NCBI GenBank assembly: GCA_902776195.1
Contig: CACYPF010000001.1
Location: forward strand, 124,001 to 188,000
From: an uncultured Prevotellaceae bacterium
GTDB lineage: Bacteria > Bacteroidota > Bacteroidia > Bacteroidales > Bacteroidaceae
Direction: 5' to 3'
DNA: 64,000 nt
Shown here: positions 1 through 64,000 of the stretch, piece by piece
Layout: each line of letters starts with the position of its first letter
How positions within the stretch are numbered: position 1 is the stretch's first letter
Made by a program: the position numbers and the translations under genes
Notes under the pieces: model-generated
Databases searched by the model: none
Told to the model about the DNA's origin: nothing
What the model saw: only the letters and a program-made list of their open reading frames with translations

Positions 1-681
1 GAACCCCTCGCCGCCGGACTACTGAAGAGTTATGTGGAGAAGACTCCTTTCCTCCATCTCATCGGGACCTACGGAAGTGCCATTGAGGCAATGAAAGAAC
101 TCAGGACAAGTCCTGTGCAATTGTTGTTCCTGGACATCCAGATGCCTGAACTGTCGGGTATTGAGTTTGCCAAAATTCTACCAAGCACGACAAAAATAGT
201 CTTCACCACCGCCTTCCAACAGTATGCCATTGAGGGATATAAGGTGAATGCCCTCGACTATCTGATGAAACCTATTTCGTATGATGATTTCCTCACTGCA
301 GCCAACAAGGCTCTTGACTGGTTTACTATTGCCCAGAAACAGGAGATCTATGCCCAAGATAGATTTATGTTCATCAAGAGTGACTACAAACTCATCCGTG
401 TCAGCCTGGATGACCTCTTGTACATAGAGGGGCTGAAGGACTATGTCCGTTTCTATCTGGCAGACGGCACACGCATCATGAGTCTGATGAACATGAAGAA
501 GCTGGACGACTACCTGCCCCATCCCGAGTTCCTGCGTACTCACCGCAGCTTCATTGTCCACATGCCTCTCGCTCAACAAATCGACCGTTTCCGCATCGTC
601 TTCGGAGATCAGTTCATTCCCGTCTCAGACTCCTATAAGGAGGAGGTGCAGGAATACCTGGATGTCCACACCTTAGTGTGA
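1..681 (+). CDS. LytTR-family response regulator, 5' end outside window
   Basis: Two-component response regulator, cytoplasmic. The frame is open from base 1, so the true start lies upstream; the GTG at 34 is internal. A receiver domain fills the first half: the segment LFLDIQMP contains the likely phospho-acceptor Asp (window residue 45), followed by the conserved T and the K of the LMKP motif. The second half is a LytTR DNA-binding domain (roughly residues 120-220), with the typical IKSDYKLIRV and LRTHRSFIV segments. In Bacteroidales such regulators usually pair with a membrane histidine kinase of the LytS/YehU type, which would lie off the left edge. It converges tail to tail with the bspA fragment, 3 nt apart. 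Family assignment is secure; the target genes are unknown. Confidence 0.93.
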   Translation, partial: EPLAAGLLKSYVEKTPFLHLIGTYGSAIEAMKELRTSPVQLLFLDIQMPELSGIEFAKILPSTTKIVFTTAFQQYAIEGYKVNALDYLMKPISYDDFLTAANKALDWFTIAQKQEIYAQDRFMFIKSDYKLIRVSLDDLLYIEGLKDYVRFYLADGTRIMSLMNMKKLDDYLPHPEFLRTHRSFIVHMPLAQQIDRFRIVFGDQFIPVSDSYKEEVQEYLDVHTLV

Positions 682-684
682 CGA

Positions 685-3471
685 CTATTGCAGAATGACT
701 TTTTTGCCATTGATGATATAGATGCCCTTGGCAAGTCCACGGAGGTTTGTCACATTCGAGCGTACCTTATTACCTCTGAGGTCATAAACATCCATCGGCT
801 TGTCCTGCTGTATCCGCTCTACAGCAGTTGCACTGCCATCCGCATCTATCAGCATCTCATTACTGATTGTGGCACTGCCATTCAGGGTGATGTTAAACAG
901 CACATCATCTGTTGTATGGAAAGGAGCGTTCGATAATGAATAAACCACTACACGGCAAGTGTTCTCGTCCACCATCTGCCATGTCAGCTGGTGATTGCTG
1001 GTACTGCTCAGACTAATGTCACCGACAGACTGTCCCTCTGACAAGTTGATGTCAAACTGAGTCGCAGTATAGTTCTCTGCGTTCCTCAAACGGATGGTAC
1101 CGCCATCCAGCCACAGGCTGTTGTTAGAAGCGGCACGACGTGCACTGGCACTACTGCCTGATGTCATAATGATATTCACCACATTGACGATGTCGGTCAC
1201 GTTCACCTGTCCGTCACCGTTCACATCGGCAGCATTCCTGTTGTACTTGGCTGACGGCTTGCCCAGAATGTCGTTCACAATCTCCACGATATCCGACACA
1301 TTCACTTTCATGTCACCATTGGCATCACCAAGGATCAGAGGTTCCTTACCCGTCTCAAAGGTCTTTATCTCACCATAGTAAGTGCCTTTTGAGGTGGTGA
1401 CGAATGTAACATAACTGTATGAGCTGTCGTAGTCAAGATCAGACAAGCTAACTTCCATCACAGTACCGCTTGCCTCTACCGTCTTTGCGTCACTTGGAAT
1501 GTCTGCTGAAGAAACCCTGTTAGAACTGCCTCCCGCACTCTTCCAATATTTGAATCCTTGAACGGTTACGTCGTCAGAGCCGCCTAAGGCATATCCTTTC
1601 ACAAGTGCCGTATTGCCATTAACTACTATCTTGTCATAAGTATGAACTGTTGGCTCAAAGAAAGAAGTGTTCGTGGGATCTACTCCTACCCAGTCACCAT
1701 AGTAGTATGTACCATTATCAGCCAAATAATAAGGACGGAACTTCCACAGCTTTTCTGTATTCAGGTTGCGGATATATCCCTCCATCGTACCTTCAACCAT
1801 AATTGCTGTTCCCGTATTTGACTGGAAATCATCTGTCCAGTCCGTTCGTCTCCACTCAAAGCCGACATTCTTCTCCTCATCATCAACATTCGCCTCTGCT
1901 GATACAATGACATTACCTAAAGAAACTACCTTCGGCTGTTTTGTTTTGAGGGTAAGTGTTTCTGTCTTTGCTGATATTTTTTCTGTTAGGTATTTCTTTG
2001 TCTGAAATCCATTACTTACTGTTATTTCATAGGCAAAAGAAAGTTCTGAGGAACTAGGGGTTAATCCTTTTGCAAAGTATGTCACCCCTTCCAATAACGT
2101 ACCTCCTGATATTTTTTGTTTTCCTACATATGATGGATTAAGTACCAGTTGCTGGGAAGTGACAGTTGCATCACCTTCCAAATATGAAACTGAAACAGAA
2201 ACAGAAGAAGCCGTACTCTCCACATGAATAGAAGGCTTTATTGGCAGAGTAGTATACTCTGTTCTCACACTATATGTATTATACTCTGGATTTGACCCAC
2301 TCAATGCCAAATACAGGTAGAAACTATTTGTTTCCTGTGGAAATAAACCTGTCATTACTATTTCATCACCCGTCAAAACTTGCTTTTCATAATTTTTGTA
2401 ATAATAGTAATCAAGATTTACATCTTTATTATTTACTTTTATCGTTGCTGTAGATTGAGTCGTTGACTCAACTGTCAAGTAGGGAGGCTCTAACACCTCT
2501 TCTGTATCAAGTAAATAAGGTTTGTAACCTGTCTGCCAAACAGCTAACATGGCTAAGGTATTTCTATTAACATATAACTTTATACTTTCATCAAAAGGAT
2601 CAGGACCAAGGTTAGAAAGATGATCAGGAAGTATGATTGAACTAATGCTACAGTTATTGAAAGCATATCCCCCAATCAATGTTACGTTATTAGGTATTGC
2701 TATATTTGTTAATTGACTACATCCCCAAAAAGCATATTCTCCGATGGTAATCACACTATTGGGGAGAGTCACAGACATCAGATTGCTACAACCATAGAAA
2801 GCATATGAGGGAATTTCTTTGACACTACCAGGAATAGACACAGAAACAAGTCTACTACAATTCCTGAAAGCATTGTTGCCTATAGATGTCACGCTGCTGG
2901 GAATTGTCACTGAAGTCAGTCCACTACATCCATTGAAAGATACGTTTCCTATAGAAATTGCTTTTTCAGTTATTAAGACTTCCTCAAGGGTAGTTACATC
3001 TTTAAACAGAGGCGTAACACTTTCGCAATCAAAAACGACATTTTTTAAATTAGTACAATAAGAGAAAATAGCTAAATCCATATTGGTCGGAACGCACTGG
3101 ACTACAACAGAAGTTAATGCACTACAATTGGCAAAAGCGCCATAGCCAATAGTGGACACATTGCCAGGAAGAGTAATAGACGTCAAACCACTACAAAATT
3201 GAAAAGCTCCACGCCCAATTGAGACAACACTTTCTGGAAGGTCTATTGAAGTTAAGCCACCACATCCATAAAAAGTTTCGTTTTCGATATTAGTCACACT
3301 ATTAGGGATAGATACTGAGATCAAGCCACTGCAATAATAGAAAGCCTTACCGCCGATGCTTGTCACACTATTTGGAATAGTAATAGAACTTAAACTCTTG
3401 CAATTACTGAAAGCATATGATCCAATAGAATTCACACTACTTGGTATAGCCAAAGAAGACAGACTATTACA
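685..3471 (-). pseudogene. BspA-like LRR surface protein, C-terminal fragment
   Basis: Large C-terminal part (about 927 codons) of a secreted leucine-rich-repeat protein. Tandem BspA/TpLRR units of 22-23 residues, pattern CSGLTSVTIPSSVTSIG, fill the first 290 residues. Fibronectin-like beta-rich segments follow. A dockerin type I pair of calcium loops (DANGDMKVNVSD and DVNGDGQVNVTD) comes about 216 residues from the end, then a cohesin-like beta segment and a type IX secretion sorting tail ending GIYIINGKKVILQ. There is no ATG and no signal peptide at the 5' side. The first start-like codon is a TTG at 3453, and upstream the frame runs into unrelated sequence after the Cys codon at 3469-3471. 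The missing N-terminus is at 23213-23773; joining the two restores an LRR of correct phase and a protein of about 1,112 residues. Confidence 0.88.
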
Positions 3472-3740
3472 GCCCTCGTTTTTGCAAAATACTGTATACC
3501 AATAAGATGCACCTATAAAGGTAGAAAAATGATTTTGGTAGTTTCTTGAGCATTAGAACGAGGCGAAGATTTAACAGCACACACATTCTACAGTTACATC
3601 AATTTGCTATTATAGATGATTGAAGAAATTTGCATATGTACTCAGTGGAAATAGTTATAAAGTATGCAATCTTAACATCTACAACCATATGTAATTTTAC
3701 TTTTGATGTAATGTTCCAAGGGGATCTTGCAAGTGAAATG

Positions 3741-3940
3741 TCAGACAATGTATTTCATGTAAAGATGCATTACTGAAAGTATAGTCACTATTTGAATGAA
3801 TCTTCTGAAGATCTTTTCTGGGAGTAGTTTAACGATGCGGATTCCAATAAGTGAACCGATACCGATAACTGGTAACATCACGAGGTTAAGCTGTAAAGAA
3901 TCCCATGTGGAAAGTAGATTCTGCGTGGGAAAAGTTAGAC
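3741..3940 (-). pseudogene. Remnant of a TauE/SafE-family permease
   Basis: A short open stretch on the minus strand encodes about 66 residues that read like the C-terminus of a TauE/SafE transporter: membrane-helix-like residues, then LIGIRIVKLLPEKIFRRF, then a hydrophobic end and TGA at 3741-3743. The pattern G.LIG.R.....PE..FR is typical of the last two helices in this family. Upstream there is an in-frame stop and no start, so it is a degraded fragment. The rest of the gap between the element's left end and czcC (3472-4087) shows no other gene that I can see. Transporters of this family move sulfite, sulfonates or other anions; the original substrate cannot be told. Confidence 0.55.
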
Positions 3941-4025
3941 TTTAAGAGATAGATTAAAATAATAAACTACATCTGGATGCTTTTTTATGGAGGGCTTTGA
4001 TGCAAATTAAAAAATTCTAATTTGG

Positions 4026-4082
4026 CATGAAAGCCTTCTAATTGAATTTTTAGGCTTGTTTCATGGATATGCAGTACTTTTG
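4026..4082 (+). promoter_or_regulatory. czc promoter with overlapping inverted repeat
   Basis: A Bacteroidales -7 box TACTTTTG lies at 4075-4082, only 5 nt before the czcC ATG at 4088, so the transcript would be nearly leaderless. Just upstream, an inverted repeat (CATGAAAGCCT at 4026-4036 against AGGCTTGTTTCATG at 4052-4065, with a 3-nt interruption) covers the expected -33 region. It is a good candidate operator for the OmpR-type regulator encoded at 9561-10241. Regulation by that protein is inference. Confidence 0.6.
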
Positions 4083-4087
4083 CAGCC

Positions 4088-5365
4088 ATGAAATCATTTA
4101 AATATTACTATCTGGTTATTTTTAATTTGACATTTGCTTCTGCTTACGGGCAGAACAAGTGTATGACTATGGCTGATGTTGATAGCGCTGTAGTACGTCA
4201 TAATCTACAACTACGTACATCACATCTGAATATAGATGCTGCTGAGGGACAGTTGGCCCAAGCGAGAAAGTACGAGAATCCTGAAGTGCAATTGATGCAT
4301 AATATTCAGAATCCAGTGAATAAACGGTGGTTTGATACCGGTTATGAAGGACAGACCGACATTCAGGTTTCACAGCCGATAGCCATCGGCGGGCAGCACA
4401 GAAGTCGTGTGAAACAGGCTAAGGCCGCTTTGGATGCATGTATGGCAGAATATGAGTCAGAAAAACTTGATGTCAAGTCAAACGTGCATAATATTTTTAT
4501 TGACCTCTATTATACCCAACAGAAACTGAAGGTTTATGACAAGGAAATAGCCTCGTTGGAAAAGATATATCATGCATATGAGCAACAATCAGAAAAGGGG
4601 AATGTTTCGAAAATGCAACTATTCCGTATAAGTGCCATGATAAGCGAACTGTGTGCAGAACAGGCATCGCTGATGATGACCAGGGCTGATTTGCAAAAAG
4701 AACTGAATCTGCATATCAATATGTCGGAAGACTCTCAGATCGTAGTTGAGATGGATGAAGAAGACATGCTTCGCTATGTGACGAATACACTGGCTAAGTT
4801 GACGCCCTTTGTGACTCATCAGGATAAAAACTCATTATCTGCTTTGTTGAAGCAACATCCAGTTATGGCCCAGATGGCATACCAGCAAAAGAAGTCGCAT
4901 GAGGCTGTGAAAATAGAAAAGGCAGAAGCTCTTCCACATATCACTTTGAATGGAGAATGGGACAAGAATGGCAGCATTGGTCATAATTTCTTTGCCGTCG
5001 GTGCCACAGTCTCAATCCCATTGTGGAACAGAAATAGAGGAAACATTCGTACTGCTAAGGCGCAATATGCCCAATCAGTATTGGAGCGAGAGGCCAAAGA
5101 GAAAGAACTGATGGAAACGGTTATGATGCATTATAATACGACGAAAGTGATGCTGAAACTGGTTGAGGATCTGCAAGATAAACTCTCGACAGACTTAGAT
5201 CAGTTGTTGACTGCTGCAGAAGATCAGTTTATGAAACAACATATCTCGGTGATAGAGTTTGTAGACCTGTATGGCAGTTTCCGAGAGACCTTGTTCCAAT
5301 TAGCGGATTCCAAGGCCCAACTTATGAAAAGTAATGAAGAACTTAATAAATATATAATAGGATAA
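4088..5365 (+). CDS. czcC: CzcC-like outer-membrane efflux protein
   Basis: Outer-membrane channel (TolC/OEP family) of a tripartite heavy-metal exporter. The 425 residues begin with a signal peptide (hydrophobic stretch to about residue 21, ending SAYGQ), followed by the two OEP repeats rich in coiled-coil heptads; PEVQLMHNIQNPV and VGATVSIPLWNRNRGNI are typical strand/turn segments of CzcC proteins. It is first in an operon: its stop TAATG overlaps the start of the adaptor gene. The ATG was chosen because it follows the promoter box directly. Naming rests on the downstream HME-type pump. Confidence 0.88.
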   Translation: MKSFKYYYLVIFNLTFASAYGQNKCMTMADVDSAVVRHNLQLRTSHLNIDAAEGQLAQARKYENPEVQLMHNIQNPVNKRWFDTGYEGQTDIQVSQPIAIGGQHRSRVKQAKAALDACMAEYESEKLDVKSNVHNIFIDLYYTQQKLKVYDKEIASLEKIYHAYEQQSEKGNVSKMQLFRISAMISELCAEQASLMMTRADLQKELNLHINMSEDSQIVVEMDEEDMLRYVTNTLAKLTPFVTHQDKNSLSALLKQHPVMAQMAYQQKKSHEAVKIEKAEALPHITLNGEWDKNGSIGHNFFAVGATVSIPLWNRNRGNIRTAKAQYAQSVLEREAKEKELMETVMMHYNTTKVMLKLVEDLQDKLSTDLDQLLTAAEDQFMKQHISVIEFVDLYGSFRETLFQLADSKAQLMKSNEELNKYIIG

Positions 5366-6453
5366 TGAAGAAAGGTGTGATAATGATGGCTGGTATTCTG
5401 TTGTTGACTGCTTGTAACGATAAAAACCAGCAGGCCGATGTAGAGAAACAGATGGCAGAAATAGAGAAACAACAAGTGACTTCCACAGAACCAGTGGTGC
5501 TGGGAAATATCGACGATGAACTGATACTTAATGGTGATGTGATGTGCGACGAAGCCTTGGTGCGCAAAATCTTTGTACCCTGTACGGGTAGGGTGAAGGG
5601 GGTTACTGCAGAGGTTGGTGATAGGGTAAACAAGGGACAGTTACTAGCCACTGTGTATAGTGAGGGGGCTGCCGACTATATAAAAAGTCTGAACGATGCT
5701 GAGACGGAACTGCGTTTGGCGCAACGTGAGTATGATATGCAGGTCGACATGCACAGTGCGGGTATGGCTTCTGATAAGGAACTGACAGAAGCACGCGAAC
5801 GTGTTCACATGGCGAAAGCAGAATACACGCGTCTGCAGGACGTGGCAGCTATCAATGGTTATAGCCATCAATCGGAAGCCAAGTTGATAGCTCCCATTTC
5901 GGGTTATGTTATCAATAAAAACATATATAATGATTCGTATGTGAGCGAAGACAATAATAATGAAGCAGCAATAGAAATAGCGGATTTGCGAACGGTATGG
6001 GTTATTGCTGACGTATATGAAAGTGACATTGCCAAGGTGCATCAAGGGGCCAGTGCCACAATAACAATGATGGCATATCCCGACATGAAATATAAAGGCA
6101 AGGTAGATAAAATATACAGTGTACTAGACAGTGAGAGCAAGACCTTAAAGCTGCGTATTGTCTTGGACAATCCTGAAGGAAATCTCAAGCCAGGCATGTT
6201 TGCCTGTGTGCATGTCAGTATGTCAGACCATAGTCAGAAGATGCCCGTAGTACCTTCTTCAGCCGTTATCTTTGATGGTGGACACAACTATGTAATGGTT
6301 GCAACAGGGAAAGATATTTATGAGCGTAGAGAAGTTGATATAGCCCATGAATCTACGGGCTATAGTTTTCTGAAGTCTGGGGTAAATATCGGTGAAAAAG
6401 TGGTCACCAAGAATGCATTGTTGTACTTTAACGCAGATACAAGTCATGAATAA
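5365..6453 (+). CDS. czcB: CzcB-like periplasmic adaptor (membrane fusion) lipoprotein
   Basis: Adaptor linking the inner-membrane pump to the outer-membrane channel. The 362-residue protein starts with a lipoprotein signal (GILLLTAC, Cys 17). It has a barrel-sandwich/lipoyl segment (VPCTGRVKGVTAEVGDRVNKG), an alpha-hairpin around residues 105-165, the second lipoyl half (LIAPISGYVINKNIYND), and a beta-barrel (LKPGMFACVHV). The start overlaps the czcC stop and the end overlaps the czcA start by 8 nt, so the three genes are translationally coupled. The N-terminal His-rich metal-binding extension of some CzcB proteins is absent. Confidence 0.9.
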   Translation: MKKGVIMMAGILLLTACNDKNQQADVEKQMAEIEKQQVTSTEPVVLGNIDDELILNGDVMCDEALVRKIFVPCTGRVKGVTAEVGDRVNKGQLLATVYSEGAADYIKSLNDAETELRLAQREYDMQVDMHSAGMASDKELTEARERVHMAKAEYTRLQDVAAINGYSHQSEAKLIAPISGYVINKNIYNDSYVSEDNNNEAAIEIADLRTVWVIADVYESDIAKVHQGASATITMMAYPDMKYKGKVDKIYSVLDSESKTLKLRIVLDNPEGNLKPGMFACVHVSMSDHSQKMPVVPSSAVIFDGGHNYVMVATGKDIYERREVDIAHESTGYSFLKSGVNIGEKVVTKNALLYFNADTSHE

Positions 6454-9400
6454 ACTAATAGATTCTATCATATCATTCTCACTAAAACGTAAATACCTGA
6501 TACTTTGCCTGACTATGGTGGTCGTGGCTCTGGGGGTATTTAGTTTTAGGAATACGCCAGTAGATGCATTCCCTGATGTGACAAATACCAAGGTTACCAT
6601 TATCACACAATGGCCTGGCCGTTCGGCAGAAGAAATAGAGAAGTTTGTCACAATCCCCATAGAGATTGCGATGAACTCGGTTCAGAAGAAGACAGATATA
6701 CGCAGTACCACCCTTTTTGGATTGTCGGTAGTCACAGTGGTATTTGAAGACCATGTTGATGACGAGTTTGCACGTCAGCAAGTGTACAACATGATAAATG
6801 ATGCCGATCTCCCTGAAGGCATAGCCCCTGATGTGCAGCCATTGTCGGGGCCTACAGGTGAGATATTCCGATACACACTGTCAAGTGATCAGCGTAGTGT
6901 GCGCGAATTGAAAACACTGCAAGACTGGTTGATAGAACGCAAACTGCGTAGCGTGCCTGGCGTTGCAGATATCGTCAGTTTTGGAGGTGAAGTGAAAAGC
7001 TATGAGGTGAGCGTCAATCCAAACCAACTGGCAACTTATGGTATCAGTAGTCTGGAACTGTTTCAGGCTATAGCCAATAGTAATGTGAATGTAGGTGGTG
7101 ACGTTATTGAACGGAACTCACAGGCTTATGTGGTGCGAGGTATCGGCCTGATTAACAACACTGAGGAAATAGGCAATATCGTTGTGAAGAAGATCAACGG
7201 AACACCTATTCTGGTGCGCCATCTGGCCAAGGTACATGAATCCTGTCACCCCCGTTTAGGACAGGTAGGCCGTGAAAATGAAAACGATGTTGTTGAGGGT
7301 ATTGTGGTAATGCGAAAAGGAGAAAATCCTGAGCAGGTTATTGCAGCTCTGAAAGACAAGATTACAGAGATACAAGACGAGGATTTGCCCAAGGATGTGC
7401 ATATAATGCCATTCTATGATCGTGAAGACCTGGTGAATCTGAGCATCAATACCGTTTTCCATAATGTCATAGAGGGTATTCTTCTTGTAACCCTTGTAGT
7501 ATTCCTTTTTATGCGCGACTGGCGTTCTACGGTTATCGTGGCCAGTGTTATTCCATTGGCACTGCTCTTTGCTTTCATCTGTCTGCATCTGAATGGCATG
7601 AGTGCCAATCTTCTTTCGATGGGTGCCATTGACTTTGGTATTATTATCGACGGTGCCGTGGTGATGGTTGAGGCTTTGTTCGTTGTGCTATCCTCCCAAG
7701 CTCGTAGTATCGGTATGGAAGCATTCAACAGGCGTAGCAAGATGGGAGTAATCCGTACTACCGCCCGTGGTAAGGCTAAGTCGGTATTCTTCTCGAAACT
7801 GATTATTATCACAGCTTTGTTACCAATATTCTCGTTTCAGAAAGTAGAGGGCAAGATGTTCTCTCCGCTAGCCTATACATTGGGATTTGCTTTGCTTGGT
7901 GCCTTGATCTTCACACTGACTCTTGTGCCTGTGCTATCATCGATGATGCTTAGAAAGAATATAGCTGAGAAGAAGAATCGTTTCATGGAATGGATTTACA
8001 GACACTTTGATGCATTCTTCATACTCTGCCACCGTCACAGAAAGCGTACTATTGCCATTGCATCTGCTTGTATGGTGGCAGGCATCTCGGCTTTTGTCTT
8101 TTTGGGTTCAGAATTCCTGCCGCAGATGAACGAGGGCTCAATCTATGCACGTGCTACACTTCCTCAGAGTGTATCGCTTGAGGAAAGCGTGAAGTTGGCT
8201 AATAGGTTTAGAACAATCTTGCGTTCGTTCCCAGAAGTAAGCCAGGTGATGACTCAAACTGGGCGCCCCAATGATGGTACTGATGCAACAGGTTTCTATA
8301 ACATAGAATTGTTTGTAAAGATGAATCCGGAAAGCGAGTGGAAAACGGGTCGCAGCAAAGAACAGCTGGTGGAGGATATGAATAAACGACTGAGCGTATA
8401 TCCCGGTATAGATTTTAACTTCTCACAGCCTATATCCGACAATGTAGAAGAAGCGGTTAGTGGCGTGAAGGGGGCTATCGTTGCCAAAGTATATGGTAAT
8501 GACTTGCATGAGACAGAACGCATAGTCGAAGAGATATATAAAGTCATGAAACCTATCCGTGGTATTGCTGATTTAGGAGTAATACGCAATATCGGACAGC
8601 CTGAACTGCAAATCAATATTGATGAAGACAGACTGGCTCGTTATGGTGTGAGCAAGGATGATATTCAAAGTATTATCGAGATGGCTATCGGTGGCAAGGC
8701 TGCATCGCAGGTATATGAAGAGGAGCGTAAGTTCAATCTGGTAGTGCGTTATGACAAACCATTCCGTGATAATGAAGAGAGTATCGGTAAGATAAAAGTA
8801 CCAACAGACAACGGTCAGATGATTCCTATCAGTGAACTGGCTACCATCAAGACGATTACTGGTCCGCTTATCATTTATCGGGAGAACCATACACGTTATT
8901 GTGCGGTGAAATTCTCCGTGCGTGACAGAGATATGGGATCGGCTGTAGATGAGAGTCGTATGAAGGTAGAACAGAACATTAAGTTGCCTGCAGGCTATAA
9001 AATTGAATGGAGTGGCGATTTTGAGAACCAGAAGCGTGCCACCAGTCGCTTAGCTCAAGTGGTGCCCATCAGTATCCTGCTGATCTTTGGTATCCTGTAT
9101 GTGCTCTTCGGCAATGCCCGTGATGCTGCACTGGTATTAAGCAATGTTCCATTTGCAGCAGTAGGCGGCATCTTGATATTGCTCTTGACAGGTTTTAATT
9201 TCTCTATTTCAGCAGGTATAGGCTTTATTTGCCTGTTTGGCATCTGCATTCAAAACGGCGTCATAATGATTATGGATATCAAGCACTTCATACGTCATCG
9301 CTATCCGTTGGAGGAGGCAGTAGAGAGAGGTATGCATTCACGTATCCGCTCAGTACTCATGACTGCAATGATGGCTACTTTGGGATTGTTACCTGCAGCA

Positions 9401-9547
9401 TTGAGTCATGGCATTGGCAGTGAGAGTCAGCGCCCGCTGGCAATAGTCATCATCGGAGGATTGATTGGGGCGACGACATTTACCCTGTTTGTATTCCCAT
9501 TATTCGTAGAATTTGTATATAAAAGGGTGAATATTCGGAAAATATGA
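6446..9547 (+). CDS. czcA: CzcA-like RND heavy-metal efflux pump
   Basis: Inner-membrane RND transporter of the heavy-metal (HME) class, 1,033 residues from the ATG at 6446; longer upstream reading is inside czcB. The N-terminal helix and the PVDAFPDVTNTKV and GRSAEEIEKFVTIPIE segments are diagnostic. TM4 reads DFGIIIDGAVVMVE, giving the proton-relay acids D396, D402 and E409 that characterise divalent-cation exporters such as CzcA (Zn/Co/Cd) or Ni-type pumps. CusA, the Cu/Ag pump, lacks the first Asp. The exact metal cannot be read from sequence. The gene ends 13 nt before the response-regulator start. Confidence 0.92.
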   Translation: MNKLIDSIISFSLKRKYLILCLTMVVVALGVFSFRNTPVDAFPDVTNTKVTIITQWPGRSAEEIEKFVTIPIEIAMNSVQKKTDIRSTTLFGLSVVTVVFEDHVDDEFARQQVYNMINDADLPEGIAPDVQPLSGPTGEIFRYTLSSDQRSVRELKTLQDWLIERKLRSVPGVADIVSFGGEVKSYEVSVNPNQLATYGISSLELFQAIANSNVNVGGDVIERNSQAYVVRGIGLINNTEEIGNIVVKKINGTPILVRHLAKVHESCHPRLGQVGRENENDVVEGIVVMRKGENPEQVIAALKDKITEIQDEDLPKDVHIMPFYDREDLVNLSINTVFHNVIEGILLVTLVVFLFMRDWRSTVIVASVIPLALLFAFICLHLNGMSANLLSMGAIDFGIIIDGAVVMVEALFVVLSSQARSIGMEAFNRRSKMGVIRTTARGKAKSVFFSKLIIITALLPIFSFQKVEGKMFSPLAYTLGFALLGALIFTLTLVPVLSSMMLRKNIAEKKNRFMEWIYRHFDAFFILCHRHRKRTIAIASACMVAGISAFVFLGSEFLPQMNEGSIYARATLPQSVSLEESVKLANRFRTILRSFPEVSQVMTQTGRPNDGTDATGFYNIELFVKMNPESEWKTGRSKEQLVEDMNKRLSVYPGIDFNFSQPISDNVEEAVSGVKGAIVAKVYGNDLHETERIVEEIYKVMKPIRGIADLGVIRNIGQPELQINIDEDRLARYGVSKDDIQSIIEMAIGGKAASQVYEEERKFNLVVRYDKPFRDNEESIGKIKVPTDNGQMIPISELATIKTITGPLIIYRENHTRYCAVKFSVRDRDMGSAVDESRMKVEQNIKLPAGYKIEWSGDFENQKRATSRLAQVVPISILLIFGILYVLFGNARDAALVLSNVPFAAVGGILILLLTGFNFSISAGIGFICLFGICIQNGVIMIMDIKHFIRHRYPLEEAVERGMHSRIRSVLMTAMMATLGLLPAALSHGIGSESQRPLAIVIIGGLIGATTFTLFVFPLFVEFVYKRVNIRKI

Positions 9548-9548
9548 T

Positions 9549-9556
9549 TATATTTG
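9549..9556 (+). promoter_or_regulatory. Candidate internal promoter for the czc two-component genes
   Basis: TATATTTG matches the Bacteroidales -7 consensus TAnnTTTG immediately after the czcA stop (TGA 9545-9547). The regulator ATG at 9561 follows only 4 nt later, so transcription from here would give a leaderless mRNA. The same TTTGCAGC string precedes the czcC start. Confidence 0.45.
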
Positions 9557-9560
9557 CAGC

Positions 9561-10241
9561 ATGAAACATATTCTGATGGCAGAAGACGAGGAGAATATCT
9601 CTGATTTCGTGAGTAGAGGATTAAAAAACTTCGACTACGAGGTAACTGTGGTTGATAATGGTAATGAGGCATGGCGATTGCTCGAGACGGGCAGCGCCTA
9701 TGATCTCGTCATGCTGGACATCCGCATGCCTGGTATGTCGGGGCTTGAAATCTGCAAACGATACAGGGAACTCTTCGGCTACCAAACGCCCGTTCTCATG
9801 CTGACAGCCCTTGATACTACCGACGATATTGTGATGGGACTCCATGCAGGAGCCGATGATTATATATCGAAGCCGTTTAAGTTTATGGAATTGCTGGCTC
9901 GTATCCAGGCATTGTTGCGCAGAACTGAATATTCCAGAGAAGAAGGGCAGACCTCCTGCGGTGAACTGCAACTGGACGCCTCGTCGCTTAAGGTATTCCG
10001 AGGTAATCAGGAGTGGGAACTTAGTATCAAGGAGTTCCGACTATTGCAGTATCTGATGGATCACGAGGGTGAGATATTATCACGCCGGCAATTACTGAGA
10101 GATGTCTGGGATAAGGATTTTGACACAAAAACCAATATCGTGGATGTCTACATCAGATATCTTCGTCAGAAGATTGATGATGGATTCGAGAAGAAGATGA
10201 TACAGACAGTGGTAGGGATTGGATATTGCCTGAGAAAATGA
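9561..10241 (+). CDS. OmpR-family response regulator (CzcR-like)
   Basis: Cytoplasmic response regulator of 226 residues. The receiver domain (1-120) shows acidic AEDEEN near the N-terminus, phospho-acceptor D53 in MLDIRMPG, T in MLTALD and K in ISKPFKF. The C-terminal winged helix (about 130-226) has the OmpR landmarks ELSIKEFRLLQYL and VDVYIRYLRQKID. It sits between the efflux operon and its kinase, with an ATGA-type overlap to the kinase gene. It is most likely the metal-responsive activator of the czc operon, though the ligand is inferred only from context. Confidence 0.92.
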   Translation: MKHILMAEDEENISDFVSRGLKNFDYEVTVVDNGNEAWRLLETGSAYDLVMLDIRMPGMSGLEICKRYRELFGYQTPVLMLTALDTTDDIVMGLHAGADDYISKPFKFMELLARIQALLRRTEYSREEGQTSCGELQLDASSLKVFRGNQEWELSIKEFRLLQYLMDHEGEILSRRQLLRDVWDKDFDTKTNIVDVYIRYLRQKIDDGFEKKMIQTVVGIGYCLRK

Positions 10242-11425
10242 AAATAGGTAAAAAGATATCGGTACTATATTCAGGGATAACTATCGGGCTGGTCGTTATC
10301 ACTGCCATCATCTTCTATATCTGTGCCTCTCGTTATACAGAGGATATCTATTACAGTTATCTGGAAGAGAAAGCTCACGCTTTGGCTGAGGAGAAATTCT
10401 CAGAAGATGAGCTTGATCCTGTGAGATATCATAACGTGGTACTTCGCAGACAAAACTCCATTCCTACGTCAAAGGAACTGTTTATCAATATTGCTGACCG
10501 CGATGCTGCCGTCAAGCAACTTTCATGCTATTTGGACTCTGATGAGATAGAACGACTATTCGCCAATCAGGTTATCAATTTCAAAGAAGGGCAGGAGGTA
10601 GGAACAGCTTTTGTTTATTATGATAACACGGGTACTTTTGCAGTACTGGTACTTAGTCGTAATCCCTTTATTGATGATATCAATAGGACGTTGCTAATAG
10701 GTTTGCTGATATTGGTAGGTTTAGCTGCTTTTGTGCTTTACCTCATTAGTCGGCTATATGCCTCGCGTGTGATTGACCGTATTGATAAAGACTATCAGGC
10801 AGAGAAAATGTTCGTTAATAATGCTTCGCATGAGATCAATAACCCGCTTACAGCTATACAGGGCGAATGTGAAGTGGCTTTGATGATGAACTGTCAGCCT
10901 GAAGAGTATAAAACAATCCTCAGACGTATTCAGCAGGAAACTGGTCGTATCATTGTTATTATGAAAGAATTGTTGCAGTTCTCTCATGCACGTAATGGCA
11001 GAATTGATACTGATAATTTGCAATGGATTCTGTTGTCAGAAATCCTTGAGAGGGAGTGTACGGACAACGTACAACTCCAGATTGCTCGTGATTTCCAGAT
11101 AAAAGCCGATAGTGAACTGCTTCACATTGCCATTCATAATCTGGTAAGCAATGCTGTGAAGTATTCGGATGGCAATCCTGTTGTGATCACCATCCGTCAA
11201 CCAGAGCTCATTATTCAGGATCGGGGCATAGGCATACCTGATGCGGATATTAATCGCATATTTCAGCCTTTCTACCGTGCTTCAAATATCGGTTCGATTA
11301 GTGGTAGAGGCATCGGACTGGCATTGGCGAAGAGTATTTTTGAACGGATGGGTGCCCGTATTACTGTTTCGTCGCAAGTGGATGCAGGAACCACTTTCAA
11401 GGTTATTTTTTCATATACTGGATGA
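10238..11425 (+). CDS. Sensor histidine kinase (CzcS-like)
   Basis: Membrane histidine kinase of 395 residues from the ATG at 10238, which overlaps the regulator stop as ATGA. Two transmembrane helices (about residues 8-30 and 153-175) enclose a periplasmic sensor region of roughly 120 residues. The dimerisation box NNASHEINNPLTAIQGE contains the phospho-acceptor H198. The catalytic ATPase domain shows the N box HNLVSNAVKYS, the G1 box DRGIGIP and the G2 box GRGIGLALAKSI. No metal-binding cluster is obvious in the sensor. The last 23 nt overlap a converging gene fragment. Confidence 0.9.
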   Translation: MKIGKKISVLYSGITIGLVVITAIIFYICASRYTEDIYYSYLEEKAHALAEEKFSEDELDPVRYHNVVLRRQNSIPTSKELFINIADRDAAVKQLSCYLDSDEIERLFANQVINFKEGQEVGTAFVYYDNTGTFAVLVLSRNPFIDDINRTLLIGLLILVGLAAFVLYLISRLYASRVIDRIDKDYQAEKMFVNNASHEINNPLTAIQGECEVALMMNCQPEEYKTILRRIQQETGRIIVIMKELLQFSHARNGRIDTDNLQWILLSEILERECTDNVQLQIARDFQIKADSELLHIAIHNLVSNAVKYSDGNPVVITIRQPELIIQDRGIGIPDADINRIFQPFYRASNIGSISGRGIGLALAKSIFERMGARITVSSQVDAGTTFKVIFSYTG

Positions 11426-11600
11426 TATCCCCTTTGTCTACAAACATCATTGACTTACGTTCGTCAGCAATGATACTCAGGTATCGTTCGTACTCACGTA
11501 GCACGTCTGCTATGATCTCGTCGCGCGTCAGGTATTGAATGTCATTGCCAGTACGTCCATCACTATAGTAGGTTACGGGAATATATTGTATGGAAAAGCC
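11403..11600 (-). pseudogene. 3' remnant of an unrecognised gene, cut by an IS-like end
   Basis: An open frame of about 63 codons ending YMKK-stop on the minus strand encodes a hydrophilic helical tail (YLTRDEIIADVLREYERYL and ERKSMMFVDKGDIIQYM). It is well formed, with ordinary codons. Its 5' side runs directly into the TGACCC repeat end of an IS-like element, so it looks like the 3' remainder of a disrupted gene. I do not recognise the family. It converges on the kinase gene and overlaps its last 23 nt. Confidence 0.45.
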
Positions 11601-11609
11601 GCGCACATT

Positions 11610-11711
11610 TGACCCCCGAGGGCAAGCGGCGTTGACCCCAGCGGGCACAAAATGATTGACCCTTTGCGGCAAAATAGAAATGACCCCCATAAAGCGATTG
11701 CTTTTCGGGGG
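11610..11711. repeat. IS21-like terminal repeat block
   Basis: Four copies of TGACCC start at 11610, 11633, 11657 and 11681, so the period is 23-24 nt, each followed by a G/C-rich GAGGG/GCGGG-type segment. Multiple spaced terminal repeats of this sort are typical of IS21-family ends. No istA or istB gene is present, so this is an orphan end left by deletion or recombination. Family assignment is inference. Confidence 0.5.
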
Positions 11712-11718
11712 CTTTTTT
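11684..11718 (+). terminator. Rho-independent terminator downstream of the kinase
   Basis: Stem CCCCC-AT-AAAGC, loop GATT, GCTTT-TC-GGGGG, followed by C and six T residues (11713-11718). It lies at the inner edge of the TGACCC block and would stop transcripts coming from the czc two-component genes. Confidence 0.7.
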
Positions 11719-11760
11719 GTAGTTTTGTATACCGTCCTGACTGACGGATTAATTCAAAAT

Positions 11761-13202
11761 ATTGCTGTCCGGTAAAACTCAAAACAGCATAAATTATCTG
11801 CCCGGAGCCAAGTAAATACTGCCTTCGGGTAACATTTCCCCAAAAGTAAGCCCCCTAATCAAAAAGTGTTGGCAGTGGAGGCCCTTTCTGAGTTTCTCTG
11901 GCAAGTATGTTTTCCCATGTTCTATCTGGATTTTCCATAAAACTTATGAAGTCGATGTAGTACATGAGCGTCAGACGTACCATTGTCACGACTTGAGAGA
12001 AAGCGCAGTTGCGTTTTATGTTGCGCGAGAGGACTGTGATTAGCAAGTTGGCAATGAGCACCACCCATGTCTGTATCTGTATGGCATTGATGCTATCACC
12101 ATAGAAGAAATGGAGTGGAAAATTCTGCTTCAGCTGTTTGTAAAGTGACTCAATGGCCCAACGAAGCCGGTAAATCTCGGAAATATCCTCTACAGAGAAA
12201 TTAAAGTTGTTCGTCAGCAACACCACAGGCTTCTTCTTTTCTTCGAAAATCTCGACCCTGCGTGCATCGTGCGTCAGTTCTCCTCGGGTAAAGCGCACTT
12301 TCTGGTCAATATGAGTAACAAACCCCTTAGGATTCACATACGTCACAGACTCAAGCACCTCGTATTTGAGGTTTTTCTTCATTTTCGTGACATAACAAAC
12401 ACCTTCTTCCGAAAGTCGCTGAAATTGTGCGATGTCTATATACGCTCGGTCAATGGCGAGATTGGATCCTTTGGGCAGATGTACCTCCTTAAGCAGGTAA
12501 TGGTCGTGCTTCGCTGCCGATGTGAGCTGTACGACCATAGGCACACCTACATGATACTTCATAACGGTATGCACTTTCATGCCTCCCTTCTTCTTGCCAG
12601 ACTTTGGATGACGGCCTACGCCTTTGAGTATATTGTCAAAGAGGGTTATGGTGGTGGAATCCATCATATAGAGTAGCTTTTCCCAGTCCTTCGGTTCATG
12701 TGTCTGTCCCTTATAGTTCTTGGGAGGGCGGCTGTCCGCTAAAAACTTTGCATACTTCTCCAGCAGATACGCATACACCCCGGCAAAGAATTCCTGTGGA
12801 CGACGGATATTGGCCTCTGCTAGCGTACTGCGGCGTATAAGATAGTCAAGGCCAAGATGTTGGAGCTTGTGCGCTTCTGCCTTCATTCCTATCTCCAGTT
12901 CACGCAGAGAATCAAAGTGTTTCAATATGCCGAAAAGCATGATTACGAGATGCTGGTAGCCATCTAAACGCTTCACGTAGGCCTCGCTACCCGCTGTTTT
13001 TCGACTAATTTGCATGATTTTCTCTCGATCAAGCAATTTTAATACCTGACTATACACCGGCTGTCCGGTAAAATGACTATCTTTGCCCATGGTTATGACA
13101 TTTGTTTTTGTGGTGAAAGCAAAGATAACCAAAAGGGCTGATACTTCATGTGAGTACCAGCCCTAAATTTATCAAATCATAAAAGTTTTACCGGACAGCA
13201 AT
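11761..13202 (-). mobile_element. IS4-family insertion sequence (about 1.44 kb)
   Basis: Perfect 19-bp inverted repeats ATTGCTGTCCGGTAAAACT at 11761-11779 and 13184-13202 enclose one intact transposase gene on the minus strand. I see no clear target-site duplication in the AT-rich flanks. The element may have arrived with its neighbour sequence or been rearranged. It separates the czc region from the mobilization genes. Confidence 0.85.
11855..13090 (-). CDS. IS4-family transposase
   Basis: DDE transposase of 411 residues; the ATG at 13090 (MGKDSHFTG) is preferred over upstream non-ATG starts. It has an N-terminal DUF4372-like segment. The catalytic core carries DDE motifs at MDSTTITLFD and AIDRAYID, and the IS4 signature Y-x2-R-x3-E-x6-K in YRLRWAIESLYKQLK. 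Full length with no internal stop, so it may be active. Flanked by perfect inverted repeats. Confidence 0.9.
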   Translation of the reverse strand: MGKDSHFTGQPVYSQVLKLLDREKIMQISRKTAGSEAYVKRLDGYQHLVIMLFGILKHFDSLRELEIGMKAEAHKLQHLGLDYLIRRSTLAEANIRRPQEFFAGVYAYLLEKYAKFLADSRPPKNYKGQTHEPKDWEKLLYMMDSTTITLFDNILKGVGRHPKSGKKKGGMKVHTVMKYHVGVPMVVQLTSAAKHDHYLLKEVHLPKGSNLAIDRAYIDIAQFQRLSEEGVCYVTKMKKNLKYEVLESVTYVNPKGFVTHIDQKVRFTRGELTHDARRVEIFEEKKKPVVLLTNNFNFSVEDISEIYRLRWAIESLYKQLKQNFPLHFFYGDSINAIQIQTWVVLIANLLITVLSRNIKRNCAFSQVVTMVRLTLMYYIDFISFMENPDRTWENILARETQKGPPLPTLFD

Positions 13203-13240
13203 AATTTTATATGATAGGATGGCTGATATAGTCGAAGCAT

Positions 13241-13846
13241 TCACTTCTTCTGGATGCGCTCCAGCCAACTCATATTGGCGAACTTCTGTTGTTCCTCTTC
13301 TGCGCCCTGACGCTTCGCTTCCTCCAGTTCTTTGCTGTGCCTTTCTGCGACTTCCTGCTGTTCCTTCTGCATGGCAGCAATCTGATCACGAGCCTCCAGA
13401 AGTTCCGTTTCCAGTTTCTTTATCTTGGCATCATGCTCAGTGGTCATGGATGTGAGCTTCTCGGACATCTCCATCTGGACAGATTGTCGGGTAGTGTTCT
13501 CTATTTTCCTGCGCTCAAAGTCGCTACGAAGGTTTTCTAACCTGCGCTGTTTCTGTTGTGCGATGACAACGCTTGCCTGCTCCTGTTCGGACTGATAAGA
13601 TGCCATTGCTTCACGGAACTTCTTCATGAGGTTAGGTTTCGACTTGTGGTTCTCGGCATAAACGAAGTAGCGGAAGCCATCCTCGAAAGTCACACCACCT
13701 TCGCCCTCTTCGAGACGCTTGACGGTGTTGATGTTCACACCTGTGTTCTTGGAAACCTCGTAGCGAGAGATGCCCTGTGATGTGCGCCAATCCATCAGCA
13801 GCTGAGCCATGGTGACGGTGTAGATCTGCGGTTTCTTCTGTTTCAT
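13241..13846 (-). CDS. XRE-like helix-turn-helix protein with long coiled coil
   Basis: Small DNA-binding protein, 201 residues from the ATG at 13846; the longer frame would need a TTG start. An N-terminal XRE-type helix-turn-helix (about 10-65) reads LLMDWRTSQGISRYEVSKNTGVNINTVKRLEEG. The rest (about 85-195) is a charged coiled coil rich in E, K, Q and R (SEKLTSMTTEHDAKIKKLE). It lies downstream of the relaxase on the same strand and could be an accessory mobilization or regulatory protein. I cannot give a specific function. The adjacent IS lies only 38 nt past its stop. Confidence 0.65.
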   Translation of the reverse strand: MKQKKPQIYTVTMAQLLMDWRTSQGISRYEVSKNTGVNINTVKRLEEGEGGVTFEDGFRYFVYAENHKSKPNLMKKFREAMASYQSEQEQASVVIAQQKQRRLENLRSDFERRKIENTTRQSVQMEMSEKLTSMTTEHDAKIKKLETELLEARDQIAAMQKEQQEVAERHSKELEEAKRQGAEEEQQKFANMSWLERIQKK

Positions 13847-13998
13847 AGAATCTTCGATATAAAGTGCGTTATACTTCAAACTGTTGGACTATAATAGTGC
13901 AAGCCTTTGCAGTATCAAACTCAGCTTGCTGACACTGGGTCTTGACCCTCCGCACGTTGATTTCATCAACTGCATATTAGGCTATGCACTTTATAGAG

Positions 13999-14021
13999 AA
14001 AAATTGCTTGTTCGAGCAAGC
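13999..14021 (-). terminator. Terminator after the relaxase gene
   Basis: On the minus strand a GCTTG / CAAGC stem with loop CTCGAA is followed by AATTTTT. It begins 24 nt after the relaxase stop. Confidence 0.55.
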
Positions 14022-14044
14022 TCGTCCACTTCAGGACGTTTCTG

Positions 14045-15475
14045 CTAATGCAGGCTCAATCCGCCTCCTTTCTTGACCTTGTAGCCGCCCTTGGGCTTCA
14101 TCATCTTCTGGGCGCAGAACATGCAGCGACGCATGTAAGCGGCATCCTCCTCGTCACGGTCACGCCAGGGAAGATCTGACTGCGAACAGCCACCACCGCC
14201 ATTACTCTCGGCAAAGGTGGTAGCATCGTTGACAAAACCAAGGAAGAGCAAGAGTCCACATTTGAAAACTTTGGCTGGGGCAGACAATGCCGCACCAGCG
14301 AAACTCTTGTCCATGTAGTCATCCTCAGGAACTGTGGTTCTGGTCTTGTTCCAAACGTCGAGCATGGAATAGTACAATTCGTCAATGAAGACCTCTGCTG
14401 CCAGCATACGCGCAGGTGACACTTCATTGATGGCAGAGTGGACAGCCAGCTCAATCTGTTGTGCTTTGGCTTGTGCTGCCTGAACGCGTCTTTCCATGCC
14501 GTTAAGCTGTGCTTGCTTCTCGGCAAGCATCTGCTGCTTATGCTCCATACGAGTCTGTACATCCAGAAGCTTTTCCTGCAGTTCAAGAATCTGCTTTGTG
14601 TAACGGTTGCCGTCCGCAATTCTGTTGTTCTTCAGACTCTCAATCTCAGCAAGGAGACTGTTGCGCTCTTCGGTAAGGTGGCTGACCATAGTAGTGAGTC
14701 CTTTGACGGCTTTCTCCATGTGTGCCTTGTCACGGAGGTATTCATCCTTGGTGCGGTGCTTGGCACCAGTCTCACTGACCTTATCGCCACGCTCCAATCC
14801 GAATGGTTTGTTGACGACAGCCAGCTCATCGTGGAGAGCAGAGAGGCGTTCCTTCATTGTTTTGGGCGTATAGAAGACTGTGTTGAACGAAATGTTCTGC
14901 TTGCCTTTGATTGTTGCCACAGGGATAACCGTGCAATGGCAATGAGGGTTCAGCTCGTCAAGATGGACATTGAAACCGATGATGTTCTCCTCGCCCCATA
15001 GCTTGCACGCCCATCGATACTGTGCCAAAGCCCATTTCTCGATGTCCTTCATGCGGACGATGTGGGAGTTGTCTGCACCATCTTCGAGGTTCACCTTCTG
15101 GTCACCGAATGCCAGTTTGTGCATCTGCTCACGGGAACCTCCTAACTGGATCCATGCCGTGGTCACTCTGTTGGTCGGTATGAGTTTGCCAGTAGCCTTG
15201 TCAATTTTGAAGTTCGGATCACCAAGACCGAGTTCCTTGCAACGCTCCTTGAAGCGGTCGCCAATCTTCTTGTTCGTTCCCATAGATACTATCTTGGCAC
15301 CTGGAGCAATCTCGAAGTTGAGATGCGTGCGTGTTCGGTCATAGGTAGCACCTTCTTTCTGTAGCTGATAGTCCCACTGGCGCTCAGTCCAGTTGCGACT
15401 CTGCTCGTCACCCACTGCCATAGGGTATGCTCCTTTGGATGGCAGGATGTCTAATACTTGTTTGTTACTTGCCAT
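14045..15475 (-). CDS. MobV/Pre-family relaxase
   Basis: Plasmid/ICE mobilization relaxase of 476 residues that nicks oriT to start transfer. The N-terminal catalytic domain has the arginine/histidine motif YDRTRTHLNFEI (45-56) and the metal-binding motif HLDELNPHCH (H171, D173, E174, H178, H180), the MobV signature HxDExxPHxH. A coiled coil follows (about 250-345). The tail has a Gly-rich stretch and CMFCAQK. No coupling protein or mating-pair genes accompany it, so transfer would depend on a helper element. The oriT is expected in the 257-nt gap upstream (15476-15732), which holds a large hairpin and repeated TGTACGG sequences. Confidence 0.92.
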   Translation of the reverse strand: MASNKQVLDILPSKGAYPMAVGDEQSRNWTERQWDYQLQKEGATYDRTRTHLNFEIAPGAKIVSMGTNKKIGDRFKERCKELGLGDPNFKIDKATGKLIPTNRVTTAWIQLGGSREQMHKLAFGDQKVNLEDGADNSHIVRMKDIEKWALAQYRWACKLWGEENIIGFNVHLDELNPHCHCTVIPVATIKGKQNISFNTVFYTPKTMKERLSALHDELAVVNKPFGLERGDKVSETGAKHRTKDEYLRDKAHMEKAVKGLTTMVSHLTEERNSLLAEIESLKNNRIADGNRYTKQILELQEKLLDVQTRMEHKQQMLAEKQAQLNGMERRVQAAQAKAQQIELAVHSAINEVSPARMLAAEVFIDELYYSMLDVWNKTRTTVPEDDYMDKSFAGAALSAPAKVFKCGLLLFLGFVNDATTFAESNGGGGCSQSDLPWRDRDEEDAAYMRRCMFCAQKMMKPKGGYKVKKGGGLSLH

Positions 15476-15500
15476 AGTTGTTTGAATTGTTATTGCTGTT

Positions 15501-15558
15501 CAAAAAAGAAATAAAGGGAAAGAAGGGATATAGAGCCTGTATCTCTTTCTTCCCTTTT
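15501..15558 (-). terminator. Large hairpin/terminator between vapE and mob
   Basis: AAAGGGAAAGAA..GATA pairs with TATC..TTCTTTCCCTTT around an 8-nt loop; on the minus strand it is followed by a T-rich run (plus-strand A residues at 15502-15511). It can end the HTH-vapE transcript before the relaxase. As a strong inverted repeat upstream of the relaxase it could also be part of oriT. Confidence 0.6.
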
Positions 15559-15582
15559 ATCAAAACCTGAAACGATTAAGAG

Positions 15583-15823
15583 TGTACGGTCTGTACGGGT
15601 GTGTAGGGGTGTTTTTGAAAAACTTGAAAAATGAAATCCAAGGAGGCATAGCTGCACTTGTGGAAATCAGAAAACAAATTTCAGAAACTACACGTACAAC
15701 CCCGACAACCCGTACACTTTGGCTTAAAAGCATCAGAATGGAAGAGGTTCGTCAGGATCAGGTGGTTCAAAGGGTTGGTCAAAGTCCAGCTCCGTCTGTA
15801 CGGGGTGTACGGGTTGTACGGCA
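15583..15823. repeat. TGTACGGGT iteron-like 9-10-nt repeat clusters
   Basis: Three clusters of a 9-10-nt unit. Plus strand 15583-15611: TGTACGGTC, TGTACGGGTG, TGTAGGGGTG. Minus strand 15690-15716: TGTACGGGT, TGTCGGGGT, TGTACGTGT. Plus strand 15797-15823: TGTACGGGG, TGTACGGGT, TGTACGGCA. The last cluster lies inside the vapE 3' end, where it encodes a VQP-VHP-VQ tract; the first two are non-coding. Tandem short repeats next to a primase/helicase and a relaxase suggest an origin of replication or transfer. Confidence 0.55.
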
Positions 15824-17259
15824 TCTGGCTCAGACTTTTCATCTTCCTTTGGAGGCAAAGGCTCGGCAATACGCTCGTAGGTGATGCGAGCTCGGCTGCC
15901 ATTGTTGCGATGCATACCGTCAAGACGTACCCAGCCAGGGATGTCCTCCATGAAGCGATGAACCTTGTTGCAGGTAGGGCTGTACTTGGTATTGGAAGTC
16001 TCCATGCCAAGATACTCCATGCAGAAGTCGTACGCATTCACCTGAGTACGGGCGAAGTCACCATCATGGGAGTGAGTCTTGTAATAGTTCAGACGTACTG
16101 CCTCGTCATGGAACCATGCCTTACGCCAGGATAAAGTCTGCTCCTTCCAGTCGCTTGGCAGGACAAAGTCAAGATAGGTACGTAAGCCGTCCTCCAGAGA
16201 ATCAACCTGATTGTGTCGTTCCTGCAGCTCCTTCATGTCTGCATTCACCTTACGGATAAGATTCTCGATACGAGGCATGTCGGTCTTGTAGTAGTGCATG
16301 GCTTCTGCCCAAAGCTGATCGCGGTTAGTTGCAAGCCGCTGAATACGCTCGAAGGCATCAATCTCGGTAGCATTGCACTCGACAGGCCAGAAACGACGGT
16401 TGCCTGTACTGTCTGCCAAACAGAGGATATCATTGGTCGTACCGAAGAAGATACATTGGCGCTTGACATCCACATTGTGCTGACCGTAGGGAGGTCGGTA
16501 GCTGTCCGTGGAACTGGAAATGTAGCTCTTGACGCTGCTCGCCTCTTTCTTGGAGAAGGAGTTCATCTCTGCGATCTCCACAATCCACTTACCCTGAAGG
16601 GCGATGTAACCATCCTTGGAGTTGATGTCAATGGCAGAGTTGGTCACCCACTCGCCACCCAACACCTGAGCCAGTGAACTCTTGCCAGCACCCTGCTTGC
16701 CGATAAAGACAGGCATGAACTGGAGGTTGCACCCAGGCTCAAAGATGCGCTTCACAGACATGACCATGAAGCCAAGGGCAGCCTCACGGTAGAGTAGAGT
16801 GTCCTCCGCTTTCAGGTGGTCAATGAAAAGACTCTCGATACGTGGAATGCCATCCCACACAAGGGTGTTCAGGTAATCACGCACAGGATGGTAGCTGTTC
16901 TCATGTGCTACAATCGTCAGAGCCTTGGCAATCTTCTTGTCGGAGAAGCCGCCCATGCGGTAGCCTTCAAGATAGCTGGCGAGGTAGGCATCACTGGTGT
17001 CGTTCCAGGGAGCCACCTCCTTCTGCCAAGGCACATCGCGTACATCAATGACTGTGGAGAAGTCATTGTGACGGATCTTGCCTTGGAGAAGGGGATCGTT
17101 CGTCAGGATAGCAATGATGTTGTTGATGGTTCCAGCCACCTTGATTGCACCCTTGCCGCTCTTCTCCCATTTGAGATCGAACTTCCACCGCTGCTCGGGA
17201 GGTGCGCTCTCCCTCTCATCTAATGAAAGGGGGAGCCAGATCTCATTGTCTAACATCAT
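15733..17259 (-). CDS. VapE-type (virulence-associated protein E) primase/helicase
   Basis: P-loop replication protein of the VirE/VapE family, common in satellites and mobilizable elements. The 508-residue reading starts at the ATG at 17259, which overlaps the HTH gene stop as ATGATG. Walker A is GKQGAGKSS (187-195), followed by WIVEIAEMNSFSKKEASSVK (Walker B region) and FFGTTND (sensor), with SYRPPYG and GNRRFWPV as further family landmarks. No Zn-finger or Toprim primase domain is present in this chain. The acidic Pro-rich C-terminus is encoded by the 9-nt repeats. It probably supports element replication after excision or transfer. Confidence 0.85.
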   Translation of the reverse strand: MMLDNEIWLPLSLDERESAPPEQRWKFDLKWEKSGKGAIKVAGTINNIIAILTNDPLLQGKIRHNDFSTVIDVRDVPWQKEVAPWNDTSDAYLASYLEGYRMGGFSDKKIAKALTIVAHENSYHPVRDYLNTLVWDGIPRIESLFIDHLKAEDTLLYREAALGFMVMSVKRIFEPGCNLQFMPVFIGKQGAGKSSLAQVLGGEWVTNSAIDINSKDGYIALQGKWIVEIAEMNSFSKKEASSVKSYISSSTDSYRPPYGQHNVDVKRQCIFFGTTNDILCLADSTGNRRFWPVECNATEIDAFERIQRLATNRDQLWAEAMHYYKTDMPRIENLIRKVNADMKELQERHNQVDSLEDGLRTYLDFVLPSDWKEQTLSWRKAWFHDEAVRLNYYKTHSHDGDFARTQVNAYDFCMEYLGMETSNTKYSPTCNKVHRFMEDIPGWVRLDGMHRNNGSRARITYERIAEPLPPKEDEKSEPDAVQPVHPVQTELDFDQPFEPPDPDEPLPF

Positions 17260-17630
17260 ACGCGTACATTCTTTGGCTTGCGACGATGAGAGGCGAGGAT
17301 TGAAGCATTCATCTCCTCTTGTGTCAGAGGAACTGGGTTGACGCGACTTGCCTCTACCCACATGTCCAACTCATCCTGATAGAGAACCCATCCCTTTGCA
17401 GGCTTGCAGCCAGGTATGTCACCTCCTGCAAGTTTCTCATAGATGGTGGACTTGGGAATCTTGAGGTAATTCGCAGCGTCCTCTATTGACATAGGGATGT
17501 GCTTGTCTTTCTTCATCGACTCTCTCATAAGTTGCAGCAGCTCTAACTGAGTCTGCTTCATGCTCGCTACTTCATCCTGAAGCCGAGCAACGACCGTTGG
17601 CAGGTCGTTGAAAGTAATTGTAACTGCCAT
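17256..17630 (-). CDS. Helix-turn-helix (excisionase-like) DNA-binding protein
   Basis: Protein of 124 residues with a MerR/excisionase-type helix-turn-helix of the HTH_17 type: MSIEDAANYLKIPKSTIYEK then GDIPGCKPAKGWVLYQDELDMWV. A short N-terminal coiled segment precedes it. I chose the ATG at 17630 because the longer frame would read through the 73-bp repeat at 17662-17733. With this start, that repeat lies 31 nt upstream, close to its spacing at the integrase gene. It is coupled to vapE by stop/start overlap. Likely a regulator or recombination-directionality factor. Confidence 0.75.
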   Translation of the reverse strand: MAVTITFNDLPTVVARLQDEVASMKQTQLELLQLMRESMKKDKHIPMSIEDAANYLKIPKSTIYEKLAGGDIPGCKPAKGWVLYQDELDMWVEASRVNPVPLTQEEMNASILASHRRKPKNVRV

Positions 17631-17661
17631 AAGCATAAACGTCAAAATCAGATTTGACGCT

Positions 17662-17733
17662 GCGAATTTCGCAAATGATGTAATGCTGACACCTGTCATT
17701 ATTAGTCAGCAGGAAATCAGTTTGGAATCAGTA
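17662..17733 (-). promoter_or_regulatory. Copy A of a 73-bp duplicated control sequence
   Basis: Nearly identical to 21833-21905, with a shared 19-nt core AAATGATGTAATGCTGACA followed by CTGTCATT, GTCAG, AATCAGTTT and GAATCAG. It contains TGACA/TGTCA inverted half-sites and tandem AATCAG words. Located upstream of the HTH-vapE genes. Confidence 0.75.
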
Positions 17734-17796
17734 CAAAAAAGATTGAGAGAGCGAGTTTTAGACAGTAAATTCTATAGAATAAGAGGGAAAAAGACA

Positions 17797-17834
17797 TAAA
17801 AAAGCCCCGACTCCGTTTGATGGGAATCGAGGCT
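17797..17834 (-). terminator. Terminator of the satD operon
   Basis: On the minus strand AGCC-TCGA-TCCC pairs with GGAGTCGGGGCT around a short loop and is followed by six T residues. It starts about 33 nt after the stop of the two-TM protein gene and separates that operon from the HTH-vapE genes. Confidence 0.7.
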
Positions 17835-17866
17835 ATGAAGGCTCGTGTTGAGTGTTATTATCGGTT

Positions 17867-18946
17867 TTAGATGCTTTGTTCAAGCAACTCGTAATGGAAG
17901 GCTATGCTGCCCTCATCGGGTTTGTCGTACTTGATATGACCTTCAAGAGGTCTTTCCTTGATGTTTTTATAGATAGCAGGTTCTTCCAATTGCTGACAAG
18001 TCTCAGCAAAAAGTGCTTTTATGAACTGAGATCTGTTGTGCCCTATGTAGTTCTTGCCGAGTCTCTCACTAATGTTGCAAATGAGATGCCGAGCATCCAA
18101 GGTGGAAAACTCTCTATAAACGTGGACACCTTCTGTTGGAAAATATTCAGGATCTTTTATCCATTCAAGCACTTCCTGACATAGTCTTTCTACCTGATCT
18201 TTGGGCATGAACGGTGGCATGGCAACCTTCAGATATGCCATGATGGCATTCACCTTATCCGACTCTCTCTTCTTGCGTGCCTGTTCATGGGCAGCAATGG
18301 TGTCAAGATATGACTCACCTCCAATCGTAGTATCTACATCCGAAATATCTGCAAAAGGTGCTGCTGATGTTGGTTGGGGCACTTCAACGTTCACTACAGG
18401 AGGCTCAACTTTAACTTCGGGAAGTGTAACATTGATGGTCGGTGATTCTACGTTGACATCGGTAGGAGCCTGGGCTTCGGCATTGGCTTGGGCAGCAGCG
18501 TGGGCAACTGATATAGCCTCGACCATGTTGACATTGTTGTTGGTGATGTCATTGACCACATTGTTTACAACCTCGGTATTGACCTCGTTGATGATTTCGT
18601 GTTGGTTGACGATGGTGTTCTGGACGACAATCTGAGGTTGCTGCGGTTCTGGGCGTGTTACCTCATGGCTCTGTACCTCTGCCAGTTGCTTCTTGCGAGC
18701 TTCCTCTGCAAGTTTCTCTGCCTTGATGCGCTCGCGTTCGCTCTTGGGAACCATATTTTCCAGTTGTGAGAAAATTTGCCATACACACGCACAAGCGAAT
18801 ACCGCGATGCCTACGGTGCTGATAATCGCTATGAAATAATCATGGGTCTTGTCGTACAATGCGACATACACCACCGTTGACATGATGATGCACGCCACCC
18901 ACAAAGAAATAAGTAGCCAGAGATTACCTTTCTTGTTGTTTACCAT
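17867..18946 (-). CDS. Two-TM membrane protein with conserved C-terminal domain, unknown function
   Basis: A 359-residue protein, not recognised. Two transmembrane helices (about 8-30 and 36-56) are followed by a charged coil (KSERERIKAEKLAEEARKK). A long low-complexity linker rich in V, N and P comes next, with repeating VVNNVVNDITNNN and INVTLPEVKVEPP words. A folded C-terminal domain (about 225-345) contains PKDQVERLCQEVLEWIKDPE and HLICNISERLGKNYIGHNR. It is the third gene of an operon with DUF3307 and SatD-like genes (4-nt spacing) and ends at a clear terminator. The architecture (membrane anchor, flexible spacer, cytosolic domain) fits a sensor or effector, but that is inference. Confidence 0.7.
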   Translation of the reverse strand: MVNNKKGNLWLLISLWVACIIMSTVVYVALYDKTHDYFIAIISTVGIAVFACACVWQIFSQLENMVPKSERERIKAEKLAEEARKKQLAEVQSHEVTRPEPQQPQIVVQNTIVNQHEIINEVNTEVVNNVVNDITNNNVNMVEAISVAHAAAQANAEAQAPTDVNVESPTINVTLPEVKVEPPVVNVEVPQPTSAAPFADISDVDTTIGGESYLDTIAAHEQARKKRESDKVNAIMAYLKVAMPPFMPKDQVERLCQEVLEWIKDPEYFPTEGVHVYREFSTLDARHLICNISERLGKNYIGHNRSQFIKALFAETCQQLEEPAIYKNIKERPLEGHIKYDKPDEGSIAFHYELLEQSI

Positions 18947-18950
18947 AAGC

Positions 18951-19664
18951 TTATAATAGATGAGAAACGGCTATGCCTGTAAGTATAGCAATGGTGAAAC
19001 TTGCAAGTGTTCCGATCAACACATATTCTGTCGTGCGAATTTCTTTTGCCTTATTCAACTCGCCAAAACGGAAGACGGACTTTGCTGCCAGCAAGAAACC
19101 TACTCCTTCCATACTGCCAATGAGAACAAACGTAAGTATCAGGATTCGCTCAATATAACCAATCCACTGTCCTGCATTTGGCAGACTCTGGGTGTTTGGT
19201 GATGCAGGGGTCCACTTGTCAAGGAACAAACTCAATAGGATGGATGAAGGCTTTAGCATCAGTATGTACGCCATGCCAACAAACCAGACTTTCGAAGAGC
19301 AAGGACATGCCATACAAGAAAGTCCAATCTTTTCACCGTATAAGAAAAACCAAAGTATTCCAATGACTATGATATGAGCGAACTGGTCTGTAAGGAATAT
19401 CGTAAGGGAATCTTTATGGAGCTTACACTTTATCATATCTATGAGGAAGTGGCTCACGAGAATGACCACAGGAATCTGCCAACACCACCACTCTGCAACA
19501 AACAAATATGCTACAATTGCGTGGATCATACTGTGAAGAGTCAAGTAGCCCAAGCCCTTGCTTCCAGACTTACGCTTACCATTATTAATTGCATCTGTCT
19601 GAAAAATAAAGTCTGAACACAGATGAGCACAAAGAAGTTTTATCAAAACAATGAACGCTTCCAT
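18951..19664 (-). CDS. DUF3307 polytopic membrane protein
   Basis: Membrane protein of 237 residues with about six hydrophobic helices. The conserved polar residues of DUF3307 are present: H14-x3-D18-x3-Q22, H44 and H48 (LHSMIH), H72-x3-D76-x2-K79 (SHFLIDMIK) and D93-x3-H97 (DQFAH). Several His/Asp pairs inside helices suggest a metal site or enzymatic activity, but no biochemical function is established to my knowledge. It starts 1 nt after the SatD-like gene stop and is followed 4 nt later by the two-TM gene. SatD-like and DUF3307 genes occur as neighbours in other bacteria; I recall this rather than having checked it. Confidence 0.75.
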   Translation of the reverse strand: MEAFIVLIKLLCAHLCSDFIFQTDAINNGKRKSGSKGLGYLTLHSMIHAIVAYLFVAEWWCWQIPVVILVSHFLIDMIKCKLHKDSLTIFLTDQFAHIIVIGILWFFLYGEKIGLSCMACPCSSKVWFVGMAYILMLKPSSILLSLFLDKWTPASPNTQSLPNAGQWIGYIERILILTFVLIGSMEGVGFLLAAKSVFRFGELNKAKEIRTTEYVLIGTLASFTIAILTGIAVSHLL

Positions 19665-19665
19665 A

Positions 19666-20304
19666 TTAGTGTTTGATGAATTGTGAAATATGTAATTTGT
19701 TATATTCTATATAGTCCTGGATTAACTGGATTCTGGCAGATGTCCAATGTGAGTTGAAGTTCTGCTTTGTCAATCCTAAGTCTGCCGCCATATCCTTCTG
19801 TGTCTTAGGGTACAGCAATGAGTGATATGCAACTTTTGACTGTTTGACAGTCCATGAAGATACAACATCATCTGCGAAGCGTGTAACGAGTTCCATTGAA
19901 TTGTTGAATTCTAGCCACGGTGTGGTTATTGTCAGTTTTTTCTTGCCCATAGCGTCAAAAGCTCTACCTGACAATCTGAATGCCTCGCCATCACTGGTAA
20001 CTATATTGTCGCTTTCGAAGGAAACATCACCGATTCCAACAGAAATTCTGGCATCCCATATCTCCTTCTTTTCGGGTGTAGAAGCACGAAGTTTTGCCCT
20101 AATTGCAATAGCTATAGTCAGCGAGAGTTCAGGATTGTCCACAACGACCTGAAAACTATCGCCTCTGTACATCTCTATTTTTATTGGAGTCAGTGGCGAA
20201 AAGTCAGTGACACACGCATTTAATGCATCTACAACAGTCTGTCGCCATTCGACTGCAATATTGGTGGAGTTGACCAAATCTCCTGTAATAACACCTTTAA
20301 TCAT
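19666..20304 (-). CDS. SatD-like/nucleotide-cyclase-like protein with C-terminal HTH
   Basis: Protein of 212 residues. The N-terminal domain resembles SatD and class III cyclase folds: GDLVNST (D9) and YRGDSFQVV (D49) sit where the two metal-binding Asp residues of a cyclase would be, and RISVGIGDV and GRAFDAM follow. The C-terminal part (about 155-200) is a SatD-type helix-turn-helix: YPKTQKDMAADLGLTKQNFN. It could therefore be a nucleotide-sensing or nucleotide-making regulator. First gene of a three-gene operon with its own promoter and a set of TTGATT palindromes, probably autoregulatory. Catalytic activity is not shown by sequence alone. Confidence 0.75.
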   Translation of the reverse strand: MIKGVITGDLVNSTNIAVEWRQTVVDALNACVTDFSPLTPIKIEMYRGDSFQVVVDNPELSLTIAIAIRAKLRASTPEKKEIWDARISVGIGDVSFESDNIVTSDGEAFRLSGRAFDAMGKKKLTITTPWLEFNNSMELVTRFADDVVSSWTVKQSKVAYHSLLYPKTQKDMAADLGLTKQNFNSHWTSARIQLIQDYIEYNKLHISQFIKH

Positions 20305-20326
20305 AGATATAAACTATTTGTTGATG

Positions 20327-20505
20327 CAAAGGTAATACATTTTCTTGATTAAGTCAAGCGATTATGGTTGATTTTGCAAAATCAAGCTAATTTATTTGAT
20401 TTTTTAACATATTATGATAGATCTATCTTGCACAACACAAGATTTATCATACAAAATCAAAGGATTTTACTTGATTTCAAAGAATCAATGGAATTAAGTT
20501 GATTT
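20327..20505 (-). promoter_or_regulatory. satD promoter with TTGATT palindrome array
   Basis: Minus-strand -7 box TACCTTTG (20327-20334). Upstream is CTTGATTAAGTCAAG (20344-20358), an imperfect palindrome covering the -33 region. Further upstream are a perfect 18-bp palindrome TTGATTTTGCAAAATCAA (20368-20385), TTTGATT (20396-20402), TTGATTTCAAAGAATCAA (20471-20488) and TTGATTT (20499-20505). Also GATAGATCTATC (20416-20427). The repeated half-site suggests cooperative binding by a repressor, possibly the HTH of the first gene product. The region to the integrase stop (20506-20584) shows nothing else. Confidence 0.65.
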
Positions 20506-20584
20506 GTACCGATAGTAAAATTTAAGGGAGAACATTTGAGTCCCCCCTTACAATGTGGCTTTCCTTAGCAATCTTCATAACCTC

Positions 20585-21781
20585 CTAAGCACTCTCAGCA
20601 GGGTTAACCTGTACTGATATTGGCGCATCTGGTTCTGGTGCAGGACTCGTTGTTGGCTTCAGCGTGATACGATTAACAGAAGCCTTCTTGGTCTCATCAC
20701 TCATGTCAGCATAGATCTGAGTGGTCTCGACATTCTTGTGTCCGAGCATTCGTTGGATGGCATAGATGCTTGTTCCGGCATCAGCTTGAAGAGAACCGAA
20801 GGTATGGCGAGAACAGTGGTAGCTGATGTGCTTGGTGATGCCGCTCGCGTCAAGCCAGTCCTTCAATGGCTTCTGTGTCATACAGTTTCGCAGCCCCACA
20901 AATACCTTGTCTGTAGGTTTACGGTCGGCATCCTCATCGTGGAACCCAATGAGTTCAAGTGCTTCCTCGCTGATAGGATTCTTGATGAGCTGCTTGGTCT
21001 TCTGCATACGTACAGTGATAAACATGCCTCCATCACCATATGGCTGAATCTTGTTCCAAGTAAGTGCCATGATGTCGCTCTTTCTGAGTCCTGTGAGGCA
21101 TGAAAACAAGAATGCTTCCTTCAACACCTGATGCTTGCATGGAGTCTCTGCAAGAGTGATAAGTTCCTGCTGGGAAAGATGCTCTTTTTCGGTTGGGATG
21201 GTGTCAATCCTGTCAAGGTAGCCATTAGGATTGTCCTTAATCTTATGGTCACGATAGGCGGTATGGAGAACTGCACGGAAGGTTGACCAATAGCCGGAAG
21301 CGGTGTTTGTGTGCAACTTGACTGTTGGATGCTTCAACTGAGTCGTTGTAAGCAGAAACTCCATGAACTTGACACATAGGTCAACGTTGATTTCTTCAAA
21401 AGTGCACTTTCCTTCTACGAACTTCTCAAAGTACTTGTACACATTCTGCCACTTGGTGTTCTTCTTGTCTGCTTTCTTTTTGAAGTAGTCAAGGAAACTG
21501 CCACGGAGTTTGTTGCGGTCAAAGAAGTCGTATCGTTCGTTTACAATGCTCTCGAATCGGTTGCAACGAACGGCTTCTGCTTTCTCAGTCATGGTCTCAT
21601 TGTAAAGTTTCTCACGCTGATTCTTTGGCTTGGCATAGATGTAGATGCCGAGCGACTCATGACGGATTGTCTTCATGCTCTCCTCATCACGATAACCAGG
21701 ATAGTAGTCGAGATAAAACGAAAGCTGTGTACCGTTCTTGATAGGTCGGGTACGGAGGGTTACTGTCTTGCAAATATTCAT
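20585..21781 (-). CDS. Tyrosine recombinase/integrase
   Basis: Site-specific recombinase of 398 residues that would insert and excise the element. N-terminal arm-binding region (1-95, KNGTQLSFYLDYYPGYRD), core-binding SAM-like domain (about 95-200), then a catalytic domain with R233 (TGLRKSDIMALTW), K263 region, H322-x2-R325 (YHCSRHTFGS), H348 (RMLGHKNVETTQIYADM) and nucleophile Y357. All catalytic residues are present, so it may be functional. Similar in layout to the integrases of Bacteroidetes mobilizable and conjugative elements. It lies 1.4 kb from the right junction. Confidence 0.93.
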   Translation of the reverse strand: MNICKTVTLRTRPIKNGTQLSFYLDYYPGYRDEESMKTIRHESLGIYIYAKPKNQREKLYNETMTEKAEAVRCNRFESIVNERYDFFDRNKLRGSFLDYFKKKADKKNTKWQNVYKYFEKFVEGKCTFEEINVDLCVKFMEFLLTTTQLKHPTVKLHTNTASGYWSTFRAVLHTAYRDHKIKDNPNGYLDRIDTIPTEKEHLSQQELITLAETPCKHQVLKEAFLFSCLTGLRKSDIMALTWNKIQPYGDGGMFITVRMQKTKQLIKNPISEEALELIGFHDEDADRKPTDKVFVGLRNCMTQKPLKDWLDASGITKHISYHCSRHTFGSLQADAGTSIYAIQRMLGHKNVETTQIYADMSDETKKASVNRITLKPTTSPAPEPDAPISVQVNPAESA

Positions 21782-21832
21782 AATACAATACGGTTAAAGT
21801 TGAACTTACGAGGCTAAGCTTCTCTTAGCGTC

Positions 21833-21905
21833 GGCAAATTTCGGAAATGATGTAATGCTGACAACTGTCATTTTCTGTCAGTACAGAATCAGTTTAGAAT
21901 CAGCA
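21833..21905 (-). promoter_or_regulatory. Copy B of the 73-bp duplicated control sequence
   Basis: Second copy of the sequence at 17662-17733, 51 nt upstream of the integrase ATG. Shared core AAATGATGTAATGCTGACA, then CTGTCATT, GTCAG, AATCAGTTT-GAATCAG. Position before both operons argues for common control of integration and replication/mobilization. Confidence 0.75.
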
Positions 21906-21929
21906 TATCTTTCTGAAATTTGTTAGACC

Positions 21930-22865
21930 TCAGACCTGTAATCCCTTCATTTTTCGTTCATTCATCACTCTTTCAATGTCGGTTCTGAGAAGTAAGTTTC
22001 TCACTCCGACCTTGACTTTTTCTACCTTATTATTACGGACAATATGACTGATGTTCGCTGCGGTAAGTCCATACATTTGCTTTACATCCTCAACCGTCAT
22101 ATAGCGTTCGTCGTTCGCCAGATCCATGCGGCGAAGTTCATCAAGATGTTGCTTCGAGTAATATGTTACACCATACTCTCGCTTGCTTGGGATGTGGTGG
22201 CGGTTCACATATGCTCTCACTGCTTGCGGATGCATTGAGTATGTTGAAGCCACTTCATCCGTAGTCAGCCATTCGGTGATATTGCTTACGTCAACACCGC
22301 TGAAATGCATGTCAATATGTTGTTTACTGTAATATGTCTTGCCTGCAACCTTGCACATAGGTATCTTATGAGCTTTGGCGCGACTATATAACCAGGATTG
22401 CTTCACCTTATAGATGCGCATGACATCTTCTCCAGAATAGTAGTCAAGAACTTCCTCGGCATCCTGATAGATGGATGCTGGCTTCTTTACATCTGGTTTC
22501 TTTCCCTTTGGTTTTACCATAGGGAGAACTCGCTCGTATGGACTTGCATCAAGCATATCCTCAATATCAGACTTCTTTATAAGAGACATGCGTCGGCTTA
22601 GACGTGATGCTTTCAGTCTTCCTTGACCGACTAACTTGTAAATGTATTGGCGAGTGCAACCCATGAGGATGGCTGCATTTGCAAAAGTCAGGTACTCCTG
22701 GCACTGAACCATAGCCATCGGTTCTATTGCCTTGAACATCTCACGCTTCTGCTTCTTCTTATTTTGCTTTGCAGTATCAGCACACTGTTCACAGCAATAC
22801 TTCTGACTGCCTGATTGTGGAGAAAACTCCCTGCCGCAATGGGCGCATTTCCTTGTGATATTCAT
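21930..22865 (-). CDS. Zn-ribbon protein with four tandem HTH units
   Basis: DNA-binding protein of 311 residues. A zinc ribbon at the N-terminus (C7, C10, C24 or C25, C28) precedes a basic linker and four HTH_17-like units, each of the form 'helix-turn-helix then wing': YLTFANAAILMGCTRQYIYK (58-110), YSGEDVMRIYKVKQSWLYSR (about 141-190), WLTTDEVASTYSMHPQAVRA (about 198-245) and YMTVEDVKQMYGLTAANISH (about 253-302). Such proteins usually contain one unit; four suggests binding to a repeated site. A 10-bp-phased array lies 60-165 nt upstream of its start. Probable excision/integration accessory factor or master regulator. Confidence 0.8.
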   Translation of the reverse strand: MNITRKCAHCGREFSPQSGSQKYCCEQCADTAKQNKKKQKREMFKAIEPMAMVQCQEYLTFANAAILMGCTRQYIYKLVGQGRLKASRLSRRMSLIKKSDIEDMLDASPYERVLPMVKPKGKKPDVKKPASIYQDAEEVLDYYSGEDVMRIYKVKQSWLYSRAKAHKIPMCKVAGKTYYSKQHIDMHFSGVDVSNITEWLTTDEVASTYSMHPQAVRAYVNRHHIPSKREYGVTYYSKQHLDELRRMDLANDERYMTVEDVKQMYGLTAANISHIVRNNKVEKVKVGVRNLLLRTDIERVMNERKMKGLQV

Positions 22866-22924
22866 TGTTTGCGAAGATTAGAGATTTGTACATCTTTTCA
22901 TATCTCCACCGCAAGTCACTCCAA

Positions 22925-23029
22925 GTAAACCGTTGTCAACACGTGTAAACTCCTCGCACGATGTTGCAAACCGCATCAACTTGCCCCTAGTTTGTCAACC
23001 ATTGTAAACGCTCGTCATCCCGGGTAAAC
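22925..23029. repeat. 10-bp-phased GTMAAC array near the right end
   Basis: Hexamers GTAAAC or GTCAAC begin at 22925, 22935, 22945, 22994, 23004 and 23024. Degenerate members lie at 22966 (GCAAAC), 22975 (ATCAAC) and 23014 (GTCATC). The spacing of about one helical turn puts them on one DNA face. The rest of the 22866-23212 gap shows no gene. Confidence 0.65.
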
Positions 23030-23212
23030 TGGCTTCACAAAGTGACAAAAATAAAGCTCCGAAGATTCTCCGCGGTAGAAATACGATGCAAAATTAGGCG
23101 GAAAATTCGGAACTAACAAATATGAACCTCGAAGTGTTAAAATTTAGGAGAAGCTGATATTCAGCACTTTAGTTAGAGTTGTTTTGTGTTATTCATGGTT
23201 ATTTAGGTATTG

Positions 23213-23773
23213 CTACATACAATATTGGAACGCATAATCTCCAATTGTTTTCACACCTTCAGGAATTGTTATAGCTGTTAAACTTGTACATTCCTTAAAT
23301 AAACCATAGCCTATGGAGGTTAAATTATCTGACAAAACTATCGATGTCATGTTATTACAGTTCTCAAAGGCTCTATCGTCAATAGTAGTTACGCTATTGG
23401 GGATAGTGATAGAAGACAATTTGGAACAACCATAAAAAGCAGAGCTACCGATTGAAACTACACTACTCGGTATAGTGACAGACATTAAATTTTGACAATT
23501 GCTAAAAGCCTGTTCACCAATAGAGTTCACACTATATTTTATGCTATTGTAATAAACCTCATTTGGAATCTGCAATGTACCAATATACTTATTGGTAACA
23601 TATATACTACTATTATTAGCATATGTCACAGAGGCTGTTTGGGACTCATTATCTAAATTGTAGTAAATACCACCAATACAGGCATCATATGCAAACACAT
23701 TTCTTCCAACTAAACTTAGAAAAACTGTCAATAAAATGGCTTTAAAATGATTCATATTCTTTTTATAATTCAT
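23213..23773 (-). pseudogene. BspA-like LRR surface protein, N-terminal fragment
   Basis: N-terminal part (186 codons) of the interrupted surface protein. Signal peptide MNHFKAILLTVFLSLVGR..VFA with cleavage near residue 28, a short beta-rich cap, then BspA LRR units such as SVTIPSSVVSIGSSAFYGCS. The frame reads to Cys 185 (codon 23219-23221) and then ATG-TAG inside the element. The next repeat unit is completed exactly by NSLSSLAIPSS of the fragment at 685-3471. It still has its promoter and could make a truncated secreted peptide. Confidence 0.88.
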
Positions 23774-23841
23774 TAGATTAGACTTATTATGGTAGAGAAA
23801 GACACCCTACACCAATATTCCTCGAATAAAAGATTTGTTTG

Positions 23842-23849
23842 CAAATATA
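23842..23849 (-). promoter_or_regulatory. Promoter of the interrupted bspA-like gene
   Basis: Minus-strand TATATTTG matches TAnnTTTG, about 70 nt before the ATG at 23773, leaving an untranslated leader of about 60 nt. Confidence 0.55.
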
Positions 23850-23915
23850 CAACAATATTTCTATAACTCCAAAAGAATCAATGGAAAATATCGGAAAAGA
23901 GGTTTCTCTCTGTGG

Positions 23916-24125
23916 CGTTCCGATGCTTTCCAAGGGTTGTTCCGATGGTCTCTATCTATGATACAAGGCATCTCTATGAGGGTATAAGAGATATCTCCAA
24001 GACCCTTGGAGAGCATCCCTGACACCCGTGGAAACCATCGGAACAACCCTTGGGGATTACCGGAACAACCCTTGGAAAGCATCGGAACGACCCGTGAGAA
24101 GCATCGGAACGACCCATAGGGGACT
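23916..24125. repeat. 22-nt-period repeat array A with inverted copy
   Basis: Six consecutive units of exactly 22 nt start at 23991, 24013, 24035, 24057, 24079 and 24101, with a partial one at 24123. Approximate consensus GCATCGGAACGACCCTTGGA plus GA. About two units lie in opposite orientation at 23916-23948; their 29 nt (23916-23944) are a perfect inverted match to 24061-24089. 22 is not a multiple of 3, so a coding tandem repeat is unlikely. The same periodicity occurs at 57540-57680. Confidence 0.75.
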
Positions 24126-26718
24126 ACCGTTTACTCCTCGTAATCATCGTGCGTACCTTATTATTATAGCGGTCGGCAGCGATGAGCTGTTCGATGGTGA
24201 GGTGCATGCGGTATTTCCAGCGGTTATAGGGGTCGCTGGGCACATTGATACGCTCATCCTGTGGATTCTTGGAGCGCAGTTCACTGTCCATGGCAAGCCA
24301 GTCTTGCAACTGCAGGATGCAGAGCATGGAGGGACAATAAAGGTGGCGGGCGATGATCTCCTCCGCCAGATGGGCAGGTAACTGCTCGGGTGCCCGACCT
24401 TCTTTCTGCAACATGGTGACATAATAACGCTGGCGACGCTCTGGGTTCTCCTGCCACCAGAGTCGCAGAGGTGACATGTCGTGAGTGGAGATAGTGGCGA
24501 CGGAGCGATAGGGATTCGCCTCCAGATGGGCAAACTCAAAACCTTGCTGCTTAGGCATCTGCTGTATCTCCAAGGTAAGGATACGCAGTTGGTCGAGCAC
24601 AGGCTCCACACAGTCAGGCAGCATCCCGAGATCCTCCCCACATATCAGCAGTCGGGAGTCCTTGAAGATAGCAGGTAACCGTTTGAGCGCTTGTTGTCCC
24701 CAGAACATCGAGTGCCGCTGGTAGAAATAGTTATTATACAGTCGCAGGAAGGCATCTTTATCCTCATTACTCAATGCCTCATAGATGGGTTCGCTGAGTA
24801 CCCCAATGCGAGGATGGTACACCTCCGCCTGACGCGGGTCCTCCACAAACAGGACATCACAGATCAGGCGCATCAGTCCGTCACGTATCCATAAGCTGCT
24901 CTCATCATGACGGTCGTTGAAGTATGCAGCCACTTTCTTCTGAGTGTCATACTCCTCTTTCAGATCATAGAGATTATAAGCCTTGCGTACCAGGAAATTG
25001 TCACGCACATATTGGGCATGGATACCAAAGAGACGGTCAATGAGCCGGTCATTGATAAACGGTTTGGTATAGAGTTCCTTGCGGAAAGGAAGTCCGAAAT
25101 ACTCTATCTCGCCCACGGTGAGGGGCAAGGCAGGAGAGAAATGTCCCAGAAGACCATAGACGGCATCCTCTGGAATCTCCCAGATACGGAAGAAACCCAG
25201 TATGTGGTCGATGCGCAGAGCATCGAAGTACTGACTCAGATGCTTCAGACGTTTCCTGAACCAGCCGGTCAGTTCCTCACTTTCCCAATTATACGTGGGA
25301 AAGCCCCAGTTCTGCCCTTGTATGGTAAACGCATCAGGGGGAGCACCTGTCTGGCTGTCGGTATGGAAGAGTTCTGGATGCTCCTTCGTCTCCACACTCT
25401 CACGATTGACCCCTATAGGCAGGTCGCCCTTCAGGATGACACCCTTGGAGCGCGCATAATCGGCAGCAGTCTTGAGCTGTGTATGAAGGAGGTACTGCAG
25501 ATAGTAAATAAAAGCCTCATCCTCTGTCCTGTACGCTGCATAGGGTTTCAGCCATGCCTCGTTATCATGAACGAAATCCTTATACTCTTTGGAAGCTGTG
25601 ACAGACTTCCGCTGTTCCTCAAAGAGCTGCAGCAGATACTCCTGTTTGACACGGTCCACCGCCTCATAGTCACTGTACGGCAGGGCATTCAGTTCCTGTT
25701 GGCGACGACGGAACTGTGTCATGACCTGCTTCGACTTCAGGGTGCCTGCCGCCTCCAGATCAATGTAATGCGGATGAAGGGCAAAGACGCTGATGATATT
25801 ATAAGGATAGGAATCCTGCCAATGACCGCTGACGGTAGTGTCGTTGACGGGCAGCAGTTGGATGACCTTCATACCCGTTAGCACTGCCCAGTCGACCAAC
25901 AGCCTGAGATCTCCGAAGTCACCCACCCCATAACTGTGCTCACTACGCAGGGAGAACACAGGGATGGCAACACCGGCGGCACGCCATGTCTGTTCCTTCA
26001 AGCGCAGATGCTCACCATAAAGTACCAGTACCTGCCCGTCCTCCAGTTCGACATCACCAGTGGTGCGGTTGTCACCCTCCTCCCAAGCAACGAAGGCATG
26101 AGTCTCGTCATCCACCACCACATACTTATATTCTATCGGGAACAGCATGCCCAGAGCGTTAACGGTCAGCATCCACTCATGCTGTCCGGCATATTCCATC
26201 CGCAGATAACGGGAGGTGTTCCAACTGCCGATGGCAGGGTGACTGCCGCAGATGGCGACAGCCTGACCGGGCTGCAACTGTGGAGCGGAGACACGGAAGG
26301 TGATGGTACGGCGGAACAAGGGCAGTCGCAGTGCCTCCACATGCTCATTCAAAGGTCCATGCACCATCGTCAGATAAGCATTCGTGTAAAGATGATAAGG
26401 CAGTGGCAGGTCACGCCACTGGTCTGGGAAGACATAGTCTTTGGAGGTATCAAAGTGATAGACACGCGGTACCAGGTCCCACTCACGGCGCAGCACATTA
26501 CCGTCTGCATCCTCTACCTGATAGATATAGACAATATGCGACAAAGGATGCTGACGTGACTCCAGGGCAGCGGTCTCCACTGTCCACAGCTCCCCGTCTT
26601 CCGTCTGCATCAGCAGGTTATATTGTTTGACAGTCCCGTCCTGGCTATGGTAGGCGATGCTGATATGCAGACTCTCCCCCCATGCTGTACGGTACCGTAT
26701 ACTGAATTTTAACTTCAT
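24124..26718 (-). CDS. malQ: 4-alpha-glucanotransferase with starch-binding domains
   Basis: GH77 amylomaltase that transfers glucan chains in maltodextrin/glycogen metabolism; 864 residues from the ATG at 26718. An upstream in-frame TTG is part of the promoter box and is rejected. Two N-terminal CBM20-like modules (about 1-110 and 125-230, VAICGSHPAIGSWN) precede the barrel. Catalytic segments: GVILKGDLPIGVNRESVE, nucleophile Asp in DALRIDHILGFFRIWE, acid/base Glu in LICGEDLGMLPDC, and STHDMSPLRLWW. Length and layout match the large plant-type MalQ of Bacteroidetes. Divergent from mltG. Confidence 0.95.
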   Translation of the reverse strand: MKLKFSIRYRTAWGESLHISIAYHSQDGTVKQYNLLMQTEDGELWTVETAALESRQHPLSHIVYIYQVEDADGNVLRREWDLVPRVYHFDTSKDYVFPDQWRDLPLPYHLYTNAYLTMVHGPLNEHVEALRLPLFRRTITFRVSAPQLQPGQAVAICGSHPAIGSWNTSRYLRMEYAGQHEWMLTVNALGMLFPIEYKYVVVDDETHAFVAWEEGDNRTTGDVELEDGQVLVLYGEHLRLKEQTWRAAGVAIPVFSLRSEHSYGVGDFGDLRLLVDWAVLTGMKVIQLLPVNDTTVSGHWQDSYPYNIISVFALHPHYIDLEAAGTLKSKQVMTQFRRRQQELNALPYSDYEAVDRVKQEYLLQLFEEQRKSVTASKEYKDFVHDNEAWLKPYAAYRTEDEAFIYYLQYLLHTQLKTAADYARSKGVILKGDLPIGVNRESVETKEHPELFHTDSQTGAPPDAFTIQGQNWGFPTYNWESEELTGWFRKRLKHLSQYFDALRIDHILGFFRIWEIPEDAVYGLLGHFSPALPLTVGEIEYFGLPFRKELYTKPFINDRLIDRLFGIHAQYVRDNFLVRKAYNLYDLKEEYDTQKKVAAYFNDRHDESSLWIRDGLMRLICDVLFVEDPRQAEVYHPRIGVLSEPIYEALSNEDKDAFLRLYNNYFYQRHSMFWGQQALKRLPAIFKDSRLLICGEDLGMLPDCVEPVLDQLRILTLEIQQMPKQQGFEFAHLEANPYRSVATISTHDMSPLRLWWQENPERRQRYYVTMLQKEGRAPEQLPAHLAEEIIARHLYCPSMLCILQLQDWLAMDSELRSKNPQDERINVPSDPYNRWKYRMHLTIEQLIAADRYNNKVRTMITRSKR

Positions 26719-26736
26719 GATCGATAAACTTTTTGG

Positions 26737-26795
26737 CAAAGTTACGAAAAAGTTTAGAGTTTAGAGTTTAGAGTTTAGAGTTTTTTGTAACTTTG
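26737..26795. promoter_or_regulatory. Divergent malQ/mltG promoters separated by heptamer repeats
   Basis: Minus-strand TAACTTTG (26737-26744) for malQ and plus-strand TAACTTTG (26788-26795) for mltG. Between them (about 26751-26780) a tandem heptamer GTTTAGA is repeated four times. The repeat count would change promoter spacing. Confidence 0.7.
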
Positions 26796-26817
26796 CAGCG
26801 AAAAAGTTATAAAAGAC

Positions 26818-27843
26818 ATGAAAATTCCAAGTTCAAAGAAATATTTAGTCCCCGCCGCCATTGGTTTACTACTGGTGTTAGGACTGACGTGCTACTTCTT
26901 TTTCAGTTCTGTATCGACACTGAATGAGACACATTATTTATATATAGATGAGGATGACACACAGGACAGTGTGATAGCCAAGATCAAGCCTTACGCCTCA
27001 CCAGCCGGTATAGCTGGTTTGCAGACGATGCTACGGCATGGTAATTACAGTGAACAAATCAAGACGGGACGATATGCCATCAAACCCGGAGAAGGGGCAA
27101 TCACTATCTACCGCCATCTGAAGAACGGAATGCAAGAGAGTATGAAGCTCACCATTCCCGAATCCCGCACAATGGACAGGTTAGCTTCCTATCTCAGCAA
27201 GAAACTGATGATTGACTCAGCAACAATAGCCTCAGCGCTCTATTCTCAGGAAATATGCTCGAAATACGGTTATGACACATGCACCATCCCTGCCATGTTC
27301 GTTCCCAACACCTATGACATCTATTGGAATGTGAGTCTTGACGGACTATTGGAGCGTATGCAGAAAGAGCATGACCGTTTCTGGAACAGTGAGCGGATGG
27401 CAAAGGCAAATCAGCGGAACATGACTTCCAATGAGGTGGCGACCCTTGCCTCCATTATTGACGAGGAGACTGCCAATACGGCGGAGAAGCCGATGATAGC
27501 CGGTATGTATATCAACCGGTTGAGACAAAACATGCCTCTGCAGGCTGACCCCACCATCAAGTTCGCCTTGAAGGACTTTGCGCTGAAACGGATATACAAC
27601 AACATGCTCAGGATCCACAGTCCTTATAACACCTATGCGAATGAGGGACTGCCTCCCGGTCCGATCAAGATAGCCTCTATCAAGGGAATTGACGCAGTGC
27701 TGAACGCTGTTGACCATGAGTATCTGTATATGTGTGCCAAGGAGGATTTCTCAGGGACCCACAACTTTGCCAAGACCTATGCAGAGCATTTGAAGAATGC
27801 GGCAAAGTACACGAAAGCACTTAACGAGAAAGGTATCAAATAA
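26818..27843 (+). CDS. mltG: Endolytic murein transglycosylase MltG (YceG-like)
   Basis: Inner-membrane lytic transglycosylase that cuts nascent glycan strands during peptidoglycan synthesis. 341 residues: one N-terminal transmembrane helix (about 9-30), LysM-like region, then the YceG domain with LASIIDEETANTAEKPMIAGMYINRL (catalytic Glu of the ASIIDEE motif), LQADPTIKFAL and SPYNTYANEGLPPGPI, all hallmark motifs. Normal length. Preceded by a clear promoter. Confidence 0.95.
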   Translation: MKIPSSKKYLVPAAIGLLLVLGLTCYFFFSSVSTLNETHYLYIDEDDTQDSVIAKIKPYASPAGIAGLQTMLRHGNYSEQIKTGRYAIKPGEGAITIYRHLKNGMQESMKLTIPESRTMDRLASYLSKKLMIDSATIASALYSQEICSKYGYDTCTIPAMFVPNTYDIYWNVSLDGLLERMQKEHDRFWNSERMAKANQRNMTSNEVATLASIIDEETANTAEKPMIAGMYINRLRQNMPLQADPTIKFALKDFALKRIYNNMLRIHSPYNTYANEGLPPGPIKIASIKGIDAVLNAVDHEYLYMCAKEDFSGTHNFAKTYAEHLKNAAKYTKALNEKGIK

Positions 27844-27926
27844 AAAAAATGCTCCTTGCTTCACAGCGAGGGGCAATTAAATCGGTATTAGTCCTTTTAA
27901 GGTAAAAAGATTGTATTCAGGATAAC
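27842..27926 (-). ncRNA. Candidate standalone small RNA
   Basis: On the minus strand TTTG (27960-27963), a 20-nt spacer and TACCTTTG (27932-27939) form a textbook Bacteroidales promoter. No ORF follows. About 50 nt downstream lies a hairpin (27851-27874, GCCCCT..GC paired with GC..AGGAGC) followed by eight T residues. An internal CCTTAAAAGG palindrome is present. The product would be about 85 nt. It resembles standalone sRNAs described in Bacteroidales, but I cannot assign it to a named family. Confidence 0.6.
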
Positions 27927-28046
27927 GAGGGCAAAGGTACTGCCTTTTTAACATTCTGGCAAATATTTTCTTATGTTAAATAACATATTTTACATGTTAT
28001 AAGAAAAAAACTACAGACTCTCAACTATAAACTCTAAACTTTTTCG

Positions 28047-28054
28047 TACCTTTG
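28047..28054 (+). promoter_or_regulatory. glnS operon promoter
   Basis: TACCTTTG -7 box 26 nt before the glnS ATG. Upstream lie AT-rich near-repeats of CTCAAACT/CTCTAAACT type (28016-28040), like the heptamers before mltG. Confidence 0.65.
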
Positions 28055-28080
28055 CAAACAAATTAAACGTTTAATATATC

Positions 28081-29799
28081 ATGACAGAAGAGAAGAATTT
28101 GACTGAGAACGAGGAGAAGAAGAGTCTCAGCTTCGTAGAGCAGATGGTGGAGGGCGACCTCGCCGCAGGTAAGAACGGAGGAAGGATACAGACCCGTTTT
28201 CCACCAGAGCCCAACGGATATATACACATTGGACACGCAAAAGCCATCTGTATGGACTTCGGTGTAGCCGAGAAATTCGGAGGCACCTGTAATCTCCGCT
28301 TTGACGATACTAACCCCACCAAGGAGAATACCGAGTATGTGGAGAATATCATGAATGACATCAAATGGCTCGGTTTTCATTGGGAGAATGTCTATTATGC
28401 CTCCGACTATTTCGATAAGTTGTGGGATTTCGCCATCTGGCTCATCGAGAAAGGACTCGCTTATGTTGACGAGCAGACCTCTGAGCAGATTGCCGAACAG
28501 AAGGGTACACCGACACAGGCTGGCAGACCCAGTCCTTTCCGTGACCGTCCCATTGAGGAGAACCTGCGTCTGTTCCGCCAGATGAACACGCCAGAGGCTG
28601 TGGAGGGCTCGATGGTGCTACGTGCCAAGCTCGACATGGCAAACCCCAATATGCACTTCCGTGATCCGATTATCTATCGTATCATCCAGATTCCCCATCA
28701 CCGTACAGGAACGAAATGGCACTGCTACCCGATGTATGACTTCGCCCATGGGCAGAGTGACTACTTCGAGGGTGTCACCCACTCTATCTGCACACTGGAG
28801 TTCGTGCCTCACCGCCCACTCTATGACAAGTTCGTGGACTTCCTGCAGGAGAAAGAGGGGCAAACAGCATATCGTCCTCGTCAGATTGAGTTTAACCGTC
28901 TGAACCTCACATATACCGTAATGTCCAAGCGTAAGCTGAAGGCATTGGTTGACGAGGGACTGGTTGACGGCTGGAGCGATCCCCGTATGCCAACCGTATG
29001 CGGAATGCGCCGTCGTGGATATTCCGCACAGAGCATTCGCAACTTCATCAAATCCATCGGTTACACCAAATTCGACGCTCTGAATGACTACGCATTGTTG
29101 GAGGCTGCTGTCCGTGATGACCTGAACAAGAAGGCATGCCGTGTGTCTGCGGTATTGAATCCTGTCAAGCTCATCATCACCAACTATCCAGAGGGAAAGA
29201 CAGAGCAGATGGAAGCTATCAACAACCCCGAGAACGAGGCTGACGGAAAACACACCATCACCTTTAGCCGTGAGTTGTGGATTGAGCGGGACGACTTCAT
29301 GGAGGTTGCCGAGAAGAAGTTCATGCGCTTGGCACCAGGCAAGGAGGTGCGTCTGAAGAATGCCTATATCATCAAATGTGACGAGGAGCATCCCTGTGAC
29401 AAAGATGCCGAGGGCAATGTCACGACGATATATGCCACCTACGACCCTGAGACCCGCAGCGGACAACCAGGTGCAGACCGTAAGATCAAGGGTAAGACAC
29501 TACACTGGCTCAGTTGTCAGAATGCGGTACCCGCTGAGGTACGCCTCTACGACCGTCTGTTCTCCGTGGAGAATCCCGGTGCCGATGAGCGTGACTTCCG
29601 TGAGTTACTCAATCCCGATTCACTGACAGTCTTGAAGAACTGCTATGTAGAGCAATACCTCACTGAGAAGAAACCCGGTGACTTCCTGCAATTCCAGCGT
29701 ATAGGATATTTCACCCTCGACGAGTCTTCCAAGGAAGACCACCTCATTTTCAACAAGACGGTCGGACTGAAAGACACATGGGCGAAGATGAATAAATAA
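28081..29799 (+). CDS. glnS: Glutaminyl-tRNA synthetase
   Basis: Class I aminoacyl-tRNA synthetase that charges tRNA-Gln; 572 residues. ATP-binding signature PPEPNGYIHIGHAK (HIGH motif, about residues 40-53), second signature VMSKRKL (KMSK), tRNA acceptor-binding segment DDTNPTKENTEYV, and C-terminal anticodon-binding barrels. Length is usual for bacterial GlnRS. The stop overlaps the start of the TPR gene (TAATG), giving an operon glnS-TPR-dedA. Confidence 0.97.
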   Translation: MTEEKNLTENEEKKSLSFVEQMVEGDLAAGKNGGRIQTRFPPEPNGYIHIGHAKAICMDFGVAEKFGGTCNLRFDDTNPTKENTEYVENIMNDIKWLGFHWENVYYASDYFDKLWDFAIWLIEKGLAYVDEQTSEQIAEQKGTPTQAGRPSPFRDRPIEENLRLFRQMNTPEAVEGSMVLRAKLDMANPNMHFRDPIIYRIIQIPHHRTGTKWHCYPMYDFAHGQSDYFEGVTHSICTLEFVPHRPLYDKFVDFLQEKEGQTAYRPRQIEFNRLNLTYTVMSKRKLKALVDEGLVDGWSDPRMPTVCGMRRRGYSAQSIRNFIKSIGYTKFDALNDYALLEAAVRDDLNKKACRVSAVLNPVKLIITNYPEGKTEQMEAINNPENEADGKHTITFSRELWIERDDFMEVAEKKFMRLAPGKEVRLKNAYIIKCDEEHPCDKDAEGNVTTIYATYDPETRSGQPGADRKIKGKTLHWLSCQNAVPAEVRLYDRLFSVENPGADERDFRELLNPDSLTVLKNCYVEQYLTEKKPGDFLQFQRIGYFTLDESSKEDHLIFNKTVGLKDTWAKMNK

Positions 29800-31223
29800 T
29801 GAAGAAAACAGGCGACGAATATTTTGACAGCGAGGAGTTCAGGAATATCCTGGACAACTACGAGGAGTCTGCCAAGTCCGGATATCCCTTGTATATGGAT
29901 GCCGACGACTTGGCAGATATCGCCGATTACTATCACTTCACGGGAAATGACTCCCAGGCAAGTGAAGCGATTGAATACGCCTTGTCATTATATCCCAATG
30001 CCACTCTCCCCAATGTCTTCAAGGCACGTGAGGCACTGACCACTGGAGATATCGACTCCGCACGGGAATATATAGAGCGGATAGAAAATAAGGAAGACCT
30101 CGAATATCATTACATGCAGGCAGAACTGCTGATAGCGCAAGACATGGTAGAGGAAGCCGACAACTATCTGCGGCAGTATCTGAAGACGCTCCCTCCTGAC
30201 GAATATCAGGATTTCATCATGGATGTCGCCAACATATACTTTGACTACGGACTGAGCGGAAAAGCTTACGAGTGGATGATGCGCTCCAAAGGAGACGACA
30301 GTAAAGACTTCAAGGAATTGATGGCACACACACTGTTCGGATTAGGAAAATACAAGGACAGTGAGCGTCTCTTCAATGAACTGTTAGACAAAGACCCGTA
30401 CTCCAAAAACTACTGGAACGCGCTGTCTAACGCCCAGTATATGAACGAGGACTTCAGTGGAGCCGTCACCAGCAGTGAGTATGCCATAGCCATTGACCCC
30501 CAAGACCCTGTATCCATTATCAATAAGGCTAACGCTTTGATAAGACTAGGGAATTACGAGGAGGCTATCCACTATTATGACCGCTATGCGGAGATAAATG
30601 ATCCTGATGAGTTCAGTCTCTTCAACAAAGGTGGCTGTCTGTCCAATCTTAACAGACATGAGGAGGCAATCACCGTTCTCCAACAGGCATTGGAGATAAG
30701 TCCGCGCGACTCACAGGTACTGCCATTGATTTATCAGGAGCTTGCCTTCTGCTATAGTAGCCTGAAACGTCTGGACGATGCACTGCATTATATCGACGAG
30801 ACCAGAACACTGGAGTGTGACCATATTGACATGCTGGTCCTGAAAGGACATATCTTGCTGGAGAATGAACAGAACGAAAGGGCTGAGCAAGTATTCAAGA
30901 ATGCGATAATACGCTCCAACAATGACCCGAATGTCATCCTACGCATCATCGTATCCCTGTATGACAATAAATACGTGAAAGCAGCTTACGAGATGTTCCA
31001 GAAATTCTTCTCGATGGTGGTTAACGACCAGTTTAACCAAGGCTACTCGTATATGGCACTCTGCTGCAACGACTTGGGATATAAGGAGGAATTCCTGATG
31101 TATCTCCGCCTTGCCGTTGAGCGCAATCCCAGTGAGGCACGGATGGTCCTTGGACATCTGTTCCCTGAGGATATGGCTGCAAAAGAATATTATCATTATA
31201 TGTATCAAAAACTGAAGAAATGA
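29799..31223 (+). CDS. Tetratricopeptide-repeat protein
   Basis: Cytoplasmic-looking TPR protein of 474 residues with no signal peptide. About ten helical-hairpin repeats; clear TPRs include YWNALSNAQYMNEDFSGAVT, DPVSIINKANALIRLGNYEE and FSLFNKGGCLSNLNRHEEA. A scaffold role is likely but the partner is unknown. Overlaps glnS at its start and the DedA gene at its end (4 nt), so co-translated. Confidence 0.88.
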   Translation: MKKTGDEYFDSEEFRNILDNYEESAKSGYPLYMDADDLADIADYYHFTGNDSQASEAIEYALSLYPNATLPNVFKAREALTTGDIDSAREYIERIENKEDLEYHYMQAELLIAQDMVEEADNYLRQYLKTLPPDEYQDFIMDVANIYFDYGLSGKAYEWMMRSKGDDSKDFKELMAHTLFGLGKYKDSERLFNELLDKDPYSKNYWNALSNAQYMNEDFSGAVTSSEYAIAIDPQDPVSIINKANALIRLGNYEEAIHYYDRYAEINDPDEFSLFNKGGCLSNLNRHEEAITVLQQALEISPRDSQVLPLIYQELAFCYSSLKRLDDALHYIDETRTLECDHIDMLVLKGHILLENEQNERAEQVFKNAIIRSNNDPNVILRIIVSLYDNKYVKAAYEMFQKFFSMVVNDQFNQGYSYMALCCNDLGYKEEFLMYLRLAVERNPSEARMVLGHLFPEDMAAKEYYHYMYQKLKK

Positions 31224-31846
31224 ATTTCATATCCTCTCTTCTGTCCAATCTAAATTACGGAACTATTTTATTCCTGATGCTTCTTGAGAGTACGGTTGTT
31301 CCTGTACCCTCAGAGTTTGTAGTAACTCCCGCCGCCTATCATGCCGCAGGTGGGAACCTGGATGTGTTCCTGGTGATTCTCTTCGCTACTATCGGAGCAG
31401 ACCTGGGAGCTTCCATCAACTATGTGGTTGCCTATTATGTCGGCAGACCCGTCATCTACCGTTTCGCCAACAGTAAATGGGGCAAGATGTGCCTGCTGAA
31501 CCAAGAGAAGGTGGAGAAGAGCGAAAAATATTTCGATGACCATGGTATTGTGGCAACACTGACGGGAAGACTGATTCCCGGTATCCGTCACCTCATCTCC
31601 ATCCCCGCAGGTCTTGCGAAGATGAACTACTGGAAATTCCTGCTTTACACAACAATTGGCGCTGGGGTATGGCATAGTATCTTAGCAGCCTTAGGCTGGT
31701 ATCTACATGCCATTGTACCTGAGGATCAGCTCAACGACAAGATCAGTGAATATGCGGAGTACATCAAAATCATTATCTTGGCACTAGTGATAGCCGCCAT
31801 CATCTATTTTGTCATTCACTCCTATTTGAAAAGAAAAAAGCAATAA
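31220..31846 (+). CDS. DedA-family (SNARE-associated) membrane protein
   Basis: Integral inner-membrane protein of 208 residues. DedA landmarks: LLESTVVPVPSEFVVTPA near the N-terminus, GADLGASINYVVAYYVGRP, and FDDHGIVATLTGRLIPGIRH with ISIPAGLAKM, the conserved R/G motif of the family. Members act in polyprenyl-phosphate or lipid flipping and membrane potential maintenance. End of the glnS operon. Confidence 0.92.
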   Translation: MNFISSLLSNLNYGTILFLMLLESTVVPVPSEFVVTPAAYHAAGGNLDVFLVILFATIGADLGASINYVVAYYVGRPVIYRFANSKWGKMCLLNQEKVEKSEKYFDDHGIVATLTGRLIPGIRHLISIPAGLAKMNYWKFLLYTTIGAGVWHSILAALGWYLHAIVPEDQLNDKISEYAEYIKIIILALVIAAIIYFVIHSYLKRKKQ

Positions 31847-31906
31847 CATTCGTCCATATCGAATAATTTTTGTATATTTGCCAAATATTTTTAATAAGAA
31901 ATCATT

Positions 31907-32977
31907 ATGGCAAGAAAGAACAACCATCTGGTAATCATGGCAGGAGGTGTAGGAAGTCGTTTCTGGCCCATGAGCACCTCTGAACATCCCAAACAGTTTA
32001 TTGACGTGTTGGGTATTGGTAAGACACTGCTTCAAATGACCGTAGAGCGTTTTGACTCCATTATCCCCCTTGAGAACGTTTGGGTAGTTACCAACCGTAA
32101 CTACGTGGATATAGTTGCTAAGCAACTACCTGAGATACCCCGAAATCATATTCTATGTGAGCCCTGTCGCCGTAATACCGCTCCTTGCATTGCCTATGTC
32201 TGTTGGCGCATTAAGTCAGCAGATCCCAAGGCGAACATTGTTGTTTCCCCCAGTGACCATGTGGTAATGGACACCAATGAGTTCCGCCGTGTCATTACCG
32301 AGTGTATGGACTTCACCTATGATAGTGATGCTATCGTCACATTAGGTATAAAACCGTCACGTCCTGAGACGGGATATGGCTATATTCAGGCTTCATTATC
32401 GAGTAATTCCCTGCGTAACAAAGGTATCTTCCGTGTTGATTCTTTCCGTGAGAAGCCCGATTTGGAGACGGCTAAACAATACATCAGCAAGAACAACTAT
32501 TTCTGGAATGCCGGTATCTTCATCTGGAATGTGTCGACCATTGTCAATGCCTTCCGTATCTACCAGCCGGCAATGGCAAAGCTCTTTGAATCCTTGTTAC
32601 CAATCTATGGTACAGACAAGGAACAAGAAGAGATTGACCGTTTATTTCCTGAATGTGAGAACATTTCAGTCGACTACGCCATCATGGAGAAAGCCGAGGA
32701 GATATTCGTATGTCCTGCTGATTTCGGATGGAGTGACTTGGGTACATGGGGATCTCTACAGCAGAACACCAAGCAAGACCTGTATGGGAATGCCTGTATC
32801 GGAGAGGATATCACAATGATAGAGTCCCATAACTGCATGGTACATGCCACACAAGAGAAAAAGGTGGTAATACAAGGTCTTGACGGCTATATCGTGGCAG
32901 AGAACAATGACTCCCTACTCATCTGTAAAATCTCTGAGGAACAGCGTATCAAGCAATTCAGTGGTCAAGATAAATAA
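31907..32977 (+). CDS. manC: Mannose-1-phosphate guanylyltransferase
   Basis: Makes GDP-mannose from GTP and mannose-1-phosphate for surface glycans. 356 residues with the pyrophosphorylase signature MAGGVGSRFWPMSTSEHPKQ (12-31), FREKPD, NAGIFIW and DFGWSDLGTW. The C-terminal isomerase domain of bifunctional ManC is absent. TATATTTG box at 31873-31880. Followed 23 nt later by GDP-fucose synthase, so the pair supplies GDP-mannose/GDP-fucose; the dehydratase gmd is not in the window. Confidence 0.95.
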   Translation: MARKNNHLVIMAGGVGSRFWPMSTSEHPKQFIDVLGIGKTLLQMTVERFDSIIPLENVWVVTNRNYVDIVAKQLPEIPRNHILCEPCRRNTAPCIAYVCWRIKSADPKANIVVSPSDHVVMDTNEFRRVITECMDFTYDSDAIVTLGIKPSRPETGYGYIQASLSSNSLRNKGIFRVDSFREKPDLETAKQYISKNNYFWNAGIFIWNVSTIVNAFRIYQPAMAKLFESLLPIYGTDKEQEEIDRLFPECENISVDYAIMEKAEEIFVCPADFGWSDLGTWGSLQQNTKQDLYGNACIGEDITMIESHNCMVHATQEKKVVIQGLDGYIVAENNDSLLICKISEEQRIKQFSGQDK

Positions 32978-32999
32978 ACCCGTTTTCTAATAAAACACC

Positions 33000-34184
33000 A
33001 TGTTAGAAAAGAACAGTAAGATATATGTGGCAGGTCACCATGGACTGGTCGGTTCCGCTATTTGGAATAACTTGTTACAAAGAGGATACACCAATTTAGT
33101 GGGTCGCAGTCACAAAGAACTGGACCTGACAGACCAGTTAGCAGTTCGCAAGTTCTTTGATGAGGAGCAACCTGACGCTGTTGTTCTTGCCGCTGCCTTC
33201 GTGGGAGGTATTATGGCGAACTCCCTCTATCGGGCTGACTTCATCATGCAGAACATGAAGATGCAGTGCAACGTCATCTCTGAGTCGTATGCCCACGGTG
33301 TGAAGAAACTGCTCTTCCTTGGCTCTACCTGTATCTATCCGAAGAATGCCCCACAGCCTATGCGGGAAGATGCGCTTTTGACTTCCCCGTTGGAATATAC
33401 CAATGAGGAATATGCCATTGCGAAGATTGCCGGTTTAAAGATGTGTGAGAGCTATAACCTGCAATACGGTACCAACTATATCGCGGTGATGCCTACCAAC
33501 CTTTATGGTCCCAATGACAATTTCCACTTGGAGAACAGCCATGTCATGCCCGCCATGATGCGCAAGGTCTATCTTGCCAAGCTCATCCATGATGGGGAGT
33601 GGGAGGCAATTCAGCGGGATCTTGACATGAGACCCGTCGAAGGGGTTAATGGCTCTGGGTTAACGGTTAATGGTGCTGAACGTCAAAAGGCATTGGAGAT
33701 ATTGGCAAAGTACGGTATCAGTGATAATAAGGTAGTGCTATGGGGAACAGGAACGCCACTCCGTGAATTCTTGTGGAGTGAGGACATGGCGGATGCCTCC
33801 GTTCACATCCTGCTGAATGTCGATTTCAAGGATGTCATTGGCATCGAGAAATACTCAAGTGTCCATTATGGTGCAAGTACAGATGGTGCCGTAGACCGCA
33901 ACCATTCCGCAGGTCGTGGCGGTGCTATTCCCTCACTGGGTGAGATCCGCAACTGTCACATCAATGTGGGCACAGGCAAAGAACTGACTATCCGGGAACT
34001 CTCCGAATTGGTGGTGAAAACTGTTGGCTTTGAAGGGACCGTTGAGTTTGACACCACCAAACCTGATGGTACCATGCGTAAACTCATTGATGTCACGAAG
34101 CTCCATTCTTTAGGATGGATGCATAAAGTGGAAATAGAGGATGGCGTGAGAAAACTATTTGAGTGGTATAAACAGGCATTATGA
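33000..34184 (+). CDS. fcl: GDP-L-fucose synthase
   Basis: SDR epimerase/reductase (NADPH) turning GDP-4-keto-6-deoxy-mannose into GDP-L-fucose. 394 residues, longer than E. coli Fcl (321) because of an insert after VMPAMMRK, a known Bacteroidales variant. NADP motif GHHGLVGSA, catalytic Ser-Tyr-Lys in STCIYP and YAIAKIAG. The insert contains a short repeated VNG tract (VNGSGLTVNGA) encoded by a repeated GGTTAATGG word. Overlaps ptb by 4 nt. Confidence 0.95.
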   Translation: MLEKNSKIYVAGHHGLVGSAIWNNLLQRGYTNLVGRSHKELDLTDQLAVRKFFDEEQPDAVVLAAAFVGGIMANSLYRADFIMQNMKMQCNVISESYAHGVKKLLFLGSTCIYPKNAPQPMREDALLTSPLEYTNEEYAIAKIAGLKMCESYNLQYGTNYIAVMPTNLYGPNDNFHLENSHVMPAMMRKVYLAKLIHDGEWEAIQRDLDMRPVEGVNGSGLTVNGAERQKALEILAKYGISDNKVVLWGTGTPLREFLWSEDMADASVHILLNVDFKDVIGIEKYSSVHYGASTDGAVDRNHSAGRGGAIPSLGEIRNCHINVGTGKELTIRELSELVVKTVGFEGTVEFDTTKPDGTMRKLIDVTKLHSLGWMHKVEIEDGVRKLFEWYKQAL

Positions 34185-35020
34185 ATACTATCAGGTCTTT
34201 CCAAGATATCCAGTTGCTTGTTGCCAAGGCACATAGACGACTGCGTATCGTTGCCGTCAATGCGACAGACGAAGCAACGAAGGAGGCGCTGAGACTAGTC
34301 GAGGACACCCGATTAGCTGAGGTTATACGCATCAATGACACCCTTCTTGAAAGGGCGGCGGAAAAAGCTGTAGCACTTATCCGGAGAGGGGATGCCGATG
34401 TGTTGATGAAAGGACTCATCGGTACTGATATCCTTTTACGGGCAATTCTGAACAAGGTGTCAGGATTACTACCTGAAGGACAGGTATTGACACATCTCTC
34501 TGTGGCGGAGATACCTAACTATCACAAACTCCTTTTCTTCACCGATGTTGCCGTTATCCCCTATCCCACCCAAAAGCAACGCACGGAACAAGTGCGGTAT
34601 GCAACGGATATATGCCATAAATTAGGGATTAAGGAGCCCCGTGTTGCCTTGATACACTGTGCTGAGCATGGCGGAAGACAGTTTCCTTTTGTGGAAGGTT
34701 ATCAGGACATTAAACAAATGGCTGCTGAAGGACAGTTCGGAAAATGTATAGTTGACGGTCCATTAGATGTAAAATCCGCATGTTCTGCAGAAGCACTGAA
34801 GGCGAAAGGCATATCATCGCCACTGAATGGAGAGGCGGACATTCTCGTGATGCCTGACATCGAAGCTGGCAATGCCTTTTACAAATCCATGACCCTTTTT
34901 GCCGGAGCCAGTACTGCCGGTATTCTCTGTGGCACTGTCTGTCCGGTGGTGGTCCCTTCCCGTGGTGATTCAACCGAAGCAAAATACAATAGTATTCTTT
35001 TTGCCCTTGCATGCTTATGA
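34181..35020 (+). CDS. ptb: Phosphate butyryltransferase
   Basis: Converts acyl-CoA (butyryl or branched short-chain) and phosphate to acyl-phosphate. 279 residues of the Pta/Ptb family: DADVLMKGLIGTDILLRAI, ITDVAVIPYPT-like segment and DILVMPDIEAGNAFYKSM followed by GASTAGILCGT. Adjacent to the kinase with an ATGA overlap, together giving ATP from acyl-CoA. Confidence 0.93.
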   Translation: MNTIRSFQDIQLLVAKAHRRLRIVAVNATDEATKEALRLVEDTRLAEVIRINDTLLERAAEKAVALIRRGDADVLMKGLIGTDILLRAILNKVSGLLPEGQVLTHLSVAEIPNYHKLLFFTDVAVIPYPTQKQRTEQVRYATDICHKLGIKEPRVALIHCAEHGGRQFPFVEGYQDIKQMAAEGQFGKCIVDGPLDVKSACSAEALKAKGISSPLNGEADILVMPDIEAGNAFYKSMTLFAGASTAGILCGTVCPVVVPSRGDSTEAKYNSILFALACL

Positions 35021-36087
35021 AAATACTTGTCATCAATCCTGGTTCTACATCAACTAAGATGGCGGTCTATGAAGACGAGAAGCCTGTTCTACTCCGTAAT
35101 ATTGCCCATACGGCTGAGGAATTAGCTCCCTTTGGAGCCATCACAGAGCAACAGGATTTCCGTCGGCAGTTGATATTGGACGAGCTCCAACAGGCAAATA
35201 TCCCTTTGGAGTTTGACGCTGTCATAGGACGAGGGGGATTGGTGAAACCCATTGCAGGTGGTGTGTATGAGATAGACGAGCAGATGGTGAACGACACCTT
35301 ACATGGTTGTGTCATGCATAACCATGCCTGCAACCTAGGCTGCTTAATTGCCCATGAGATAGCAGCGACAATAGATGGATGCAGGGCATTCATCGCTGAT
35401 CCAGGTGTCGTGGATGAGTTATCACCTTTGGCACGTATCAGTGGCAGTCCCCTCATGCCGCGCATCTGCATCTGGCATGCTCTCAATCAGCGTGCTATTG
35501 CCAGACGATATGCACAAGGTATCGGTAAGGAATATGAGGACCTTAACCTGATTATCTGTCATTTAGGAGGTGGTATCAGTGTGGCTGCCCATGAGCACGG
35601 ACGCGCCATTGATGCCAATAATGCCTTAGACGGAGAAGGACCTTTCTCTCCTGAGCGGGCTGGCTCATTACCCGCTGTAGACCTTATCCGACTCTGCTTC
35701 AGTGGCAAATATTCCGAGAAACAACTCCTGAAACGGATTGCCGGACAAGCAGGACTGACCGCCCATCTTGGAACTAACAATATGCGGGAGATACTGGAAC
35801 GCATCCATCAGGGGGATGAACATGCCAAACTGATTGTGGATGCCATGATATATCATACGGCAAAACAGATCGCATCAGAAGGAGCCGTGCTTTGCGGTCA
35901 GATTGATGCCATACTGCTGACTGGAGGCATGGCACACTCCGACTATATTGTCAGTGAGCTTCGGAAACGAATCGGTTTCCTTGCTCCTGTCTATATTTTC
36001 CCAGGAGAGAATGAAATGCAAGCGCTTGCCCTGAATGCATTAGCAGTATTACAGGGCAAGCGCAAGGTTAATATTTATTCCAATTAG
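35017..36087 (+). CDS. buk: Butyrate kinase
   Basis: ASKHA-family kinase that makes ATP and carboxylate from butyryl- or isobutyryl-phosphate. 356 residues from the ATG at 35017 (ATGA overlap with ptb). Motifs: ILVINPGSTSTKMAVYED, HLGGGISVAAHEHGRAIDAN, and LLTGGMAHSDYIV. With ptb it forms the terminal step of short-chain acid production. Converges on xylA with a 6-nt gap. Confidence 0.95.
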   Translation: MKILVINPGSTSTKMAVYEDEKPVLLRNIAHTAEELAPFGAITEQQDFRRQLILDELQQANIPLEFDAVIGRGGLVKPIAGGVYEIDEQMVNDTLHGCVMHNHACNLGCLIAHEIAATIDGCRAFIADPGVVDELSPLARISGSPLMPRICIWHALNQRAIARRYAQGIGKEYEDLNLIICHLGGGISVAAHEHGRAIDANNALDGEGPFSPERAGSLPAVDLIRLCFSGKYSEKQLLKRIAGQAGLTAHLGTNNMREILERIHQGDEHAKLIVDAMIYHTAKQIASEGAVLCGQIDAILLTGGMAHSDYIVSELRKRIGFLAPVYIFPGENEMQALALNALAVLQGKRKVNIYSN

Positions 36088-36093
36088 AATCTC

Positions 36094-37413
36094 TTATTTT
36101 GCATACAAAGCAACGATTGTCTCGTACTTTTCTTGTTTACCAGAGGTCTGCTTTGGCTCACCGACTTTCTTACCATACTCGTAAGCCTGCTCCAGTGTCA
36201 GTTTACCATCCTCGAAATCTTTTCCGACGCCATTATCGAAACTTGCATAGCGAGCCTTCTTCATAGCGGGTATTTCACTCTGCTCAAGAATTGCAGCGGC
36301 ATTCTCCAAAGCACGGGCCATAGCATCCATTCCACTGATATGAGCAATAAAGAGGTCTTCCAAGTCAGTAGAGTTACGGCGAATCTTCGCATCGAAGTTA
36401 GTACCACCATTACCCAGACCACCATTGCGGATAATCTCCATCATAGCCTGTGTCAACTCATAGTTATCGATTGGGAACTGATCAGTATCCCATCCATTCT
36501 GAGCGTCACCACGGTTAGCATCAATACTACCCAACATACCAGCGTCAACAGCACAAGCCAGTTCGTGCTCGAAGGTATGACCAGCGAGCGTCGCATGGTT
36601 CACCTCGATATTTACCTTGAAGTCCTTATCAAGATTATGTGCGCGGAGGAAACCGATAACCGTCTCTGTATCTACATCATATTGGTGTTTGGAAGGCTCC
36701 ATGGGTTTGGGCTCAATCAGGAAAGTTCCCTTAAAGCCCTTGCTACGGGCATAGTCACGAGCCATTGTCAACATAGTAGCCATGTGCTCCTTTTCACGTT
36801 TCTGGTCTGTATTCAGCAGGCTCATATAGCCCTCACGACCACCCCAGAACACGTAATTCTGACCACCCAACTTAATGGTTGCGTCAATAGCGTTCTTAAT
36901 CTGGACGATAGCACGTGCCACCACATCAAAATCTGGATTGGTTGAAGCACCGTTGGCATAACGCTTATTACCAAACACGTTAGCGGTACCCCACAGCAAC
37001 TTGATGTTAGGATATTGCTTCATCTTCTCCAGGGCATAATCAGTGATAACCTTCATACGAGCCTCATACTCCTCCACGTCAGCTCCCTCTTCTACAAGGT
37101 CCACGTCATGGAAGCAGAAATATTCAATACCCAGTTTGTCCATAATCTCAAAGCCGGCATCCATCTTGTCCTTGGCACGCTGAACAGCATCAGCCGCCTT
37201 GTCCCATTCATAAGAACGGGTCTGTCCACCAAACTGGTCTGCACTTGCTCCACCCAGTGTATGCCACCAAGCCATAGCGAATTTCAACCAGTCCTTCATC
37301 TTCTTTCCCATGACCACTTTCTCAGGATCATAATAGTGGAAAGCCATAACATTTTTACTATCCTTTCCTTCAAAAGGAATTTTACCAGTAAAAGGGAAAT
37401 ACTCTTTTGCCAT
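36094..37413 (-). CDS. xylA: Xylose isomerase
   Basis: Isomerises D-xylose to D-xylulose. 439 residues, group II length. Catalytic His in YFCFHDVDLVEEG, metal ligands in FLIEPKPMEPSKHQYD and EVNHATLAGHTFEHE, and GSIDANRGDAQNGWDTDQFP. Second gene of the xylB-xylA operon, 48 nt after xylB. No XylR or transporter in the window. Confidence 0.97.
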   Translation of the reverse strand: MAKEYFPFTGKIPFEGKDSKNVMAFHYYDPEKVVMGKKMKDWLKFAMAWWHTLGGASADQFGGQTRSYEWDKAADAVQRAKDKMDAGFEIMDKLGIEYFCFHDVDLVEEGADVEEYEARMKVITDYALEKMKQYPNIKLLWGTANVFGNKRYANGASTNPDFDVVARAIVQIKNAIDATIKLGGQNYVFWGGREGYMSLLNTDQKREKEHMATMLTMARDYARSKGFKGTFLIEPKPMEPSKHQYDVDTETVIGFLRAHNLDKDFKVNIEVNHATLAGHTFEHELACAVDAGMLGSIDANRGDAQNGWDTDQFPIDNYELTQAMMEIIRNGGLGNGGTNFDAKIRRNSTDLEDLFIAHISGMDAMARALENAAAILEQSEIPAMKKARYASFDNGVGKDFEDGKLTLEQAYEYGKKVGEPKQTSGKQEKYETIVALYAK

Positions 37414-37461
37414 AATTTCTCTTAATTTAATTAAATCATTCGTTATTTCATTATCTCGATA

Positions 37462-38955
37462 TCACGATAGTTTCTTTTGAAGCGTCTCTTTCCATGCAGC
37501 ATAAGCTGAGAGATAAGCTGCACGATTGACCTCATCAGGCTCAATCACCTGAAGCTTATCAAGAGTAGCGAATGCCTCTTTATTATCCTTATAGATACCA
37601 GCACCCATACCAGCACCCTTGGCGGCACCCACAGAGCCATCCGTGTCGTACAACTCAATAGTAGCACCACTGACACCTGCCAAAGTATTACGGAACAGAG
37701 GACTCAGGAACATATTTGCTTTTCCCGCATGGATCTTCTGAATATCCATGCCCATCTGCTGCATGATTTCCATTCCATAACAGAACGAGAACACAATACC
37801 CTCCTGTGCTGCACGGACAATATGCGCTTTGCTATGCTTATTGAAATTCAGCCCATTAATCGAACAACCGATTTCCTTATTCTCCAGGACACGCTCAGCA
37901 CCGTTGCCGAAAGGCACAATGGTCACGCCCTCACTGCCAATGGGAGCTGTAGCGGCAAGGTCGTTCATATCCGCATAACTTATGTCTGGGGTGATATTAC
38001 GGTGAACCCAAGCGTTCAATATACCTGTACCGTTAATACAGAGCAGGACACCCAATCGCGTCTGGTCAACACAATGGTTCACATGAGCAAACGTGTTAAC
38101 ACGACTCTGCTTGTCATAGTTCACTTCACCCAGCACACCGTATACCACACCTGATGTACCAGCCGTAGCGGCAATCTCACCGGGATTCAGCACATTCAGC
38201 GATAAGGCATTGTTAGGCTGGTCACCACCGCGATACGAAATTGGAGTACCTGCTTTCAGTCCCAATTCTGCTGCAGCCTCAGCACTCACTTCTCCCTGTA
38301 TGCCAAAAGTTGGAACGATATCGGCAATCATTGAAGCGTCAAAGCCATAATACTTCATGAGGAAATCAGCCACCTGATTGTTCTTGAAATCCCAGAACAT
38401 TCCCTCTGACAATCCACTGACCGTAGTGTTTGCCACACCAGAGAGACGCATGGCGATATAGTCACCAGGCAACATGATTTTATAAATCTTCTCATAAGTC
38501 TCTGGCTCATTCTCCTTGACCCACGCAAGTTTTGCAGCAGTAAAATTACCTGGAGAATTCAACAAGTGAGTCAGGCACTGGTCAGCACCAAGATCCTTGA
38601 AAGCCTTCTCACCATAAGGAACAGCACGGGAGTCACACCAGATAATGGCGGGGCGTAAAGCCTTCAAGTCTTTGTCGACACAGACCAGACCATGCATCTG
38701 ATAAGAAATACCGATAGCCTTGATTTCCTCACCAGTGGCACCCGTCTCTGCCATAATCTTTTTCAAACTCAGTTTCGCATTATCCCACCACATTTGAGGA
38801 TCCTGCTCAGCCCAACCAGCCTTCACAGCCATAATAGGAGCTTCTTTCTCAGGGAAGAATGCACTTGCAGCACATTTGCCAGTGTCTGCGTTCACGAGGG
38901 ATGCCTTGACAGAGGAACTGCCGACATCAAAACCTAATAGATATCTATTTGCCAT
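37462..38955 (-). CDS. xylB: Xylulokinase
   Basis: FGGY-family kinase phosphorylating D-xylulose. 497 residues: N-terminal phosphate loop LGFDVGSSSVKASLVN, MHGLVCVDKD, catalytic-site GGDQPNNALSLN, and the C-terminal ATP-binding AGMGAGIYKDNKEA. Leads the operon; I see no clean TAnnTTTG box immediately upstream (38956-39050). Confidence 0.95.
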   Translation of the reverse strand: MANRYLLGFDVGSSSVKASLVNADTGKCAASAFFPEKEAPIMAVKAGWAEQDPQMWWDNAKLSLKKIMAETGATGEEIKAIGISYQMHGLVCVDKDLKALRPAIIWCDSRAVPYGEKAFKDLGADQCLTHLLNSPGNFTAAKLAWVKENEPETYEKIYKIMLPGDYIAMRLSGVANTTVSGLSEGMFWDFKNNQVADFLMKYYGFDASMIADIVPTFGIQGEVSAEAAAELGLKAGTPISYRGGDQPNNALSLNVLNPGEIAATAGTSGVVYGVLGEVNYDKQSRVNTFAHVNHCVDQTRLGVLLCINGTGILNAWVHRNITPDISYADMNDLAATAPIGSEGVTIVPFGNGAERVLENKEIGCSINGLNFNKHSKAHIVRAAQEGIVFSFCYGMEIMQQMGMDIQKIHAGKANMFLSPLFRNTLAGVSGATIELYDTDGSVGAAKGAGMGAGIYKDNKEAFATLDKLQVIEPDEVNRAAYLSAYAAWKETLQKKLS

Positions 38956-39070
38956 AATTCATTAAAAAATAATCGGTTCTTTATGAAGAATACGTTTTAG
39001 ACCCCAAATTTCCCTAAATTATTTTTAAAAACCAACTTTTTTCCTCTTTTTTGATATTTTTTTATCATTA

Positions 39071-39104
39071 TTTGACTACAATTAAAAATATTTTTTTACC
39101 TTTG
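39071..39104 (+). promoter_or_regulatory. Promoter of the exopolysaccharide locus
   Basis: TTTG (39071-39074), 22-nt AT-rich spacer and TACCTTTG (39097-39104). It precedes the receiver gene by 43 nt and is the only clear promoter I see before about 16 kb of nearly contiguous same-strand genes. Confidence 0.65.
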
Positions 39105-39146
39105 CACATTAGAATTACGAAACTGGAAACTAAGTTTTATTCATAT

Positions 39147-39515
39147 ATGAAGAAGAAAATACTAATACTTGATGACAAAGAGACCATCGCAAAGGTCCTA
39201 TCTATCTACCTAATGAGCGACTATGACGTACAGTGGCTCCCGGATGGATTACAAGGAGTGAAATGGCTTCAGGCTGGGAACACACCTGACCTGATTATTT
39301 CTGACATCCGTATGCCAGGAATGCGAGGAGATGACTTCCTGGAGTGGATTAAGCAGAATGAGCTGTTCCGCCATATCCCAGTGATCATGCTCTCCAGCGA
39401 GGACTCCACCAGTGAGCGTATTCGCTTATTGGAGATTGGCGCAGTCGACTATATTGTCAAGCCGTTCAACCCCATGGAGCTGAAAATCCGTGTCAAAAAA
39501 ATTCTTCCCAACTAA
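39147..39515 (+). CDS. Stand-alone response-regulator receiver (CheY-like)
   Basis: Single receiver domain, 122 residues from the ATG at 39147 (MKKKILILDD). Acidic pair D9/D10, phospho-acceptor D53 (IISDIRMPG), S/T in MLSSEDS and K in IVKPFNP are all present. No output domain. Directly upstream (12 nt) of a sugar transferase that itself begins with a receiver-like domain, so it may regulate polysaccharide initiation by protein contact. That is inference. Confidence 0.88.
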   Translation: MKKKILILDDKETIAKVLSIYLMSDYDVQWLPDGLQGVKWLQAGNTPDLIISDIRMPGMRGDDFLEWIKQNELFRHIPVIMLSSEDSTSERIRLLEIGAVDYIVKPFNPMELKIRVKKILPN

Positions 39516-39527
39516 TAATATATTATT

Positions 39528-40730
39528 ATGATAGGTGTTGTTTACTTAGGTAACAATCCGAAAACACAAGAAAGGCTCAAATACATCCCAGGACAGTTAG
39601 TCCGCATGACAAATGCCTACAAAGATGCAGCGCAGGTATGTACTCCGCATGTATCCAATGAGCACTTTATTGTATTTTTCGATCGTAATGTCCGTAGCGA
39701 AGACATCACAGCTATCACCTATCTGCGCAAGAAATGCCGTAATGTCTATATCATTCTCCTGACGGATGATATGAGCAAGGAAGAGCGTGACATCTACATG
39801 AAATGTGGTGTCAATGACACCATCAATAAAGATGCTTCTGTAACGGCATTGAACAAGAAGATTCAATTCATCTCCGACCGTGAGAACATCCTGTTCGATG
39901 ACGAGGCGCCCAGATACAAGATTCTGAAATTCAAGATTCCTGTGTGGAAACGTCTTTTCGACATTTTCTTCTCCGGACTTGCCATCATTATTCTATCTCC
40001 GATATTCATTTTAACGGCGATTGCCATTAAATTAGAGAGCAAAGGTCCTGTATTATTTAAGTCCAAGCGTGTAGGAACCAATTATACCATCTTTGATTTC
40101 CTGAAATTCCGCAGTATGTATATTGACGCGGAAGACAGGCTGAAGGATTTAAGCAAGACCAGCAACCAGTATGTAGAGAAAGAAGACGAGGATGAGCATA
40201 AGACGATTACCGCTCCTCTCGGTGACGAGGCTGAGCAAGACATGCTGAACATGGGTATGGAGTCCGAGATGATGATCAGCGATGAGGAAATCATGCTGAT
40301 TGGAGATGACTTCGTAGTGGCAGAAAGTGATTTCAACAAACAGAAGGAAGAAGACATAAACAATGCTTTTGTTAAGATCGAGAACGACCCGCGTATCACC
40401 AAGGTGGGTAAGTTCATCCGCAAATACAGTATCGACGAGTTACCTCAATTGTTCAACATTCTCAAAGGTGACATGTCGATTGTCGGCAACCGCCCTCTCC
40501 CACTCTATGAGGCAGAGAAGTTGACCGCAGACAGTAGCATTGACCGTTTCATGGCACCTGCCGGGCTCACGGGACTATGGCAAGTCGAGGAGCGTGGGAA
40601 AGGTGGAAACATGTCCGCTGAGGAGCGTAAGCAACTGGACATCACCTACGGACAGACTTACAATTTCATGTTAGACATGAAGATTATCTTCCGTACCCTC
40701 TTCACGTTTGTACAGAAAGAGAACGTATAA
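39528..40730 (+). CDS. Polyprenyl glycosylphosphotransferase with receiver-like N-terminus
   Basis: Initiating sugar-1-phosphate transferase (bacterial sugar transferase family, WcaJ/PglC-type) that loads the first sugar on undecaprenyl phosphate. Of 400 residues, 1-125 look like a degenerate receiver (FIVFFDRN, IILLTDDM, GVNDTINKDAS). A membrane helix (about 140-165) and the catalytic part follow: GPVLFKSKRVG, FDFLKFRSMY, then KVGKFIRKYSIDELPQLFNIL, GDMSIVGNRPLP and APAGLTGLWQV. An acidic insert of about 70 residues (DEDEHKT..EQDMLNMGMESE) interrupts the catalytic domain after FRSMYIDAEDR; it is unusual for the family. Confidence 0.88.
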   Translation: MIGVVYLGNNPKTQERLKYIPGQLVRMTNAYKDAAQVCTPHVSNEHFIVFFDRNVRSEDITAITYLRKKCRNVYIILLTDDMSKEERDIYMKCGVNDTINKDASVTALNKKIQFISDRENILFDDEAPRYKILKFKIPVWKRLFDIFFSGLAIIILSPIFILTAIAIKLESKGPVLFKSKRVGTNYTIFDFLKFRSMYIDAEDRLKDLSKTSNQYVEKEDEDEHKTITAPLGDEAEQDMLNMGMESEMMISDEEIMLIGDDFVVAESDFNKQKEEDINNAFVKIENDPRITKVGKFIRKYSIDELPQLFNILKGDMSIVGNRPLPLYEAEKLTADSSIDRFMAPAGLTGLWQVEERGKGGNMSAEERKQLDITYGQTYNFMLDMKIIFRTLFTFVQKENV

Positions 40731-40755
40731 TTTAGTAGTCTTTTAATATTTAAAA

Positions 40756-41781
40756 ATGAACAAAATTAAACGAATACTATTTCTAATTCCGATATGGTGC
40801 ATAAGTACCATGACTTATGCACAGTCATTGGACGAAAGTGGTATCAGCGCGGGGTTCTTCGACTCAAGTGAGGAAAGCACGTTGAATTTCTCAACGTTCC
40901 ATCTGCCACCGTTGTCTGTGCTTTTTGAGAATGCCAAGCAGAACCCGCAGATTTTGTCTTTGGACAAGGCGGAGCAACTTGCCAAAGCAGAGGTTGCCCA
41001 GCAGAAGCGTCATATTTTCTCATATGTCCGTGCCCATGCCAGCTACAGTTATGGTAAAACCGACGTTTATGGTCAGATGACCAACAACCAGACAGGTACC
41101 ATGAATTTTGTACCTATCTTCGAGTCCAAAAACGGAACAGAACAGTCCTATTGGAATGTCGGTGTCAACCTGAACATTCCATTAGAGGACATCTTAGACT
41201 GGGGACCTTCTGTGAAGCGTAAACGCTTGGAGGCAGATAAGGCACGGTTGGAAAAAGACATCAAGTTTGACGATCTGAAACTCCAGATCAGTACGTTATA
41301 CGCCAAGATCACCAACAATTTGGTGACCTTGAAGACCGCCAGTGAGGGTGCTGCCGCCTATCAGGGAGCAGGTGCCTTGAACCAAGAGGATTTCCACCAA
41401 GGAAACATGAATATCGAGGACTATGCCTGGACGAAAATGCATGAGTTAAACGTGGTACAATCATACCAGGCATTACAGACAAATATCATTCAAGATATTC
41501 TTACATTGGAAATCATCTCTCGCACTCCTATTATCACTAACGCAACTACTGAGGTGACACTGGATGGCACCATCCATAAGTCAGAGAAGCAGATTCGCCG
41601 TGAGAACAAGGCATTGGAGAAACGTATTGCCAAAGAAGCAAAAGCAGACGAGAAACGCTATCAGCAATTAGAGAAAGCGGAAAGAGAAGCCAAGGCAAAA
41701 TCAGACAGGATTGCCGCCAAAGAAGCTGCAAGGTCTGCAAAGACAGCCAGAGCATATGAGAAAAGTAGTAGATCACGTTAA
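40756..41781 (+). CDS. Short TolC-like outer-membrane protein
   Basis: Outer-membrane efflux-type protein of 341 residues with signal peptide (to about residue 22, TMTYAQ). It contains one clear OEP-like half (ASYSYGKTDVYGQMT, WNVGVNLNIPLEDILDWGP, then long helices) instead of the usual two in 420-450 residues. The last 70 residues are a highly charged K/E/A/R helix (KALEKRIAKEAKADEKRY). It likely forms the outer-membrane part of the polysaccharide exporter, because no Wza-type protein is encoded here. The truncated architecture is odd. Confidence 0.72.
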   Translation: MNKIKRILFLIPIWCISTMTYAQSLDESGISAGFFDSSEESTLNFSTFHLPPLSVLFENAKQNPQILSLDKAEQLAKAEVAQQKRHIFSYVRAHASYSYGKTDVYGQMTNNQTGTMNFVPIFESKNGTEQSYWNVGVNLNIPLEDILDWGPSVKRKRLEADKARLEKDIKFDDLKLQISTLYAKITNNLVTLKTASEGAAAYQGAGALNQEDFHQGNMNIEDYAWTKMHELNVVQSYQALQTNIIQDILTLEIISRTPIITNATTEVTLDGTIHKSEKQIRRENKALEKRIAKEAKADEKRYQQLEKAEREAKAKSDRIAAKEAARSAKTARAYEKSSRSR

Positions 41782-41792
41782 TATTTAGTACT

Positions 41793-43976
41793 ATGGACTT
41801 ATTCAGATATATTGTTAGGTTTTTATATAAGATTCGTTGGTATCTGGTCATATTACCTTTGATAGCCCTCATTGTGGCATGGTTTATGACCCGTAACATG
41901 GAACGCGTCTATGATACTAACACCACCATCTATACAGGTATGATTACCGGTTATAACATTGAGGGAGGCACAGGTATCGCCGGTGGCAACCCGCAGACGA
42001 ACATCACCAACCTGATGCTGATCATCACGACCGAGAACACAATCCGTGAAGTCTCTCTGCGTCTGTTTGCCCGCTGTATGATGTACGGTAATCCCAACAA
42101 AGACAACAACTACATCTCTGCTGAGCATTTCCGTCAGCTAAATGCCTCAGTCCCCGCAGATGTCAAGGCACTGATTAATCACAATAGCGAGTCAGCTACA
42201 TACGCTAACCTGAAAGCATACGAGAAGCCGTCACAGGACAACTATCTTTTTGGGCTGTTGAACTATCATCCCTATTTTGGTATCAATAACATCACGGCGA
42301 AACTGAAAGTACTGCAACTACAGAAAAGTGATATTATCGACATCGGTTATTCCGCCAATGACGCAGGTATTGCCTACAATACACTTGACATCCTCAATGA
42401 GGTGTTTGCCCGTCACTACCAGCAAATCCGTTTTGGTGAGACCAACAATGTCATCAAGTTCTTTGAACGCGAAGTAGCACGTCTTTATCGTATTTTGACT
42501 GGTGCGGAAGATGACCTGATTCGTTATAACATCTCCAAACGCATCATCAACTATGGAGAGCAGACCAAGCAGTTATCCATTTTGGAGGCTCAGCAACAGA
42601 ACTTCCGAAACCAGCAGCTGATGGACTACACCACTTCCAAGGCATTGATGGACTATTTAGAGCGCCAGCTGGGCGACCGTGCCCGTGTCATTCGTGCCAA
42701 CCAGCAGTTCACTGATAAGATCAAAGACATCTCCCGTCTGCAGTCTCGTATCTCCAACCTCCGTCTGATGGGTGGTGAAGGTGGCGATCTCAATAACGAG
42801 GCACAGGAAGAGATGCAGAAAGCACAGCGCGAGCTTACAGCCACAACAAACAGTGTCAAGGATTTGACCAAAGAGATTGAGGCAGGTACATACAGTACAG
42901 AGACAGGTGTCAAGGCAAGTGACATGATCAGCAGATGGCTGGAGCAGATGCTGTTGATGGAAAAAGCAAGAGCAGAGATGTCGGCTACCGACATTATGAA
43001 ACAGAATCTGGACCGCCAGTACCTGTTCTACTCTCCTATTGGAGCTACGCTGGACCGCAAGGACCGCCATATCACCTTTGTGGAGGGCAACTATATGGAG
43101 ATGCTGAAGGCTTTGAATGCTGCACGTCTGCGTCAGAAGAACCTCCAGATGTCAACGGCAACCCTGCGTGTGCTGAACCCGCCAATGTTCCCATTGAACG
43201 CACAGCCTACCAACCGTCTGATGATTCTGTTAGGAGCCTTCCTGCTGACATTTATGCTGACGGCACTGTGGTTCTTTATCATCGAGTTGCTCGACCGTAC
43301 CCTGCGCGACCGTATGCGCTCAGAGCGAATCACTAAGATTCCTGTCATGGGCTGCTACCCGAAAGAGAGCAATCTTCGCTATCGCCGTTTCAACAAGACG
43401 ATTGCCGACATGTCACTGCGTCAGTTAAGCAAGGCTTTACTGCCTAAGTTCAAGGAAGGACAGCAGAACGTGCTGAACCTCATTTCCACCGATTCAGGTA
43501 ACGGTAAGAGTTTCCTTGCTCAGGAACTGGAGAACTACTGGATATCCATCGGTCTGCAAGTTCGCCGTCTGACATACGACGAGGATTTCCTTTCTGAGGA
43601 CAGCAAGTTCATCATGGCGAACGGTATTAAGGACCTTTGCCCGGACATCCTGCCTGAGGAGATAGCCATCATCGAATATCCCAACTTGGATGAGAATTCC
43701 ATCTCACCAGCCTTGTTGAACATGGCAACTGTCAACCTGATGGTCACCCGTGCCAACCGCACTTGGAAGGATGTCGACCAGAAAGCTTTGAAAGAAGTAG
43801 AGGCAATGTTGGATGAGGAGCACAAGGACACCCTCTTCATGTACTTGACAGAGGCAAGTCGCTATGCGGTAGAGGAGTTTGTCGGACAGCTGCCTCCATA
43901 TACCAAGTTCAACAACTTCGTATACCGCATGTCCCAGTTAGGATTGACTGCAACAGAGAACAACCATGCCAAGTAA
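41793..43976 (+). CDS. Chain-length determinant/BY-kinase-like protein
   Basis: Inner-membrane Wzz/Wzc-type protein of 727 residues. First TM near 17-35, a long periplasmic coiled-coil region with Gln-rich segments, and a second TM near 475-500 (LMILLGAFLLTFMLTALWFF). A cytoplasmic P-loop-like domain contains ISTDSGNGKSFLAQEL, but the first Gly of Walker A and the C-terminal tyrosine cluster of Wzc kinases are missing. Walker A' appears as IAIIEYP. It should set chain length; kinase activity is doubtful. Confidence 0.82.
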   Translation: MDLFRYIVRFLYKIRWYLVILPLIALIVAWFMTRNMERVYDTNTTIYTGMITGYNIEGGTGIAGGNPQTNITNLMLIITTENTIREVSLRLFARCMMYGNPNKDNNYISAEHFRQLNASVPADVKALINHNSESATYANLKAYEKPSQDNYLFGLLNYHPYFGINNITAKLKVLQLQKSDIIDIGYSANDAGIAYNTLDILNEVFARHYQQIRFGETNNVIKFFEREVARLYRILTGAEDDLIRYNISKRIINYGEQTKQLSILEAQQQNFRNQQLMDYTTSKALMDYLERQLGDRARVIRANQQFTDKIKDISRLQSRISNLRLMGGEGGDLNNEAQEEMQKAQRELTATTNSVKDLTKEIEAGTYSTETGVKASDMISRWLEQMLLMEKARAEMSATDIMKQNLDRQYLFYSPIGATLDRKDRHITFVEGNYMEMLKALNAARLRQKNLQMSTATLRVLNPPMFPLNAQPTNRLMILLGAFLLTFMLTALWFFIIELLDRTLRDRMRSERITKIPVMGCYPKESNLRYRRFNKTIADMSLRQLSKALLPKFKEGQQNVLNLISTDSGNGKSFLAQELENYWISIGLQVRRLTYDEDFLSEDSKFIMANGIKDLCPDILPEEIAIIEYPNLDENSISPALLNMATVNLMVTRANRTWKDVDQKALKEVEAMLDEEHKDTLFMYLTEASRYAVEEFVGQLPPYTKFNNFVYRMSQLGLTATENNHAK

Positions 43977-45506
43977 ATGACAAACGATTTTACGACATAT
44001 AGGCAAGAAACTGGAGGAAGGGCATTTTTGCTCTTTCTCTTGTTTGGTCTTGCCATATATGAGTTTGTCAATGCCGGTTTTTCCGCATTTGCCGTTGTAT
44101 GTCTCTCACCATTGATTATCATTGCCGCCTATGCCGCCTTCAGATACAGGATGTCGGGATTCTGGACTCTGTTCTTTATAAATTACTTTGTCCAATGGTT
44201 TTCTAAAAACAACTGGTTGCCTGCAGGGATTCCTATGTCTTTGTATAACGAGATGCTGGAGATTCTTCTTTTAGGTATTGCCATTATTGACGCCAGACGG
44301 ACACCGCATTTTGAGAGGACGGCAAACCTGATGCTTTACACCCTATTGATATGGTGTGGATTTTGTACCTTAGAGGTGTTGAATGACACTTGCGGACTGG
44401 GAATTAACATTGGAGCATGGTATCAGGGAGCACGTATGATGGCATTCCAGATTATGTATTGCTTCTTGGTCTTTAGCATTTACATCGATAATGCTAAGGT
44501 CTTGGTTCAATATCTGATGGTATGGGCAGGATTATCACTATTTACTGTGTTCTGGACTTGGAAACAAATACATATAGGATTCACCGCAGCAGAAGGAGCA
44601 TGGCTTAATAATGTCGGATTTACGACACATATATTGAATGGTGGAACGCTGATCCGATATTTCTCCACGCATAATGATGCGGCGAACTTTGGTATATGTA
44701 TCGCCTCTACCGCCATTGCCTATTTTATTTTCGCTTTAACGAGTAAGATAAAAAAGCATCGCATTATTTTCCTGATTACAGGCTTAGGAAGCACTTGGGC
44801 AATGTTCCAGTCTGGAACCCGCACGGCAATGGCATGTTTGTTAGCTGGTATTCTTTTTTATGTAGTGTTATCGAAATCTGTGAAAATTGCTGTTTCTGTT
44901 GGTGTATCTTTCGGAGTTTTGCTCTTCATATTATTATTTACCAATATTGGCAACAGTAACCAACAAGTTAGACGTATGAGGTCTACATTTGACAGAAGCG
45001 ATGCTTCAGCCAACGTGCGTACCATCAATCAGGAGACCATGAGGAAATATATGAAAGAGGCTCCATGGGGAATTGGCTTGGGTATGAATATAGAGAATGT
45101 TCCCGCAAATAACAAATACGCACGCATGTCGTCTATTCCGCCTGACTCAGAGTATGTCTTTATATGGCTTCGTACAGGAAGAATCGGGATTACGCTATTT
45201 ATTATTACCATGCTAATCATGTTAGGAGGAGCGTGTTATATTACCATGTTCAGAATCAACTCACCGTCTCTACGAGGTGTCGGGGCAGGATTCTGTTGTG
45301 CCTTTGTCTCCATACAATTAGGAGCCTATGGTAACCAGATACTCATGCAGTTTCCTAACTGCCTACTCTTTTATGGAGGCTTGACCATTGTATATATTCT
45401 TCCATTTTTAGAGAAAGAATGGATAGAATATGAAGCAAAGGAGATTGCCATACAGGAAGAAAAGGCAAGATTGAAATTAGAGAAGAAAAAGGCATCAAGA
45501 GTATAA
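43977..45506 (+). CDS. O-antigen polymerase/ligase-like membrane protein
   Basis: Polytopic membrane protein of 509 residues with about 12 helices and a large periplasmic loop, the layout of Wzy polymerases and O-antigen ligases. GSTWAMFQSGTRTAMACLLAG matches the Wzy_C region with the conserved Arg of SGTRTA, and PWGIGLGMN comes after it. The position between the chain-length protein and the glycosyltransferases favours Wzy. Starts 1 nt after the preceding stop. Confidence 0.8.
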   Translation: MTNDFTTYRQETGGRAFLLFLLFGLAIYEFVNAGFSAFAVVCLSPLIIIAAYAAFRYRMSGFWTLFFINYFVQWFSKNNWLPAGIPMSLYNEMLEILLLGIAIIDARRTPHFERTANLMLYTLLIWCGFCTLEVLNDTCGLGINIGAWYQGARMMAFQIMYCFLVFSIYIDNAKVLVQYLMVWAGLSLFTVFWTWKQIHIGFTAAEGAWLNNVGFTTHILNGGTLIRYFSTHNDAANFGICIASTAIAYFIFALTSKIKKHRIIFLITGLGSTWAMFQSGTRTAMACLLAGILFYVVLSKSVKIAVSVGVSFGVLLFILLFTNIGNSNQQVRRMRSTFDRSDASANVRTINQETMRKYMKEAPWGIGLGMNIENVPANNKYARMSSIPPDSEYVFIWLRTGRIGITLFIITMLIMLGGACYITMFRINSPSLRGVGAGFCCAFVSIQLGAYGNQILMQFPNCLLFYGGLTIVYILPFLEKEWIEYEAKEIAIQEEKARLKLEKKKASRV

Positions 45507-45539
45507 GAAGAGTTGAAAAAACTGAAGAGCTGAAGAGAG

Positions 45540-46442
45540 TTGAAAGTTGAGAAGTTATTATCCATCATTACCATCAATTACAACGGGTTAGAAGATACCT
45601 GTGAATTGATTGAGTCATTACCTGCTGATGACGATTCATTAGAGGTAATCATAGTGGATAATGCCTCTACTCATGACGAGGCTTCTGAATTAGAGAAGCG
45701 TTTCCCCCATGTGACCATCATCAGAAGTGAAAAGAATCTCGGTTTTGCAGGAGGCAACAATCTTGGTATTAACGCTGCTCATGGCAAATACCTGTTTTTT
45801 CTCAACAACGATACTTTATTAGAGGTTAGAGGTAAGAGGTTAGAGGTAAGAGAATTATTTTTACCACTGATTAATAAACTCGAAAGCGACGAGAAGATTG
45901 GGATAGTGTGCCCCAAAATACGGTTTACATGGGGAAATAAACTTATCCAGTATGCAGGATATACTCCCCTCAGTTCTATCACGCTGCGTAATAAACCTAT
46001 TGGTTATGGGGAAGAGGATCATGGACAATATGACGCCCCGCACCCCACCCCCTATGCCCATGGTGCTGCCATGATGGTGAAACGGGAAGTGATTGAAAAT
46101 GTCGGCATGATGCCCGAATGTTATTTCCTCTATTACGAAGAACTCGACTGGTCGGAAATGATACGTCGTGCCGGCTATGAGATATGGTATGACCCCGCAT
46201 GTACTATTTACCACAAAGAGAGTAAGACTACCGGGAAGCAGTCACCACTCAAGACTTTTTATACTACCCGCAATCGTCTGATATTCGCACAACGGAACAT
46301 CAAGGGGAATACGAAATATATCACCTATTGCTATCTGGTAAGTATTGTTGCCGTAAGGGATATTTTAAAACACCTCTTCTCTGGCAAGGTTGACTTGGCA
46401 AAAGCAGTCATCAAAGGAGTAATGGATTTTATAAAAAAATAA
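45540..46442 (+). CDS. Family 2 glycosyltransferase
   Basis: GT-A glycosyltransferase of 300 residues: SIITINYNGLEDTCELIESL, NASTHDEA, NNLGINAAHGKYLFFLNND (DXD region) and YEELDWSEMIRRAGY (catalytic ED). Similar to rhamnosyl-type WcaA/RfbF proteins. No ATG fits; the start is a TTG at 45540, preceded by a repetitive GAAGAGTTGAAA tract. A tandem GAGGTTAGAGGTAAGAG repeat lies inside the gene (about 45825-45855), encoding the extra EVRGKRLEVRE. Confidence 0.85.
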   Translation: MKVEKLLSIITINYNGLEDTCELIESLPADDDSLEVIIVDNASTHDEASELEKRFPHVTIIRSEKNLGFAGGNNLGINAAHGKYLFFLNNDTLLEVRGKRLEVRELFLPLINKLESDEKIGIVCPKIRFTWGNKLIQYAGYTPLSSITLRNKPIGYGEEDHGQYDAPHPTPYAHGAAMMVKREVIENVGMMPECYFLYYEELDWSEMIRRAGYEIWYDPACTIYHKESKTTGKQSPLKTFYTTRNRLIFAQRNIKGNTKYITYCYLVSIVAVRDILKHLFSGKVDLAKAVIKGVMDFIKK

Positions 46443-46446
46443 AGAT

Positions 46447-47628
46447 ATGGATTTTTGGCAGATATTATACGTCATCGACTGGATACTGTTTGGCATGATG
46501 GCACTGACAACACTTTATATGCTTGTCTTTACCATCACCTCCTTGTTTTTTCATCAACATGACATACCCAAAGCGAGGCATCAGAACCGTTTTATCATCC
46601 TGATACATTCCTATAAGAATCCTGGAGTCATCCAAACGGTGAAATCCATTCTTGCACAGGCTTATCCACAACGTCTCTTTGACGTGACAATCGTATCCGA
46701 CCATAACGACGAGCTGACAAACTTCCGACTTGCCCAGGAACCTGTGACTTTGCTAACACCAAATTTCAAAGAGAGTACCAAGGCAAAGGCATTACAGCTT
46801 GCCATCAATAATCTTCCTCAATTCAAGATTTATGACGTTGCCATCATCTTGGATGCAGGGAATCTTGTAGAGACAGAGTTTCTTGACATGATGAACGAAG
46901 CCTTTGAGTCAGCGGGGACAAAAGCCATACAGGCACACCGGCTGTCCAGGAACAGAGACACGACCACCTCACGAATGGGCGCTGTCTTTGAGGAAATCAA
47001 TAATTCCATCTTCCGCCGTGGTCACATAGTAATGGGACTGTCCGCAACACTAATGGGCTCTGGGTGCGCATTTGAATTTAACTGGTTCAAGAACCATATC
47101 TCACAAATAAAAAGCAGATGGGAGGACAAAGAACTGGAGTCCTTCCTGATGCGTGAGCATATATACATCGACTATTTCGACCAAATATATGTCTTTGATG
47201 AGAAGACACGCGAGGCAAAAGAGTTCAATCAGCAAAGAGGCAATTGGATATTAGCCCAATACATCACACTACTCCGTAATATCAAGTACCTGCCATTAGC
47301 ACTTGCCAACAGACATTACAACTGGATTGACAAGATTATCCAATGGATGCTGGTACCCCGTATGGTGATGATGGCTGTCATCATTGCCATGAGTATCATC
47401 ATCCCAGTTATCTACACATCTTTAGCTTTCAAATGGTGGGCTTTGTTCGCCGTGGTTCTGCTGGTCTTTGCTTTGGCGACACCAGACTATCTGGTGGATG
47501 AGCACTGGGACGGCACCTTCTTTAAGTCACCACTTGTCTTGATGAAATCCATCCCGGGATTATCCAAGTTTGCCGAGTACGTGGAGAGAAAAGAACTGGA
47601 GAGAGAGAAAAAGAAAAAGAGAAAATAG
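46447..47628 (+). CDS. Membrane-associated family 2 glycosyltransferase
   Basis: Processive-type GT2 of 393 residues. N-terminal TM helix (about 12-32), catalytic domain with ILIHSYKNPGVIQTVKSIL, SDHNDE, LDAGNLVE and ED/QxxRW-like QQRGNW, then two C-terminal TM helices (about 305-360). Paralogous to the next gene (same layout and RNRDTTTSRMGAVFEEINN versus AKNSDNDVAVLDGVSEEINN). Confidence 0.85.
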   Translation: MDFWQILYVIDWILFGMMALTTLYMLVFTITSLFFHQHDIPKARHQNRFIILIHSYKNPGVIQTVKSILAQAYPQRLFDVTIVSDHNDELTNFRLAQEPVTLLTPNFKESTKAKALQLAINNLPQFKIYDVAIILDAGNLVETEFLDMMNEAFESAGTKAIQAHRLSRNRDTTTSRMGAVFEEINNSIFRRGHIVMGLSATLMGSGCAFEFNWFKNHISQIKSRWEDKELESFLMREHIYIDYFDQIYVFDEKTREAKEFNQQRGNWILAQYITLLRNIKYLPLALANRHYNWIDKIIQWMLVPRMVMMAVIIAMSIIIPVIYTSLAFKWWALFAVVLLVFALATPDYLVDEHWDGTFFKSPLVLMKSIPGLSKFAEYVERKELEREKKKKRK

Positions 47629-48813
47629 ATGTTGTGGACAACCCTACATATTATTGACTGGCTGCTATGGATTTTCATGGCGCCCTCTGTCATCTATGTA
47701 TTTTTCTACGCCTTTGTCTCCCTATTCTCCAAGCACTCACCGCTCACCACTCACCACTCATCATTAAACATTCACCGTTCTTCCTTCCTCATCCTTTTTC
47801 CTGCCTACAAAGAAGACTTCGTGATCATCCACTCCGTCCAGCAGTTCTTAGAGCAGACCTATCCGGAACAGCTATATCATGTAGGTGTCATCTCCGATCA
47901 CATGAAAGAGGACACCAACGAGATGTTACGCCAACTTCCCATAACCCTGTTTACCCCCCATTTTGAGAATAGCAGCAAGGCAAAGGCACTACATTATGCC
48001 ATAGAGCACACACCAGAGCAATACGATTACATCATCATCTTAGATGCCGACAATATGGTACTTCCAGACTTTCTGGAACAGGTCAACGCCTCTTGCCAAC
48101 AAGGTCATCGTGCCATCCAATGCCACCGTTGTGCCAAGAACAGCGATAATGATGTCGCGGTATTAGACGGAGTCAGTGAAGAAATCAATAACACTATTTT
48201 CCGGAAAGCACATAACCGCATTGGAATTTCCTCCGCACTCATTGGTTCTGGCATGTGCTTTGAATACGACTGGTTTAAAGAACATGTCGGTATGTTTGAG
48301 ACTGCCGTCGAGGATCGGGAAATGGAAATTCAACTGATGAAAGAGCATATCTTCATCAAATACGAGGAGCACATCCCTGTATATGATGAGAAAGTCAGTA
48401 GTTCTGAGAACTTCCAGCGCCAGCGCCTCCGTTGGATGACCGGACAGGTTCAGAGCCTGCTGATGATGCTCCCCTATCTCCCGACAGCCATCAAGACCGG
48501 TAATATCCATTATATCGACAAGACGATGCAGCAGGCACTCATCCCCCGTTCTATGCTCTTAGTACTCACCTGTTTCTTCGCCTTGCTAATGAGCATCATC
48601 TCCCTTCCCTGGTCCGTTAAATGGTGGGGACTCTTCCTCTTGATTTCCCTCTCTGTCCTTATTGCCATACCAAAGAGAATGCGCACAAAGGCTCTTTTTG
48701 GGAAGATTTTCTCCACGGTAAAACTGGTCGGACTGATGTTAGGTAACTTGCTGAGAATGAATCTGAAGAACAAAGACTTCCTCCACACCACACATGACAA
48801 GCAAGGATTATGA
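47629..48813 (+). CDS. Membrane-associated family 2 glycosyltransferase
   Basis: Paralogue of the preceding gene, 394 residues, starting directly at its stop. TM helix, then SFLILFPAYKEDFVIIHSVQ, LDADNMV (DXD), VEDREMEIQLM and QRQRLRWMTGQ (QxxRW), and two TM helices at the end. Contains an unusual low-complexity insert SPLTTHHSSLNIHRSS near residue 45, encoded by a tandem CTCACCACT repeat. Confidence 0.85.
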   Translation: MLWTTLHIIDWLLWIFMAPSVIYVFFYAFVSLFSKHSPLTTHHSSLNIHRSSFLILFPAYKEDFVIIHSVQQFLEQTYPEQLYHVGVISDHMKEDTNEMLRQLPITLFTPHFENSSKAKALHYAIEHTPEQYDYIIILDADNMVLPDFLEQVNASCQQGHRAIQCHRCAKNSDNDVAVLDGVSEEINNTIFRKAHNRIGISSALIGSGMCFEYDWFKEHVGMFETAVEDREMEIQLMKEHIFIKYEEHIPVYDEKVSSSENFQRQRLRWMTGQVQSLLMMLPYLPTAIKTGNIHYIDKTMQQALIPRSMLLVLTCFFALLMSIISLPWSVKWWGLFLLISLSVLIAIPKRMRTKALFGKIFSTVKLVGLMLGNLLRMNLKNKDFLHTTHDKQGL

Positions 48814-50342
48814 GCGGGCGAGTACATAAAAGTATGTTGAATGCGGAAGTAAATCTTGTGTTTTACTTCTTGTCCCTCTTTTTTGCATTCTTCTCCCGGA
48901 AGATATTCCTGGATTGCCTCGGAGCGGAGTTTATCGGTCTGACAGGAACACTCAACAGCATCTTAGGCTACTTGAATCTGTCAGAGCTGGGCATTTCCGC
49001 CTGTGTGGGATATTTCCTGTTTAAGCCACTCCAGTCGAATAACCGACAGGAGATTCAGGAAATTCTCTCCTTGTTAGGTTATCTGTACAACTGGATTGGA
49101 GCCATCATCTTTGGCGGTGCAGTGATTGTCAGTTTGTTCTTCCCACTTATTTTCGCCAAGGCAGAATTAGGATTTGGCATTATCTATTTTGCCTTTTATT
49201 CTTTCTTAGGATCATCACTAATAGGCTATTTCATCAACTACAGACAGATACTGCTCAGTGCAGACCAGAAGAACTATTTAGTTGCTATCTATTACCAATC
49301 AGCCAATCTGGCAAAAATAGCGTTACAGATACTCCTGGCATATCATTACAGGAACCTATATCTCTGGGTTGCCGTTGAATTTCTCTTCGGCATCATCGGC
49401 TGTATTATTCTGAATTGGAAGATCAACAAAGAGTATCCATGGTTGAAAGTCAATAGAAAAAAGGGAAAGACACTGCTCAGGAAATATCCGGAAATAATCA
49501 CTAAGACCAAACAGGTATTCATCCACAAAATCAAAGATTTCGCATTAGTCAGAAGTGATGAGCTGTTTATCTTTCTTTTTGTTTCTTTGAAGATGGTGGC
49601 ATACTATGGCAACTACATGATTATCATCTCCAAACTCATTTCCCTTTTCTCGGCTGTTACTGGCAGTGTTGGGGCAAGCATTGGAAATCTCGTAGCCGAA
49701 GGTAACAAAGAGCGGATGTTGAGCATTTTCTGGGAATATACTACCATCCAGCACACGATTGCCACCATCCTATGTTTCTCACTGTACAACTTCCTGGAGC
49801 CATTCGTAGCCCATTGGTTAGGAACTGAATATATTATGGATCATCAAATCCTTGTACTTCTCGTAATATTCATATATATCACCAATTCCCGTGGTTCTGT
49901 TGACGCATTCAACTATGCCCATGGACTCTATGCAGACGTATGGTCTGCATGGGCAGAATTGATCATCAATGTGACCATCACGATTGTATGTGGTCTTCAG
50001 TGGGGTATCAGCGGTATCCTCTTAGGCAAAATAGTCAGTCTCTTTGCCATTGTCGTGCTTTGGAAGCCTTATTATCTATTTACTTCAGGATTCAAGGAGC
50101 CTGCTCTCATCTATTGGAAGGGCGTCATGAGAAACTATGCCATCTCTGCCCTATCTTTCTTCTCTTCTACATTTATATTATACCTGATCCCCATCACCCC
50201 CTATCAAAGTATCTGGTCATGGATAGAATATGCCGCCATTGGTATGGTCATCTTCTTCGCCATTGACCTCACCCTCACCCTACTGTTTGCCAAGGGAGCC
50301 AAGAATAGTCTTAAAAGAATCAAAAGCATCAAAAAACTATGA
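48810..50342 (+). CDS. Polysaccharide flippase (Wzx/MATE-like)
   Basis: Inner-membrane lipid-linked oligosaccharide flippase, 510 residues with about 12-14 TM helices (MOP superfamily). The N-terminal segment KIFLDCLGAEFIGLTGTLNSILGYLNLSELG and the central loop with IHKIKDFALVRSDELF are characteristic of Bacteroidales Wzx proteins. Overlaps its upstream and downstream genes by 4 nt. Confidence 0.88.
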   Translation: MSGRVHKSMLNAEVNLVFYFLSLFFAFFSRKIFLDCLGAEFIGLTGTLNSILGYLNLSELGISACVGYFLFKPLQSNNRQEIQEILSLLGYLYNWIGAIIFGGAVIVSLFFPLIFAKAELGFGIIYFAFYSFLGSSLIGYFINYRQILLSADQKNYLVAIYYQSANLAKIALQILLAYHYRNLYLWVAVEFLFGIIGCIILNWKINKEYPWLKVNRKKGKTLLRKYPEIITKTKQVFIHKIKDFALVRSDELFIFLFVSLKMVAYYGNYMIIISKLISLFSAVTGSVGASIGNLVAEGNKERMLSIFWEYTTIQHTIATILCFSLYNFLEPFVAHWLGTEYIMDHQILVLLVIFIYITNSRGSVDAFNYAHGLYADVWSAWAELIINVTITIVCGLQWGISGILLGKIVSLFAIVVLWKPYYLFTSGFKEPALIYWKGVMRNYAISALSFFSSTFILYLIPITPYQSIWSWIEYAAIGMVIFFAIDLTLTLLFAKGAKNSLKRIKSIKKL

Positions 50343-51154
50343 AATATTCAATTATCACCGTCAATTACAACAATAAGGATGGTCTGCGTAAGACCATTGA
50401 GAGTGTGATCCACCAGACCTGCCGTGACTTTGAGTATATAGTCATTGACGGAGGGTCGACCGATGGAAGTGTTGATGTCATAAAAGAATACGAAAAAGAT
50501 ATAGACTACTGGGTATCCGAGCCTGACAATGGTATCTATCATGCTATGAACAAAGGTATAGCGCATGCCCATGGTGAATATCTTAATTTCATGAATTCAG
50601 GAGATTGCTTCTACGACAATGAGCGACTACAAGCAATTCTAGAACATCATTACCAATGCGATATGATTATCGGTAGCGACTATTGGTATAACCCAAACAC
50701 AGGAAAAGACTTCTCAACTATATTACCTCCCCGGCTGGATATGTTTACATTCTATAAAGGTTCACTACCTCACCAGAGTACCTTCTTCAAACATACACTA
50801 TTCAGTGATTATATGTACGATGAAACGCTGAAAGTGGTCTCTGATTGGAAATTCTATATTCAAAAAATCATTGCTGAAGGGTGCTCCGTAAACTATTTTC
50901 ATGATGTTATTTGCAGGAAAGACCTTAATGACGGCATTGGATATACCCAAGCAGAACGCTCAAAAATTGAACATGATGAGTTTATTGCCCAATTTATGCT
51001 TACCGGAATAAACAAGCACTATGAGACACTAACGAAACTTGATAATAGTACTTTTTATAAGTTTATGGATATCTGTGACTCACCGAAGTCACTCCGTTAT
51101 CTTACTTTGGCAATAAAAATTATCTATCGCTTATTACATAAAAAGGAAAAATGA
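50339..51154 (+). CDS. Family 2 glycosyltransferase
   Basis: GT-A enzyme of 271 residues: SIITVNYNNKDGLRKTIESV, DGGSTDGSVDVIKEY, SEPDNGIYHAMNKGI (the NGIY motif of WcaE/colanic-type GT2) and NFMNSGDCF (DXD variant). The donor sugar cannot be told. Coupled to neighbours by 4-nt overlaps. Confidence 0.9.
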   Translation: MKYSIITVNYNNKDGLRKTIESVIHQTCRDFEYIVIDGGSTDGSVDVIKEYEKDIDYWVSEPDNGIYHAMNKGIAHAHGEYLNFMNSGDCFYDNERLQAILEHHYQCDMIIGSDYWYNPNTGKDFSTILPPRLDMFTFYKGSLPHQSTFFKHTLFSDYMYDETLKVVSDWKFYIQKIIAEGCSVNYFHDVICRKDLNDGIGYTQAERSKIEHDEFIAQFMLTGINKHYETLTKLDNSTFYKFMDICDSPKSLRYLTLAIKIIYRLLHKKEK

Positions 51155-51981
51155 AAGTATCTGTCATCATACCTGTATATAATAAAGAACATTATGTCTT
51201 TGAAACACTCCAATCATTATTGGAGCAAACATTTTCTGATTGGGAAGCAATCGTGATAGATGATGGTTCCAAAGACAACAGTGCAGATATAGTAAAAAGT
51301 ATAAAAGACCCACGCATCCAATTTCTGCAACAATCTAACCATGGGGTTTCCTATACACGAAACAAAGGTATTGAAATGGCAAGAGGTGAGTTTGTCGCTT
51401 TTTTGGATGCAGACGACACATGGTTTCCTGACTATTTAGAAACAGTAGTAAGAATGTCTCTGCAGTACCCTTCTTATCCCGTTTTTTGTGTAGCTCAAAA
51501 GGACCGTCCCATCCACACACTCCCACAAGGGATTTCAATTATCAAGGACTTTTGCTCATACCCATACATATTTTGGACGGGTGCCCTATTAATAAAGAGA
51601 AATGTTTTTAAAGAAGTTGGCGGATTCAGAGTAGGAGTTCAGTTAGGAGAGGATACCGATATGTGGCTACGAATCAGTTGCAAGTATCATACCGTCTATC
51701 TTAACGAAGAGCACGTTTATCACCCGTATATTACAGAGAACAACTTAGCTCAAATATATGACATATCCAAAACCTTTCCTTTCTGGGAATGGTATGACTA
51801 CCCTTATCCAGACAAAAAAAAGTTAAAGGAATTTACCACTTATGAACTTACTAATTTTTCAAATGCCCTCGTAAACAAGAAACAATTCAAAGATGCTTTG
51901 GTCTATTTATTAAATGTGAAAGGACTAACAGCCATTAGAAAAAGGATGGCACTATTATGTAGAATTTTACTGCGATATTAA
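51151..51981 (+). CDS. Family 2 glycosyltransferase
   Basis: GT-A enzyme of 276 residues: VSVIIPVYNKEHYVFETLQS, DDGSKDNSADI, GVSYTRNKGIEMARGEFVAFLDADDTW (DADD) and GEDTDMWLRIS (catalytic ED). AT-richer sequence than the housekeeping genes, as is common in capsule loci. Confidence 0.9.
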   Translation: MKVSVIIPVYNKEHYVFETLQSLLEQTFSDWEAIVIDDGSKDNSADIVKSIKDPRIQFLQQSNHGVSYTRNKGIEMARGEFVAFLDADDTWFPDYLETVVRMSLQYPSYPVFCVAQKDRPIHTLPQGISIIKDFCSYPYIFWTGALLIKRNVFKEVGGFRVGVQLGEDTDMWLRISCKYHTVYLNEEHVYHPYITENNLAQIYDISKTFPFWEWYDYPYPDKKKLKEFTTYELTNFSNALVNKKQFKDALVYLLNVKGLTAIRKRMALLCRILLRY

Positions 51982-51994
51982 TCTTTACAAGCAT

Positions 51995-52921
51995 ATGAAA
52001 TCAATCGTCCTTATTTTCCCTTATTTCGGAAAGTTACCTGCTCAATATGGAATGTGGCGCGCCTCTGCACTGCGCAACCCGACAGTGGATTTTATGTTCT
52101 TTACCGATGCTGACGTTGAGCCTGCAAAAAACATCATTGTGCATAAAATGCATTTCAATGATTTCCGGGAGTATATCCAGGGAGTCCTTGAATTCCCCAT
52201 CGTATTAGACCGTCCATACATCCTTTGTGATTTCAAGCCTGTTTATGGAGAGGCCTTACAGAAATATATCTCCCATTACGAAGTATGGGGATATGGTGAC
52301 TTAGATGTCGTCTATGGAGACATTCGAGCCTTCCTGACCGATGAGTTATTGTCAAAATACAAATATTTCCTTGGATATGGTCATCTGACACTATACCATA
52401 ATGATCAGGACACCAACAGTTATTATAAGGAAATAGTACCTGGCTATCAGGACTATAGAGAGGCTCTATCTATTCATCAGCAGACTTTCTTTGACGAGTA
52501 TGACCATAAAGGTACGGCTGACAAATGGCGTGACTGCCGCCCCGATGACTGTTGGCTGGAAGAGCCTTTTGACAATGCCTCTAAGCCCAAACAGTCCTAT
52601 CATTTCAATAGTCTTACAAGAGGATGGCAACAGGTCATTTTCGAGCATATTGACAATAAACTGTATATGCTACGGTTCAACAACGGGACATTGGAAAAGC
52701 GAGAATCACTCTATGCCCATTTCCAGCATCGGGGATTCATGAAAGACAAGGTAACAGATTACAGCCATTTCCTTGTTACACCGGGAGCCATCATCGACTA
52801 TCCCAAACATTTCGTCAACATGCGTTTGCGCTGGTACTGTCGGAAGCGTACCCTAATGACCAAGTATTACCAGTGGCGTGACTATATTATCTGGCGGTTG
52901 CACCTGAGTTACCAACGCTAA
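51995..52921 (+). CDS. DUF6625-like putative glycosyltransferase
   Basis: Protein of 308 residues beginning IVLIFPYFGKLPAQYGMW, with FFTDADVEP and YGDLDVVYGDIRAFL, a DxD motif in a GT-A-like context. I believe this matches the DUF6625 family found in capsule loci. Catalytic role as glycosyltransferase is inferred from the motif and neighbours. Confidence 0.72.
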   Translation: MKSIVLIFPYFGKLPAQYGMWRASALRNPTVDFMFFTDADVEPAKNIIVHKMHFNDFREYIQGVLEFPIVLDRPYILCDFKPVYGEALQKYISHYEVWGYGDLDVVYGDIRAFLTDELLSKYKYFLGYGHLTLYHNDQDTNSYYKEIVPGYQDYREALSIHQQTFFDEYDHKGTADKWRDCRPDDCWLEEPFDNASKPKQSYHFNSLTRGWQQVIFEHIDNKLYMLRFNNGTLEKRESLYAHFQHRGFMKDKVTDYSHFLVTPGAIIDYPKHFVNMRLRWYCRKRTLMTKYYQWRDYIIWRLHLSYQR

Positions 52922-52927
52922 TCATTC

Positions 52928-53878
52928 ATGGATAAAGAAAGATTCTTCAAAGACATATCCGAATACAGGTCTGCGATGATGGGATTAGCCATCATCGCCA
53001 TCGTCCTCTTTCATCAGAAATTCGTCAAGGATTTTCCGTTGAGCATCTTCCAATACTATGGATACTGGGGAGTCGACGTGTTCCTGTTGTTGTCGGGCAT
53101 GGGACTGGTCAACTCTCTCCATAAGAATTCTATACGACGATACTACCAGAGGAGGATCATGCGTCTGGCACCATCTTGTATTCTTTGCGGAGTATTGAAA
53201 TGCACCGTATTCTTACTGTTAGGAGCCTTTATCACGGGAACAGACCAGCTTCTCCTGAACTGGTTGTCACCTCTGAGCCTTGACCTGTGGTATATCCGGG
53301 CTATTCTGGTCTACTACCTCATATCCCCTCTATTATACAAATATCTGAGAAAAAGCCCTTGGTTAACAATGGCTGCCATTCTACTCCTTTTTACTGTCAA
53401 TGAACTGTTTTTCAGGATTCACGACTCCAACTCACCGACATGGATTCCCGAGCGACTGCCCATTTTTGCCATCGGTATGCTACTGATGATGAGAAAGGAC
53501 ATCCTTTCCGCCAGAACCATGGCATTGTCTATCGGTTTCTTACTGCTTGCCATAGGCATTGTGGCAATATACAGAGAGAATATTTACAGCTATCTTCCAT
53601 GGGCTGCCCACATGTTTGCCCTCGCATTGGGTACTATTGGCATGATATGGCTCCTCATGCTCCTGATCAGATACATTCCCCGGTCTTTGTTATCACCTAT
53701 TCAATGGATAGGAACAGTATCTTTGGAGATTTACCTGGTTCATGAGTTTGTATTCGGAGTCGTCAGACTAATGCTCGGCAATCAGTACAATTCATTATAC
53801 CTGTTACTGCTTAGCATCACCCTGTCAATACTCATTGCCTATCTGTGCAAATGGACAACTGACAGAATAAAGAGGTAA
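52928..53878 (+). CDS. Acyltransferase family 3 membrane protein
   Basis: Polytopic O-acyltransferase-like protein of 316 residues with about nine TM helices. The motif MGLAIIAIVLFHQKFV has the catalytic-type His in the first helix, followed by GYWGVDVFLLLSGMGL and RRIMRLAPS. Probably O-acetylates the polysaccharide. Converges on the SGNH gene 2 nt away; a similar pair is fused in one chain at 60659-62506. Confidence 0.87.
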   Translation: MDKERFFKDISEYRSAMMGLAIIAIVLFHQKFVKDFPLSIFQYYGYWGVDVFLLLSGMGLVNSLHKNSIRRYYQRRIMRLAPSCILCGVLKCTVFLLLGAFITGTDQLLLNWLSPLSLDLWYIRAILVYYLISPLLYKYLRKSPWLTMAAILLLFTVNELFFRIHDSNSPTWIPERLPIFAIGMLLMMRKDILSARTMALSIGFLLLAIGIVAIYRENIYSYLPWAAHMFALALGTIGMIWLLMLLIRYIPRSLLSPIQWIGTVSLEIYLVHEFVFGVVRLMLGNQYNSLYLLLLSITLSILIAYLCKWTTDRIKR

Positions 53879-53880
53879 GA

Positions 53881-54681
53881 CTATTTCTTCCAATTACTTG
53901 CTATAGCAACAGCTATACAAGAATCCAAGCGTTCATAGCCACGGTTATTCAGGTGGGCATGGTCTTCCCAGAACACGGTGTCGTCTATCTTAAAAGTGTC
54001 TCCATGCCATCCTTTCATCGGAACATAAAGGATCTTATTCCTATATGCCTTCTCGTTAATAAGCTGGCGCAAAGCCTCGCGATATTCAGCATAGTCGTAA
54101 AGCCCACTCCCAGACATCGTTGACTGCAGAAACCTGACGAATAACATCTTCGCAGACTTATCTTTGAGGATTCTCCAGACATCCACATCGGGTAACTCCA
54201 TGACAACAGGACAAATATGATTACCTAAGAGAAAATCAAATATGAGACACATGTGATGTATATATTGGGTGACCCCTAAATTAAACTGGGCATCGTTAAT
54301 ACCGGCAGAGATAATACAGTAATCTGCTCCTGCGCAGAGAACAGGTTTCGTGCCAAAGCCCTCTGACTCAAACATCAAACGATAGACACCCCTGCTGACC
54401 TCACCTCCCCGACCCTTGGACATCATTCTGACAGGAGTATCAACCATTCGTTGTAATAAAGACTCAAAGTAATCATCAAAATGATGTTCATGATGCAGAA
54501 CCGCCCAACTGTCACCGATCATCACCACACGAAGGGTGTCATCATCATGCTGTGCTATTGTATATGCGGGACGTTCCTGTTCTTTTGCCCATAAATAACT
54601 CCACCTTATATAGTAATAAGAATAAAGACCTACGAGTAGAAGAGCAGAGAGTACACAAAAAATCAACCTTTTCTTTCTCAT
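53881..54681 (-). CDS. SGNH-hydrolase-like protein with N-terminal membrane anchor
   Basis: Protein of 266 residues from the ATG at 54681 (an upstream TTG belongs to the promoter box). One TM helix (about 5-25), then the SGNH blocks VVMIGDSWAVLHH (GDS serine), KGRGGEVSRG (Gly), ISAGINDAQ (GxND) and DHAHLNNRGYER (DxxH). Likely acts with the adjacent acyltransferase on periplasmic glycan O-acetylation, as in OafB-type systems. Orientation is opposite to the rest of the locus. Confidence 0.82.
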   Translation of the reverse strand: MRKKRLIFCVLSALLLVGLYSYYYIRWSYLWAKEQERPAYTIAQHDDDTLRVVMIGDSWAVLHHEHHFDDYFESLLQRMVDTPVRMMSKGRGGEVSRGVYRLMFESEGFGTKPVLCAGADYCIISAGINDAQFNLGVTQYIHHMCLIFDFLLGNHICPVVMELPDVDVWRILKDKSAKMLFVRFLQSTMSGSGLYDYAEYREALRQLINEKAYRNKILYVPMKGWHGDTFKIDDTVFWEDHAHLNNRGYERLDSCIAVAIASNWKK

Positions 54682-54687
54682 ATATTG

Positions 54688-54747
54688 CAAAAGTACAAAT
54701 ATTTTTCAAGAAAAGCATCTGTTTTACGATTTCTTTTATTATTTTTG
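54688..54747. promoter_or_regulatory. Divergent promoters between SGNH and GT4 genes
   Basis: Minus-strand TACTTTTG (54688-54695) lies only 6 nt before the SGNH ATG, suggesting a leaderless transcript. Plus-strand TATTTTTG (54740-54747) serves the GT4 gene, 45 nt before its ATG. Confidence 0.55.
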
Positions 54748-54792
54748 TAGGTGTAATAATAAATTGATTTAACCCTATTTACATAAGAATAC

Positions 54793-55971
54793 ATGAGAAT
54801 AGCGATATTGACTTCAGGTGTCCTTCCTGTTCCTGCCGTACAAGGAGGGGCTGTCGAAAATCTTATAGATTTTATTCTAGAATATAACAACAAACAGAGA
54901 ATTCATGATATAGATATATATAGTGTAACCCATAGAGAAGTCTTTCATCACCCTGCTCTTCAATCGAATGCTAATCACTATCACTATATCAACACTTCTA
55001 GTCTATGCGCAAAGTTATTCATACGTATAAGACATCTTTTTAAAATCCAAGGTTATTACGATGATACTATAGAATACTATCTGAGTTGTGCAATCCGTCA
55101 AATCACGAAAAAGTCCTACGATATTATCTTGATTGAGAATCGACCTGGCTATGTGCTAAAACTTAGATCTTCAGAAAATTGCAAACTAGTCATTCATCAG
55201 GAGAATGATTATTTGAATAGTGACATATTTAGATGTCAAGAAATATACCAAAGGACCTCATTTATTATTAACACCTCTGATTATATAACCAAAAGAGTAA
55301 AGACTATTAACAAAGACGACAAAAAATGTATTACAATTCTGAATGGTATTGACATAGAACATTTCTTCCAAGCCAAACCAATGGATAGACAAATCCTTGG
55401 TTTTAAAAAAGAAGATTTCATTATTGCTTTTAGTGGGCGTCTAACACCAGAGAAAGGCATACTACAACTAATACAAGCCATTAAACAACTTGGAAATGAA
55501 AAGAACATAAAACTTCTCATCATCGGAGCCAGCGCATATGGAAAAGACAAAAAACCAACGGACTTCATTTTACAACTTGAACAAGAGTCACTTCCAATAA
55601 AAAGCAAAATTCAATTTACCGGATACGTTGATTATGAGTTAATTCCATCATACATTAAAATCGCAGACATTGCTGTGATACCATCCATGTGGGAAGAGCC
55701 GTTTGGCTTGACAGTAGTTGAAGCAATGGCTTCAGGATTGCCTTTGATTACTACCAACAGCGGCGGTATTCCTGAGATATGTGAGGATAATGCGATTATT
55801 GTTGAAAGAGACAATATTGTCCACAATCTCGCCAATTCCATTCTTGACCTCTACCACCATCCAGATAAGAGAGAGTGTTTGAGCAGAGCAGCCATTGAGC
55901 GTTCAAAATACTTTAACAAGGAACGATACGCAAAAGACTTCTTTGATGCCTTGGAAAGTATAGGAATATAA
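54793..55971 (+). CDS. Family 4 glycosyltransferase
   Basis: GT-B glycosyltransferase of 392 residues. N-terminal ILTSGVLPVPAVQGGAVENLI (Gly-rich acceptor loop), central IAFSGRLTPEKGILQLIQAI, and the C-terminal donor site PSMWEEPFGLTVVEAMASGLPLITTNSGGIPEI with the E-x7-E motif. Noticeably AT-richer than its neighbours. Last gene of the polysaccharide locus. The following 267 nt (55972-56238) hold only a minus-strand terminator and a doubtful 44-codon frame. Confidence 0.92.
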   Translation: MRIAILTSGVLPVPAVQGGAVENLIDFILEYNNKQRIHDIDIYSVTHREVFHHPALQSNANHYHYINTSSLCAKLFIRIRHLFKIQGYYDDTIEYYLSCAIRQITKKSYDIILIENRPGYVLKLRSSENCKLVIHQENDYLNSDIFRCQEIYQRTSFIINTSDYITKRVKTINKDDKKCITILNGIDIEHFFQAKPMDRQILGFKKEDFIIAFSGRLTPEKGILQLIQAIKQLGNEKNIKLLIIGASAYGKDKKPTDFILQLEQESLPIKSKIQFTGYVDYELIPSYIKIADIAVIPSMWEEPFGLTVVEAMASGLPLITTNSGGIPEICEDNAIIVERDNIVHNLANSILDLYHHPDKRECLSRAAIERSKYFNKERYAKDFFDALESIGI

Positions 55972-56044
55972 TGAGTCATAAATAAAATATCTGAAGCCAT
56001 CGCAAGTGATGGCACACCTGCATAATTTAACATAAAATAGGAAT

Positions 56045-56066
56045 AAAAAAGGCTTCGAAGAAGCCT
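56045..56066 (-). terminator. Rho-independent terminator after the amidase module
   Basis: Minus strand: AGGCTTC, loop TTC, GAAGCCT, then TTTTTA. It lies about 170 nt beyond the amidase stop and faces the end of the GT4 gene. Confidence 0.6.
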
Positions 56067-56238
56067 GACAAGAGACCGGGACTAACGGACAAGCAGCGCG
56101 CAAAGTCCAGTATAGCAAGGATCATAACAGAGAGGTTTCGAGAAGCGCATCAAGGAATACACGATGTCAAAGATTGAAGGTGGAGTCTAACAACTCAAAT
56201 CCCTCTGACTTCTATTCGGACAGCCAGAGGGATTGTTG

Positions 56239-56652
56239 TCAGATGTCCTGATACTCACTCCTCGCATCGAAACAGGGACAGGACTTCTGGACTCCGGGGA
56301 GGTCACGGTGACCGAGGATCTCTGCGGCTGGATAGTCGGCACGCAGACTGCGGAGCAATGCCGCAAGGGTACGCTTCTGGGCGGGAGTGCGGGTGTCTGC
56401 GGGTCTGCCTTTCTCATCCAGTCCACCCTCGTAACAGATACCGATACTGTGGGCATTGTATTTTCTGGCGTGGGCTCCCTGTACTGCCTCGGAACGGGTG
56501 AGGTGCAACTGTCCGTCCCTGGTGATGTAGTAATGGTAGCCGATGCCGTTGAAGCCCCGTTCCCTGTGGCACGCCTCCAATGCCTCCACTGGGAAGTCCT
56601 GATTGCAGCGGGTGGCGCTGCAGTGAATCACGATCAAGTCTATCTTGCGCAT
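56239..56652 (-). CDS. N-acetylmuramoyl-L-alanine amidase (T7-lysozyme-like)
   Basis: Zn amidase_2 enzyme of 137 residues from the ATG at 56652. Zn ligands and catalytic groups: VIHCSATR, GIGYHYYITRDG, GAHARKYNAHSIGICYEGG and GHRDLPGVQKSCPCFDA, the last with the phage-type Cys. No signal peptide, as in T7 lysozyme, so a phage-like or internal role is possible. It is last in a cluster with 'smalltalk', HU-like, DUF4248 and Toprim genes. Confidence 0.9.
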   Translation of the reverse strand: MRKIDLIVIHCSATRCNQDFPVEALEACHRERGFNGIGYHYYITRDGQLHLTRSEAVQGAHARKYNAHSIGICYEGGLDEKGRPADTRTPAQKRTLAALLRSLRADYPAAEILGHRDLPGVQKSCPCFDARSEYQDI

Positions 56653-56675
56653 GTCTTGGTGTTTCAAGTTTCAAG

Positions 56676-56774
56676 TCAGCCAATCACGCAGCTTTGCATG
56701 AAGAACGTGCTGAGTGCGGCAGTGAGTACCGTGACAACGAAGTTGACGATTTTGTTGATGGTTTCCTTTTTCAT
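56676..56774 (-). CDS. 'Smalltalk' micro-protein
   Basis: A 32-residue peptide starting MKKETINKIVNFVVTVLTAA and ending FFMQSCVIG: short charged N-terminus, one hydrophobic helix and a Cys near the end. It matches what I know of the Bacteroidetes smalltalk family, typically between an HU-like gene and an amidase as here. It ends 23 nt before the amidase ATG. Function unknown; a small membrane peptide or lipoprotein-like anchor. The gap 56775-56933 shows nothing further. Confidence 0.75.
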   Translation of the reverse strand: MKKETINKIVNFVVTVLTAALSTFFMQSCVIG

Positions 56775-56933
56775 ATTGCTGTCTTGTTTATTTAAAACAG
56801 GGAGGCAGAGACGATCAGACGTGCCTGATGGCGGTATTTTAGAAGTTATGAGCGGACATTAGCCGAACGTGGGTCGCCATGGCACTATCCCGGAATCATC
56901 TCTTCCTCCACTGCGATTAGTTAATACAGATCA

Positions 56934-57422
56934 CTATTCACCAGAGGGTGCTGCCGCCTCCTTGATGTTCATGATGTTGTCGGGAGTCTCCTCGAAAGAG
57001 ACATCCTTGATCATGCGCTTGGCAACGACATACTTCTGCTTGAGTTTGCCGTTCTTTCCTATCTCCTGACCGACAACCACTCGCTCGGTCTCAGGCTTGA
57101 ACAGTACACGGCGGGAAGAGATGGTAGAGGCAGTACACTCATCCTTGTTAACGACACCGATACTGGAGAATCCCACCTTGAAGATGCCGAAGCCCTTGAT
57201 GCGCACCTTCTGTCCCATCTCGAAATAGTGTTTCAGGGCATCACCCAGTTCGGCGAGTACGGCGACAATATCACTCTTCTTCACACTCGCCTGCTGCTGG
57301 ATGAAATCAGCGATGTCCTCCGTCTCGATGAACTTGTCGCCGTAGATAGCCTGAGCAAAGAACTTGCCATAGGCATTAGACCGCAGATTGTTGTTTTTCG
57401 CCTTAATAAATTTCTGACTCAT
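56934..57422 (-). CDS. HU-like DNA-binding protein with C-terminal extension
   Basis: Protein of 162 residues. HU/IHF-like fold (about 22-125): IADFIQQQASVKKSDIVAVLAELGDAL, VRIKGFGIFKVGF. The extension beyond residue 115 is basic, then acidic. Member of the HU-like family that accompanies amidase and smalltalk genes in Bacteroidales. It may bind the repeats or hairpins nearby, but that is speculation. Confidence 0.82.
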   Translation of the reverse strand: MSQKFIKAKNNNLRSNAYGKFFAQAIYGDKFIETEDIADFIQQQASVKKSDIVAVLAELGDALKHYFEMGQKVRIKGFGIFKVGFSSIGVVNKDECTASTISSRRVLFKPETERVVVGQEIGKNGKLKQKYVVAKRMIKDVSFEETPDNIMNIKEAAAPSGE

Positions 57423-57475
57423 AGACTTAAAAGATTTTGAAAGTTAAACATAGGCTTTGTCTGTCGTCGAGATAT

Positions 57476-57518
57476 CATCTGTGTGCTATCCGGATAGTCT
57501 TTTTGCATCGCACAGATG
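57476..57518 (-). promoter_or_regulatory. Nested hairpin upstream of the HU-like gene
   Basis: CATCTGTGTG (57476-57485) pairs with CGCACAGATG (57509-57518), enclosing the perfect palindrome CTATCCGGATAG (57486-57497). It lies 54 nt upstream of the HU-like ATG. Could be an operator or a leader structure. Confidence 0.45.
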
Positions 57519-57539
57519 GCTCCTATACCCCCATAAAGA

Positions 57540-57680
57540 TTATCTCCACGCCCCGTAGGGAGCATCGCCATGCCCCGTGGAGAGCATTGTCAAGACTCAT
57601 GGAGAACTTTTGCTTCACCTTTGGAGAGCATCCGCATTACTCATAGAAAGCGTCCGCCCCACCCTTGGAAGGTATCTCTT
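57540..57680. repeat. 22-nt-period repeat array B
   Basis: Units of exactly 22 nt start at 57540, 57562, 57584, 57606, 57628, 57650 and 57672 (last partial), with the pattern GCATCCGCA..ACCCnTGGAGA. Same period and recognisably the same consensus as array A at 23991-24125, but more diverged. Non-coding. Confidence 0.72.
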
Positions 57681-57783
57681 TCCGACTCGCTTGCCTTATC
57701 GTTTACAAAGGTACGACATTCCAAAAGGGCAGTTATGCACATTATGTCACATTATGTCACATCCAGTCTTTTCTTTCTTCTTT

Positions 57784-57884
57784 TTTGTTTTTTTCTCAAA
57801 AAAACTTTATCTTTGCAGTCGAAAACTATAGGAACTATAGTGGCTCCCCAAGGAAGTGCGATATAAGCGCCACTTCCTTGGGAG
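57784..57884 (+). promoter_or_regulatory. Antisense promoter and hairpin at the DUF4248 3' end
   Basis: TTTG (57784-57787), a 20-nt spacer and TATCTTTG (57808-57815) form an ideal promoter on the plus strand, where no gene follows. About 30 nt downstream lies a stem (57844-57860 with 57867-57884, AAGGAAGTG/CACTTCCTT) that overlaps the last codons of DUF4248. A transcript would be antisense to the DUF4248-Toprim mRNA. No clear terminator seen. Confidence 0.45.
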
Positions 57885-58065
57885 TATAGAACTTACCCTT
57901 GGATGACATGCCACAGTCTTTAAGGGCGGTGCATAGCTCCGCATTTTGGCGGATCCAGTAGTTCAGATTGCAAAGGGCACCCCTCGTCGACCTTGCATGA
58001 GGGAAATACAGCAGGGCAAGCTCCGACTTTCCATAGGCACGGATTTCAAAAACAGTATCTTTCAT
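57835..58065 (-). CDS. DUF4248 protein
   Basis: Small protein of 76 residues from the ATG at 58065, which overlaps the Toprim gene stop (TGATG). Family landmarks: FEIRAYGKSELALLYFPHA, LNYWIRQNAELCTALK and FYTPKEVALISHFLGEP. DUF4248 is predicted to be HTH-like and is a standard member of this capsule-linked module. Function unknown. Confidence 0.82.
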   Translation of the reverse strand: MKDTVFEIRAYGKSELALLYFPHARSTRGALCNLNYWIRQNAELCTALKDCGMSSKGKFYTPKEVALISHFLGEPL

Positions 58066-58775
58066 CAACGCTGATCAAACAAATAATCGACAATATCAAT
58101 CTTGGCTGTTTTCTGTGCCGGAGAGGCATTATCCTCCAGAACAGGACTGACACGGATGGGATATTTGAAAAATTCCTGTGCTGCCTCTGCCACCTCTTTC
58201 CATTGCCTGAAGGTATCCCCTGTCTCGTCTGTATCAGGGAAGAGCACGACACGGTAGTCCCGTAATGGGTGCAACTTAGCGGCATTGAGCATCGTCACTC
58301 CCCCTGATGCCATCCAGACGGCACTGGGATAAAGCTCCGAGCAGATGACCGCCGTTTTCTCTGCCTCGACCACCACGATAGTCTGCTCAGGATCCTCGGG
58401 CAACAAGTGCAGTCCAAACAGGCACCGCTCCGCATCGAATATCATGGACAGTTTCTTCTGCCTCTTCAACAGGGAGGTGACCCAAGTGGCATTCCTGTCC
58501 TTGTCACGGTGACAGTTATCCTGATAGTACATCAGTTTCCCGTCACGGATATGCTGCTGCTCGTCGATCTCCCAGAAGACGACGGCTCCGTCTTTCGACC
58601 GCCCCAGACGGTAACGGTCGGCGGCATGCCGCATCTGCTGTTCGGTGAGATAACCTTCCGACACCAGTGAGCGACAGAATATGGTATCGGTACTGATGGT
58701 CTGGTCGACCAATGTTCTGCCATCCCCCTCGGGATGACACAGAATGGCTGATAATGATGTAAATTGATAGGGCAT
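58065..58775 (-). CDS. Toprim/DUF6371-like primase fragment or domain
   Basis: Protein of 236 residues with a Toprim-like segment: TIVVVEAEKTAVICSELY (E), ASGGVTMLN and RVVLFPDTDETGD (DxD). Family members that I know also carry a CHC2-type zinc finger at the N-terminus; this chain lacks it. The protein may be shortened or the finger may be elsewhere. Downstream partner of the RepA-like ATPase, separated by the bulged hairpin at 58808-58890. Probable role in replication of a mobile or formerly mobile module. Confidence 0.75.
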   Translation of the reverse strand: MPYQFTSLSAILCHPEGDGRTLVDQTISTDTIFCRSLVSEGYLTEQQMRHAADRYRLGRSKDGAVVFWEIDEQQHIRDGKLMYYQDNCHRDKDRNATWVTSLLKRQKKLSMIFDAERCLFGLHLLPEDPEQTIVVVEAEKTAVICSELYPSAVWMASGGVTMLNAAKLHPLRDYRVVLFPDTDETGDTFRQWKEVAEAAQEFFKYPIRVSPVLEDNASPAQKTAKIDIVDYLFDQR

Positions 58776-58807
58776 ATTTTTAGAACTTTGAATTTTTTTG
58801 GTGCCTT

Positions 58808-58890
58808 GGTGAAGGTCGCTTCAAATAGCCCCTCCATACTACTGTTCTCTCTCGTAGAGAGAACCTAGTATGGGGCTTGAAGCCTTCACC
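58808..58890 (-). other. Long hairpin with regularly spaced 3-nt bulges
   Basis: Arms 58808-58852 and 58856-58890 pair in segments of 8, 6, 5, 6 and 8 bp (GGTGAAGG, CTTCAA, GCCCC, ATACTA, TTCTCTCT). All bulges (TCG, ATA, TCC, CTG) are on the left arm, with CC opposite the last. Loop CGT. It sits between the ATPase and Toprim genes, in their transcript. No T-run follows on either strand, so it is not a simple terminator. Confidence 0.7.
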
Positions 58891-58901
58891 TCGGCAAACA
58901 G

Positions 58902-60107
58902 TTAGAAAATAATCTCTGCCTCCTGAGGTTCCGGCTTCGAGGGCTTAGGTGCCGGTCGGACGTAGATTCGTTGCTGGCAGGCATCGAAGCTCTGCATGAT
59001 GAGCCCCTCCCTCACACCCTTGCTCAGCTGTTCCATCAGGATTTTCTCCGTGGCGATATTCGACAGCTTCCCGATCTTGTTCAGCAGTTGCCGTTCCGTA
59101 TATACCTTTCCCTCCTCCATGGCATCGCCTAATAACAGTTTGACATCAAACACCGTATAACGGTTCTTTTTCCCGAGGATGTACTTCGGGTTAAAGGGTG
59201 TCAACTTGCTGCCGTCTCCACTCTTCTGCCGTTCCTCGGCAAATTTCCGCTGCGCCTCATACTGTGCCTCCAGCAGCTGTTCCTCCGTACAACGATAGGG
59301 AATGCCCTGGTCGTTGACAGCAAACTTCAGTTTGTTGGGAATGTCATACTTACGGGTATCCGTCTGCGCCCAGGCAAAAATCCGCTCACTCGATTTTGAG
59401 CACTCATAGACCTCGAACGCCTTGTTTTTCAGTTCGGTACCTATCCAGCCACGCAGGTTGCTGTCCTCCACCGACTTGTTCTGGTGAAGGACACAGACGA
59501 TACAGCACCGCTGCTCTGAGGCAAGGTGCATCAAGCGTTCCAAAACCTCCTGGGCAACGACCCCGTCATTGATATCCGCCACCAAGTCACGGATACCGTC
59601 CAAGATGACCAGGTCCGGCTTATACCTGTTGACAGCCGTCTCCAGCAAAGGCAACCGTTCGGAATACGGTTCTCCCCGGACATTGAAGACATCGAACAGT
59701 TCTTTCGGGAACTGACTCTCTGACAATCCCGTCATAGGCAGGATACGGTTCTTCTGGATGTCTTGCGTCGACTCCTCGCTTTGTTCCGTATCATACCACA
59801 ACACATGCAACCTTCTTGGCTCGATCCGGTCGACGGAGAGCACTTGGCTGCGGAAGCAGAGTGCCATCAGAATAGAACAGACGAATGTCTTGCCACTCTT
59901 TGCCTTACCCGAGACACCCACCAGTTCCCCACGGGCGAAACACGGTTTCTTAAACATTTTAAACAGGAACTCCACCTGTTGTAGTTCACTGTCGGGCAGG
60001 ATGCGGTGGTGCTCTAACTGGGCGATCCTGCGTTCTTCCTCGACAGACAGCCCCGCCAAGGCTATCTCTCCCATGATCAGTTTGACTGATACGAGGTTCT
60101 TTTCCAT
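58902..60107 (-). CDS. RepA-like AAA/RecA-fold ATPase
   Basis: Hexameric-helicase-type ATPase of 401 residues. Walker A GVSGKAKSGKT (64-74), Walker B DLVILDGIRDL, sensor VCVLHQNKS, like RepA/RegA-type replicative helicases of plasmids and prophages (AAA_25). The C-terminus (about 310-401) may be a winged helix. First well-defined gene of the module; pairs with the Toprim gene as a helicase-primase set. Confidence 0.82.
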   Translation of the reverse strand: MEKNLVSVKLIMGEIALAGLSVEEERRIAQLEHHRILPDSELQQVEFLFKMFKKPCFARGELVGVSGKAKSGKTFVCSILMALCFRSQVLSVDRIEPRRLHVLWYDTEQSEESTQDIQKNRILPMTGLSESQFPKELFDVFNVRGEPYSERLPLLETAVNRYKPDLVILDGIRDLVADINDGVVAQEVLERLMHLASEQRCCIVCVLHQNKSVEDSNLRGWIGTELKNKAFEVYECSKSSERIFAWAQTDTRKYDIPNKLKFAVNDQGIPYRCTEEQLLEAQYEAQRKFAEERQKSGDGSKLTPFNPKYILGKKNRYTVFDVKLLLGDAMEEGKVYTERQLLNKIGKLSNIATEKILMEQLSKGVREGLIMQSFDACQQRIYVRPAPKPSKPEPQEAEIIF

Positions 60108-60176
60108 GATGTCTTTAGCTGAGTTTTAAGTTCGAAAGAAACAGAGCAATGATAATTGATCAGTTTCCATCCAGGT

Positions 60177-60491
60177 TTATGTCGTTTTCTTATACGCTTC
60201 ATTGATATGGGAGCCATACTTCCTGAAGAACTCCCACGTATACCTGATAAGTTTCAGACAATCCTTTTCAAAAACCTCGTATTCCTCATACTTAGCCTTA
60301 TTGACCCAGAGACTGATCATCCTGACGAAATTCACCACACTGTGAATGGTCTTACAAGGATTTGTCTCACTAAACACCCTCTTACCAATGTGCCCCTCGT
60401 GAGCCGCAGTGTTGCTGAAATTCTCTCCTCTTCCTTTAATGATCCGCAGCACGTAGAGCAACCACATGTTCGGATAAAACTCTTTCTCCAT
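60177..60491 (-). CDS. Hypothetical helical protein
   Basis: Protein of 104 residues, not recognised. Rich in aromatic and basic residues, predicted helical (FYPNMWLLYVLRIIKGRG, VNFVRMISLWVNKAKYEEYE). Same strand as the ATPase, 69 nt upstream of it, and has a plausible -7 box TAATTTTG about 50 nt before its start. Possibly the first gene of the replication-like module. The remaining gap to 60658 shows no gene. Confidence 0.55.
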   Translation of the reverse strand: MEKEFYPNMWLLYVLRIIKGRGENFSNTAAHEGHIGKRVFSETNPCKTIHSVVNFVRMISLWVNKAKYEEYEVFEKDCLKLIRYTWEFFRKYGSHINEAYKKTT

Positions 60492-60658
60492 GATTCTGTA
60501 TTATAGTTTTGGTTATAGTGTCTCTACAAATATCTCATACAAAATTACATAATAATTCCGATACTTTGGTATCAACATGTTGGCTCCGTGTTAAAATCAG
60601 ACCCCATCATTTAACACAATTACGTTTTTTTATGAAATATGTAATTCTGACATCTATG

Positions 60659-62506
60659 CTAATGACGGGCACGATAGTCTTTTACGATCTCCGAGGCAAA
60701 AGCTGAGTCGAGCAGGGCATAACCCGGAAGTGTCAGATGGAAACCGTCATCTGTATAAATGTTCCGTTTGTCACGATATCCATCAGGATTCCAGGATGCC
60801 GATGAGATGTAAATGATACTGTCCATCAGGTGATGAGCGATGAGAGAGTCCTTCAAAGGACAGCGATATCCATTCACGCCACGCAAATCTGTTGCAAGAA
60901 GACCCATCATCAACCGTGCCCGTATCTTATAATACAGAGAGTTCCCGTCATAAGCATCATCTATAGAGACATCAGGGATCTCCAGCATCACAGGACGGAT
61001 GCCATAGGAAAGGAGCAAGCGGATAATCCGCTCGCAGTTTACAACATAATAATCCCTTCCTCTCCGCTGTCGTGCGTCATTAATACCCGCTGATATCACA
61101 CAATAATCTGCTCCAGCCTCAATAACCGGTTGCGTACTGTTATTCAGTTCATAATCCATCTCCATGGTACGCTCATTACTCATCCGCTGATAAATCTCAC
61201 CACTTGTCGCACCACCCTTTCCTTTCGCCACCACTTTCACTTTACGGTTTCCCATGACGCGTTTCAGTTCCTCCTCGAAAGTGGAGTCACGCCGCAGTGT
61301 CTGATGGAAATACACCCAACTGTCACCTATCATGATAACACGCAGGGTATCATCCTGATGCTGCTTAACGTGATAGGGAGCAATAGGATGGGCTGGCTGG
61401 TAGAAAGGACGCCACTTCCAACCTATCAATGCGATGCCTGCCGAGAGTATCAACACCCAGGCTGTCACTTTCTTCAATATCATCATGTTTGAGCGTCCAT
61501 GAACAAAGCGAAGGACAGGGATAGTACAAAACAGCAGTGAAAGGAAGACAAACAGGACAGTTGCCAAGGATGTTGCCTCTATCTGTGAGAACAGGTTAGT
61601 GATTACAGGGGCAATAACGACGAAATAGAACAATTGGAATATGTATATCGCATAGGAATGTTCCCCCATCTTGCAGACCGTTTTCTCCAACCAGCTGTCA
61701 GCAGGCAGCCAATAGAAGAACCTACACAGGACATACAACATCGGATAGGCAATATAGAAATAACAGAGCCAATGGAATGACTTCCAACTTTCCGAATAAT
61801 AGAAAACAGGAAATAACTGGAAATCCTTCACTTCAAAAAGATATAAGGCGACCACACTGAGTAACGAAAGCGATAGGGTGAGGATATTCAGCACGACACC
61901 CCTGACCACCATTTGATATCCCAGATAAATGAGGAAGATATAACGGACGAACAATAAACGGTACAGCCATTCCGGGATATGGGCAAGATTGCAATACACC
62001 TCACTGCCTATCGACAGCGACAGGAACAGGACCAGCAATGACTTCTCACTCAGTTTCCGGAACAGGGGAGCGAGCAATGGCAGCAAGATGGCAAACTGAA
62101 AATATATCCACGGATAGTAACTACCCGGTCCTCCTCCACCCCAGTATGCCATTGACAACAACAAATGACGAATGGGTTCCAGAGGATACATCGCGATCGT
62201 CGCCACTAATATCACCACTTCAGCAATAAGAAAGGGACTCATTGCCCTTGTCCATATCTTACCCCAACGGACTGACTTTTTCCCAAATCCCCCTTTATAG
62301 GCATGAAATATCTGTATCAACAGGAACAGCGGGACTGCGGGATAGCCCCAGAGAAAGAACCAAGAGTCTTGTTGGAACGCACTGGCAGTGCAGTGATTCA
62401 GCAGCACCAAAAGAATAGCAATACCTTTTACGAAATCCAAGGACAAATCGTGACCGATTTTACTGAATTCCATTTTCTTTTCGTGCCTATGTAGGAGAGT
62501 TGTCAT
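60659..62506 (-). CDS. Acyltransferase-3/SGNH fusion protein
   Basis: Membrane O-acyltransferase of 615 residues fused to a periplasmic SGNH domain, the OafB/OatA layout. About ten TM helices (1-350) with LDFVKGIAILLVLLNHCT (catalytic His), and a last TM near 355. The SGNH domain has VIMIGDSWVYFHQT (Ser), AKGKGGATSGEIY, ISAGINDARQ and DDGFHLTLPGYAL (DxxH). Start at 62506 or at the ATG 62473 (MEFSKIGHD). The TATCTTTG box at 62531-62538 fits the first. Likely acetylates a surface glycan. Confidence 0.87.
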   Translation of the reverse strand: MTTLLHRHEKKMEFSKIGHDLSLDFVKGIAILLVLLNHCTASAFQQDSWFFLWGYPAVPLFLLIQIFHAYKGGFGKKSVRWGKIWTRAMSPFLIAEVVILVATIAMYPLEPIRHLLLSMAYWGGGGPGSYYPWIYFQFAILLPLLAPLFRKLSEKSLLVLFLSLSIGSEVYCNLAHIPEWLYRLLFVRYIFLIYLGYQMVVRGVVLNILTLSLSLLSVVALYLFEVKDFQLFPVFYYSESWKSFHWLCYFYIAYPMLYVLCRFFYWLPADSWLEKTVCKMGEHSYAIYIFQLFYFVVIAPVITNLFSQIEATSLATVLFVFLSLLFCTIPVLRFVHGRSNMMILKKVTAWVLILSAGIALIGWKWRPFYQPAHPIAPYHVKQHQDDTLRVIMIGDSWVYFHQTLRRDSTFEEELKRVMGNRKVKVVAKGKGGATSGEIYQRMSNERTMEMDYELNNSTQPVIEAGADYCVISAGINDARQRRGRDYYVVNCERIIRLLLSYGIRPVMLEIPDVSIDDAYDGNSLYYKIRARLMMGLLATDLRGVNGYRCPLKDSLIAHHLMDSIIYISSASWNPDGYRDKRNIYTDDGFHLTLPGYALLDSAFASEIVKDYRARH

Positions 62507-62530
62507 TCTCTATTTATTCCAATCCGACCA

Positions 62531-62589
62531 CAAAGATACAAATTATTTGATAATTGATAATTGAAAAAAGAAAAATATTCGTACCTTTG
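62531..62589. promoter_or_regulatory. Divergent promoters around a TGATAAT tandem repeat
   Basis: Minus-strand TATCTTTG (62531-62538) for the acyltransferase and plus-strand TACCTTTG (62582-62589) for the UbiA gene, whose ATG follows 7 nt later. Between them lies a TTGATAA tandem (about 62547-62565). Confidence 0.65.
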
Positions 62590-62596
62590 CATTATT

Positions 62597-63475
62597 ATGA
62601 AGGACGCATTGATGCTTTTACGCCCTTTGCAATGGTTTAAGAACGCCTTTGTGTTCGCCCCATTGTTCTTCAGCAACAACTTGCTGAACAAGGAGTATTT
62701 TATGCAGACGTTATGGACGTTCCTCGCCTTTTGTTTCGTGTCCAGCAGCATCTACTGCTTTAACGACATCCACGATGTGGAGAGTGACCGTCTGCATCCT
62801 AAGAAACGGCTGCGTCCCATAGCAGCAGGGAAAGTCAGTATATGGGAAGGCTACTTTATCATGATATTATGTCTGATAACCTCCCTCCTGCTCGTCTCCC
62901 TGTCGCACAGCGTCAACATGCCGATCCTCTATGCCCTGCTGTTAGGCTACTGGGGGATGAATATCGCCTATTGTGTCCGACTGAAACAATACGCTATCCT
63001 CGATGTCGCCATCATCGCCGTAGGTTTCGTCATGCGAGTACTGATAGGCGGTTTCACCACCGACATCTTCGTATCGGGATGGCTTGCCCTGATGACCTTC
63101 CTGCTCGCCCTCTTCCTTGCTTTTGCCAAGCGGAAGGACGACTACCGAATCTATCAGTTGACAGGAACGATGCCCCGCAAGAGCATCACCGGCTACAATG
63201 CCCAGTTCATTGACCTGAGTGTCACCATCGTAGGTACCATCACCATGGTATGCTATATCATCTATACCATGAACGAGGGAGTCATTGAGCGTTTCGGCTC
63301 ACCATATATTTATCTGACAAACTTCTGGGTACTTGCCGGACTGCTGCGCTACCTGCAAAACATGCTGGTGTACCAGCGCAGCGGAAGTCCCACGAAGGTA
63401 CTGGTGAAGGACCGTTTCATACAATGCTGCATTGCCGGGTGGATCCTTTCCTTCTTTGCGATTATTTATCTTTAG
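62597..63475 (+). CDS. UbiA-family decaprenyl-phosphate phosphoribosyltransferase-like
   Basis: Integral membrane prenyltransferase of 292 residues; the ATG at 62597 is chosen because the longer frame starts upstream of the promoter box. About eight TM helices. The Asp-rich motif NDIHDVESDRLHPKKRLRPIA and the second motif region DDYRIYQL with KRK match DprE-pathway phosphoribosyltransferases (UbiA family). It may feed arabinose-type or related prenyl-linked sugars into glycans. Confidence 0.88.
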   Translation: MKDALMLLRPLQWFKNAFVFAPLFFSNNLLNKEYFMQTLWTFLAFCFVSSSIYCFNDIHDVESDRLHPKKRLRPIAAGKVSIWEGYFIMILCLITSLLLVSLSHSVNMPILYALLLGYWGMNIAYCVRLKQYAILDVAIIAVGFVMRVLIGGFTTDIFVSGWLALMTFLLALFLAFAKRKDDYRIYQLTGTMPRKSITGYNAQFIDLSVTIVGTITMVCYIIYTMNEGVIERFGSPYIYLTNFWVLAGLLRYLQNMLVYQRSGSPTKVLVKDRFIQCCIAGWILSFFAIIYL

Positions 63476-63482
63476 ACACATC

Positions 63483-64000
63483 ATGAAAAAAGGATTCCTG
63501 TTTTTCTTTATTGTCTTGCTATTGGCAGCCTGTACACAGAAGCCGGAAGGACACAAGGTCGTCATCTGTATCCCCGTCTACGGTCAGAGCCTCGCCTTAG
63601 GGGAAGAGGCAGAGCGCATCACAGACTTCGACTCCCTTGCGGCATACGCCAATGGGCGCATTGTCACAGAGAACCTTGATCATGATTTTGGCTATTTCGA
63701 ACATGACGACCTGAAAAAGTTCGCCAAGAAGATGGTCAACTATCAGCGACGCAGTTTTGAGTTGTCCATCTACACCATGGCACAACGCCTTGCCGACCAG
63801 TTAGGGGAGGACACACTCATCTGTATCTTCCCAGGAGGACAGGGTGCCACCAATATCACTAACCTAAGTAAAGGAACCGCCCCCTACCAGGAATTCATGG
63901 AAGACATAGAGACTGCCTTCCAACAGGCTAAGGAAAAGGGTTGGGATTTCCTGATACCGGCAATATGCTGGATGCAAGGTGAGTCTGATATCGAAGACTA
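63483..64000 (+). CDS. SGNH/SASA-type esterase lipoprotein, 3' end outside window
   Basis: Open to the right edge, at least 172 residues. Lipoprotein signal MKKGFLFFFIVLLLAAC (Cys 17), then block I IPVYGQSLALGE (Ser), GGQGATN and block III ICWMQGESD, typical of sialate O-acetylesterase-like carbohydrate esterases. Starts 7 nt after the UbiA gene, so cotranscribed. Probably deacetylates surface or dietary glycans. Confidence 0.85.
   Translation, partial: MKKGFLFFFIVLLLAACTQKPEGHKVVICIPVYGQSLALGEEAERITDFDSLAAYANGRIVTENLDHDFGYFEHDDLKKFAKKMVNYQRRSFELSIYTMAQRLADQLGEDTLICIFPGGQGATNITNLSKGTAPYQEFMEDIETAFQQAKEKGWDFLIPAICWMQGESDIED

Follow-up and report, generated by a model that had tools for sequence, protein, structure and literature searches.

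How did a bspA-like surface-protein gene in a Prevotella-like bacterium come to be interrupted by a 19.7-kb mobile element, and what determines where such an element lands? We address both questions in the window, the whole stretch of 64,000 nucleotides analysed here, and in related copies from other genomes. With high confidence we read the intruder as a predicted integrative and mobilizable element with a Tn4555-related integration module, which would insert in a Tn916-like manner and prefers LRR-coding DNA in one orientation.

The Interrupted bspA-like Gene

The two fragments of the gene lie on either side of the element:

23222..23773, minus strand: N-terminal fragment, host part (ORF 23213-23773; LRR_5, 4e-37, Pfam)
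685..3471, minus strand: C-terminal fragment with LRRs, dockerin and C-terminal tail (ORF; Pfam)

The N-terminal fragment starts at 23773 with a stretch that resembles a signal peptide by eye, passes into LRRs and ends with the host residues GDYAF QY C; a Met and a stop codon, both contributed by the element end, directly follow the Cys. The C-terminal fragment (3471 to 685) matches LRR_5 (4.6e-87) and Dockerin_1 (2.7e-9) in Pfam. Both fragments exceed the PF13306 (LRR_5) cut-off, which places the target among BspA-type LRR genes. The original prediction described a rejoined protein with LRRs, a dockerin and a sorting tail; Pfam bears out the LRRs and the dockerin, while the tail has no match in Pfam or NCBIfam.

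That one gene was split, as predicted, is supported by congener homologues in which a single ORF matches both fragments (963 aa in L067, 782 aa in L073). Read instead as two separate genes with the element merely between them, the fragments would fit a sister genome that lacks both, and no orthologous uninterrupted gene was seen at the locus. We reject this reading as very improbable: single-ORF homologues match both halves, the N-terminal fragment stops inside a repeat and the C-terminal one begins inside one, and the break falls on one and the same LRR codon at either end, with 6-bp couplings, like other copies. In G051, the closest genome encountered (its neighbouring gene is 96% identical), the bspA gene and the element are both absent and the two flanking genes lie ~400 bp apart; we discarded it as proof of an empty site because the bspA gene itself is missing there. 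Uninterrupted relatives exist as single-ORF homologues, and none was found at the same locus among the genomes compared. Split within its LRR, the gene would be switched off as an adhesin, as had been proposed, and the function of the surface protein is probably lost.

Element Ends and Coupling Sequences

Comparison with other copies, namely near-identical 10.06-kb copies at different sites from which the exact ends were derived, refines the extent of the element to about 3478-23221:

3472..3477, minus strand: int-distal coupling GAGGGC, codons E-G of EGC (comparison with other copies)
3478..3487, minus strand: int-distal element end with the core TTGCAAAAAC (set against TTGTAAATAC and similar ends of other copies)
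23206..23221, minus strand: int-proximal element end TGTATGTAGCAATACC, giving Met-stop after the shared Cys codon
23222..23227, minus strand: int-proximal coupling CAATAT, codons Q-Y of AFQYC (comparison with other copies)

Written in the sense of the target gene, GAGGGC and CAATAT each encode the two variable residues of the LRR A-F-x-x-C motif, and the TGT at the junction is common to host and element. The predicted break at a shared Cys codon (3469-3471 and 23219-23221) holds in essence, with the ends shifted slightly by the comparison of copies. As read from the junctions, the couplings are short in the manner of Tn916, at 6 bp, and unlike at the two ends of the window element. Since each is 6 bp long, the two halves share one codon phase no matter which coupling remains, and the in-frame rejoining that had been predicted stands. 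No long att direct repeat joins the two ends (the longest exact match, 10 nt, lies between LRR stretches), which fits a coupling-sequence mechanism.

Twelve copies have both ends read beside LRR DNA; their coupling pairs are identical in two (L064, L149) and different in ten. The int-distal flank of L142 is out of frame. Both element ends are present in the complete isolate genome of Prevotella communis E15-14, and the L182 copy matches the window element from 23220 inward.

Gene Content of the Element

21930..22865, minus strand: multi-HTH TnpA-like protein, 57% identical to WP_004292844 ("transposon Tn4555 protein TnpA")
20585..21781, minus strand: tyrosine recombinase (Arm-DNA-bind_5, SAM_5, Phage_integrase), 59% identical to WP_004338318
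19666..20304, minus strand: unknown ORF (no Pfam or PHROGs match)
18951..19664, minus strand: DUF3307 protein
17867..18946, minus strand: TnpC-like protein, 31% identical to WP_004339687 over 179 aa
17256..17699, minus strand: excisionase-type HTH protein (Xis), 53% identical to WP_004338328 over 115 aa
15733..17361, minus strand: VapE-like primase/helicase
14045..15475, minus strand: MobV relaxase (NF041497, 125.7 bits, cut-off 100)
13241..13879, minus strand: HTH-like ORF adjoining the relaxase gene (HTH_3 below the Pfam cut-off)
11756..13207, minus strand: IS4-family insertion sequence within the element (transposase 11855-13132, 24-nt terminal inverted repeats)
9561..11425, plus strand: response regulator and histidine kinase
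4088..9547, plus strand: efflux operon of outer-membrane factor, membrane-fusion protein and CusA/CzcA-type RND pump

The mobile content expected between the fragments is present in the tyrosine recombinase, the excisionase-type HTH protein, the MobV relaxase, VapE and IS4. The integrase gene, predicted to lie complete at one end, is complete but sits ~1.4 kb from that end; it accounts for the only Phage_integrase match on the 288-kb contig. Int and MobV are accompanied by no mating-pair protein among the element ORFs named, and mobilization would presumably rely on a helper.

Survey of Insertion Sites

Sites were drawn from overlapping sets of integrase loci, 60 of them from the upper part of the integrase match list (a further ten and lower matches were left out, as were the truncated integrases G087:C100 and G333:C36). 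From 66 loci plus the window we set aside 12 in which no int-proximal end was recognised (L061, L062, L108, L110, L139, L150, L156-L161) and two with almost no flank (L121, L145); an 80-locus set lost 15 and 2 on the same grounds, and a 40-locus set 5 and 1. The 150 kept rows collapse to 104 distinct sites on identical 60-nt host flanks. LRR calls for these counts were made with phmmer against the window's own LRRs (E < 1e-3), not with Pfam. Junctions were located with an end pattern that starts with TGT, so that TG at these positions is partly built in; L182, which carries a near-identical copy of the window element, was left out for a junction without this TGT.

Sense-strand BspA-type LRR genes are the target at 79 of the 104 sites, and a single site is an antisense LRR insertion. 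Within the window's integrase clade, 63 of 72 sites lie in sense LRR genes, of which 59 share one codon phase and four are out of phase, and nine lie elsewhere. The cfxA-bearing sister type uses LRR and other sites (13 of 29 in sense LRR genes, 12 in phase; 16 elsewhere), and all three sites of a third integrase group are in LRR genes. A second, named site set, which overlaps the first, gives 57 of 63 in LRR DNA and 54 in phase. LRR_5 DNA makes up 10.1 kb, or 0.34%, of the bacterium's own genome, and even a doubled genome share would predict 0.5 LRR sites among the 72 of the window clade. The bias, its orientation and its phase are thus apparent from the site counts, and integration sites elsewhere mostly match the ends seen here, as the original prediction required of them. 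Of 66 in-phase sites, 65 have F-x-x-C placed precisely on the junction, and the base composition there is about that of 362 other F-x-x-C sites in the same gene fragments.

A Model for Insertion into LRR-Coding DNA

From these junctions we propose a mechanism with the following steps:

(i) The tyrosine recombinase would insert the element much as Tn916 is inserted, through 6-bp coupling sequences.

(ii) The preferred target is 5'-GCN-TTY-N6-TGY-3' (Ala-Phe-x-x-Cys), which encodes the best-conserved segment of the BspA-type LRR, in one orientation.

(iii) Every 69-bp LRR unit with the motif may act as attB; dozens of redundant sites would be available in a genome rich in BspA-type genes.

(iv) The target protein is terminated at the Cys codon, and in the window clade the element end adds an immediate in-frame stop.

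(v) With a coupling of exactly two codons, insertion and excision would both be in frame, although they may replace the two variable residues.

The short motif alone was considered and rejected as the cause of the bias. Its extended form, GCN-TTY-N6-TGY-N6-YT, occurs 87 times in the bacterium's own genome (29 times in a backward control), and only 41 of the 87 occurrences fall inside LRR_5 stretches or no more than 400 nt away from one, against 88% LRR use. The motif being insufficient, something more must be read, or insertions outside LRRs are selected against.

Under the second option, a low-specificity integrase would use TTY-N6-TG or AT-rich sites, with LRR insertions being harmless and others lost by selection. 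The many other sites of the cfxA type (16 of 29), the TTY kept at the same position in 10 of the 25 sites outside sense LRR genes, and the essentially random insertion of Tn4555 without TnpA, as reported in a review (PMC5704250), agree with such an integrase. Harmlessness, however, does not predict one orientation and one phase (59 of the 63 window-clade LRR sites), and it leaves unexplained why the window clade rarely uses other dispensable DNA; we regard this explanation as improbable.

If more is read, the LRR preference would be set by Int alone or by TnpA. The multi-HTH TnpA-like protein may be a targeting factor that recognises LRR-coding DNA, leaving Int to require a short core only, and we give this possibility a little under an even chance. 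It is favoured by the homology and gene position shared with Tn4555 TnpA, whose loss reportedly leaves insertion essentially random (PMC5704250), by the three HTH_17 stretches of the window protein, and by the divergent, longer HTH protein (521 aa read in L062) of an integrase clade associated with mnmE. Against it, the cfxA-type TnpA is 57% identical to the window's, yet many other sites are used.

In its widest form, our proposal would make the protein-selected Ala-Phe-x-x-Cys codons of LRRs tandem attachment sites across Bacteroidaceae, with elements silencing repeat proteins and editing two residues on leaving; this extension is speculative, and we think it less likely than not.

Spread of the Element and Its Relatives

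The window element recurs in RUG14547, another rumen species, at 99.98% identity over 8,633 bp (8.6 kb), inside a different LRR gene (the flank reads as LRR) and, by eye, not at the AFxxC motif. Judged by this identity, the element has spread recently between species. Plasmid records from B. fragilis, B. thetaiotaomicron, B. faecis and B. ovatus contain a cfxA element with such genes; a circular record of the type measures 10,057 bp, with a shortened joint that does not display an intact attP. The mnmE-associated clade is more distant (integrase ~53% identical to the window's) and abuts the apparent 3' end of a gene that we take to be mnmE (L157-L160). Separately, integrase relatives occur in 115 phage records, with a best near-full-length match of 50%.

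Mobile elements with tyrosine recombinases are known to insert into tRNA genes, into other conserved sites that occur singly, or into AT-rich DNA. For the family described here, the landing site appears to be a protein repeat, with most examinable relatives at the same codon. A multi-copy surface-protein repeat as address would tie the spread of cargo, an efflux operon in the window and the CfxA beta-lactamase in the sister type, to the breaking of genes for surface proteins in bacteria of the gut and rumen. LRR targeting may account for some of the broken BspA-like genes in these genomes, and it makes an old question testable, namely what Tn4555 TnpA recognises.

Comparison with Known Systems

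Tn4555, a mobilizable transposon of Bacteroides, is among the closest known systems, with Int, TnpA, TnpC and Xis related to the window's and in the same order. The comparison used records annotating Tn4555 proteins rather than the original Tn4555 sequence; against proteins that bear a Tn4555 annotation, or whose genes adjoin theirs, the identities are 59% for Int (over 375 aa; WP_004338318 is encoded beside an annotated Tn4555 TnpA), 57% for TnpA (over 309 aa), 53% for Xis and 31% for TnpC. In both, tnpA lies directly upstream of int, and by homology it is a putative targeting gene. Both elements have coupling-type ends without long repeats. They differ in that the window element carries MobV and VapE, whereas Tn4555-type records carry a DUF6371/AAA pair and a 467-aa mobilization protein; the Tn4555 relaxase is given as MobP in the review (PMC5704250), while the window's is above the MobV cut-off (NF041497). 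Tn4555 cargo is cfxA, found here in the sister type, in place of the efflux operon.

The reported target preference of Tn4555 is for a B. fragilis locus of 589 bp that contains a direct repeat of 207 bp (PMC5704250), and a strong preference for LRR DNA sets the window element apart from Tn4555 as reported. The length 207 equals 3 x 69, the LRR period, and several of 30 LRR loci in the genus of G668 have repeats at 69, 138 and 207 bp; we rejected a link between the two repeats because nothing identifies the B. fragilis locus.

The strand-biased circularizing integrative elements and Tn554 likewise have a 6-bp footprint and fingerprint and imperfect terminal inverted repeats (PMC10214605). They encode several recombinases and are considered non-mobilizable (PMC10214605), whereas the window element has one recombinase and a relaxase. 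Islands such as SGI1 sit at the 3' end of trmE (mnmE) (PMC8409611), and the related integrase clade of this genus at the apparent mnmE 3' end resembles them; the window clade differs in targeting multi-copy LRR repeats inside coding regions.

In Tn916 and other coupling-sequence elements, the end sequences differ as if they came from successive sites, and so they do here. Tn916-type elements prefer AT-rich DNA, whereas the window family prefers the coding motif of one protein repeat. We found no earlier description of such an LRR preference; the kind of mobilizable element is already known, and what is new is its LRR targeting.

The split gene and the inserted element

In the window (G000:C1:124001-188000 of the 2.97-Mb assembly), ORF calling places two minus-strand bspA-like fragments, ~19.7 kb apart, between a LytTR-type and a malQ-like gene. 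Both fragments match LRR_5 in Pfam, and the C-terminal one also contains a dockerin.

1-681: gene flanking the fragment region, which from its translation we take to be a LytTR-type regulator
685-3471, minus strand: C-terminal bspA-like fragment
~3478-23221: mobile element
11756-13207: IS4 copy within the element, with 24-nt inverted repeats
23222-23773, minus strand: N-terminal bspA-like fragment
24124-26739: gene on the other flank, presumably malQ-like, judging by its translation

Read from the N-fragment side, the element encodes a multi-HTH protein, a tyrosine recombinase, two ORFs, a TnpC-like protein, an excisionase-type HTH protein, VapE, a MobV relaxase, an HTH-like ORF, the IS4 copy, a two-component system, and a CusA/CzcA-type efflux operon. 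Elsewhere in the window, at 58065-60107, a DUF6371 gene adjoins an AAA_25 gene; the cfxA-type element, a 10.06-kb Tn4555-type relative, carries this pair too, and the window's copy may be what is left of another mobilizable element.

LRR genes as the integration target

The original prediction that surface-protein repeat DNA serves as an integration target is supported by a survey of insertion sites: the window clade of integrases lies in LRR genes at 63 of 72 distinct sites, 59 of them in phase. The LRR_5 share of the window's own genome is 10,149 nt (0.34%), and doubling it for flanks gives an expectation of 0.5 of 72, treating sites as independent and this genome as typical. The window integrase, searched in 399 genomes of the genus, matched in 104 at E <= 1e-60, and the first set of sites came from 60 fetched regions plus six fetched earlier; at many of these loci, same-orientation LRR-coding DNA starts right at the int-proximal end. 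A second, overlapping set from named genomes was made up of the 80 best of 357 relatives; 63 of these loci had a recognised end and 150 nt or more of host DNA, and of those 57 fall in LRR genes, 54 sharing the codon phase. When the cfxA-type integrase was searched family-wide, 83 of 399 genomes matched at E <= 1e-90, which added 40 regions, some repeating earlier ones. Pooled and made non-redundant, 79 of 104 distinct sites are in sense LRR DNA and one is in antisense; LRR accounts for 13/29 sites of the cfxA type (12 in phase) and 3/3 of a third integrase group.

On the integrase tree, which is midpoint-rooted and carries long-branch warnings, the LRR label changes 7 times where shuffled labels average 12.4; the window integrase forms a long branch. 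Four mnmE-labelled copies (L157-L160) group in a single clade (100/100) separate from the rest. Their ORF upstream of int reads as the C-terminus of what we take to be MnmE, ending ..FC[IV]GK-stop in L158-L160 and at an earlier stop, ..NIFSNLN, in L157. In this sister clade, which abuts the apparent 3' end of mnmE, the gene ahead of int encodes an HTH protein that is divergent.

Element ends and the sequence recognised

Fourteen fetched genomes carry the 10.06-kb relative, at 15 loci in all, and its internal aligned stretches are 99.5-100% identical (measured over only 2.7 kb at L141). Because flanks differ between these near-identical copies, its ends can be read directly: TGTATTTATAACC on the right and GGTTGTAAATAC on the left. 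Six bases separate each end from recognisable host DNA; they are identical at both ends in two copies (L064 and L149) and unequal in L151 (GCTACT / GCACGT). With ends transferred from other copies, the window's right coupling is CAATAT (Q-Y; 23222-23227) and its left GAGGGC (E-G; 3472-3477), each lying after the Phe codon and before the Cys codon of an LRR. In 12 copies (the window, L064, L102, L103, L117, L142, L149, L151, L155, L292, L307, and L319) the two ends could be read next to LRR DNA, several left ends by eye; the couplings are identical in 2/12, and TGY directly follows the left coupling in the LRR frame in 11/12, the exception being L142. Near 7983 in L142, the int-distal junction breaks the LRR frame, which the other copies read preserve.

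F-x-x precedes the Cys codon at the junction in 65 of 66 in-phase sites. Any repeat of the F-x-x-C type seems usable as a target, because the bases around these sites resemble the composition at 362 other F-x-x-C sites of the same gene fragments. Outside sense LRR genes, TTY is kept at the same position in 10/25 sites. One such junction, at L138, reads AATGCTTTTAACGGC/TG (slash, junction); the long ORF there is antisense and no frame scores as LRR, which suggests that recognition is of the DNA sequence rather than of the gene. The extended motif, GCN-TTY-N6-TGY-N6-YT, occurs 87 times in the window's own genome versus 29 for a backward control; since only 41 of the 87 lie inside or <=400 nt from LRR_5 stretches, the motif alone is insufficient for the 88% LRR use of the window clade.

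Movement between genomes

Over 8,633 bp (window 14588-23220), the window element shares 99.98% identity with an element in RUG14547, a rumen MAG of the Prevotellaceae ("RUG" presumably standing for rumen), whose best malQ match is just 50% identical. The insertion there is seemingly in another LRR gene (by eye), but not at an AFxxC motif. Judged by sequence, these near-identical copies represent recent movement.

The original check for an uninterrupted bspA at this locus in relatives gives no such gene in the sister genome G051, which has no bspA-like gene there; single-ORF homologues of the split gene exist elsewhere in the genus. The homologues are a 963-aa ORF at L067, which matches the N fragment at 41% (residues 5-185) and the C fragment at 39% (2-708), and one of 782 aa at L073, which does so at 48% (8-185) and 35% (83-711). 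In G051, malQ and LytTR genes are ~400 bp apart, and the bspA-like gene was therefore gained in the window genome or lost in G051. That stretch (L066 8379-8781) has short repeated motifs (by eye) in place of the window's bspA-like gene and element.

The 10.06-kb type encodes CfxA (NF033100) and is nearly unchanged in Bacteroides plasmid records. Nearly identical copies of it occupy different sites in many genomes from several genera (L142:7983-18041, L146-L149, and others, together with plasmid records H1-H6); as far as sequence likeness can tell, its spread is recent and wide. The 10,057-bp circle CP103138.1 (L323; B. fragilis) is the cfxA-type element alone, its joint shortened and part of the inverted core repeat missing. 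A 10,063-base contig, L318, terminates at both element ends, so that it is either a repeat collapsed in assembly or a free circular form.

A proposed model for insertion and excision

We propose the following steps:

(i) Int, with the help of Xis, would excise the element, giving a circle with a single coupling at its joint, and the relaxase would enable transfer via a helper.

(ii) In the recipient, Int would integrate the circle within an LRR unit, after the Phe codon and before the Cys codon, and the TnpA-like protein would perhaps direct it there.

(iii) After a window-clade insertion, a stop from the element end would close the target frame; the ends of this clade carry such a stop in frame (TGT-ATN-TAG/TAA and similar), and in the commonest form of the cfxA type here the target frame continues for more residues past the junction.

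(iv) Upon excision, one of the two couplings would stay behind, so that the protein would regain its frame with two residues perhaps changed.

Relation to known elements

Among the papers listed on BspA, LRR, Tn4555, and coupling sequences with integrases or mobilizable elements (in four of the listings, the top 15 or 20 out of 59, 2,994, 86, and 1,268), titles and abstract starts yielded no report of an LRR/BspA insertion target; this is weak evidence, the subscription literature being mostly outside that scope. The Prevotella intermedia elements MTnPi1-3 have a common 11-bp att site, and the accessible part of that paper makes no mention of LRR targets for the mobile elements of this species (PMC4755523). 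A review states that the preferred target of Tn4555 is a 589-bp locus of B. fragilis containing a 207-bp direct repeat and that the element, once tnpA (the gene upstream of int) is deleted, inserts essentially at random (PMC5704250). The repeat length equals 3 x 69 bp, the LRR period, a numerical lead only. In 2/5 plasmid records opened, the neighbours of the cfxA-type integrase on both sides are annotated as Tn4555 TnpA and TnpC; compared with the proteins of these records, those of the window are 59% (Int), 57% (TnpA), 53% (Xis), and 31% (TnpC) identical.
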